NCBI GenBank assembly: GCA_963924555.1 | Contig: OZ004589.1 | Coordinates: 4,836,001 to 4,900,000, forward strand | From: Crambe crambe | Lineage: Eukaryota; Porifera; Demospongiae; Poecilosclerida; Crambeidae | Reading direction: 5' to 3' | Length of the DNA: 64,000 nucleotides | In this document: one piece after another, positions 1 through 64,000 of the stretch | Position numbering within the stretch: position 1 is the first letter of the stretch | Layout: each line of letters starts with the position of its first letter | Notes under the pieces: model-generated | What the model was told of the DNA's origin: nothing | Seen by the model: the letters and a program-made list of their open reading frames with translations, nothing else | Database searches by the model: none | Position numbers and translations under genes: made by a program

Positions 1-1142
1 TAATTGTGCCATCAAGTACGTGACAGTGGTCAACCAAGTGAGTAGTTGTGGACTCACATAGCTACGGGGGAATTAAAGGTGATCAACAAATTTTACACAC
101 TAGTAAATCTGATTGAGGGTTTAGCTTTAAAAAACAAAAACAAAATTAAAAAAACTAACATTTTGGATAGAACTATTATAGCATGATCATTAAGATTTAG
201 CTACAGGAATAGAGGTAACTATGCAAAGGTAAACACCTATTTTTCATGTTGGTCTTAGAGGAGGTTGGAGCCAGAAATTAATGTAGATAGTATAGTATCT
301 GTATCATACGACTTGTGCATATGAAGTGCAAACTTTTTGTACGTGCCTATACTGTGTGAATTTCATGAGAGTATAGTATAAGCCCCCCATTATTGAACTA
401 GATAAATTAATTTTCTTGCCAAACTGTGCCATCGTAACGGTTTATCAAATATTGAGTTGGAACAACAAAAACTTCATTTAATTAATTCTAACTGCTGGCT
501 ACTTAGTACAATTAACACAAGTGCAGTCAAATTATTCATTTCTTATCGTATGGAAGGTGTGGACTTTATGAGGTGGGCATGATGAATATCATAATCAGTG
601 TTTACCCCAAAGAAGTGCTAGTGTTTGTCTCAAGGGTTGAAGATTCACCATCTCATGAGATTAGGTGCGTGGCACACAAACACAAAATGACTACTGTAAC
701 CCTGCTGCATGCGTGCGGAGGCAGGTACTGTAATCCTGCTGCATGCATGCGGAGGCAGGTATTGATTAAAGCAGGCATAGCAGCATTCATCAACTCAAAT
801 CTCATAATCGGTTGTTATAGTGACACAGTAAATCAGTCAGGGATGTCTCAGAGGAGCTAAGTGGGTGCATTATTCCCCCCCCCCCCCCCCCCCGAAACAA
901 TAATTTGTAGTATATCCACTCGTCTTGAACCCCTGCAATATCTCACGCATATACATAATAATAGTTTTTATGCATCTGATAAGCAATTCTCAGTTCTTAT
1001 TCTTATAACATACATTCTATAAGGTGCACAAAGATACATCGCATGTAGTGATGGATAACATAAATGAGTCCTGCTACTGTTCTGTATTATATAACGAACA
1101 AATTGTAACAATAAGTGGCTGTCTGTGGATGAGATATTTGCA
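1..1142. other. 3' flank of AST1, no gene seen
   Basis: AT-rich sequence downstream of the AST1 stop codon. It contains a short tandem duplication around 693-762 (about 34-bp unit with a CTGCTGCATGC core) and a C homopolymer at about 874-893. Short open frames here resemble no family I know and lack codon-like composition. No clear polyadenylation hexamer for AST1 was identified. Confidence 0.5.
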
Positions 1143-4100
1143 TCACCGTGACCACTGGCACTGACTTCCTGTGTATCCAAACCTGCAGCGGCAACGGTAG
1201 CCAAATAAACTACTGGTGCATGTGCCCCCATTTCTGCACGGGTTAGGGAAACAACGATTCGAAGAGGTTCTGAGTTGGCACCGACTTCCTGTGTATCCAA
1301 GTCTACAACTGCATCTGTAGCTGGAGAAGAGACTTCTGCAAGTTCCTCCATTCAAGCACGGGTTAGGGAAACACCGACTCGAAGATGTTCTGATTTGGCA
1401 CCGACTTCCTGTGTATCCAAGTCTACAACTGCATCTGTAGCTGGAGAAGAGACTTCTGCAAGTCCCTCCATTCAAACACGGGTTAGGGGAACAGCGACTT
1501 GAGGATGTTCTGATCTGGCACCGACTTCCTGTGTATCCAAGTCTGCAACTGCATCTGTAGCTGGAGAAGAGACTTCTACAAGTTCCTCCATTCAAGCACG
1601 GGTTAGGGAAACAGCGACTCGAAGATGTTCTGATTTGGCACCGACTTCCTGTGTATCCAAGTCTGCAACTGCATCTGTAGCCGAATGAAAGACTAGTACA
1701 AGTCCCTCCATTCAAACACGGGTTAGGGGAACAGCGACTTCTGATTTGGCATCGACTTCCTGTGTATCCAAGTCTGCAACTGCATCTGTAGCTGGAGAAG
1801 AGACTTCTGCAAGTCCCTCCATTCAAACATGGATTGGGAAAACAGCGATTTGAGGATGTTCTGATTTGGCATCGACTTCCTGTGTATCCAAGTCTGCAAC
1901 TGCATCTGTAGCCGAATGAAAGACTAGTACAAATCCCTCCATTCAAGCATGGGTTAGGGAAACAGCGATTTGAGGATGTTCTGATTTGGCATCGACTTCC
2001 TGTGTATCCTAGTCTGCAACTGCATCTGTAGCTGGATGAAAGACTAGTACAAGTCCCTCCATTCAAGCATGGGTTAGGGGAACAGCGATTTGAAAATGCT
2101 ATTCTGGTTTGGCACCGACTTCCTGTGTATCCAAGTCTGCAACTGCATCTGTAGCTGGAGAAGAGACTTCTGCAAGTCCCTCCATTCAAGCATGGATTGG
2201 GAAAACAGCGATTTGAGGATGTTCTGATTTGGCATCGACTTCCTGTGTATCCAAGTCTGCAACTGCATCTGTAGGTGGAGAAGAGACTTCTGCAAGTCCC
2301 TCCATTCAAGCACGGGTTAGGGGAACAGCGACTTCTGATTTGGCATCGACTTCCTGTGTATCCTAGTCTGCAACTGCATCTGTAGCTGGATGAAAGACTA
2401 GTACAAGTCCCTCCATTCAAGCATGGGTTAGGGGAACAGCGATTTGAAAATGCTATTCTGGTTCGGCACCGACTTCCTGTGTATCCAAGTCTGCAACTGC
2501 ATCTGTAGCCGAATGAAAGACTAGTACAAGTCCCTCCATTCAAACACGGGTTAGGGGAACAGCGACTTCTGATTTGGCATCGACTTCCTGTGTATCCAAG
2601 TCTGCAACTGCATCTGTAGCTGGAGAAGAGACTTCTGCAAGTCCCTCCATTCAAGCATGGATTGGGAAAACAGCGATTTGAGGATGTTCTGATTTGGCAT
2701 CGACTTCCTGTGTATCCAAGTCTGCAACTGCATCTGTAGGTGGAGAAGAGACTTCTGCAAGTCCCTCCATTCAAGCACGGATTAGGGAAACAGCGATTTG
2801 AGGATGTTCTGATTTGGCATCGACTTCCTGTGTATCCTAGTCTGCAACTGCATCTGTAGCTGGAGAAGAGACTTCTGCAAGTCCCTCCATTCAAGCACGG
2901 ATTAGGGAAACAGCGATTTGAGGATGTTCTGATTTGGCATCGACTTCCTGTGTATCCTAGTCTGCAACTGCATCTGTAGCTGGATGAAAGACTAGTACAA
3001 GTCCCTCCATTCAAGCATGGGTTAGGGGAACAGCGATTTGAAAATGCTATTCTGGTTTGGCACCGACTTCCTGTGTATCCAAGTCTGCAACTGCATCTGT
3101 AGCCGAATGAAAGACTAGTACAAGTCCCTCCATTCAAACACGGGTTAGGGGAACAGCGACTTCTGATTTGGCATCGACTTCCTGTGTATCCAAGTCTGCA
3201 ACTGCATCTGTAGCTGGAGAAGAGACTTCTGCAAGTCCCTCCATTCAAGCATGGATTGGGAAAACAGCGATTTGAGGATGTTCTGATTTGGCATCGACTT
3301 CCTGTGTATCCAAGTCTGCAACTGCATCTGTAGCCGAATGAAAGACTAGTACAAGTCCCTCCATTCAAACACGGGTTAGGGGAACAGCGACTTCTGATTT
3401 GGCATCGACTTCCTGTGTATCCAAGTCTGCAACTGCATCTGTAGCTGGAGAAGAGACTTCTGCAAGTCCCTCCATTCAAGCATGGATTGGGAAAACAGCG
3501 ATTTGAGGATGTTCTGATTTGGCATCGACTTCCTGTGTATCCAAGTCTGCAACTGCATCTGTAGGTGGAGAAGAGACTTCTGCAAGTCCCTCCATTCAAG
3601 CACGGATTAGGGAAACAGCGATTTGAGGATGTTCTGATTTGGCATCGACTTCCTGTGTATCCTAGTCTGCAACTGCATCTGTAGGTGGAGAAGAGACTTC
3701 TGCAAGTCCCTCCATTCAAGCACGGATTAGGGAAACAGCGATTTGAGGATGTTCTGATTTGGCATCGACTTCCTGTGTATCCTAGTCTGCAACTGCATCT
3801 GTAGCTGGATGAAAGACTAGTACAAGTCCCTCCATTCAAGCATGGGTTAGGGGAACAGCGATTTGAAAATGCTATTCTGGTTTGGCACCGACTTCCTGTG
3901 TATCCAAGTCTGCAACTGCATCTGTAGCCGAATGAAAGACTAGTACAAGTCCCTCCATTCAAACACGGGTTAGGGGAACAGCGACTTCTGATTTGGCATC
4001 GACTTCCTGTGTATCCAAGTCTGCAACTGCATCTGTAGCTGGAGAAGAGACTTCTGCAAGTCCCTCCATTCAAGCATGGATTGGGAAAACAGCGATTTGA

Positions 4101-4800
4101 GGATGTTCTGATTTGGCATCGACTTCCTGTGTATCCAAGTCTGCAACTGCATCTGTAGCCGAATGAAAGACTAGTACAAATCCCTCCATTCAAGCACGGG
4201 TTAGGGGAACAGCGACTTCTGATTTGGCATCGACTTCCTGTGTATCCAAGTCTGCAACTGCATCTGTAGCTGGAGAAGAGACTTCTGCAAGTCCCTCCAT
4301 TCAAGCATGGATTGGGAAAACAGCGATTTGAGGATGTTCTGATTTGGCATCGACTTCCTGTGTATCCTAGTCTGCAACTGCATCTGTAGCTGGAGAAGAG
4401 ACTTCTGCAAGTCCCTCCATTCAAGCACGGATTAGGGAAACAGCGATTTGAGGATGTTCTGATTTGGCATCGACTTCCTGTGTATCCAGTCCTGCAACTG
4501 CATCTGTAGCCAGATGAAAGACTAGTACAAGTCCCTCCATTTAAGCACGGGTTAGTTGAACAGCGATTCAAGATTTGACACTGACTTCCTGTATATTCAT
4601 TTGTGCAGCTGCATCTGTAGCCATATGATAGCCCAGTACATGTGCCCCCATTTTGACATGGGTTAGGGAGACAACGATTGATTTGACACTGAGTTCCTGT
4701 GTATCCAATTGTGCAGCTGCATCTATATCCAGACAAAAGTCTGGTACAAGTTCCCCCATTCCTGCATGGGTTAGAGGTACATGTTTGATTACTGCTACAA
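1143..4800 (-). repeat. EGF-coding tandem array, 114-123 bp units in an 825-bp higher-order repeat
   Basis: About 31 consecutive EGF-coding units of about 118 bp lie in a single exon. Identical blocks recur at 825-bp spacing, equal to seven EGF units: the same sub-patterns start at 2551, 3376 and 4201, and at 3145 and 3970. Units fall into a few subtypes (RSLFSSY, RSLFSTY, TSLSFGY, TSLSSSY) whose order repeats with period seven. This looks like recent unequal crossing-over of seven-unit blocks. Confidence 0.9.
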
Positions 4801-6106
4801 CTGTAGAGACGATTTGCTTGTTGGACATCAATGTCACTGAGATGTACTCTTTGTCCAAGCTTTGGACGACGTTGTCTGTCGTACTCGGCTGTATTAGTAA
4901 CTTCTATAGTTGGTCTTCCATTTCTACTGAATGCATTTTTTGGGTAATGCATTATTGATCCATAATCGTACTTTGTTCCATGATAATTTACTTCACTTCG
5001 AGTACGAACTTGAAACTGTCGACCTCTTCCAAACAGAATATTGCTTTGATTGACTCTTATGTATGAGTTACGATCAGGTCTGGATTGTTCGTGCCAAAAT
5101 CCTACTGCATGGCCAATCTCATGCAATATAACACCATGTTTTATGCATCCTGGAGGCTGTAGATTAACAACTTGCTTTCCTCCTTTTCGGCCAATTGAAT
5201 CACTGTAGCACCCTCTACGATCAGATCTGAACTCTGTATAATCAGTTATGCTGCTTCTTGTCCGCAGTATGAACCTGAGGCATGTCCTTCTTGACCATTC
5301 TTGCATAGCTGTCCTGATTAAGTTGATTATAGTTCTATTTAGGCTACTATGAAGAGTGTAGTACATGATCCCATTGCTCCACAGTCGATTCCGATCTCGA
5401 ATTGCTGCTTTTTGAGCCAAGTCCTAATCATGATAATAAAAGACAGAATCAATAAGGACAGAATTATAATGACTATGTCATGCATTCTATTTGATAATGA
5501 TATTCACGTATCCATAGCTACAAGCTAGCTGAAAAAGAATATCCAAATGTAGTGTTTTAAAGTTCTATTCTAGGAATCATTTTGATCTAGAGGTGATAAG
5601 GTTATATCTAATAATGTTCATGTATTTTTGCTAAAATTTTATTTTCTGTTTATTGAAAGAATTTTTCAACATCAAACTTTCCTGTCTCGTGATAGGCTGA
5701 ATGTGCCTGTTAGAAACTTGACCACAGCATATCAATGCAAGTTATTTGTAATCAATGCAAAATAAAGAAGTATGAATATCATTAAAATTTAATGATTATG
5801 TATGACATTAATTAGCAAGTGATCAAAGATAGTGGTGAGCTAATAGGGATACACCAAATCTCAATATATTCTTACCATTGTATCAGTAGATTCATTGCTG
5901 TAATAGGCTTGTATGAGCTCTTCACTTATGTCCAGATCACCTTCAAAGTAGTCCTGTTCCTCCAGCGTATTAAGCGACGTATTTTGACTGTTCGATGTGC
6001 TTGTGGTCTCCGTCTCTGTTCCATTACTATCTGGAATCGTAGGAGTAGGTATACTTGTAACCATCTGACAGGTCACAAGTATCACTAAAAGTATGAGATG
6101 TCTCAT
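1143..6106 (-). CDS. AST1: secreted astacin metalloprotease with about 31 EGF-like repeats
   Basis: Two coding exons, 6106-5876 and 5423-1143, with a GT-AG phase-0 intron; 1503 residues predicted. The start at 6106 was chosen because it heads the signal peptide (LILLVILVTCQMVTS) and lies about 85 bp below a TATA box. Exon 1 encodes a Ser/Thr-rich propeptide with FEGD (residues 54-57), the family's aspartate switch that occupies the catalytic zinc. Exon 2 holds the astacin domain (about 79-285), with zinc motif HEIGHAVGFWHE (178-189) and Met-turn SIMHY (233-237), so it should be an active secreted endopeptidase. From about 290 to the end run about 31 six-cysteine EGF repeats (CxPNPCLNGGTC...GYRCSC..GYTGS.C), nearly identical in DNA and with no introns. 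There is no C2 domain, unlike AST2 and AST4. The substrate is unknown; matrix processing is only inferred. The exact repeat number could be affected by assembly. Confidence 0.9.
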
Positions 6107-6191
6107 TTTGTTCGAATCTTCAATTCCGTATATACACGAACTAGTGAAATAGTGTCGTAATGCCACTAAGTAAACTAATGCTCAGTGATCT

Positions 6192-6239
6192 TTTTTATAT
6201 GCAGCCTGTGCTAGTTATTCACAGTTTAAATTGATGTCA
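6192..6239 (-). promoter_or_regulatory. AST1 core promoter: TATA box plus TGATGTCA element
   Basis: On the minus strand TATAAAAA occupies 6199-6192. The CRE/ATF-like octamer (TGATGTCA on the plus strand) is at 6232-6239, with 32 bp between the two. The flanking sequence is almost identical to the AST4 promoter near 31,277-31,340. Confidence 0.7.
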
Positions 6240-6410
6240 TAGCATGTTTACGGATAAGTTTCTTGCATAGTTGTGTGCTTACTCGAGTTCCTTAGTCTTG
6301 GAAATCCAGATGAATGTATTTGCACTTTTGTGGCTTCCCTCATACCTTCTTTATCACATGAATATTTCTGCACTTCCTTGGAAAGTTCAAGTAGCTAACA
6401 TGTATCCTAT

Positions 6411-6420
6411 CAACATGTTG
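6411..6420. promoter_or_regulatory. Palindrome CAACATGTTG upstream of AST1
   Basis: A perfect 10-bp palindrome about 210 bp upstream of the TATA box. The same or nearly the same word lies upstream of EGF1, EC1 and AST4. It may be a dimer-binding site; function is inferred from recurrence only. Confidence 0.4.
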
Positions 6421-6867
6421 TAACCAGGTCATCCAAGTAACCCAACAGCACTGCACTTCCTCTTCTCCTTTGACCTTTGCACTTAATTATTCATTGAAAA
6501 AAATTAATGAGGTTGATTAAATTCACAGGGTGTGTAATGGGAAAGTATCTGGGGGACTATTGAGGCCACTTACCTTTGCTTGAGTTTGGCATCAACTGAT
6601 GTATTCTGTAATAATTTATTTAAATCAACACAGCTATGAGCACTGTTTTGTGTATCAGATTATCATAGATTGCATAGACTATGTAACTGGGATTGGAAAT
6701 GCCCCATCTGCACCTTCTTATTCTCTGCCCGAACTATGAGTGAAGATGTTGAAGCCTCCCTCTCAGTCGATCATCCCTGAGGAATATAATATAAATAACT
6801 CGGCAAGCCATGCACTGCAATGGTTGCACATTGATACCCAAATTTGATATAATTGTCTTTTTTTATA

Positions 6868-6925
6868 GCAGTCCTATAGCTGGATAAAAGACTCCTCCAA
6901 GTCCCTCCATGTAGAATTGTATTGA
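6868..6925 (-). pseudogene. Relic of one EGF-coding unit
   Basis: The stretch reading TAGCTGGATAAAAGACT followed by AAGTCCCTCCAT closely matches the repeat-unit segment of AST1 (TAGCTGGATGAAAGACT...AAGTCCCTCCATTC) but is isolated and lacks the rest of a module. Probably debris of an earlier EGF gene or a recombination by-product. Confidence 0.4.
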
Positions 6926-7067
6926 TTTGCCTCTTTAACACACAGTTGACTTGACATTAGAAGGCAGAACATTAATTTTAATTCACACTGATTTCAAACA
7001 CCTGCTATATGTCTTTCTTTTGCAATAGTATCAGACCAACCAAATAGCCAGCCGAACTGCAGTTACC

Positions 7068-7215
7068 TTGTCCTGTCCTGTTATAAGTGCCCTGTCCTGT
7101 CCTGTTATAAGTGCCCTGTCCTGTCCTGTTATAAGTGCCCTGTCCTGTCCTGGTATAAGTGCCCTGTTCTATTCTGGCATAAGTGCCCTGTCCTGTCCTG
7201 GTATAAGTGCCCCTG
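7068..7215. repeat. 24-bp minisatellite
   Basis: About six tandem copies of a unit reading CTGTCCTGTCCTG followed by TTATAAGTGCC, degenerating at the right end. It is open in one minus frame, but the translation is only a low-complexity T/G/Q/Y repeat with no supported gene context. Confidence 0.8.
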
Positions 7216-8311
7216 TATTCATTGTCCTGGTGTGCCTGTTTTGACATTTTACTCATCTATATATATTAATATGCTTGTACGTATGTCCATCACGGTTCAG
7301 AGGTCAATTGGTAGTGTGCATGCGTGTCACTTGTGGCAACATGCAAATTCAAAAAGAAATATGGTTCAAAGGTCAATAATAGCTACTACGAACTGCAGCA
7401 GCCTAGCTAGGCTGGCGAAAATAGAAAGATGCCAGAAAAATGCATAGGAAAATCCTCAAGAGCACAGCATAGGCTTAGCTAGAAGAAACCAGCCGCAATT
7501 TCAAGTGCAAAATAAGATTGCCACAGATTTTCTGTGGGTACAGGCTAGTCTCTATTATTAATGCATGCAATTATAGATCCGTTGTCATAGATACTTCTCT
7601 ATCAAGATGTGAAGGAATTTTAATGAGATTCATAGGTCCTAGTAATGACCTCATTGGGAGGGAAATTTTACTATTGCTGATGAAGTAATCTTACCTAATT
7701 ATTCTTGAGTGATCGAGATGTGCTGCTACATTTTTTAAGGGTGGTGGCATGTAGTCACACAAAGGAATGTAATCACTACCCATATATATTCAATCCAGCA
7801 TTGCATGCAGCTCATGAGCAAGTGAAATCTGGAAGCATTCATATAATACTTATGACAAGTTTAAGCTACTCACTCCCTTTTCTCCTGCATATGATGCTTA
7901 TTACAAGTTTAAGATACTCATTATTAATGTGTGGTTGCATGCAAGGTCAATGCACCATCACTCACTTCCTTTTCTCCTGTGATCTTAACTGTTCATTCAT
8001 TGGAGTTATGAATAATGTGACACTTTTAATTGTGGGTACTAAATTAAGCAAAATTGTTAACTTTAATGCCCACAATTACGATTAAGAAGAATATTTTGTG
8101 ATCATATGAGTCAGGGTCATGTCTACTTTTTGAAGCCATGGTGCTGCATTTTTCCTTACTTTAATGCAATAGAAATGCTTTTTGTGTCATTGACTTAATT
8201 TTAATAGTAAGAAAAATTTAACACAAGCACTCATACATAGTAATAGGCTAATTTTTCTAATAATAGTATATAATATTGTCCAGTCCATATTATGTTCCTT
8301 GTGTATCAGAC

Positions 8312-11300
8312 TCAAAGTTGGCAATGAGTTCCCTTATTCCCTATTCTGCAGATACATACGTAATAGCTGGATGAAAGACTAATACACCGCCCACCATTGT
8401 GACACGGGTTGGGGGAACAGAGATTGGGTTGAGTTTGGCACCGACTGCCCTCGTATCCAGTCCTGCAGTTGCATCTGTAGCCAGATGAACGATGAACACA
8501 TGAACCCCCATTCAAGCATGGGTTAGGGGAACAACGATCTTGTATCTGACACCGACTTCCTGTGTATCCAGTACTGCAGTTGCATCCGTAACCCGAGGAA
8601 AGACCAATACACAAACCCCCATTCAAGCATGGGTTAGGGGAACAACGATCTATCTGACACCAATATCCTGCAAATCCAGTACTGCAGTTGCATCTAAAAC
8701 CAGAAGAATTACCAGCACATGAACCCCCGTTCAAGCACGGGTTAGGATAACAATAATAATGTATCTGACACCGATATCCTGTGTATTCAGCACTGCAGTT
8801 GCATCTATAACCAAAATAAAGACCAACGCATGAACCCCCGTTCAAGCACGGGTTGGGAGAACAATGATCTATCTGACACTGACTTCCTGTGTATCCCATT
8901 TTGCATTGACATCTGTAACCATATGAAGAATTAGTACATGAGCCTCCATTCAAACATGGATTTACTGAACAGGCCCAGTTGCATATGTAGCCAGTCAAAA
9001 GACCAATACATGTGCTCCCGTTCAAGCACGTGTTATTAGAACAATGATCTATCTGACACTGACTTCCTGAGTATCCAAGTTTGCATCGACATATGTAACC
9101 AGATGAAGAATTAGCACACAAGCCTCCATTCAAACATGGATTTACTGAACAGGCCCAGAATTGGCACAGATTTCCTTCATATCCAGTAGGGCAGTTGCAT
9201 ATGTAGCCAGATGAATAACCAATACATGTGCCCCCATTCAAGCACGGGTTTATGGAACAGCGATCTATCTGACACTGACTTCCTACGTATCCAGACATGC
9301 AGTTGCATCTGTAACCAGTTGAGGTATTGGTACACGAACCCCCATTCAAGCATGGATTAGGGAAACAGGTTTTGAATTGGCACTGGCTTCCAGTATATCC
9401 AGTCCTGCACCTGCATAGGAAGCCAGATGAAGAATGATTGGTACATGAGCCTCCATTCAAGCACGGGTTGGGATCACAATCTTGCTCCAGGTTGATGTCA
9501 AAGTTTAAGGATGTGAAGCAGCCAATGTTATCACAGTGTTTATACATTCTTTTCCCACTGTGGATGGAGAATGTTTGTGGATCAGTTAGTGCTTCATTGT
9601 TAGTCGCATTTACTTCGAATTTCCAGATACTAACTTCCACGTTTTGCCATGCTCTTTCACCAAAACTCAGAGTTTGGTTCCAGTAAGTTCTATTCTCACT
9701 GCTGCTTATAGGAACAGGTTGTGTCTGCTGGGTGAGCTTGTAGTTGGTATCATCCCTTGCAGTCATCCTAACATACGTGTCAGAGTCATCATCAAATATA
9801 CCAAGAGCATCTTTTACATGCACTGTTAAAACTCCATGTAAACCTGATCCTGGGCAGTTGTAAAGTCGGTTCACTTGTTGGATATCGCTAGCACTCAGAC
9901 TCAAACGCTGTCCAAGTATTGGTCGACCTTGTTTCCTGTACTCGTCAATATTATTGACAATAATCGTTGGTCTAATATAAATAGAGAAAGCAAAGCGTCC
10001 ATAATGCATAATTGATCCATAATCATAAGTCGATCCTTGATTATCCATTACGTGTGAATTTCGCTTCATGAAGTTCCTACCAAGAAATTCATAAAATACA
10101 ATGTTTGTAGTATTAATAGTCACAAACTGGTCGCGATCAGGCCTTGATTGTTCATGCCAAAACCCTATAGCATGGTAGATCTCATGCAAGATAACGCCAT
10201 GTGTGACACATGTTGGATCTTGTAGATTTATAGTTGTAATGCGACTATCAATACTGCGACCGACTGAAGTGCTATAACACCCTCCTCTATCAGCGGAAAA
10301 TTCAATGTGATCTACTTCAGTTGAATTGATCATCCGAAATCTTAAGCAGGTGACTTTGCTCAACTCTTGCATAGCTCTCTTGATCCTTTCTCCAGCTGTT
10401 TTACTTATGCTTGAGTGAAAGGTATAGTTCACTATTCCGTTGGTCCACAGACGATCCTCTTGTCGTCGAATGGCTGCTCTTCTAACCCGTTTCTATATGT
10501 AAAATTAATAATGAAACCAATGTTTATAATTATACACAGTGGAACCCCTAAATGTGGACTCCCTGAAAAGCAAAAACCTCTCTAATCAGGACATTTTTTC
10601 TTATCCCAACACAATATAAATGTGTATAATTTAACCCCTGAAATAAGGACACCTCTCTAATCAGGACACTTTTCGCTGGTCCCAAAGGTGTCCGCATTTA
10701 GAGGTTCCACTATAACTACTTTTACAATGTGAGTCCATCAAACGATTATGAACAATGACCTATTTTTCTTGCCAGCTATGAATCTAAACAAGAGAATTAG
10801 CTTTCAACAACATCATCCAAATAGTGAAATAAAGCAATCTCAACAAAAATTAAAGAGTAATGATGCAAGTGAATAATACATAATTATACTAATATATGAA
10901 GTGCTCCCAATACTGAGTAAAGGATTATGTGTCACTAATAAATTGATTTCACTACTTGGTTGGTTTTTTGTTTGTTTTTGTTTGTTTGTTTGTTTTTTGT
11001 TGTTGTTGTCGTTGTTTTTTCAGATCCTCCCCGGGCTCATGCTCAACTTTAGCCTTCCTGGTTTTCTTGAAATACACTGTTGTTGGCTTCTTCAAAAACT
11101 CTGTACCATTTATTATGCCTGCTCTTTTATAGACTATCTTTATTGCTTTTTGACCACCTCTGGGTCAACCAAAAGGTGGTGTTTTAATGGAGGTGATCTA
11201 TTTACAGAGGTCAAAATCAAAGGTACAAGTCTATTGGGACATAAAGTGGTCTGAATAGGGTGGTCTCTTAATACAGGTTTGACTCTACTAGCCTATAAAA

Positions 11301-13169
11301 ATGACTCCTATATTATATTGATTTCTGCACATGTGTTGGATATTACTAGGGCAATGTTCAACATTCAGTTGACAGCGAGCGAGCAAGCAAGTATTCTTTA
11401 GTGCTACAACTCTTTAGAAGATTTTGCTGTTTAGTTTATATGTATCAGATAAGCTACAACTACTACTTTAGTGAGTAAGTGAGCATGATAGGCTCCAGTG
11501 CTTGATATTATGTCAGAGACAAGAAGTCATGTAAGTGGTGGTTCCAACCAGAAAGCTCCATGCATTAAAAGCTGTTAATACTTACCACAAGCACTTAGAT
11601 ATAAGCCAAGCACAATTCACTTTGATAAGCCTAGCGCCTCTATGACAAAAGGCTGTAGAAAACAATCTAGCTTGCATATTGAGTACAATTATTGGAGCAC
11701 ACACGCACAGCCGCTACTATACACGGACAACCATATGTATGCCTGGGGGATTTTGGAGTGTAGACCTAGATATACAAGTGAGAGTAAAAACATTTCTTCT
11801 AAATGAAAGAGTGATGTAGGCTTGAGTACATGACTATAAAAAGTACGGAAACAAGGTGCTGGCTATGTACTGACCCTACATCGCTGCATGGACTGCTCTG
11901 CTAACTGTCATAAAATTGACATAAACCCTACATTGTTGCTGCCATACTATCCTTTTTGGCTACACCTTGCAGCAATGTAGGGTTTATGTCAATTTTATGA
12001 CAGTTAGCAGAGCAGTCCATGCAGCGATGTAGGGTCAGTACATAGCCAGCACCTTGTTTCCGTACTTTTTATAGTCATGTACTCAAGCCTACATCACTCT
12101 TTCATTTAGAAGAAATGTTTTTACTCTCACTTGTTTGCACACTTTTTCAAGGGGCGTGGCTAAAGATGTCAAGAACGACCCTTTACCAAATAATCTTACC
12201 ACGCCCACCGCAACTCAGCAAGACAGTTTTTTTAGATTCTACGAAGCATTCTAGCGTTCTAAATGTTGTCTACGTAGCGTCTATGAAGTGTATAAACTAA
12301 CTTTGCTGTCTACGAAGCATTCGAGAATTTGAGTCGTCCACGAAGGCACTCAAACGGCAATTGACAGTTAGGACTTGAGCTTTACTTCAATTTGAACGAT
12401 ACCATTCCTTAGATCAGGTGTAGAGCTTCAAGATGGTACCAAGATCGTAGATATAGGATGAAGCAGTCGGGAGTTATGGCTGTCAAGCGTCCACGAAGGC
12501 ATGCGAACGGCAATTGACAGTTAGGACTTGAGCTTTGCATCAATTTGAACAAGACCATTCCTTAAATCAGGTGTAGAGCTTCAATATGGTACCAAGATCG
12601 TAGATATAGGATGAAGCAGTCGGGAGTTATGGCTGTCAAGAAGAAGATTATTATCTTATTATTATTATTATTAATGAGCGTGGGCGTTTTGCGTGTCAAG
12701 CCTACATAGAGAGTGCTACCGCACTCTCATATATATATATTTTTTATAATTTCAATGAGTCATGACCTGAGAGTCAGCTCGCTTGCTCGCTGCAATGAAT
12801 TGTTTAATGTCAAAATGGACCAATAGGATTGAAGGAATCCACATACATAATTATAGTAATAATAATAATTACCTCATTTCCAGATGAATCATTGCCGTAG
12901 TAAGCTTGTATCAATTCTTCGCTAATGGCTAAGTCGCCTTCAAAGTAGTCTTGACGTTCTAATATGTTGAGTGGAAGGTTCTCGCCAGTTGACCAGTTGC
13001 TGTCGTCCAGTTCCTTTTCCTTTTCCATCTCGGGAGTAGAAGGAGCTGAGGTGCTCATAACTATCTCTGTTTCACGTTCCTTTGAAACTGTTGTAACTGG
13101 AACACTTGTAACCATCTGGCAGCTTACCAATGTCACCAACATCATGGAGAAGATAAACTGGGGATCCAT
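8312..13169 (-). CDS. AST2: secreted astacin - C2 - EGF protease
   Basis: Two coding exons, 13169-12873 and 10492-8312, phase-0 intron; 825 residues predicted. The ATG at 13169 lies about 110 bp below TATAAAAA and heads a hydrophobic signal (FSMMLVTLVSCQMVTS). The propeptide carries FEGD (residues 76-79). Exon 2 opens with KRVRR before AAI, a plausible furin-type cleavage site placing the mature N-terminus at AAI as in other astacins. The protease domain has HEIYHAIGFWHE (202-213) and SIMHY (259-263). A C2-type domain follows (about 317-435: GVLTVHVKDALG, DDDSDTY, WNQTLSF) with N-glycosylation sequons. About 11 EGF repeats then run to the C-terminus; the fifth is cut short (reads ICNW directly into the next module). 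The 2.4-kb intron is largely transposon sequence. The role is probably extracellular matrix or pericellular proteolysis, with the C2 and EGF parts as binding modules; this is inferred. Confidence 0.88.
10538..10711. mobile_element. MITE with CAGTGGAACC-type terminal inverted repeats
   Basis: A 174-bp element in the AST2 intron. It begins AGTGGAACCCCTAAATG and ends CATTTAGAGGTTCCACT, flanked by TA-rich sequence, as expected of Tc1/mariner-pogo derived MITEs. Related fragments occur at 57,859-58,045 and 62,458-62,640. It is non-coding. Confidence 0.75.
11150..11290. repeat. Dispersed repeat ending GGTGGTCTCTTAAT
   Basis: Contains CCAAAAGGTGGT, GGTCAAAATCAAAGGTACAAG and GGGTGGTCTCTTAAT. The same words in the same order occur at 22,355-22,450, so this is a dispersed element. 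No coding potential is seen. Confidence 0.5.
11774..12728. mobile_element. Fold-back transposon, filled site
   Basis: The first part is a large palindrome: arms 11774-11942 and 11969-12134 are near-perfect reverse complements around a 26-bp loop. Then follow two tandem copies of a roughly 156-bp unit (about 12,330-12,486 and 12,487-12,641). The element ends in a perfect hairpin GAGAGTGC-TACC-GCACTCTC at 12709-12728. It is inserted into an (AT)n site that is unoccupied in the 28.3-kb paralogous repeat. A relative is at about 25,468-26,117. It encodes no protein, so it is non-autonomous. The terminal hairpin recalls rolling-circle elements, but no CTRR end is present. Confidence 0.75.
12330..12641. 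repeat. Tandem duplication of a 156-bp unit
   Basis: Two adjacent copies share CGTCCACGAAGGCA, CGGCAATTGACAGTTAGGAC, GGTACCAAGATCGTAGATA and CAGTCGGGAGTTATGGCTG with a few differences. They lie inside the fold-back element. Confidence 0.85.
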
Positions 13170-13277
13170 TTTATTGCCTCTTTTGATCTTAGAATGCTCA
13201 CTGCAGGATTGCTTCCAAACTTTAATTGCCTCAAAGTGTTGTTGGAGTGTACTGATCAACACAAAACTAGACTCCAA

Positions 13278-13319
13278 TTTTTATACCCTCTCTGAGTAGA
13301 TATTGCTCGTATGATGTCA
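13278..13319 (-). promoter_or_regulatory. AST2 core promoter: TATA box plus TGATGTCA
   Basis: TATAAAAA on the minus strand at 13285-13278, with TGATGTCA at 13312-13319, 26 bp upstream. This is the same arrangement as AST1 and AST4, and it supports translation starting at 13169 rather than at any upstream codon. Confidence 0.7.
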
Positions 13320-15324
13320 CACAACAAGTACACTTCCTCACAAAGTGACAAGTACACTTCCTCACAAGTTACCTCATGATTAAGTTTGCTTCCACTCACT
13401 GAGTGGCATTAGCTCATGATCAAGTTGCTTCCACACATTAGTGCTCATAGATAGCTGTCTCCATCTGTATATCCTACAGGTACTTAGACAATAATATGAA
13501 TAATTCCCTTCGATGTAATGAGGCAACTGTATCATGTAGCTAGTAGCCTGCAAGTGGTCAGGTATCCAAGTGTCACTGTGGTTCCAACTTAGAGACCTGT
13601 GGCTCCACTTAGACCTGTGGACTACACAGTTTATACTCAGTTAGATCACCGCAGTGAGTGACTACTCGGTTTATAACAGGCACCTCAGCTCTGCCTTGCT
13701 ATCTATTATAAATCTTGTAGTCACTCACTATCATGATCTAACCTATATTTAGAGACACACTTACTCCAGGTTAAAGAGGCCTGGTATATCACATGACCTG
13801 GATTGATTGGTGTGTGTATAATGGTATACTTGCTCACTTGTAGTTATCATTTGATAATGTGGAGCTTGCTCAAGTAGATGGATTGGACAATAGGTAATGA
13901 TTTTTAATTCTCAGTTCTGTTATAAAAAGCAGCATACTGTGAAGACATGCATCCAACAAATCTAGCTTCTGCTATAATATCAAGAGTATACAATTTTGGC
14001 TCAAATTTGATGACTGTGCAGGAGAAAAGTCTAGGTTCCTAAGTCTGAAGGGGAAGATCAAGAAGTGGTGAACTCTCCTGATAAGGAAGTTACTTCCCCA
14101 GACAGACTGACTCTGCAGTGTAATTGATTCTGGGAAGCAGAGTATATATTCTTTGAATTTGGGAGAAAGGAACCAGAGTGAAGGTAACACAAGGTGAAGC
14201 TCTCTCCAGCTGAAATATGTTCCAAATTGAGTAGCGAAGTCCTGCTAGGAAGAATGGCTAACCACATCTGGCTGGACTTGGCAAAACAGGAGTCATCAAA
14301 TTTCACCCACTTCAAACCACTTTGGCTAGTTGGTTTCTTGGAATACATGTATAAGTTCTCCTGCTGACATTACAAGTTCAAGATTACTAAATAAGGAAAA
14401 ATTGAATGTAGACGGAGTGTCTGCTCCCACATGTAATAGACTAGTGGCTTGAACTTGCAAGGCTAGTGTGATACCTACTGTAACTATGAAATCTAATTCT
14501 AGTGTAAAAGCTACTGGTTATATGGAACTATTCTTAAATCATAATGAATTGGACTGTCATCATCTAGAGACTGATGCTTGAAATACGTATGTATTAATAT
14601 CTACATCATATGATGTCATGCATTTTACTCACATCGTAAGGCTATCTTCACACTTACTTTGGTCTCACTCGAGTGGGGAAATTAAAAACCAAAATTTACA
14701 GTTCTTTGCAGTATAGAGACTGGATTAATACAGTGTTGCAAGTATAAGATCAATTTGCGTGTAATGACCCCTTACCAAAATTATTCAGTGTGATATCTCA
14801 GTGGGTCCCATTATTTCTTCCTAGAAAACCATGCTACAAACAGTACAAAATCCACTATTCCCTAGTTCTTTCAAAAAACCATTGAGACTGACTATTAAAT
14901 CTGTTCATGCAGTCAAATTATCCCAGAATTGAGTAACTACTCAAAAGAAGTGGAGAAACTGACCTGGAAATATCAGGAAGTGTACAAAAGATCTTTTTTT
15001 TTTTTTTAGTAAGGTTGTTATTTAACATTGCATTGAATTTGGGTAAGGAGTATCACTCATGTAAATCACACAGTGACATACTACATGAAATGATGTCTAC
15101 TCACAAGAGTGTTGCTCCAGTGGTGAAGAACTGTAAGATTTGATTTAACCTCTCTCTCAAAGTAAGTGTGAAGCCTTATAGAGAAGCAGTTATTTGATTT
15201 GGTATCAAAAGTATAGAAAACTCGAAACTCAACTAGTATTACTGTATGCATATAATACTAACACAATGGTCAACATCTAAACAAGCTATGTATGTATTCC
15301 ATTGTCAATGGTTCAAAGGTGACA
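13320..15324. other. AST2-EGF1 spacer
   Basis: No gene is supported. From about 14,630 to 15,100 it is diverged but collinear with 23,640-24,090 (shared CTACTCAAAAGAA, AGTAAGGTTGT, ATCACTCATGTAAATCAC-type stretches), the corresponding spacer of the duplicated pseudogene block. Confidence 0.6.
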
Positions 15325-16305
15325 TCACACTGCAAACCTGCGAGTTTGACATCGACTTCCTGTATATCCAATCCTGCAACTGCAGCTGAAACCTGATGAA
15401 AGACTAGTACAAGTCCCTCCATTCAAGCATGGATCAGGGGAACAGCGATCCGAAGTTGTCGTGAGTTGGCACCGACTTCCTATGAATCCAATCTTGCAAC
15501 TGCAGCTGTAACCGGATGAAAGACTAGTACAAGTACCTCCATTCAAGCATGGGTTAGGGGAACAGCGATCCAAAGTTGTCATGAGCTGGCACCGACTTCC
15601 TGTGAATCCAATTCCACAGCTGCAGCTGTAGCCTGATGAAAGACTATCGCAAATCCCCCCATTCAAGCATGGGTTGGGGAAACAGTGATTCGAAGTTGTC
15701 GTGAGTTGGCACTGACTTCCTGTGAATCCAATTCCACAGCTGCAGCTGTAGCCTGATGAAAGACTATTACAAATTCCCCCGTTCAAGCATGGGTTGGGGA
15801 AACACTGGTTTGAATTTATCATGAGTTGGCACTGACTTCCTATGAATCCAATCCTGCAACTGCAGCTGTAACCTGATGAAAGACTAGTACAAGTCCCTCC
15901 ATTCAAACATGGGTTAGGGAAGCAGCGATTCAAAGTTGTCGTGAGTTGGCACTGACTTCCTGTGTATCCAGTTGTGCAGCTGCAGCTGTAGCTGGATGAA
16001 CGACTATTGCAAGTCCCCCCATTCAAGCACGGGTTAGGGGAACACAGATTTTTTCCTGAAGCAGTACTTGTGGTTACTTCTGTGTTATCCTTCTTTTCCG
16101 AAATATCAGGAGCTTGTGGAATCGAAGCACTCACAGCCTTTTCCTCCAAAGTCTCAGGATGCTGTGGAATCGAAGTACTTGTAGACACCTCTACTTCATT
16201 CTTCTCTGAAAATGCAGAAGTAGAAGGAACTGAATAACTAGTAACCATCTGGCAGGTTACCAACACTGTGAGTAGAATGAAACAGTGACCCATTTTTGGT
16301 GCCAT
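15325..16305 (-). CDS. EGF1: secreted protein with six EGF-like repeats
   Basis: Single coding exon, 326 residues from the ATG at 16305; an upstream in-frame ATG at 16401 lies at or above the expected transcription start given the TATA box at 16415-16408. The signal peptide (CFILLTVLVTCQMVTS) is clearly related to those of AST1 and AST4. A Ser/Thr/Glu-rich linker with repeated SIPQxPE-type words follows, then six EGF modules (CxPNPCLNGGTC...GYSCSC..GFTGSQCQL) joined by TTTxN linkers. There is no protease or C2 domain and no membrane segment, so it is probably a secreted adhesion or matrix protein; partner unknown. The paralogue at 24.2-24.9 kb is broken. Confidence 0.85.
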   Translation of the reverse strand: MAPKMGHCFILLTVLVTCQMVTSYSVPSTSAFSEKNEVEVSTSTSIPQHPETLEEKAVSASIPQAPDISEKKDNTEVTTSTASGKNLCSPNPCLNGGTCNSRSSSYSCSCTTGYTGSQCQLTTTLNRCFPNPCLNGGTCTSLSSGYSCSCRIGFIGSQCQLMINSNQCFPNPCLNGGICNSLSSGYSCSCGIGFTGSQCQLTTTSNHCFPNPCLNGGICDSLSSGYSCSCGIGFTGSRCQLMTTLDRCSPNPCLNGGTCTSLSSGYSCSCKIGFIGSRCQLTTTSDRCSPDPCLNGGTCTSLSSGFSCSCRIGYTGSRCQTRRFAV

Positions 16306-16407
16306 GCATGTATTTGAGTCTCGTGTATACTGACTTCTAAACTTTTCCACCAAAAAAGTGTTAAGTTGCATGAAGTGCAATGATCTATGCATGACGAACA
16401 CTGCATG

Positions 16408-16415
16408 CTTTTATA
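16408..16415 (-). promoter_or_regulatory. EGF1 TATA box
   Basis: TATAAAAG on the minus strand, about 103 bp above the chosen start codon. No TGATGTCA lies next to it, unlike the AST promoters. Confidence 0.65.
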
Positions 16416-16575
16416 CTCTTCCACGAGTAGCTGTCGTTCACATGCAGTAATTAAATTATTCATAGTAGTCTGGACTCGTGCAAGACTGCAATCTCCTTGT
16501 TGAATTTGTCCTATCAGTCTCTTCTAAGTACGATGTACAGTGCATGCATGGTCTCATAACAAGTATCCTCTCTGT

Positions 16576-16585
16576 CAACATGTTG
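16576..16585. promoter_or_regulatory. Palindrome CAACATGTTG upstream of EGF1
   Basis: Same 10-bp palindrome as upstream of AST1 and EC1, here about 160 bp above the TATA box. Confidence 0.4.
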
Positions 16586-17558
16586 TTAAGGAGACTCTTC
16601 TCCATTGCCCTTTGGAGATTATTATTCATAAATAATGATTATAATTAATAGACAATGTAGAAGTATTTTTTTTAGCTATTACGTATTATTATTCTAAGTT
16701 TGATTAGTCACTCTGTCTCTCTGCCTCATCCTCTCTTGTGTGGCCAACTCAGCGGGAGACCTTAAACCTGTTTGCTAGCACAACCCTTGAGCCTGTTTGC
16801 TAGCATAACACAGCGGGAGGCCTCAAACCTGCTTGCTAGCATAACATAATGGGAGGTTATTCTGTTCTCGTTTGCATGTGTACTACTGTCTCTCCCATGT
16901 GGCCTTAATGAGCACAACGCAGTAGGAGGTTACTCTGTCTCAGTAAGTGTGGCGTCCTCCTGTCTGTCTCATCATCTCTTGTGTGGCCTTAATCAGTACA
17001 GCACAGCAGGAGGTTACTCCTAGCATGACTTACCCCAATAGGAGCTGTCTGCACTCTTCAATTATCATTATCCTGTGTGTTATTCTCCATCTCTAAAGCT
17101 AATTGTTAGCCAGCTGGCTATAGTGTTGTACAATACGGTTAATGAGAGAACCTTTAACAGGAGATAGTCACTCTTTCTCCGAGATATCTTCTATCTCTAC
17201 CAGTCCATGAGAAGGTCGACATGCAGTCACTGTATTTTTTAGAGTGATCTTTAAATGTGATGCAGCAGTTAATCTGTCTCGCCCAGGGTCACTTTTCTCT
17301 CCACACCAAACCTAATAGGTACACTTTATGCAGAACCTTTGATATTGCTAGGTTAGCATCTCAATTTTTTTCCTACAAGGTTACAAGGTATTATTTCTTT
17401 ACTTGGTATCATAATTATCATAATGCTATTATAATATAATAAACCACATAGAGCATCAGCCTCAGTCTATTAGTCATAATCATCACTAACTTTATTCATA
17501 TCCTATTACAGACATAACTAATTACATTAGCACATGAAGCAGTGATACAGTTAATCCT

Positions 17559-17875
17559 ATAGCCCTAGCCCTAACCCTAGCCCTGTGTTTATAAAACCAT
17601 CACTGAATAGTTATTTTGTTGTTTTTTAAATCATGCACTCTTCACTCCCAATTATTTGTGAGAAATAATCTCAATGTAGCTGTTACCTAGTCATACTAGC
17701 CCTAGCCTATGGAGCCCTAGCATACTAGCATACTAGCCTATGTAGCCCTAACATACTAGCCTATGTAGCCCTAGCATACTAGCCTATGTAGCCCTAACAT
17801 ACTAGCCTATGTAGCCCTAGCATACTAGCCTATGTAGCCCTAGCATACTAGCCTATGTAGCCCTAGCATAGGTCT
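17559..17875. repeat. CCCTAG/CCCTAA-rich stretch and 23-bp tandem repeat
   Basis: A short block of CCCTAGCCCTAACCCTAG at about 17,565-17,583 is followed at 17,696-17,875 by about seven copies of a 23-bp unit reading CATACTAGCCTATGTAG then CCCTAR. The first block resembles telomere repeat variants but is far too short to be a telomere. Confidence 0.75.
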
Positions 17876-18822
17876 GGCTTGCAATCTCAGAATAATCGAA
17901 CCACACAGGTTAAAAAAAAAAAAAAAAGATTCTCAACAGGGCAGACAGAGTGACTGCTGAATAACCTCTTGAAGTTTTAAATTGTGCTGCTTGATTTCAA
18001 AGGTCACACTGAGAGAAGTGGCTGATTCTAATCTTATTAAAGTGTATAGTTGAATTTTAATGCAGCATTTTTGGTAAGGGTTGCTGACGCTCCATACACA
18101 TGTGTTATCACATGATATTCAGCATCAAGAAAATGACGTCTCGCTAGCCTTGCTGAATTATTTGTGTTTGCCTAAGAAGTAGAAGATATGGCATATAATT
18201 ATTTTGTGGTAGTAAGTGGTGGCTACTGTAAGTAACAAGTGCTGAGGAAGGAAGTGTAAGAGCAGAAAAATATTTGGCAACTGCAAGTCTAGAATTGTTG
18301 GTCACACCCACACATGCATAGCTAAAAAAAAAAAGCAGGCGGAGTTTCGAACTAGAAGCTAGTTTCTTGCTTTGTAGCAGTAACTAAAGCCAAGAGAAGA
18401 ATGGAAGATTGCATAGATAGCCTCACTGAACTATCTGTGTTTACTATCTGTGTTTTCTGAGCAATGGCTGAGAACTAAAGAGATGCAAGGAAGAACAAAA
18501 CTTTAGCTGGGGTCAAGTGTATCATAGCTGCAATATGGTACAGGATCATCATAGGAGTAAGACTTGATGCCTGTAGCTGTGCTATAACTAACAGGCTATG
18601 AATAAGATTTGTGATAGCAAAGGCAACCACATATGAAGTAGAATAATAAAGCATCTCTTAGAAGAAATGAAGATGCTATAATAACCTAGCAAAGTGTAGT
18701 TGAAATTTAAAAAAATTATAATTAATGCAGCATTAATTTTTTTTTTTTGTAAAGACTGGTACCACTGCAGGCACAATTGCAAACATCAAGTAAGAAAGCC
18801 AGCCATTCCATGACAGAATTGT

Positions 18823-19284
18823 CTGTAGATACCATATTTCTGCGATCAGATGCCACAGCTACCAATTATTTCATTCCGCCAGAGAGAGAGGCCACTAAAC
18901 GGGGACAGCGACTATTTCTTAATTGTTGAACAGCTAGTTACTAGTCATCTTTTTTTCCTTTTTTTTTTTAGGTCTTAGCAGCTTCACGAGTCACTTGATG
19001 GCTTTTAGCTTTCCAGAAAGCGTGTAAACGCAGTTCCAAACCAACTCCGATGGAGTTGTACACACGCCATGAACAACCATGAACAACACTATCTAAACCT
19101 AACATAACAACGAATGGCCACGAACAACATGAGCTTCAGCCGTTATAGTAGCAGGCCATGTGTTTGGCACACATGATACAGGAGGCTCTTATTTAGCAGA
19201 GAATAGTGGGAGGCTACTATTCGAGAGAGAGAGAGAGGTTACTAAACAAGGGCGGCGTCTGATTGCAGAAATACGGTCTACAGT
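18823..19284. mobile_element. MITE with about 30-bp terminal inverted repeats
   Basis: The left end CTGTAGATACCATATTTCTG and the right end (reverse complement CTGTAGACCGTATTTCTG) form inverted repeats continuing into GATCAGATGCC / AATCAGACGCC. Internal copies of GAGAGAGAGGYYACTAAAC occur near both ends. About 460 bp and non-coding. Confidence 0.7.
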
Positions 19285-19891
19285 AAATGTGGACTCCCTG
19301 CATGTATTAATTACTAAAACCTCTGGAAAATTTTTATTAATTTATCCCGAATTAAGGCTGCATGAAACGGGGGTACAGAGTGCAGTGATAGCTGACTTTA
19401 ATTGCACTGAGCATGGCTTGCTATATGTTATTGATAATTGCTGTATGCAAATAATTGGTTCACTGCTGAATGCATTTCATATCCCATTAAAAATTATTAC
19501 ACTGGAAAATTATGGGTAGTAGAAATCAAATATTAGGCACATTGATTCTTGGCCATGCACTTTTCCATACTTTAGCTGTCCATAACTCATGAGTATTAGT
19601 GACCTAGGTCTTGAAATTTGCATAGAGATATTATAGAACACAAAACAGAAATTTGAAACAATTTCATCAAAGCAGGAATTACCCATTCAATTAAGCTACT
19701 TAAAATTGGTCTATTTCTACCATAGGACTGTCATACTTGCAAATAATATTATAGTCCTTACAATAGCACTGTATAAAATTTAATATCATTGACTTGGTTT
19801 TACAAGCTAAGATTTTTTTATGGTCAGCAAAATTTAGTATGAGCACTACAAGCTATAGTAAAATAGTCATTATGTTCCTTGTGTATCAGAC

Positions 19892-22886
19892 TCAAAGTTG
19901 ACAACGAGTTCCCCTATTGCCTTTTCTGCAGATACAAAAATAATAGCTGGATGAAAGATTAATGCACCGCCCTCCGTTATAACAAGGGTTGGGGGAACAG
20001 AGATTGGGTTGAGTTTGGCACCGACTGCCCTCGTATCCAGTCCTGCAGTTGCATCTGTAGCCAGATGAAAGGCTAATACACCTTCCCTCGTTCTGACATG
20101 GGTTGGGGGAACAGAGATTGGGTTGGGTTTGGCATTGCTTTCCTGTGAATCCAGTCCTGCAGTTGCATCTGTAGTCAGAAGGACTACTGCTACACCACCC
20201 CCCGTTCTGACATGGGTTGGGGGAACAGAGATTATGTCGGGTTTGGCACTGCTTTCCTGTGTATCCAGTCCTGCAGTTGCATCTGTAGTCAGAAGAGAGA
20301 CTAATACATGAACCCCCATTCATGCACGGGTTAGGGGAACAACGATCTCGTATCTGACACTGACTTCCTCTGTATCCAGTACTGCAGGTGCATTTGTAGC
20401 CGGATGAAAGACCAATACATGAACCCTCATTCAAGCACGGGTTAGGGGAACAACGATCTATCTGACACTGACTTCCTGTGTATCCAGCACTGCAGTTGCA
20501 TCTATAACCAAAAGAAAGACCAATGCATGAACCCCCATTCAAGCACGGGTTAGGAGAACAATGATCTATCTGACACCAACTTCCTGTGTATCCAATTTTG
20601 CATTCACATGTATAGCCAGATGAAGAATTAGTACACGAGCCTCCATTCAAACATGGATTTACTGAACAGGCCCAAAATTGGCACAGATTTCCTTCGTATC
20701 CAGTAGGGCAGTTGCATTTGTAGTCAGTCAAAAGACCAATACATGTGCCCCCGTTCAAGCACGGGTTTATGGAACAGCGATCTATCTGACACTGACTTCC
20801 TACGTATCCAGGCATGCAGTTGCATCTGTAGCCAGTTGAGGTATCAGTACATGAGCCTCTATTCAAACATGGATTAGGGAGACAGGTTTTGAATTGGCAC
20901 TGATTTCCAGTGTATCCGGTCCTGCACCTGCATAGGAAGCCAGATGAAGAATGGTTGGTACATGAGCCTCCATTCAAGCACGGGTTGGGATCACAATCTT
21001 GCTCCAGATTGATGTTAAAGTTTAAGGATGTGAAGCAGCCAATGTTATCACAGTGTTTATACATTCTTTTCCCACTGTGGATGGAGAATGTTTGTGGATC
21101 AGTTAGTGTTTCATTGTTAGTCGCATTTACTTTGAATTTTCGGATACTAACTTCCACGTTTTGCCATGCTCTTTCACTAAAACTCAGAGTTTGGTTCCAG
21201 TAAGTTCTATTCTCACTGCTGCTTATAGGAACAGGTTGTGTCTGCTGGGTGAGCTTGTAGTTAGTATCATCTCTTGCAGTCACTCGAATATACGTGTCAG
21301 AGTCGTTGTCAGATATACCAAGAGCATCGTTTATATGCACTGTTAAAACTCCATGTAAACCAGATTCTGGGCAGTTATAAAGTCGGTTCACTTGTTGGAT
21401 ATCGCCAACACTCAGACTCAAACGCTGTCCAAGCATTGGTTGACCTTATTTGATGTATTCGTCAATATTATTGACAATAATCGTTGGTCTATTATTATTA
21501 TTGATAGAGAAAGCAAAGCGTCTGTAATGCATAATTGATCCATAATCATAAATCGATCCTTGATTATCTGTTATGTGTGAATTTCGCTTCATGAATTGCC
21601 TGCCAAAAAATTCATAAGACACAATATTTGTAGTATTAATAGTCACAAACTGGTCGCGATCAGGCCTTGATTGTTCATGTCAGAACCCTATAGCATGGTA
21701 GATCTCATGCAAGATAATACCATGTGTGACACATGTTGGATCTTTTAGATTTATGAATACAATGTGACTGCGACCGACTGAAGTGCTATAGCACCCAAAT
21801 CCATCAGTGTGAAATTCAATGCGATCTACTTCAGTTGAATTGATCATCTGAAATCATAAGCAGGTGATTTCACTCAACTCTTTCATGGCTCTTTTGATCC
21901 TTTCTCCAGCTGTTTTACTTATGCTTGAGTGAAAGGTATAGTTCACTATTCCGTTGGTCCAGAGATGATCCTCTTGACGTCGAATGGCTGCCCTTCTAAC
22001 TCGTTTCTATATTTTGCACAAGTAATCAATTTATTAAAATCCTTTACTCATTATTGAGAGCATATATACATTATTATAGAAGTGTATTATGTAACACTGA
22101 TTTTTTTCTATCAAATAATTGGGTAGTTGAAGACTTTAGTAACTAACTCTCTTAGTATTTTATATGGACTATCTTTATTGCTTAGCAATGTGGTCTCATT
22201 AACTTCAGAAACTTATGCCTAAACTATAAAAACAAAATGATGTGCAAAAACAACCCATTTTTAGGATATCTGAGTTCCAATTTGCAACTCAGAAAACCTA
22301 AAAAGGGATTGTTTTTACAGTGAATATAGTACAATGAAACCTGTTTATAGTGAGTCACCAAAAGGTGGTAGGTGGTCAGGTCAAAATTAATGGTACAAGC
22401 ACTATTGAGACATAACCAAGTGGACTCTGAACAGGGTGGTCTCTTAATTGACTGCCTCAGTCATCCTTGAAAATGGTTAGTACATGTAGGCATTATTGAT
22501 TTCCACAAAATCATGTATAGAAGGCATTGAATACCCAATATCAATGGACCGATAGGATTGCAGGAATCTACATACATAATTATAATGAGAATAATTACCT
22601 CATTTCCAGATGAATCATCGCCATAGTAAGCTTGTATCAGCTCTTTGCTAATGGCTAAGTCACCTTCAAAGTAGCCTTGATTTTCTATGTTTTCATCAGT
22701 TGACCAGTTGCTGTCCTCCAGTTCCTTTTCCTTTTCCTTCAACATCTCAGGAGTAGATGGAGCTGAGGTGCTCATAACCATCTCTGTTTCACGTTCCTTT
22801 GAAACTGTTGTAACTGGAACACTTATAACCATCTGATAGTTTACCAATGTTGCCAACATCATAGAGAAGATAAACTGGGGATCTAT
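19892..22886 (-). pseudogene. AST3-psi: decayed astacin - C2 - EGF gene
   Basis: Collinear with AST2: exon 1 22886-22599, exon 2 22006-19892, same splice sites and furin-like RVRR. Breaks: the ATG aligned to the AST2 start reads ATA (22886-22884), and the protease domain has in-frame stops at 21856-21854 (TGA for Arg), 21682-21680 (TGA for Trp inside HEIYHAIGFWHE) and 21448-21446 (TAA for Gln). The upstream TATA box is missing. About ten residues near SVGRS are deleted. Downstream, a 514-codon frame (21436-19892) covering the end of the astacin domain, the C2 domain and about ten EGF repeats is open. A protein from an internal start would lack a signal peptide. I treat it as a pseudogene; read-through or an alternative promoter for the C2-EGF part is possible. 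Confidence 0.85.
22320..22450. repeat. Second copy of GGTGGTCTCTTAAT dispersed repeat
   Basis: AACCTGTTTATAGTGAGTC, CAAAAGGTGGT, GGTCAAAATTAATGGTACAAG and GGGTGGTCTCTTAAT parallel the repeat at 11,150-11,290. Confidence 0.5.
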
Positions 22887-23029
22887 TTTGCTGTGGATCC
22901 ACTCTTTGAGCCTAGAATACACACTGCAGGATTACTTCCAAGCTTTAATTGCCTCAAAATATTGTTGGAATGAACTGATCAAGACAATGCTGGACTAGAC
23001 TCCACCCTCTGAGTAGACATTGCTCATTA

Positions 23030-23037
23030 TGATGTCA
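23030..23037. promoter_or_regulatory. Orphan TGATGTCA at AST3-psi
   Basis: The CRE-like octamer survives at the position expected from AST2, but the TATA box between it and the gene has been deleted: AST2 reads ACTCCAATTTTTATACCCTC, AST3-psi reads ACTCCACCCTC. Confidence 0.6.
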
Positions 23038-24201
23038 TAAAACAAAAAATTCCTCACACTGACATCATGATCAAGTTTGCTTCCATTTATAGAAACATGA
23101 TCTATGGTATTCAGTATGTCTTACTAATAGTTAGAGGAACAGTTATTCCAAGAAGCTGCCCAGTTTTTAGTTTGTTCTATCTCTATACCAAATTTCCAGA
23201 CCATGGCCCACCAGTAATCATGCACCAAAGTTGAATCCATTTGAGACTGTTAATATACATCAGTCACATGACATGGAATTAGTCTCGCTTAGCCAGACCC
23301 TTTCCTTGTTTTTGGCACAAGGAAGGAAAGGGTCTGGCCCACTGACATTAGGTGTTTTGCTCTGAGCTCCACTGTATGCAAGGTGGCCCTGGTGGTCATT
23401 AAATGCACATGATGCAATTGTGCACGAATGTTTTTAGCTAGTCAGTGGCTACGTGAGACTAACATGGAATTTGGTGTGTGTGCTTGCTCACCCTATAAAT
23501 TGGGAATTTTCGTTGGATAATAATTCATGTTTACAATTTTCAAGTGAATTTATATTCGGTTATTACAGCTTACATGCTTTTTTACACATTCTAATTTTCG
23601 TTGTTGAACATGACCATGACCATGTTGTTATTCTTCATCTTCATACACTTGGGTATTTGGTATTACTAGAGTGGGAAATGAAGTTAGCTACAGTTCTTTG
23701 CTGTATAGAAACTGTTATGATCCCTTACTAAATTAATTATTCAATGTGATGTTTCACTAACAGTGGAGTTGTTTGTTGTTGTTTTTGTTTGTTTTTTGTT
23801 GTTGTTTTTAATTTCAGAATACATGCTACTATCACAAAATCCAATTTTTTACTATTCCAGTATTTCAAAAAATGAGGTCTAATTCTTCAGAAGGGTTAAG
23901 TCTGTCTGTGCAGTACCAATATGCCAGGGGTGAATAGCTACTCAAAAGAAACAGAAGAACTTACCTGGCAATATCAAGAAGTGTACTGAAGATCATGAAG
24001 TTGGGCATTTGGAGTGTTTTAGTAAGGTTGTCGTGTAACATCGCATTGAATGATTTAGGTAAGGGGTCGTCACTCATGTAAATCACGTGACTTGGTAAAT
24101 AATTCTTTATCACAGAACCAGATAAGAATAGTCAAAAACTATCTATACATGTAATGTTATACTAGCACGACGGTTTATTATGGCCAATTTACATGAGGTG
24201 A
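23038..24201. other. AST3-psi - EGF2-psi spacer
   Basis: No gene seen. It includes a short inverted repeat at 23,292-23,338 (GCCAGACCCTTTCCTTG / CAAGGAAGGAAAGGGTCTGGC) typical of MITE ends. From 23,640 it is collinear with the AST2-EGF1 spacer. Confidence 0.5.
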
Positions 24202-24943
24202 TCACATTGCAAATGTGTGAGTTTCACACAAGCTTCCTGTGAATCCAATCCTGCAACTGCAGCTGTAACCTGATGAAAGATTAGTACAAGTCCCTCCATT
24301 CAAGCACGGGTTAGGGGAACAGCAGATCCAAAGTTGTGAGTTGGCACTGACTTCCTGTGAATCCAATCCTGCAACTGAAGCTGTAACCTGATAAAGACTT
24401 GTACAGGTTCCTCCATTCAAGCACAAGTTAGGGAAACAGCGACTTGAAGTTGCCATGAGTTGGCACCGACTTCCTGTGAATCGAATCCTGCAACTGCAGC
24501 TGTAACCTGATGAAAGACTTAACTCTACAGGTCCCTCCATTCAAGCACGGGTTAGGGGAACAGTGATCCAAAATTGTCATGAGTTGGCACCAACTTCCAA
24601 TGTATTCAGTTGGTAGCTGTAGCTGTGTTGCAAATCCTCCCATTCAAGCGGAAACAACAGATTTCCCCCTGAGATTTCAGGAACTAAAGCGGTACTTGTA
24701 GTCACCTCTGTTTTATTCTTCTCTGAATTATCAAGAACTTGTGGAATCGAAGCACTCAGCCATCTTTTTAGCCACCTCTATTTAGACCTTTTCCTCGGAA
24801 AGTTGTGGAATCGAAGGACTTGTAGACACCTCTACTTCATTCTCCGAAATTACAGAACCAGAAGGAACTGAATAACTATTAAATATCCAGCAGGTTACCA
24901 GCACCATAAGTAGAATGAAATGGTGACCCATTTTTGATTCCAT
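24202..24943 (-). pseudogene. EGF2-psi: decayed copy of EGF1
   Basis: The 5' part (ATG at 24943 or 24931) retains the signal peptide region (HFILLMVLVTCWIFNS) and the linker up to a stop at 24784-24782. EGF-coding modules continue below 24,643 but are spread over more than one frame: cysteine patterns CSPNPCLNGGTC and GYSCSCRIGFTGS occur in frames starting at 24643 and 24540. Small deletions break several modules. No TATA box equivalent to that of EGF1 is seen. Position and order relative to AST3-psi mirror EGF1 relative to AST2. Confidence 0.8.
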
Positions 24944-26274
24944 GTATTTGAGTCTGGTTCTAAACTGCATATCGTTGCTGGACTAATAGTATCTGAGAAG
25001 TACCCCTGAGGGCTATCACAATCATGTAGGGATTTTTTCCCACTTCTCTCGTAATCAATCATATTATTGATGGATAACTAAACTAGGTCAGTTATGTGTG
25101 TGTGCCTGTATTAACTCATTAATAGTACTAAGAGCTATAGTTATTGTTGCTGTACGCAGTCATAGTTATGCACTATGGTATATAGTGTGATTTGTACTAC
25201 AAACACTGGCAGAGTATGGCAAGTTGCAATACAGGACTCTTGTGTGAATGGCTGTATAAATGAGGTAATTGTCACTAAATGTGCACAGAGACTCCAATCT
25301 TATTCCAAGGTCTTCTGCCACTCAACCAATTCCAAGTTGGATCCTATGGTATGGGTTCAATTGCTACCACTTTTATGTAAGGGTTGCTCCTACTACCTAG
25401 CCAACCATCTCCATCTGGTACTTTTCAAGCATATCTTGCTTGCATGCTCAAAATCATCTTCCCATGCAAAATTATGCTAAATAAAAGGGTTAGTCTGTAC
25501 TTTTACCTATAGCAGTTTCTGTGAACAAACATCAAAAAATTTCAATAATAATCCCTACATCGCTGCCTCCCACTAAGCTGCTTTAATTGTTCATGTCAGT
25601 GTAAAAAAAATTCAGTTTGGTTTAGGCAGTGATGTAGGGATTATTATTGACGGTAGCATAATTTTCGTGTTTGTTCACAGAAACTGCTATAGGTAAAAGT
25701 ACAGACTAACCCTACATGGCCTTTTTATTTAGCATAATTTTTTTTCCTTTCACTTGTTTATTTACTTTTATATGACCTCATTTTTTATTCAGCTAGCTAG
25801 AGTACGCGCATACATTGCATGTAATCATGACAGATGCTCACGCATGACAAATGACGTCATTAATTTCAAAATGGCTGACATAGTATCGTTTGTAATGAAA
25901 AGTCGTTCGATATGACCGATTATTTTGGAGGAAAACTGTATGTATAATGATGGTAAAAGCACATTGTGTGATTATAACTGCACAAGTTGATATGAATTTG
26001 ATTGTTGTATGTGAAAGGATTATGGAGTTACAGCCGTCAAAGAAGATGAATCTGATGATGATGATGAGCCACGCCCATTCCGTACTAACCCTACATAGAG
26101 AGTGCTACTGCACTCTCTGATTACAATAAAGGTGGTTATATGAACTCAGTGTTTTATAATGTATTATACACTTATATTCTAATGGTTAGTAGCAGCTAAA
26201 ACAATGGCCACATGTATAAAAAAAGAGTATGACACCTGTGTTGTTCTTAATGATCTAAGAAGAAATAAGATGTT
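24944..26274. other. EGF2-psi - EC1 spacer
   Basis: No gene supported. Most of 25,468-26,117 is a fold-back element; the rest is AT-rich sequence without recognisable coding signal. Confidence 0.5.
25468..26117. mobile_element. Second fold-back element
   Basis: It begins with a large palindrome (about 25,468-25,741; arms share AAAATTATGCTAAATAAAA and ACCTATAGCAGTTTCTGTGA around a central loop). Its 3' part matches the 11.8-kb element (GGAGTTACAGCCGTCAA, CACGCCCATTCCG, CCTACATAGAGAGTGCTAC). It ends in the same perfect hairpin GAGAGTGC-TACT-GCACTCTC at 26098-26117. Non-coding. Confidence 0.7.
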
Positions 26275-26937
26275 TTAGTTAGGAAAGTATATTCTGTAGT
26301 GGGCTTCAGCTCTATTTCTGCCACCAATACGACGTGAACGATATCCACGGACATAATTAACACCATTAAAAATGTCTGTATAAGTGAGGCGATCAGGAGC
26401 ATTATTATCACTGTCGTATACTGTGGCTTCAACTTTGTACCAGGCTCTCCTGCCACTGAACCACAACATCTGATTCCACCGAGGGTTGAGATTACCTCGT
26501 ATGTAACGTGACCTATGTGTTTCCCTGTATCCAGAGATATCAGTAGCTGTAACCTCCATGTAGGGATCACTTAGGTCCAACCAACCATCTGTGTCGGGTA
26601 GATAGTGACCGCTTTGTGCCAGGACACTCAAAACCCCTCTCTTATACTGACAGTTAGTTCCTGTGTAGCTATTTCGACAGCTGCAGTACCTTCTAAAGTG
26701 GCAAGTACCACCATTTCTGCAACTACTGCATCGTGATGATGTGCACTTAGCCTCCAGTGTAAGATTCGTTTGAGGAATGGATGTGACTGCAGTAGTTAAC
26801 TCCAGTGATTGATTCATTTGAGGAGTAGATGTGACTGCAGTAGTTGCCTCCAATGTTTGAGGAGTGGATGTGACTGCAGTAATCGTGGCCATCTGGGAAA
26901 TTGTAAATACCAAGAAGATGATGAAAAAGCGAGCCAT
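26275..26937 (-). CDS. EC1: secreted EGF - C2 protein without protease domain
   Basis: Single exon, 220 residues, ATG about 65 bp below a TATA box (27009-27002). An N-terminal hydrophobic signal (FFIIFLVFTISQMA) is followed by three imperfect repeats of TTAVTSTPQ-type sequence, one EGF-like module (CTSSRCSSCRNGGTCHF...), and a C2-type domain of about 120 residues (GVLSVLAQSGHYLPDTDGW, LSDPYMEV, NPRWNQMLWFSG, VYDSD). The C2 part is close to that of AST4. Aspartates expected for calcium binding (LPDTDG, SDPY, YDSDN) are present. With no HExxH domain it cannot be a protease; it may bind the same membrane or matrix target as AST4. Function is inferred only. Confidence 0.85.
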   Translation of the reverse strand: MARFFIIFLVFTISQMATITAVTSTPQTLEATTAVTSTPQMNQSLELTTAVTSIPQTNLTLEAKCTSSRCSSCRNGGTCHFRRYCSCRNSYTGTNCQYKRGVLSVLAQSGHYLPDTDGWLDLSDPYMEVTATDISGYRETHRSRYIRGNLNPRWNQMLWFSGRRAWYKVEATVYDSDNNAPDRLTYTDIFNGVNYVRGYRSRRIGGRNRAEAHYRIYFPN

Positions 26938-27001
26938 TTCGTGTCTGTATTTTCTTGTAGTCGTTATCCTTCAATCTCTACTCTGTATGAGAGTTGTTCT
27001 T

Positions 27002-27009
27002 CTTTTATA
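27002..27009 (-). promoter_or_regulatory. EC1 TATA box
   Basis: TATAAAAG on the minus strand, about 65 bp above the start codon. Confidence 0.6.
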
Positions 27010-27068
27010 CTGCATTGCCTTTTCCAATAAACATGTGAATAGTTTTGTACTATGTAACAATAATGTGT

Positions 27069-27240
27069 AAGGTCAACTAAATACGTAAGGATTTGTCAAC
27101 ATGTTGATGGAGTATTGTGTTAACCTCTTCTCCTCTGTCCTCTTCAGGGCATTTCATGCCTTTCAGGTTGTAATGAATATGATCATTAGTATGCCCTCTA
27201 ATTATTATCCATAGGCAGGAGTGTAGAGTACATTATATGC
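27069..27240. repeat. EC1 upstream region homologous to AST4 upstream region
   Basis: Contains AAGGTCAACTAAATACGTAAG, the palindrome CAACATGTTG (27097-27106), TTGTAATGAATATGATCATT and CATAGGCAGGAGTGTAGAG. The same order is found at 31,608-31,755 upstream of AST4. The two genes therefore share distal promoter ancestry as well as C2 domains. Confidence 0.7.
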
Positions 27241-27690
27241 AACTCATGAATAGTGTTTATGATGTTTCTGTATAGCTCCTAATTTTGTGGTCTATAACTT
27301 TGTGTTGCTGTCATGATTCACGTGCAGTGTGCAATACTTATGCACTTATGTACACATTTCATTAAATTACCTCACAAAACAATTTGATGTGCCCATTTCT
27401 ATGATAATAGTTGTATAGAAAAATGCTGAGGGGAAGGTAGGCACTGTAAGCTCCAAAAATCATTATGGTAGAGCTGTATTGGGTTACTGTATATCTAGTC
27501 ATGGAATGGCTTTCTTACTTGTTAGATGCGGTAGTACACTACAATGTGCATGCTTACGGAATTTTGACCAGTACCATAATTATGTGTAGTTATAGCAAGA
27601 AGAAGAATTTTGATACCATAGTACAAAGAAGACTGTCTCATTATAAAGGTTCAAGCAAATACACCGTCAGTCTATGGCCTACAGTGATAT

Positions 27691-28405
27691 ACTAGGGCAA
27701 TGTTCAACATTCAGTTGACAGCGAGCGAGCAAGCAAGTATTCTTTAGTGCTACAACTCTTTAAAAGATTTTGCTATTTAGTTTAGACAGTGAGCATGATA
27801 GGCTCCAGTACTTGATATTATGTCAGAGACGAGAGTCATGTAAATGGTGGTTCCAACCAGAAAGCTCCAAAAGCTGTAAATACTTACCACAAGCACTTAG
27901 ATAAGCCAAGCGCCTACAATTCACTTTGATACATTAATTTTGACAGCGAGTGAGCAAGCAAGTTAGTGCTACAACTCTTTAGAAGATTTGCTGTTGAGTT
28001 TATATGTAACAAAGTACCAGGCTAGAGCCTCTACAACTACTACTATAGTAATGTGCAGCATTTGACAATAGGCTCCAGTGCTTGATATTGCTGTCAGAGA
28101 CAAGAGTCATGTAAGTTGTGGTTCCAACCGGGAAGCTCCATACATAGAAAGCTGTAAATATTTACCACAAGCACTTAGATAACAAGCGCCTATGATCCAC
28201 TTAGATAAACCTAGTGCCTAAAGGATCCAGATTAATTGGAGCATGCGCATTATGCACACGCACAGCGCTACTATTTCGGGATACATACATACGCCTGAGG
28301 CATTTTGGAGTGTAGACCTAGATATATATATATATATATTTAAAATTTCAATGAGTCATGACCTGAGAGTCAGCTCGCTTGCTGCGCTCGCTCACTGCAA
28401 TTAAT
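27691..28405. mobile_element. Second copy of outer repeat, with empty insertion site
   Basis: Starts ACTAGGGCAATGTTCAACAT and ends with GAGTCAGCTCGCTTGCTGCG / CTCACTGCAATTA, matching the ends at 11,345-12,804. An internal duplication (GACAGCGAGYGAGCAAGCAAG near 27,717 and 27,940) is present. At about 28,314-28,345 TAGACCTAGATAT runs straight into (AT)n and TTTAAAATTTCAATGAG, the uninterrupted target of the fold-back insertion. Confidence 0.7.
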
Positions 28406-28559
28406 GGTCTCTGTTAACAAGTCAAGTTCCTTTGACCTTTTGATCATGAATACAGATGAGTTTGAGTGGAAAGTTAGCAGAAAGCAGTCCTTTTTTTTTT
28501 TTTCTTGGTGTAACCTAAATCACTTCTAGAATGTTCTTCTTCTTTATTGATAGCTACAT

Positions 28560-28773
28560 ATGATCACAGTTTATAGAGACTCAATGTTTTACAGTGTATC
28601 ATACAAATCAACTATTAGTAGTTAGTAGTGCTAAAACAATGACTACATGTATAAAAAAGAGTATGACACCTGTCAATCTAGATGTTTTAGTTTAGGAAAG
28701 CATATTATGTAGTGGGCTTCAGCTCTATTTCTGCCACTGATACGATGTGAACAAGATCCACGGACATAATTAA
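28560..28773 (-). pseudogene. EC1-like 3' fragment
   Basis: Minus-strand sequence encodes HVNYVRGSCSHRISGRNR and AEAHY, matching the EC1 C-terminus (GVNYVRGYRSRRIGGRNR, AEAHYRIYFPN). The downstream flank (ACATGTATAAAAAAGAGTATGACACC) also matches the EC1 3' flank. Upstream the coding sequence stops abruptly at a (CCCT)n tract (28,782-28,828). Only the end of the C2 domain remains. Confidence 0.8.
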
Positions 28774-28834
28774 CATGGATCTCTCTCCCTCCTTCCCTCC
28801 CTCCCTCCCTCCCTCCCTCCCTCCCTCCCCAAAT

Positions 28835-29480
28835 GCAGCTCTGCCATAACAATCTTAGCCTCCCTGAAAAGTACATCATGGGATAATTGTAACTTTACTG
28901 GAGAAAAGATATCAGTATTCAGTGTTCTCCCTAAATATTAATGAAGGGATAGGGGTGGTTTCACACATCAAAGGGTACTTGTGGTTAAGTGCATTCTATG
29001 GGCCCCTATGCTTAAGGTATGCTGAGGATAACACTGGTATTGTTAGTTCCTGTCTATGTAGGACGAGCCTATAGCTTGTAGCCTACTCACTGATCTCAGT
29101 CAGTGGCCCTATTAAGAGTTCTCCTATTAGTTGGCCTTGCACGTTCGTGATTATTTCACAAGCTTCCAGGTGGGAAGTGCATTATATAATATGGAAGTTA
29201 AAGATAATTATTCATGATTGTAATGAATCAAATTAAAGAGTTTATTCATAGTTTGGAGTCAGTGGTATCTATTATAGGATGGCTACCTCCAACGATGTCC
29301 TCTAGATATTGGCTCATTTATAGCACAGCAGGTAATGGAATTTGAAAATCTTTCGCTAAAGCGAAACAGTCTATGCTAAGGCTCTAGGGCTACAAAAAGA
29401 ATACTGTTGATATTGATTACTGACAAACGTGGCCTTGGTGCAGAGCGTAGTGTCACTGCAAACTATAGATCGAGTACAGT
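28835..29480. repeat. Left copy of a segmental duplication
   Basis: An uninterrupted run of about 640 bp whose pieces recur in order at about 32,080-32,096, 32,908-33,110, 33,753-33,968 and 36,685-36,930. Shared words include GGGATAATTGTAACTTTACT, CCTATGCTTAAGGTATGCTG, TAGGACGAGCCTATAGCTTG and CTAAGGCTCTAGGGCTACAA. The continuity here shows what the right copy looked like before three insertions. Confidence 0.8.
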
Positions 29481-29692
29481 GCATTGAAGTACATTGTACA
29501 TTGAATTTTTGGTCCTTTCTTGTGTTTTTGCTTATTTTTCTTGAACTACAGGTTCAACTATAACTATGACTATAACTGAGATACACAAATTGACTATTAA
29601 TGGTTAGTAGCAGCTGCTAAAACAATGACTACTTGACTACTTGTATAGTTCTTAATGATCTAAAAGGAAAAGATATAAGTTTTTTTATTTTT

Positions 29693-31197
29693 TTAAGCAG
29701 CAAAGTATATTGTATAATAGGCACGACCACGGGTTGTACCACGAACACTAGCTGAGCGAGATCCACGGATGTTATTAACTCCAGTGTGAACAGCTGTAAC
29801 AGTGAGGCGATCATCAGAACCAATATCACTGTCGTATACTGTGACTTCAACTCTGTACCATGGTCTCCTGCCACTAAACCACAGCCTCTGGTTCCACCTG
29901 GGACTTTGATTACCTTGTATGTAACGTGATCTGCGTGTCTCCCTGAATCCAAGGATGTCGGTGGCGACAACCTGCATGTAAGGGTCACTCCTACCAGCAA
30001 GCCAGCCATCTTCGTCAGGTAGATTGTTAGCATGACTTGCTTGAACACTCAAGTAGCCTATCCTATTACTGCTACTGCTACAACTGTAGAGACGATTTGC
30101 TTGTTGGACATCTATGTCACTGAGCTGTACTCTTTGTCCAAGCATGGGACGACGTTGTCTGTCGTACTCGGCTGTATTAGTAACTTCTATAGTTGGTCTT
30201 CGATTTCTACTGAATGCGTCACTTGGGTAATGCATTATCGATCCATAATCGTACCTTGTTCCATAGTAATTGACTTCACTTCGAGTGCGAACTCGGAACT
30301 GTCCTCTTCTTTCAGGCTCAATATTGTTTTCATTGACTCTTATGTACGAGTTACGATCAGGTCTGGATTGTTCGTGCCAAAACCCCACTGCATGGCCAAT
30401 CTCATGCACTATGGTACCATGGTTTATGCATCTTGGAGGCTGTAGATTAATAACTTGCCTTCCTCCTTTTCGACCAACTGAATTACTATTACATCCCATA
30501 CCATCAGATCTGAACTCTGTATAATCAGTTATGCTGCTTCTTGTCCGCAGTATGAACCTGAGGCATGTCCTTCTTGACCATTCTTGCATAGCTGTCCTGA
30601 TTCTGTTGATTGTTGTTTGGGTTAGGCTGTTATGAAGAGTGTAGTACATGACTCCATTGCTCCACAGTCGATTCCGATCTCGAATTGCTGCCTTTTGAGC
30701 CAAGTCCTATTCACATAATAGATGTACCATAATTATACATGTATATTTGCACATAATATGAGTTAGTTTTTAAACAGAATGTAATTTTTTAAGCATCAGA
30801 CTGCCCCAGATAGCCAGTTAGCAGTTTATACTTCAGCATATCGTATAATTTATGTATGATAAACAACAAATCAATAACTTGTAAGTTTTTTGATGTGAAT
30901 TCTTACTCTTTGGGGCATACTATAGTAGACAAGCACATGGAAATCAGAAAAATGTGTTCTTACCATTGTGTCAGTGGAGTCATTGCTGTAATAGGCTTGT
31001 ATGAGCTCTTCACTGATGTCCAAATCACCTTCAAAGTAGTCCTGTTCCTCCAGCATATTAGACGTCATATTTTGATTGTTTGATGTGCTTGTGGTCTTCG
31101 TCTCAGTTCCATTAATATCTGGAATCATAGGAGCAGGTATACTTGTAACCATCTGACAGGTCACAAGTATCACTAAAAGTATGAGATGTCCACTCAT
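29693..31197 (-). CDS. AST4: secreted astacin - C2 metalloprotease
   Basis: Two coding exons, 31197-30964 and 30706-29693, phase-0 intron of 257 bp; 415 residues. The start at 31197 lies about 80 bp below TATAAAAA. Signal peptide HLILLVILVTCQMVTS, propeptide with FEGD aspartate switch, and mature N-terminus probably near AAI (QKAAI; no RxxR site, unlike AST2). Astacin domain with HEIGHAVGFWHE (179-190) and SIMHYPSDAFS, ending DIDVQQANRLYSC. A C-terminal C2-type domain (about 293-415: IGYLSVQASHANNLPDEDGW, RSDPYMQV, SPRWNQRLWFSG, VYDSDIGSDDRL) closely matches EC1. No EGF modules. The astacin part is nearly identical to AST1, so AST1 and AST4 share a recent protease ancestor but carry different C-terminal modules. 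Confidence 0.92.
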
Positions 31198-31276
31198 TTT
31201 GTTAACTGAATCCAATCTTCAATTCTCTAGTGAAATAGTGTTGTAATGCCACTAGGTAAATAGTGCTCAGCGATCT

Positions 31277-31324
31277 TTTTTATATGCAGCCTGCGCTTGT
31301 TATTCACAGTTTAAATTGATGTCA
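31277..31324 (-). promoter_or_regulatory. AST4 core promoter: TATA box plus TGATGTCA
   Basis: TATAAAAA at 31284-31277 on the minus strand and TGATGTCA at 31317-31324, 32 bp apart as in AST1. The intervening GTTATTCACAGTTTAAATTG is identical in the two genes. Confidence 0.7.
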
Positions 31325-31646
31325 TGAGCATGTTTACAGATAATGGTTATTCGATAACAAGTTGACAGGATACACGTTTAGCTGCCAACTTGAACTTTTT
31401 CAAGAGAAGTAATATGAAAAAATGATAGGAGGAAAGTCACAAAGTGCAAATGCATTCATCTGTACAGAGAGAGATTTTTGAACTTGAGTGCATGTCCTCT
31501 TCTCCTTTGGCCTATGCACTTAATTATTCATTGTATGAAAGAATGAATTCGATTAAATTCATGGGATGTGTAATGGAAAGTGTCTGATTGACTACTTCAA
31601 CAACATGTAAGGTCAATTAAATACGTAAGTAGCTCCTATCCTTCGT

Positions 31647-31656
31647 CGACATGTTG
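31647..31656. promoter_or_regulatory. Near-palindrome CGACATGTTG upstream of AST4
   Basis: One mismatch from the CAACATGTTG palindrome found upstream of AST1, EGF1 and EC1, in a block homologous to the EC1 upstream region. Confidence 0.35.
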
Positions 31657-32096
31657 ATGGAATCTTGTCTTCTTTCCTCTTCAGGTTGTAATGAATATGA
31701 TCATTGGTATGCCCTCTAATTATTATCCATAGGCAGGAGTGTAGAGTACATACATGAATATTATTTGTGATGTCACTGACTCTCTGACATAGCTCCAATT
31801 TTTTTTTGTAGTCTGTAAGTTCTGTTGAAAATTTCTGCTGTCGAGTAGCTATGCACGTGCATGCACGTTTCATTACCATCACAAATATCACAAAATTTTG
31901 AGACCATACAGGGCTGCATTAAATTTAAGAAAGGGGGAAAATATAAGCTAACATATTTGATGTGCCTACTTGTATGGAATACTTAGGCAACAGGTTAATA
32001 AATCTCAAGGGGAGCAAAGGGGGTCTCTCTCTCTCTCTCTCTCTCTTTCTCCCTCCCTCCCTCCCTCCTTCTGCATCTTAGCCTCCCTAACAAGTT

Positions 32097-32907
32097 AGTC
32101 TTTAAAAAGACTAGGAATGCCTCGGCACTTAAGTGCAACCTCTATTTAATTTTAAATGTTTTATAGTGAATACGACGTGACAGTGGTATATAAGAGACGA
32201 TAAAGATACACTGAGGATCACCGGCTTGAAACCAGAATCCTACAAGGATGATTGGCTGAACACTCATGGGCATAATTAATGAAAAGTGTGGGGGGTTGTG
32301 GGGTCAAATGTTTCTACAAAATGTTGCCAAAATATTTCTCTCAGCTTCTTTTCTGTGGAGAGTTCCAAATAAAGCACACTGAGCAACATGGCTTATAATT
32401 ATTGTAGTAAGATTAGTATTTACACACTATTCTTGCTGTTCAACTGTCGTTTAATGGTTCTTCTCAGCATAGCTTGATTGAAGTATGTGTACTGGATTCT
32501 CTCATTGTTTGGAAGCCTCAAAGTCTTAGTTCTGAGATTCTCCTTCACCATGGCTCTCTCTTTGACACTTCAAATGAAGCACTAGTTCATGTACCTTGCG
32601 ATCTCTGTTGTTTTTGTTCACTGCTGTCTTTTAGTCAGTTCTCTGCATGTGATAATGGGCTTGATATGTTGGCAATGACGGCCAAGAATCATCAGTACAA
32701 GAGTTATCGCGTAGTAACTGCGAGCCTGAGCTGAGCCTGTCTATTTGTCCTTAGTACTTTGTCTAGCTAAATTAATGCACGTGCTCGATCCGCATCATCG
32801 TGCATCATTGCGTGTGCGCGTGAAACGTACCACCATCGCTGATCATAGTTGCTTCCAGCACTGCGCCTCAGCACTGCGCCTCGGCACTTTGGTGCCGAGG
32901 CAAAAAG
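32097..32907. mobile_element. Insertion 1 in the right duplication copy
   Basis: The left copy joins CATCTTAGCCTCCCT to AAAAGTACATCATGGG directly; here about 810 bp separate the equivalent sequences. The inserted sequence begins near AACAAGTTAGTCTTT and ends with the hairpin GCCTCGGCACTTTGGTGCCGAGGC. A related hairpin lies at 36,333-36,356. No transposase is recognisable. Confidence 0.55.
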
Positions 32908-33110
32908 TACATCATGGGATAATTGTAACTTTACTGGAGAAAAGATATCAGTATTCAGTATTCTCCCTAAATATTAATGAGGGGATAGGGGTGGTTTCAC
33001 ACATCAAAGGGTATTTGTGGTTAAGTGCATTCTATCGACCACATCAAAGGACTTGAAGGTAATAATGGGCCCCTATGCTTAAGGTATGCTGAGGATAACA
33101 CTGGTATTAT

Positions 33111-33752
33111 TAGAACACAGCTCTGTACATTCACAATACAAAATCAGATCTTCTAAACCTCATAATGCATCACAGGGATACTAAGTGCCTAACAGTAGGT
33201 TTACTAAGTGCCCCGGGCACTTAGTAAACCTACGGTTAGGCACTTAAGTACCCTGTGGTGGGCAGCAATTAGAAATATTGTTATGAATCCATAGTAACCA
33301 ACCAACCCCGCCTGGTGGGTGTGTGTTAGAAGACTTGTCAAATAAATGGTGAAAGCTTGTTTCTCGCCTCCTGACACTAGTGAGTACCAACTAAAGCCTA
33401 GAAAAGAGTAACAAGGTACCGAAGGTAGCGTAGAAAGCTTAGTTAGTTCATATTTTCAAGCGTATAAGCTAGAAAGCCTACCTTAGTTCTGGTGATTTTC
33501 AGCTGCTGGATTTTCGGTGCACGAAGCTTTCATGGCTGACTAGCTAACTTTAGCGATTCATTTGAAGCCTTTCTAAGTTCCAAAACTATGTTGCTATGTT
33601 CTAAATAAGTTAGGCAACTTGACCAACGGGATCTAAGTTATTTAGAGACCCTCGGGCCCTTGGTAGCGCCCTCGCTGCGCTCGGGTCGCTACAGCCCAGG
33701 GCCCTCGGGTCTCTAAATAACTTAGATCCCTAGGTCTCGTTGTCTAACTATT
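33111..33752. mobile_element. Insertion 2 with two palindromes
   Basis: Absent from the left copy (which reads GGTATTGTTAGTTCCTGTC). It contains a palindrome centred on CCCGGGC at about 33,180-33,245 (GTAGGTTTACTAAGTGCC / GGCACTTAGTAAACCTAC). A second fold-back at about 33,612-33,745 has GGGATCTAAGTTATTTAGAG and its complement as arms around a GC-rich core. Possible target duplication ATTATTAG / ATTATTTAG. Non-coding. Confidence 0.6.
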
Positions 33753-34202
33753 ATTTAGTTCCTGTCTATGTAGGACGAGCCTATAGCTTGTAGCCTACTC
33801 ACTGATCTCAGTCAGTGGCCCTATTAAGAGTCCTATTAAGAGTCCTATTAAGAGTCCTATTAATTGGCCTTGCAAGTTTGTGATTATTTTATTTCACAAG
33901 CTTCCAGGCAGGAAGTGCATTATATAATATGGAAGTTAAAGATAATTATAATGAATCAAATTAAGGGAGTTCTTACCCACAACTTTGGTGGTTTTCGAAA
34001 ATATTTTGTCGAACTTCTAGGCTTCATACTGCCTTCATACATGCCCCTAGAACCTTTTTTTACCACCAAAATGCAGCTTTTTTAAAGAGCTTTCCAATGG
34101 TCTATTTAAAAAAAAACCCTAAGTCCAACCATGACTGAGATAGCAAAAAAAATTGTACAACTGATATCTCAAAATATAACCCTTCATACTTATGTGTTTA
34201 AT

Positions 34203-34690
34203 ACATGCCAAACACTACTGTCCATTGCAGGTTGGTTGTCAGGAAGGTTAGGGGAATAGGTGGATACAATTTGTCCTATGGTTTACACAACTGCATGGAT
34301 TGTATAGGACATGAAAGGATCAGGTTTCTTAGGTCCTTGTAAGCCACTACCTATTTCTCATTCCTTATGGACAACCATCCTGAAATCTACAGTACACAAT
34401 GTATGAGGGAAATCAGCTGTGTACATACCTAAGTGGTGGTCAATCACACTTGAGTAGCTTCCAACCACATGTTGATACTGTCCATTGCAGGTTGGTTGTC
34501 AGAAAGGTTAGGGGAATAGGTGGATACAGTTTGTCCTACGGTTTACACAACTGCATGGATTGTATAGGACATAAAAGGATCGGGTTTCTTAGGTCCTTGT
34601 AAGCCACTACCTATTTCTCATTCCTTATGGACAACCATCCTGAAATCTACAGTACAGCTAATTCCCTCATACATTGTGTAGTGTTTGGCA
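34203..34690. repeat. Direct repeat, about 280-bp spacing, dispersed family
   Basis: ACTGTCCATTGCAGGTTGGT and TTACACAACTGCATGGATTG through CATCCTGAAATCTACAGTAC occur twice at about 281-bp spacing. Relatives lie at 44,815-44,990 (TTTACACAACTGCTT, ATCCTGAAATCCACAGTACC) and 59,640-59,720. Confidence 0.75.
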
Positions 34691-35913
34691 TGCAGTTTAC
34701 ACTAAGATGCGTTAAGTACCTGATTGTGGAATGTCAGGATAAATCACCACTTGATGACGTTTCATAAGGCTTCACGTGATGTACATGTTATTTTAATGAC
34801 CACCTAGTACCTGTCCTATTGAGCTATAGCCACAAACCACGTATCAAATTACACCTGACGTTTTGATGACATCACAACTGTGGGTCTGAAGCTGTAAACC
34901 AGATATTTTCCATACTTTTCAACAGTCATATTTCATTTATGACAAGGTTTTGTGCCTATCTTATTATATCATATTAAAGTTCAAACTGTGTGGATCAGAT
35001 AGCAACTTAAAATTTTGGGAACAGACCATTTGCATCGAGATGTCCGGTGTACTAAAGTTGACCAGTTTGGAGAAAGTTGGAAAAGTAGTGCCAATAAAAC
35101 TTGTATAACTTTTTATTGGTTTAAGATACAAACAATCTGATTGCTCCACACTATAAAGAAAGGGCTAGTTAAGTCTCCATTCAAGTCTCAGAAACCTTTT
35201 ATGAGTAGAAAGTTTGCTGTGTCACTCCAAAATAAGTGATTTTTTGTGACATTTCATTGTCCTGCAGTTCAGTGTGTTTTCAAGCTAGACTTAAGTTTTT
35301 TGCATGATTATATAGTTCATACTGTTGGCTATCCACATGCAAAGTATCAAAGGCCCAATCCATTTTGCATCGAGATGTCCGGTGTATTGAAGATAGGTAC
35401 CCATGCCGAAATCTCACTAGTTAGCCCTGCCACATCAGAGAGGGCACTGATTTTTTGCTGAATTAAAGGTAAAGAGAGTGATCACCAACCTTTCGTTTAG
35501 TAAGTATCAAAAAATGAAAGCATTAGCTAAAAGCATTTCTGAGATATCACAGGTAAAATACAGTAATGTTAAAAGTCAAATTCCACTCCATTGACCTAGT
35601 ACAAGCCACCAGACAGGAAGTGATCACGTAATTAACGCGTCTTAGTGTAAACTGATGTAAGTATGAAGGGATATAAATGTGACCGGCTCTGGGAAAACCC
35701 TCCGTCCAGCGAAAATTAATTTTTTTTTGTTATGGTAAAATTTATTATCTATGGCCCTTTGGCTCTTTATTGCACAAATTTCAAAGCTATAGCTTTTATG
35801 ACGCCTGAGGAACAGCTCTTAGAAAGATCATGATGTCTAGCTGATCACATGTGGTCGCCTCTGGCTTGTAGTCATTCTCTCAGTGGTCCTGGCTTTCTTA
35901 TTCAACTAGATAT

Positions 35914-36030
35914 AAACTGTTGTCTCTGCTGTTACTTTCTGATAATCTTGGCTTTGACTAGACTGTTGTCTCTGCTGTTACTTTCTGATAATCTTGGCTT
36001 TGACTAGACTGTTGTCTCTGCTGTTACTTT
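35914..36030. repeat. 46-bp tandem repeat
   Basis: Two full and one partial copy of a unit beginning ACTGTTGTCTCTGCTGTTAC and ending CTTGGCTTTGACTAG; a diverged copy is near 36,122. Confidence 0.8.
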
Positions 36031-37337
36031 CTGGCATGTAGTCGGTGTTCTCTCACACTCTTAGCCTTTCCTGTTGAGTGTTGCCTGGCATGGCCTGTAG
36101 GATGCACATACATGTATCGCCTAGACTGTCGTCTCTGCTGTTACTGTCCGTTACTTTCTCGCTGTCTGAATTCTCTGAGATTTATTTCTACTGTAAATCT
36201 ATAGTGGCTAGGCCTACTCCATTTTTTTTTTCAATTGCACATGCGCATGCAATGTATTGCGTGGGTGTACATGAACGCGCAGTGTGCTACTATTAAGATG
36301 TACGTACCACGCATAGTTGATCCCAGCACTGCGCCTCGGCACTTTGGTGCCAAGGCAAAAAAATTTGGCACTGCCAACTAAACGTGCTCATATCTGATAA
36401 TTGATTTTTTCATCGGACGGAGGGTTTTCCCAGAGCCAGTCACAAATGTATATATTTTGAGATATCAGTTTAACAATTTTCCAAAATATTTTTGCTATCT
36501 CAGTCATGGTTGGACTTAGAGGGGGGGGGGGGGGGGTGGGGGTTTGAATAGACCATTGGAAAGCTCTTTTAAAAAGCTGCATTTTGGTGGTTAAAAAAAG
36601 GTTCTAGGGGCATGTATGAAGGCGGTATGAAGCCTAGAAGTTCGACGAAATATTTTCGAAATCACCAAAATTGTGGGTAAGAACTTATTCGTAGTTTGGA
36701 GTCAGTGGTATCTATTATAGGATGACTACCTCCAATGATATCCTCTAGATATTGGCTCATTTATAGCACAGCAGGTAATGGAACTTGAAAATCCTTTGCT
36801 AAAGCGAAACAGTCTATGCTAAGGCTCTAGGGCTACAAAAAAGAATACTGTTGATATTGATTACCAACAAACCTGTCAAGTGTGGCCTTGGTGCAGAGCG
36901 TAGTGTCACTGCAAAATATAGATCGAGTACCTGCATATGTACATGCAGCTGTGCACAAGTTTTAGCACCACCCACAATGTCATGGGTGTGGCAACTTTAA
37001 GATTGAACAGGAAATTGATGCACTATCACAACAGCTAGAGTCAGGAAATGGAAAAGAAGCACTTCTGTGAAGAATTCTTACCCAGCTTATCTTCCCTATA
37101 CTACTAGCTCCTCCTCCTTTAATTCAGTCCTCTCAGTATCATTTCATCCCCATATTTGTGTACATTATCTGCTAAAAAATTTTAAATAGTTGCTATGGTA
37201 TTTCAAAATGTTTTCTAAGTGCTCCAGAGCATGATTCTAAGTTCTGCAAGGTGTGATTCTAAGTGAAATAGAATCCTGCTAGTTGACCAATCAGATTTGG
37301 TGTTTCAACAGTCTATTATTTCTTGTACATCCTCCAG

Positions 37338-40300
37338 GTGCTTGAAAAGACAGAAGTATGGGAATCTATTGCTAGGGAGAAAAATGGTCATCGTCACAGA
37401 CTGTACAAAGTCAGACTGAGCTTCCTCCCTCATAAATACTACAAGGTGAGTTAATAGATGATACATCCAGCCTAACCCAAATTACTATCACCATAGTGAT
37501 CACCCTCAATACATAGAAAGGTGAGGAGAATAGCCAGCCAAACTGCAATTTTTTGCCTGGACATTAATTTTGTTCTGTGTTAGACTGTCATAATTATTCA
37601 ATTATTATAGCATGTTATTCTTTTCCTTCTCTTCCTCAGGATGACTTTGTTGTCTCTCCTGAAGGAATATTAGCACATGTCGAGGGAGTATTTTTGAAGC
37701 GCCTGATCACTGCTGTCAACCGGGAGATTAAGATAATCAGACAAAAAAGGTGAGGAGATTTTATCTTCAGAGTATAGCTGCTGTAGCAATGATCAGATTT
37801 TTGAATGAGAAATTAATGGCTCAAGCTATTTTGGATAACTGAAATGGTAAAGAATTATAATAGGGAAACCTTATGCACATGGGGTTGCTCCCAAGATGAT
37901 TCAGTGTAGAAGGTCATATGTCACACTACTATAGATTTTGGTTTTCTTCTTACATGGATGTTATCCTATAGCATGTGCAGATTAAAGTCTGTGTCTATGC
38001 AGAAAGAGAGAGAACTGGAAAGAGTCAAGAAATCATCAGCTGAAAATTCAGGTGATCGTGGCATTGTGATTCCTACTAGCTACAGCCTTTTATATACATT
38101 CCGATAACTTTTACAGTTAAAGATATGGTGGCTATAGAATTGTAGTCTCATGTTGAGCAAGGAAGCAGCTATACAGTGCAGGGTGGCTATATACATTGTA
38201 GTTTATTCTCTTGATGACACCATTGGATAATGTACTTACCCCACAACCTTGTACCAAGGCATATTTAGGAGGGAAAAAAATTCTCCAAGTTAGGCCTTGG
38301 TATAGGAGTAGCTCTTGTTCATGATTGTGGCAGCTTTTCATGTGCTTATCATGTGACTGACCTTAATTAATTAGAGCTTCCAGATGAGGATGAGGATGAT
38401 AATGCTGACCTTTCGGAGGCAGAAACTGACAGTGCCGATGCCTCAACAGCAAAGTTATTATCAAAGAAACAGCAGGTATGATAGTTTATTATTATTTGTC
38501 TCTCACTAGCTTACCCATAATCTTTTTGACAAGGTCTGGTACATGTATAGGCTAGCCTCATACCCAGGCCCTATTTTCAAAAAGGGGGAGGGGAAAGAAT
38601 AAGGCCTGGTATACACTGCTTGCACATGCGCCAGATTTTTCCTGGAGTTTCGGGAAAAAGTTATACCATCCATGTACAGCCTTGGATAGTACATAACAGA
38701 ATGGGTGTGGCTAGTACATAATAGAATGGGTGTGGTTCATCTATGTAGAGACTAAATATGAACGAGGTTATGACACACTGCTGCTAGAAATAGCTATTAT
38801 TTTGCTGTTTTGCCTTAGAAAGATATCGAGAAACATTATCATTGCATTGGACCGTCTAGCTATGACAGGCACAAAGGATCCCCGCCCTTTTTTTGTGGGG
38901 ATGGGGAAAAATAGAGCCTGGTATCCACTACAACATTGCATGAAATTATTTAACTGCAGAACCCTAGACACGCTGGGTGATGACAAAAAAAAAATTAATG
39001 ATGATCAATAGAATATGAATGAAAAAGAAGGCTTCAGTAAAGTAGGATGACCTTTCACCCTCATATGCAAACGTATATAAATATGTACTGATATATCATC
39101 ATACATCCATCCTAGCATTGTAGTTTATTTCCGTGATGACCTTGGGTAAGCTGAGTATGTGTGCTTGCTCCACAATGCTTTGCATTTCCCTAGTAGCTAT
39201 TAAATGAAGGCTAATGTATAGGTAGGTCTGGTATATGTAGTAATTAAACCGTGCACCAGAAATCCTGAAACCACACACATTAGCTACTTCAGCCATTAAT
39301 ATATTGCATCATCCCCACAAGTACACTTTTGTGAGGCCATTTCATTGGACAGCTCTTTTTATTTAGTTGACCCTGCTTATTAAAACCTGCTGCTATTAGC
39401 TTTCCCAGGGGTTGGTAAAGGGTCAGCAGTGCTATTAGCTTTCCCAGGGGTTGGTAAAGGGTCAGCAGTGCTATTAGCTTTCCCAGCGATTGGTAATGGG
39501 TCAGCAGGTAGCCATCATAACTGTATTATTTTTATTTTTTAATAGCATGCTACTTATGAGGGTCCTGGTGAATCAGATGAGGAGGCAGTTGATATGGATA
39601 GCATTGATCATGGTAAATTGATGTGTGGGGAGGGTTTTTCTAAAGGGAGGTGTGACTTAAAGTGTGGAATTGTAAATGGAGGTGTGGCTAGTGTGGAAGG
39701 GGGTTTGTAAAGGGAGGTGTGGCTAAAATGTGGAGGCGCTTGTAAAGGGAGGTGTGCAAAGGCTAAAGTGTGGAGGGGACTTATAAAGGGAGGTGTGGCT
39801 AAAATGTAGATGTATCTTCAAAGAGCAAAATGAGTTTATAAAAGAAGTGATCAAAGTATGAAGAGTAGTATACTTTGCTATAATAGCTTCATTAATGTTT
39901 ACTATGCAGAATTCTCCGATGACGAAAAAGCAACCAAAAAAGGCAAAGGTGGCCGGTTTAAAATGGAAGATAAAGATGATGAAAGTAATGAATATTTGAT
40001 AGAAAACTTATCTTGAGTAGTGTGGCCATAAGGAGACTCAGTACTGTAGAACAATACTTTACTTAGCTGATCAGGGCCACCATAGAAACATTGATGATGA
40101 TGACTGATTCTTATAGTGAGTGAGTGGAGCAGTGATGAATATGATGACTCTTTACCACTTGAAGTGAGTGCCAAAATGGCCGAGGCTGTGGAGAAATCTG
40201 CCAAAAAAAAAAGCAAGTCAATGGACAAGGACCGAGTCAAGGTACAGCATGATTATTATAGCAATGCTATGATATTCTAGTTTCATGCACGCTTCTCTAT

Positions 40301-42400
40301 CATTCATCATACTAAGTCTATAATGTGTACATGTACCCTTAACCCTCATGTGGACATACCTAACCTTCACCCTCTCATGCAAGAAGGCATACCTAACCTT
40401 GACCCTCATGTGGACATACCTAACCTTCACCCTCTCATGCAAGAAGGCGTAACTAACCTTAACCCTCATGTGGACATACCTAACCTTCACCCTCTCATGC
40501 AAGAAAGCCTACCTTTACCCTCATATGGGTACATGTATGCAGAGCCGCCGGAAGCAATTTTGAGGTGGTCAGGCTGAATATGCGCGCGCAAGCGCGCTGA
40601 AAATTTTTACTGACCACGCCCACTTTATAACCACACCCACCTATATTAACGGTTGAACACGTGGGCAATTTTTTAATGTTGACGACCATTACCAATGTTG
40701 TTCGATCGACGAGTGGTCCGGTTTTGGCCTGACCAGCCGGAGCGGTTCCGGCGGCCCTGGTATGTATACCTACCATGTGACTACATGCATGACTATAGCT
40801 ACCCCTCTTTTCCTTGCAGGAAGTGGTGAAAGGGAATGGTCCCGTCATGAAGTATCGCTATGATGCTTCTAAGAATGAATGGTGTGAGGTCACTCTCAAG
40901 GTGCGATAATCATCAACTTAGCTACTCATAACTTTGCATGCAGTGAATTTGAATACTAGCCTCAAGTTAACTGCTGTGTAGTGCTATCATTGGTGAAATT
41001 CCCACATAATACTGCTTCATCTTCGTAGCATAAGCCCTCTGGCTACCTCATGTATTTTGATATATTCATTTGGATAATTTCAGTTTCCTTCACTGGATGC
41101 CAAAGTTATGCTGACATCTGTGATTGAAAGAGTAGCTGGAAAGGTACGTACATCATGTCACAAGCATAAGAATGTGTATAATTGAAGCTATTGGAGGAAG
41201 TAATTGACCGATTAGAGGAATCAGAATCGGTTACAGAAATTTAGGCAACGCAACAGAGATCATAGCTACTTCATTTTAATAGCTATGATTATTAATATTC
41301 ATGATTGTGCCAAACATTTCTACTGTGACCTATAGGTGCTAATGAAGTCATAGTTTTGCATGCATCAATATTGAAAATAGCACCATAAAACCAACCCACA
41401 GAACTGGTCATAAGTTTTAGAGACCTAAAGATAGGATTTCTGCCTTGAGACTGTTATTACCAACTCCATAAGTACTGTTTTATGCATGCAGTCTGTGGTG
41501 TGGGAGACCCCTCACATCAAGAAAGGATTTTTATTGGAAAGCAATGAGCCGGAAGAAAAGGGCCTTTGGTATCTCAAGACTGATGGTGTGAATCTGCAAG
41601 AGCTGTGGCGTTATTGCAGCATTCTTGACCTCAATAAGGTCTATACTAACAATATTCATGCCATGGCCAATACATATGGGATTGAAGCTGCTTGCAAGGC
41701 CATCATCAAGGTGAGAAATAAGTAGCATGCCTTTATTGTTTTATGGGTTGCCAAGTGCCTAGCTAGCTCTATGGAAGAGGCTTGGCTGATCGATTCTTGT
41801 AGATAGCAATAAGGGAGTTATGTCAGTATCAAGAAATCCTTGTCTATAACTGTATTCTCTTACCTTGTGCACCTTTAATAAAGCTAATCATCCACACACA
41901 TACTTCACTCCTGGCTTGAAAGCTTTCCCATAGTGACCGGTTCACAACTTCACAATAATTTTGTTGGCATGCTGAAATGCTTTACAATTGAAAATTATTT
42001 TTTTTAAATGTGTGTCAAGTCACTCTTTCAATCATAATTCAGTTAGAGTTAGTGCATTGTATTTATAATAATTCATGCCAATGGAAATTATTTTGTTGCT
42101 CAGGAAATCTCTGGTGTCTTCAAAGTGTATGGAATAGCAGTGGACTACAGACACTTATCACTCATTGCTGATTATATGACTTACGAAGGCTCTTACAAGG
42201 CCTTCAATAGAATCGGAATGGAATCTAACAGTTCTCCATTTCAGAAGATGAGCTTTGAAACTACGATGCACTTCTTGAAGAATGCTACGATCTCTGGAGA
42301 GACTGATCACATACGATCTCCCTCTGCGTGCTTGGTTGCTGGAAGAATCGTGAAAGGGGGAACTGGAAGTTTTGAGTTGCTGCAAAAACTCAATCGATGA
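37338..42400 (+). CDS. POLR1A (RPA1) 3' portion: RNA polymerase I largest subunit, last 11 coding exons
   Basis: Exons 37338-37445, 37640-37749, 37972-38051, 38375-38475, 39546-39612, 39910-39984, 40117-40241, 40820-40900, 41084-41143, 41492-41710 and 42104-42400 join in frame to 440 codons plus TGA. The first encodes [15 protein letters not shown], matching the conserved YRITFKFLP-type segment. Exons 3-7 form the acidic, Lys/Ser-rich variable insert ([20 protein letters not shown]). The last two encode the conserved C-terminal lobe ([70 protein letters not shown]). The product is the catalytic large subunit of nucleolar Pol I, which makes pre-rRNA. Roughly the N-terminal three quarters are not in the window upstream, where only repeats and the opposite-strand AST cluster are seen. 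Donor choice of exon 3 is least certain. Confidence 0.9.
38476..39545 (+). other. POLR1A intron 4 with short tandem repeats
   Basis: Largest intron of this part of the gene. It holds a fragment of the CCCAGGCC/GGCCTGGT MITE family (38,556-38,620) and three copies of a 39-bp unit (GCTATTAGCTTTCCCAG, GGTTGGTAAAGGGTCAGCAG) at about 39,391-39,506. No coding signal. Confidence 0.6.
40325..40515. repeat. 60-bp tandem repeat in POLR1A intron 7
   Basis: Three copies of a unit containing ACCCTCATGTGGACATACC, TAACCTTCACCCTCTCATGC and AAGAAGGC. Open frames across it on both strands are repeat translations. Confidence 0.85.
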
Positions 42401-43554
42401 TAACTTAGAACAGTCAGTAGCTAGCTAGCTAGCTGGCTTAAAGTAGCAATATCATTATTGACGCATTAATTTTTTGTAAGTGGATTAAGAATCAAGTCTA
42501 TCGATTTATGTTGTCTGTGTAGCTACTATTATCCTGTAAGCAATTCTGCTATTATTTGTGTTTGAATTATTTTGATGGGTGCCTATTCTTGTTTAAATTA
42601 ATTTTTATGAAGAAGGATCTTACGAAAGACCAGTTTTACTGAAAAGTAAGTGCACTTTCTCCTAGCTCTTGAGCCATTGGGCATTATAGTATGCAAGCAA
42701 CAAGTTTGTGCCTAATTTTACCATATGAGTACATAAGTCTATAATGTAGCTTTTAAAAATTGCACCTTAGGAAGGGATTTTGATTTTACCAATGTTACTT
42801 TCTCACGGAAAAGTTAAGGTACTAAGTGTTGCCACTTGGTCTTCTGTCACCTCATTCGCGCATGGGCAAGCTGATAATGATATTCATACCCTCCTTCTAT
42901 AATGTAGCTTTTAAAAATTGCACCTTAGGAAGGGATTTTGATTTTACCAATGTTACTTTCTCACGGAAAAGTAAAGGTACTAAGTGGTCTTCTGTCACCT
43001 CATTCGCGCATGGGCAAGCTGATAATGATATTCATACCCTCCTTGGGGCGGACTCGCCCAATTCGTTTTACCACGACATTGTTGTAACCGCAGCTTTAGA
43101 GGACTTGAAGAGCTAAAAACCTCAAGTAATTACTGCGTTACAAGATAATTCGGTTAAGAATTTGTACAGCAAGGCTCCAAGACCAGGTTTGCTGCCTTTT
43201 TTGGGCATTCTGATCTCTTCCAAGACATTTGTACTGGTAAGTGGGAGGAAATGGTTAAGATATTTTTTGGATTCTTTACAATTATGATCATTTTGCACAC
43301 TATTGAATATAAGCCAACGAAGCATGCTGTAAAAGAGTGTTGATCGATTTACAGCTAGCTAGCATAAAAAGTTGTCAATTTTATATTCGGAAAATTTGAC
43401 TAGCTAGCTCGAGTAGGCTAAGCTGAGAGATCAACTTCATTAATTGCAAAAGTGTAGATAAAATAGCTAGCTGAGCAGTAGAGATGTAAGTGGCTGTAAT
43501 TTTAATAGTATGATTTATCTCCAGGCATAATCTAGGCCTTGTTAGAAACTAACT
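42401..43554. other. POLR1A - filamin intergenic region
   Basis: Short spacer between two same-strand genes, expected to hold the POLR1A polyadenylation site and the filamin promoter. Its main feature is a tandem duplication at 42,738-43,044. No canonical AATAAA or TATA was identified with confidence. Confidence 0.5.
42738..43044. repeat. Tandem duplication upstream of filamin
   Basis: Copy 1 (about 42,738-42,895) and copy 2 (about 42,896-43,044) share TCTATAATGTAGCTTTTAAA, TTGATTTTACCAATGTTACT, CTTTCTCACGGAAAAGT and CTCATTCGCGCATGGGCAAG. Copy 2 lacks about ten bases found in copy 1 (GTTGCCACTT region). It lies in the likely filamin promoter or 5'UTR region. Confidence 0.85.
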
Positions 43555-58505
<14,951 letters not shown>

Positions 58506-59264
58506 AACTTTCAATCTTCAAAAAATTTTTTTTTTAGAAACACACAATGCATCATTAACCCTTCCTTTTCCCTTTGCTGAAAATTTAATAGGTTAATAGG
58601 TTATTTTAAATTTTTGACCATGCTCATTTTGAGTCAATAATTATTAGAGTTACTTGGCTAGCTGGTAGCAAAAATGAACCTTTTTTTTTTCTTTTAGTTC
58701 TTTCAAGCTATACATGACATTTTTAATGTGCTATGATATAACATTCTATAATTTTAGCAAGATTACTTTTCTAGTGAACCTGGCTGGGAGCATGTGCAAC
58801 ATTATTATAAGGAGGCAATCGAATGGAGATTTTGGGACCAGCCATATATTTTTGTCACCATTTTCCAGGTTTCCACTGTTCTAGTGGTTCTTTGAAAATG
58901 TGTCCTGAATTCAATTCCACCCCTAGCCCATATTGCAGACTAGGCAAAGAAGTTTTAGAACTCTTAGAACACTTGCATACAGGAATACGTGTTTTATTTA
59001 TCTCTCTATTCAGAGGCAGAAAATGTTACAGCACTTTAGACGTAAATGATTGATTATCATGTCCTTTTCTAGAGAGGCCTTGATTGGAGTGAGAGGTTGA
59101 TCAAGAGTGTAGTATAAGTGACAGCAAAATCCTCAAAGGTGAGAGACTTTGATCATTCACTAACAATATTGTGTGGTGAGCCATCTCTTAGTCACACGAA
59201 ATAAGTTTCATTGTTTAATTACAAAAACCTAGTAATCGCAATAATATGTTTAGTTATAGTGCTG
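58506..59264. other. Filamin - TECR convergent intergenic region
   Basis: The two genes converge here. AT-rich, without recognisable coding sequence; expected to contain both 3'UTRs. Confidence 0.5.
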
Positions 59265-60561
59265 TCATAGCAACATAGGGATGATAGCAGTGCGGCCACG
59301 TGGGTACTTCTCAAACTCCTTGCGGTAGTTTCTGTGTTTTGCCAGAGCCCACTGTGCCATTTGGAGAAATCCAACCAACGTGAAGATCAGGGCTGCAATA
59401 AAAAAATGAAAAAAAAAAAAAAATAATAATAATAATAAATAATAAAAAATGTCTACTATTATTAATAGGGTATAAGGGAATTATGAAACAGGTAGTATGG
59501 AACACTTTCCTTGAAATCACTTTCCCACCACATAATTATGTAGGTTTACAATGTAGTCCCCTATATTATATGCACTGTACTTCTGCTGTTAAACTGACAT
59601 CTTTATTTCCAATCATGCATGCCTCCTATCGTTAGTATGGTACTGTCCATTGCACGTTTGTTGAAGGTTTGGAGAATGATAATTGTTCTATGGTTTACAC
59701 AACTGTATGGATTTGATACCGTGCTTTCACTTCAGTTGTCCAACTGTTACTCTGTTATAACACAACCACTTCACAGAACAATAACAAGTACGAGAATTAC
59801 TTTACCAACCACTTTTCCTTGCAGGGACAACTGAAGTGAAAGGAACAGTGCGTAAGAGAGGATACAACTCCAGATATTGACCAGACATGATGTATAGTTT
59901 GTCCTATGTAGCATTTAACCAGACATTGCATCAGTGTGCATTTTGACCAGTACTTTTGTCCTGACAAACAAACAATGACCAGACATATTATGCCGATATT
60001 GGAAAATGTCAGGCAGGGTTTAATTCACAGAATTTTGCTCGAGGGGGGTCAAATGCCTAGTGAAAAAATTTGAGGAGGGGCAACTACAAACCAGTACATG
60101 TATGTGGAATTTTATGATTATCTCATTACGAAAGCTAGCTGATTCATAGGGGGGGGCAAGCCATCGTTCAGAGGGGGCAGAAGCCCCCCCCCCCTTGAAA
60201 TAAACCCTGTCAGGTGTCAGGCTGTTATCATAAGCTCTGCAACTCTGTGGTCCTTATTGCAAAAACAAAAACCAACAACAATAACAACAATGAAAAACAA
60301 CAAAACAAAAAACAACAATGATGGTACTATCATAATGAAGTGTTCCATAAATCCCCACCATTCCATGCATTTCCTTTCTAATTGGGACCATGATGTAACA
60401 GAATAGGAAAAATAGACGATTGCTTTCTAATTAATGCCATACCTGGTAAAGATTGAGCCATCAGAGAGAACCCCAGCCATGACACAGTCTGTATTAAAGA
60501 TTGTTAGTGGTGAAAGTAAGCATAGTGAGTCCACCATGGGAAAAACAACAACAGCAGCAGC

Positions 60562-60593
<32 letters not shown>

Positions 60594-60989
60594 CCTTTAC
60601 CTCGTAAGTATAATTGGGGCAGCTAACAAAGTTGAAGAGAAAAGTGAACGGGTTACCAGTTGGGTATGGAATGTTCCTCTCCCTGGTTCCTATAACCACA
60701 ATGTCACGCATAATTGAAACAGGAATTACTAAAGCCTCTCCAGTTTGGTGGTCTGATTTCACGTACCTGGAGGTCTCAGATCCCTCAAGGCGATATGAGT
60801 GGAAAGGTTACCAAGCTCACCTACCTGCAAGAAACAAGAGTAGGTATATGGTCCAAGTGGGTGGGGAAGGGCAACATATACAGATATGAATTCTATTAGA
60901 GGCTCACCACAAATATGAGCAAACCCATGTAAATCTGACCTGCACCAAACACTGCATGTACAAAGATACTATTATTATATTCCTCTAAC

Positions 60990-61065
<76 letters not shown>

Positions 61066-63858
61066 ACACTCACTAGCTGGTGTGTAGAGAGGATGATTGA
61101 TAAAATAGGACACAAATGCAGCAAAGCCCCTACAAGTCAATGAAACAAGTCAATAGGCTATAATTAGCCTGTAGCTAGGACTTACCAGTAGTAACCACAG
61201 TTCTTTAATTTTCACACAAAGATCGAAATATGAAAGGAAAACGGTGAATATTATAAATACACACATACTCAAGAGTAAAAACAGATTTTAAGCTCTTCCA
61301 TTTTGGGTATACATGGCCTATTAAATTTTAAGAACAGAATAGTAACTCCCCTACTCAATTTCATAATGATGCTAAAGATATCTAAATTAGGATCCTTCTC
61401 TTAACTCTTATGTCAGTCTTACTACAACCTACTGTAAATAAGACCAGTGAATATAACACTATATGTTCTACTATACTGACTGCTCAATAAGAGTGAAAGA
61501 ATGTAAGCTTACAGCCTTCTATAAAGAAGCTATATTGCTCTGGAAGGTTCCACAAGCTAATAATGTGCACACTGTGTGTGCTCTGATATGTATATGTATG
61601 TACTTACCCTGAAAAGGTTCATGATGGGCATTGTGTTATGTGAGAAGCGATGGATGAACACCGTCTCGAACAACCTCTTGGCATAGTGGAAGGTCCAGCA
61701 AGCTGCTGCAATGCTGCATAAAGATGGAAGTTTAAAAAGAGTCTATTTGCATTGAGACATTTCTAGTTATGTACTGGGTCTCCAGGTCATCCCTGCATAC
61801 ATGAGAGAGTTAGCTGCCACTCTCTCTGATAACTCTTGGCATGGAATAAGGCCCGGCATCCCCATCTTTACTATTCAGAATTGATCTAATTGGCAAATAT
61901 CACTAAAGTGCCAAGTGGATGTGATAGTTAAATCAACAATAGTAAAGGGCATGTGCACTAAATATGATTTCATGTGGTAAAGGGTGCACTAAATAGAGTA
62001 ATATGATTTCATGTGGTAATGGGTGCATTAAATAGAGTAATATGATTTCATGTGGTAAAGGATGAACTTAGTTTCAGTAAATGTGCACTAAATGGAATAT
62101 GATTTCATGTGGTAAAGGGTGCACTAAATAGAGTAATATGATTTCATGTGGTAAAGGGTGAACTTAATAGAATATAGTTTCAGTAAATGTACACTAAATG
62201 GAATATGATTTTATGTGTAAAGGGTGCACTAAATAGAATAATATGATTTCATGTGGTAAAGGGTGAAATAATATAGAAGTATGGTGGTGGACTTACTGGA
62301 CCACTGTTGGGATGGGAGAGTTTGCAGCTGTGCCATATATGAATGGAGGACGGAAATAGAAGATCAAGTATGTAAAAAGAGGACCAGCATATTCACTCAA
62401 GAAAACCTGCAAGGAATGGCGGAGAAATCAAATCATAGCACAATATATCATGTGCAGTGGAATCTCTCAATGCAGACACTGTCCTGATTACAGAGGTGAC
62501 CTTATTTCAGGGGTGCACGAAGAAGGTGTCCTGATTAGAGGAAAGTATCCTGGTGTCCTGATTTCAGGGGGTGAATTAAATGAGACACGTCTCCCGATTA
62601 TTGCTGATTGAGTACTGGTCCACATTGAGGGGTTATGTATTTTAGGTTTAAAACTTACAGTTGTCCAGCCAATCTGTGGTCCTGCAATTTCACAATATTT
62701 AATCAATTTAGTAATTGGTAGGGGCAAGTCTCAAATAATTATTATAATTATCATGCCACTAACTTATTAACATGTTAGAATACTAATCAGACCACCCAGT
62801 AATGAGACCACCTCTTTGTTAAGGCCATTACACCATGTACGTAGTTCCAGCTATTTCGACCTCCCTTAAAAAAAGAGACCACTTCTCTCCATAACTAGCT
62901 TCACCATGCCCCATATTCCAGCTATTTCTAACCTCCCTAAACCCATGCATATGGTCACATTCACTGTACTCTACTTCTTAAGTGAGCAAAGGGATTTGGT
63001 ATCAATATGCACATACCAAGGTCTTTGAAATAGAGCACACCACCATCGCCAAGGGAGAGTGACTCCAGTGTTACATTGTCCTTGAGAGCTTTGGATTCTA
63101 GCAATATGTGATACAATAATGACCTACATCCATGCATATAGGATCTTACGCAGCTATGCTAATCTAAGGATGCATTGCACAGTTTACGTAGGCAGACATT
63201 TATCTTACTTCTTTCTTTTTCTGCTTTCAACTGCTGTCGGTCAGGATACAATTTTGGTTCTGGAAACACAAAACAGACACAAATTAAAGCCACTTGGTCT
63301 CATAATGCATGTTGTTGTTGTTGTTGTTGCTGTTGGTTTTGTTGTTGTTGTTGTTGTTGTTGTTGTTTTTCCACCAGGCTCTAGGATTTGTGTCACTGTC
63401 TCTCACTTTTTTTGTAAATGCCCTTCTTGACATCTGCCACAGTAGAAGATGGTGATAGCTGAGAAATGAACATCAGACATGCATATAACACTATAGTGCA
63501 ATGAAAACGATTGCAGTGGGCGTGGCATCACAGGTGTTTCTCCCATAAAAAAAGAAAAAAGAAGGTGGTTTGCTTGTAGCAGCATGATGAACCCTATGCC
63601 AGCAGCAGGAGTCAGTACTGTGCCTTGCACTCTAACATGGCTAACTAGTAGTATGCATCATGGGGGTGTGTCCAAAGCTACATTACACTCACCTCTTCCA
63701 ATACACACAGGGTATTTCCATTTCCAAAACGTTTGACTTCAATCTGCAATAATAATTAGTATCAGGAGATAAAATATACAGAGAAAGATAAATCCTGGCT
63801 GACATGGGTGATCAGCTAGCTATCAGTATCACGATCTAGCTCTAGTTCTTACCTTCAT
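59265..63858 (-). CDS. TECR: very-long-chain trans-2,3-enoyl-CoA reductase
   Basis: Fifteen coding exons from ATG at 63858 to TGA at 59267-59265: 63858-63853, 63743-63693, 63458-63407, 63259-63209, 63097-63017, 62681-62659, 62406-62297, 61713-61608, 61202-61186, 61129-61074, 60951-60908, 60824-60767, 60689-60601, 60488-60443 and 59392-59265. Sum 918 nt, 305 residues, all phases consistent. The N-terminal ubiquitin-like part ([37 protein letters not shown]) is followed by the multi-pass reductase domain ([65 protein letters not shown]). The C-terminus is [18 protein letters not shown]. The ER-membrane enzyme performs the last, NADPH-dependent step of very-long-chain fatty-acid elongation. Length and order match animal TECR (308 in human). 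Confidence 0.95.
60545..60593. repeat. (CAA)n microsatellite in TECR intron
   Basis: About 16 CAA/CAG units just downstream (minus sense) of the donor of the IPYPTGNPF exon. Confidence 0.9.
60992..61063. repeat. (GA)n microsatellite in TECR intron
   Basis: About 36 GA units, ending about 10 bp from the splice donor of the INHPLYTPA exon. Confidence 0.95.
61935..62275. repeat. Tandem repeat, GTAAAGGGTGCACTAAATAG units
   Basis: Repeated copies of GTGGTAAAGGGTGCACTAAA and TAGAGTAATATGATTTCAT with variable length, in a TECR intron. Confidence 0.8.
62458..62640. mobile_element. Diverged CAGTGGAA-family MITE
   Basis: Starts CAGTGGAATCTCTCAATGCAG, contains repeated GGTGTCCTGATT, and ends GTCCACATTGAGGGGTTATG. 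Related to the element at 10,538-10,711 by terminal and internal words. Confidence 0.55.
63308..63368. repeat. (GTT)n microsatellite in TECR intron
   Basis: About 18 GTT units with two interruptions between the exons at 63,209-63,259 and 63,407-63,458. Confidence 0.9.
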
Positions 63859-64000
63859 CTTTGGACTTTGCAAATGATGATCCACTGGACACAATAGCTG
63901 CAAGTGTACGAATTATTATAGGCTAGCTACCTGCAAGTGTCCTTTGCCAATCTAACACTCAAACGAACTCTCAAGAAAGAGCCTTGCAACCTGCAATTGA

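Follow-up and report, generated by a model that had tools for sequence, protein, structure and literature searches.

A tandem cluster of astacin genes and protease-free relatives in the sponge Crambe crambe probably arose by duplication of one composite gene and module loss in the copies, with the EGF module amplified to 31 copies; its products would work as calcium-docked zymogens (we give this reading a probability of roughly 0.6). The cluster would thus be mostly the local breakup of an uncommon type of astacin. An initial annotation of the same DNA had seen a locus in which modules are shuffled behind one leader and promoter. That interpretation holds in part: the leaders are related and AST1 and AST4 have taken part in an exchange, but free shuffling behind one leader is mostly not what we find.

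Gene content of the cluster

The cluster lies on the minus strand at positions 1143-31197 of the window (the whole stretch of 64,000 nucleotides that was analyzed) and consists of three intact astacin genes and a fourth that is dead, two protease-free genes (EGF-only and EGF+C2), and three fragments. The initial annotation needed five corrections. Its coordinates, strand, and module content are borne out by Pfam matches and open reading frames, but its eight genes or remnants become six gene units plus three fragments on recount (an EGF remnant at 24214-24943 and C2b remnants at 25196-25454 and 28691-28879). The features are as follows.

1143..5423, minus: AST1 exon 2, astacin and 31 EGF (Pfam)
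5876..6106, minus: AST1 exon 1, coding for signal peptide and prosegment; followed by a 452-bp intron with donor GTAAGA
6193..6199, minus: TATA box of AST1, at -93
8312..10492, minus: AST2 exon 2, astacin, C2a (calcium site apparently mostly lost), and 10 EGF
12873..13169, minus: AST2 exon 1, coding for signal peptide and prosegment (YFEGDLAIS); donor GTAATT
13279..13285, minus: TATA box of AST2, at -116
15325..16305, minus: single-exon EGF-only gene (EGF6), signal peptide followed by a Ser/Thr-rich linker and 6 EGF
16409..16415, minus: TATA box of EGF-only gene, at -110
19892..22006, minus: AST3 pseudogene exon 2, astacin interrupted by 3 stops and followed by an open frame of C2a and 10 EGF (19892-21445)
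22599..22886, minus: AST3 pseudogene exon 1; ATA replaces ATG
24214..24943, minus: EGF-only pseudogene that corresponds to the EGF-only gene (DNA 77-83% in long matches); frames broken
25196..25454, minus: C2b pseudogene fragment, stops inside
26275..26937, minus: single-exon EGF+C2 gene without protease, signal peptide followed by Ser/Thr-rich repeats, one EGF, and C2b (Pfam C2 4e-9); start 26937
27003..27009, minus: TATA box of EGF+C2 gene, at -72
28691..28879, minus: C2b fragment, C-terminal part (tblastn E 1e-8); its 3′ flank matches that of the EGF+C2 gene (blastn)
29693..30706, minus: AST4 exon 2, astacin (Pfam 6e-59) and C2b (Pfam C2 1e-9)
30964..31197, minus: AST4 exon 1, coding for signal peptide and prosegment (YFEGDLDIS); followed by a 257-bp intron with donor GTAAGA
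31278..31284, minus: TATA box of AST4, at -87

Each protease gene is built from a first exon encoding the signal peptide (assigned by eye, without a predictor) and an FEGD prosegment, a single intron, and a large second exon. Pfam Astacin matches AST1, AST2, and AST4 with bit scores of 193, 169, and 199 (cut-off 22.5), and Pfam C2 matches AST4 and the EGF+C2 gene. EGF stretches number 31 in AST1, where they form a 120-bp tandem array (1236-4568), 10 each in AST2 and AST3, and six in the EGF-only gene; the single EGF of the EGF+C2 gene was called by eye and tblastn. The HExxHxxGxxHE zinc motif, a SIMHY-type Met-turn (S-I/V-MHY accepted), and, in exon 1, the prosegment motif FEGDL (L for the I of FXGDI) are found in AST1, AST2, AST4, COMP, C5, C10a, and C10b. 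By these motifs all seven are predicted astacins (M12A), and their proteolytic activity is likewise a prediction.

AST3 (19892-22886) is a dead protease, with ATA in place of ATG and three stops within the astacin domain, despite which the zinc and Met-turn motifs are retained. Compared with AST2 after removal of stop-bearing codons, its regional dN/dS values (NG86, few sites) are 0.29 (exon 1), 0.48 (astacin), 0.36 (C2a), 0.19 (EGF1-4), and 0.24 (last EGFs); these values are suggestive, and since the sites are too few we do not claim selection on AST3 past its stops. Outside this family, two cathepsin L genes translated in a look for silicatein carry the active-site Cys and so give no hint of the phylum.

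Leaders, promoters, and the AST1/AST4 exchange

The evidence bears out a secreted family whose leaders are related. The core LVTCQMVTS, said to be shared by five members, is matched exactly by AST1, AST4, and the EGF-only gene and with one mismatch by AST2, but AST3 differs at three residues; the EGF remnant reads LVTCWIFNS (at 24943), and the leader of the EGF+C2 gene resembles the core only loosely. The proposed single common promoter does not hold: The upstream regions form at least two groups that have a TATA box in common. Among the 28 pairs formed by eight upstream regions (seven from the cluster plus C5), similarity is strong only for AST1/AST4 (z = 39.8) and AST2/AST3/C5 (z = 13.6-33.7). 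It is weaker for AST2/EGF6 (z = 7.1) and AST3/AST4 (z = 4.3), and the remaining 22 pairs have z < 4. No TATA box was found in two pseudogenes of the cluster.

The astacin domains of AST1 and AST4, described as almost identical, are close instead (85% identity in protein and 90% in DNA). Their C-termini do differ as reported: The 3′ halves are nonhomologous, including the 3′ flanks. Homology covers the 5′ flank, promoter, exon 1, and astacin and stops at the astacin end (4790/30073). With dS of 0.19 and 0.14, the 5′ halves appear to have diverged recently, and their association with unrelated C-terminal halves and 3′ flanks argues for exchange rather than plain loss. On this comparison, AST1/AST4 is the one clear exchange in the cluster. 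A gene conversion limited to exons between these two genes would fit the introns, which align poorly (score 29, reached in one of 100 shuffles) compared with the 90% identical exons. We do not claim it, since the 5′ flanks align to about -453 (AST1) and a test of identical runs gives P = 0.0009 for all sites but only P = 0.096 for third positions.

A composite paralogue and the history of the modules

A paralogue 295 kb away on the same contig, COMP, carries astacin-C2a-EGF-C2b all within one exon, and the same order is found in seven database proteins (proteins counted, not species). Since the full set of modules is present in both, most cluster members can be explained by loss of parts. Other database proteins have C2-EGF-C2 without a protease. 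The outgroup C10 genes and P0013/P0015 have astacin-C2 only, which leaves room for a later fusion as the origin of the composite.

The two C2 domains were assigned on different grounds. C2b scores above the Pfam C2 cut-off and has the C2 fold, which in models resembles that of the C2 domains of cPLA2 and perforin. Pfam C2 was not found in the C2 domain of AST2/AST3 at E 0.01; this domain, C2a, is called by homology to COMP and database proteins, being 53% identical to COMP C2a, which aligns with canonical C2 domains. A separate fold model of C2a is poor (pLDDT 51), and another model barely covers it; P0006 has two C2 stretches. At the positions in loops 1 and 3 that we take to bind calcium, aspartates number seven out of seven in AST4 C2b, six in the EGF+C2 gene, three in AST2 C2a, and four in COMP C2a. 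C2b thus retains its putative calcium aspartates, and AST2 C2a seems to have lost most of them.

The astacin and C2a trees share the split of COMP from C5, AST2, and AST3 (98/99 and 96/92, respectively). The order among the latter three is resolved by the astacin tree but not by the C2a tree, and the C2b tree is without resolution. Comparison of module trees, which had been suggested as a check, gives agreement at the sole comparable split and no conflict between astacin and C2a, but it is a weak test because there is one such split, the inner order comes from astacin only, and C2b contributes no resolution.

The history that we favor begins with a single secreted protease of the order signal peptide, FEGD prosegment, astacin, C2a, EGF, C2b. 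This gene would have duplicated in tandem, each copy shedding different parts (in a presumed order): C2b in AST2, AST3, and C5, where the EGFs multiplied; C2a and EGF in AST4; and the protease in the EGF+C2 and EGF-only genes, whose single exon would be accounted for by one deletion reaching from exon 1 into exon 2. AST1 would have kept an AST4-type 5′ half, with 31 EGFs at its end.

Compatible with this history, although on the unlikely side, is the view that the cluster is mostly decaying, so that AST1, AST2, and AST4 work and the others are relics, the EGF-only and EGF+C2 genes being idle. AST3, the EGF remnant, and the two C2b fragments are indeed dead or partial. The frames of the EGF-only and EGF+C2 genes are, however, open, with a start, leader, and TATA box; C2b has a dN/dS of about 0.37 (0.273/0.746) between AST4 and the EGF+C2 gene; and the database holds relatives without astacin (P0017 and P0020) whose N-termini are leader-like.

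Active shuffling, in which tandem same-strand genes recombine repeatedly to give new joins of leader and C-terminus and a repertoire of proteases and binders, we regard as unlikely. It would explain the boundary of the AST1/AST4 match and its unrelated 3′ flanks, and also EGF6, whose promoter is AST2-like and whose EGF units are closer to those of AST1 (mean 81%) than to those of AST2 (72%). This is a hint of chimerism and remains one, since an unrooted tree with only three leader clades cannot reveal module conflict. Shuffling fits poorly with modules already joined in COMP and the seven database proteins, with astacin and C2a trees free of conflict, and with a single clear exchange. Finally, one large gene alternatively spliced from alternative first exons would agree with the common strand and similar leaders but is very improbable, since AST1, AST2, AST4, the EGF-only gene, and the EGF+C2 gene look like separate genes, each with its own start codon and stop, signal peptide, and TATA box.

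Known systems and possible function

Astacins are a large, well-catalogued family of animal proteases. Crayfish astacin, BMP1/tolloid, and the meprins (MEROPS M12A) represent a family with CUB, MAM, and TRAF modules, whereas C2 domains are found here; a Pfam scan of the eight cluster frames returned no CUB, MAM, or TRAF. EGF-bearing tolloid-type astacins share the combination of astacin and EGF, but the cluster is without CUB. PLAT-type domains bind lipid. A domain of that type (PS50095) is the nearest entry to C2, itself missing, in the accessory-domain list of astacins in the excerpt of a review, which gives up to six EGF copies against the 31 of AST1 (PMC9848320).

The best 60 of 111 PDB sequence matches to the C2 profile include the C2 domains of synaptotagmin, PKC, and NEDD4 (E 1e-13 to 1e-10), and perforin is absent among them. 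The synaptotagmin, PKC, and NEDD4 domains act intracellularly, in contrast to the cluster C2, which follows a signal peptide; to our knowledge, secreted C2 domains are few. The likeness to perforin (MACPF-EGF-C2) is in the C2 fold only: The cluster has a protease instead of MACPF, and no MACPF domain was found in the cluster frames and proteins scanned. Among MACPF proteins, C2 is unique to perforin according to the excerpted text of one study (PMC3477005).

In the mode of action that we propose, the zymogen would be secreted under restraint by its FEGD prosegment, C2b would dock the enzyme to a lipid or other surface in a calcium-dependent way, and the EGF arrays may serve as spacers or adhesive arms. 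Protease-free members would take the same docking sites. P0017 and P0020, as protease-free relatives elsewhere, fit such a role as noncatalytic partners. A bolder and distinctly doubtful version is a surface-attack system, with perforin-like, calcium-dependent C2 arms carrying the astacin zymogen to membranes of foreign or dying cells and with the EGF+C2 and EGF-only siblings as competitive caps or adhesins. If this were true, the dosage of protease and decoy would co-evolve through module loss from one ancestor.

A C2-bearing astacin subfamily is outside the domain list in the review excerpt (PMC9848320), and our literature search on C2-bearing and sponge astacins showed no astacin-C2 protein. 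The cluster, together with the whole composite on the same contig, would clearly exemplify the splitting of a multidomain protease into enzyme and nonenzyme genes.

Organization of the cluster and its surroundings

Our genome search covered 143.1 Mb in 119 contigs, the window being C12:4836001-4900000. The family cluster occupies 1143 to ~31300, with its members on the minus strand; C2a and C2b denote the C2 domains before and after EGF in its four-part relative.

Features of the window, cluster members (minus strand) in order of transcription
1, AST4: astacin and C2b
2, C2b fragment
3, EGF+C2: EGF and C2b
4, C2b fragment
5, EGF-only pseudogene (EGF remnant)
6, AST3: dead astacin, C2a, and EGF
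7, EGF6: EGF only
8, AST2: astacin, C2a, and 10 EGFs
9, AST1: astacin and 31 EGFs
28867-29046 and 32903-33113: dispersed repeat 1, flanking AST4
29043-29236 and 33755-33964: dispersed repeat 2, flanking AST4
43546-58502, plus: filamin gene
43546-43878, plus: its calponin-homology exon
48249-48515: perfect (TC)n tract, 133 copies
50400-54854, plus: single filamin open frame, 1485 residues, 15 filamin repeats
58134-58502, plus: additional filamin-like exon (judged by eye)
55758-57164, minus: sulfotransferase-family open frame between filamin exons, on the strand opposite to filamin and possibly nested within a filamin intron

The two short repeats on both sides of AST4 are 81%-83% identical, and receptor-like open frames (judged by eye) occupy the left flank of the cluster.

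Every protease gene has one intron (257 bp in AST4, 452 bp in AST1, and ~2.4 kb in AST2), past which all modules sit in a single exon. Exon 1 encodes a prosegment with YFEGDL, preceded by a signal peptide that was identified by eye; FXGDI is described as a prosegment motif common to animal astacins (PMC9848320). The protease-free EGF6 and EGF+C2 are single-exon genes. The leader and linker of EGF6 align with the AST2 prosegment over ~60 residues (44%-46% identity), and on this alignment EGF6 looks like a protease gene that lost a segment starting in exon 1 and ending within the EGF array. In AST3, a 517-codon open frame past the last of three astacin-domain stops (19892-21445) encodes C2a and 10 EGFs.

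The AST1 EGF array (1236-4568) is a 120/231-bp tandem repeat of ~28 units. Given this repeat and the irregular order of the 12 protein types among its 31 EGFs, copy number may vary between individuals. An additional short EGF-like match (tblastn) lies upstream of AST1 at 6861-6923.

Genomic relatives and module histories

Genome searches with the C2 domains of AST4 and AST2 gave at least seven and at least eight matches, respectively, all at family members or fragments. One gene was matched by both queries: COMP (C12:4540782-4542272), which has the module order astacin-C2a-EGF-C2b in exon 2. C5 (C5:2581204-2582727) is astacin-C2a-EGF, and two further genes, C10a and C10b, are astacin-C2. By eye, C5 and C10b show local damage: The final EGF of C5 is shortened, and the astacin exon of C10b has an altered start. 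In the C10b astacin gene, a long open frame resembling a transposase (L017:1146-3515, by eye) separates exons 1 and 2.

The astacin tree places the C10 pair outermost and separates AST1+AST4 (97/95) from COMP,(C5,(AST2,AST3)), with support of 89/91 for the placement of COMP. The C2a tree separates COMP from C5, AST2, and AST3 (96/92) and gives no order among these three. The initial annotation had proposed shuffled astacin, C2, and EGF modules and looked to conflict among module trees: We find none in the comparable parts (astacin and C2a), but these are few, and the C2b tree gives no order among AST4, EGF+C2, and COMP.

EGF6 with AST2 and the EGF remnant with AST3 are two copies of one block, with 77%-84% DNA identity in long matches. 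AST1 and AST4 are the exception to this picture: They are ~90% matched across exon 1 and the astacin domain (dS 0.14-0.19), and their 5′ flanks match to about -453 in two pieces (92% and 81%). Past the astacin domain we find no match between them, 3′ flanks included; the C2b and 3′ flank of AST4 instead match those of EGF+C2 (C2b dS 0.75). From these like 5′ halves and unmatched C-terminal halves, it follows that either AST1 or AST4 had its C-terminus swapped or replaced once the 5′ halves had diverged. AST1 is the likelier of the two, because C2b also ends the C10 genes and COMP.

Upstream regions

The 150 bp immediately upstream of the start were compared pairwise for eight regions (AST1, AST2, AST3, AST4, EGF6, EGF remnant, EGF+C2, and C5), with 200 dinucleotide shuffles as the control. 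Likeness is strongest for AST1/AST4 (z 39.8) and AST2/AST3 (z 33.7), followed by AST3/C5 (z 15.5), AST2/C5 (z 13.6), and, more weakly, AST2/EGF6 (z 7.1) and AST3/AST4 (z 4.3). The remaining 22 of 28 pairs score z < 4 in this test, and the cluster therefore has no single promoter of the kind first suggested. One TATAAA occurs between -54 and -132 in nine of 11 upstream regions (AST1, AST2, AST4, EGF6, EGF+C2, C5, COMP, C10a, and C10b) and is absent upstream of AST3 and the EGF remnant. TATAAAA falls within the preset interval of -130 to -60 in six of these nine (chance per gene, 0.4%-2.7%).

C2 domains and database relatives

We aligned 13 C2 domains, eight from database proteins or C10a and five from COMP, AST4, EGF+C2, and AST2. 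Ten of them retain all seven aspartates of the two loops. EGF+C2 keeps six of seven; the C2a domains of COMP and AST2 are degraded, keeping four and three. Both database C2a domains examined (P0006 and P0011) keep all seven, so the calcium site of C2a was probably lost on this lineage. The predicted structure of COMP (mean pLDDT 75.3) resembles crayfish astacin and, at C2b, the C2 domains of cPLA2 and perforin, a likeness of predicted fold that is no proof of common function.

The C2 domain of C10a, used as query against 5.8 billion proteins, found 15. Seven (P0006-P0012) align with COMP across each of the four modules, and three of these seven are cut short at one end or both; P0013 and P0015 are astacin-C2, P0017 has a leader-like start followed by EGF and C2, and P0003, P0005, P0014, and P0016 may be fragments. 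The C2 domain of P0004 is 99% identical to that of C10a. COMP C2b as query found only two: P0001 matches COMP at 98%, and P0002 is unrelated and has three C2 domains. The EGF+C2 gene found five: itself (P0018), P0019 (84% identical), and P0020, P0021, and P0022, which are C2-EGF-C2 without an astacin domain, although upstream exons could be missed because these relatives are read as single open frames. A leader-like N-terminal stretch is present in P0020 and absent in P0022. Judged from sequence, the Crambe genes represent an unusual C2-bearing astacin subfamily that is present in database sequences too, and the cluster appears as copies of that subfamily, partly taken apart.
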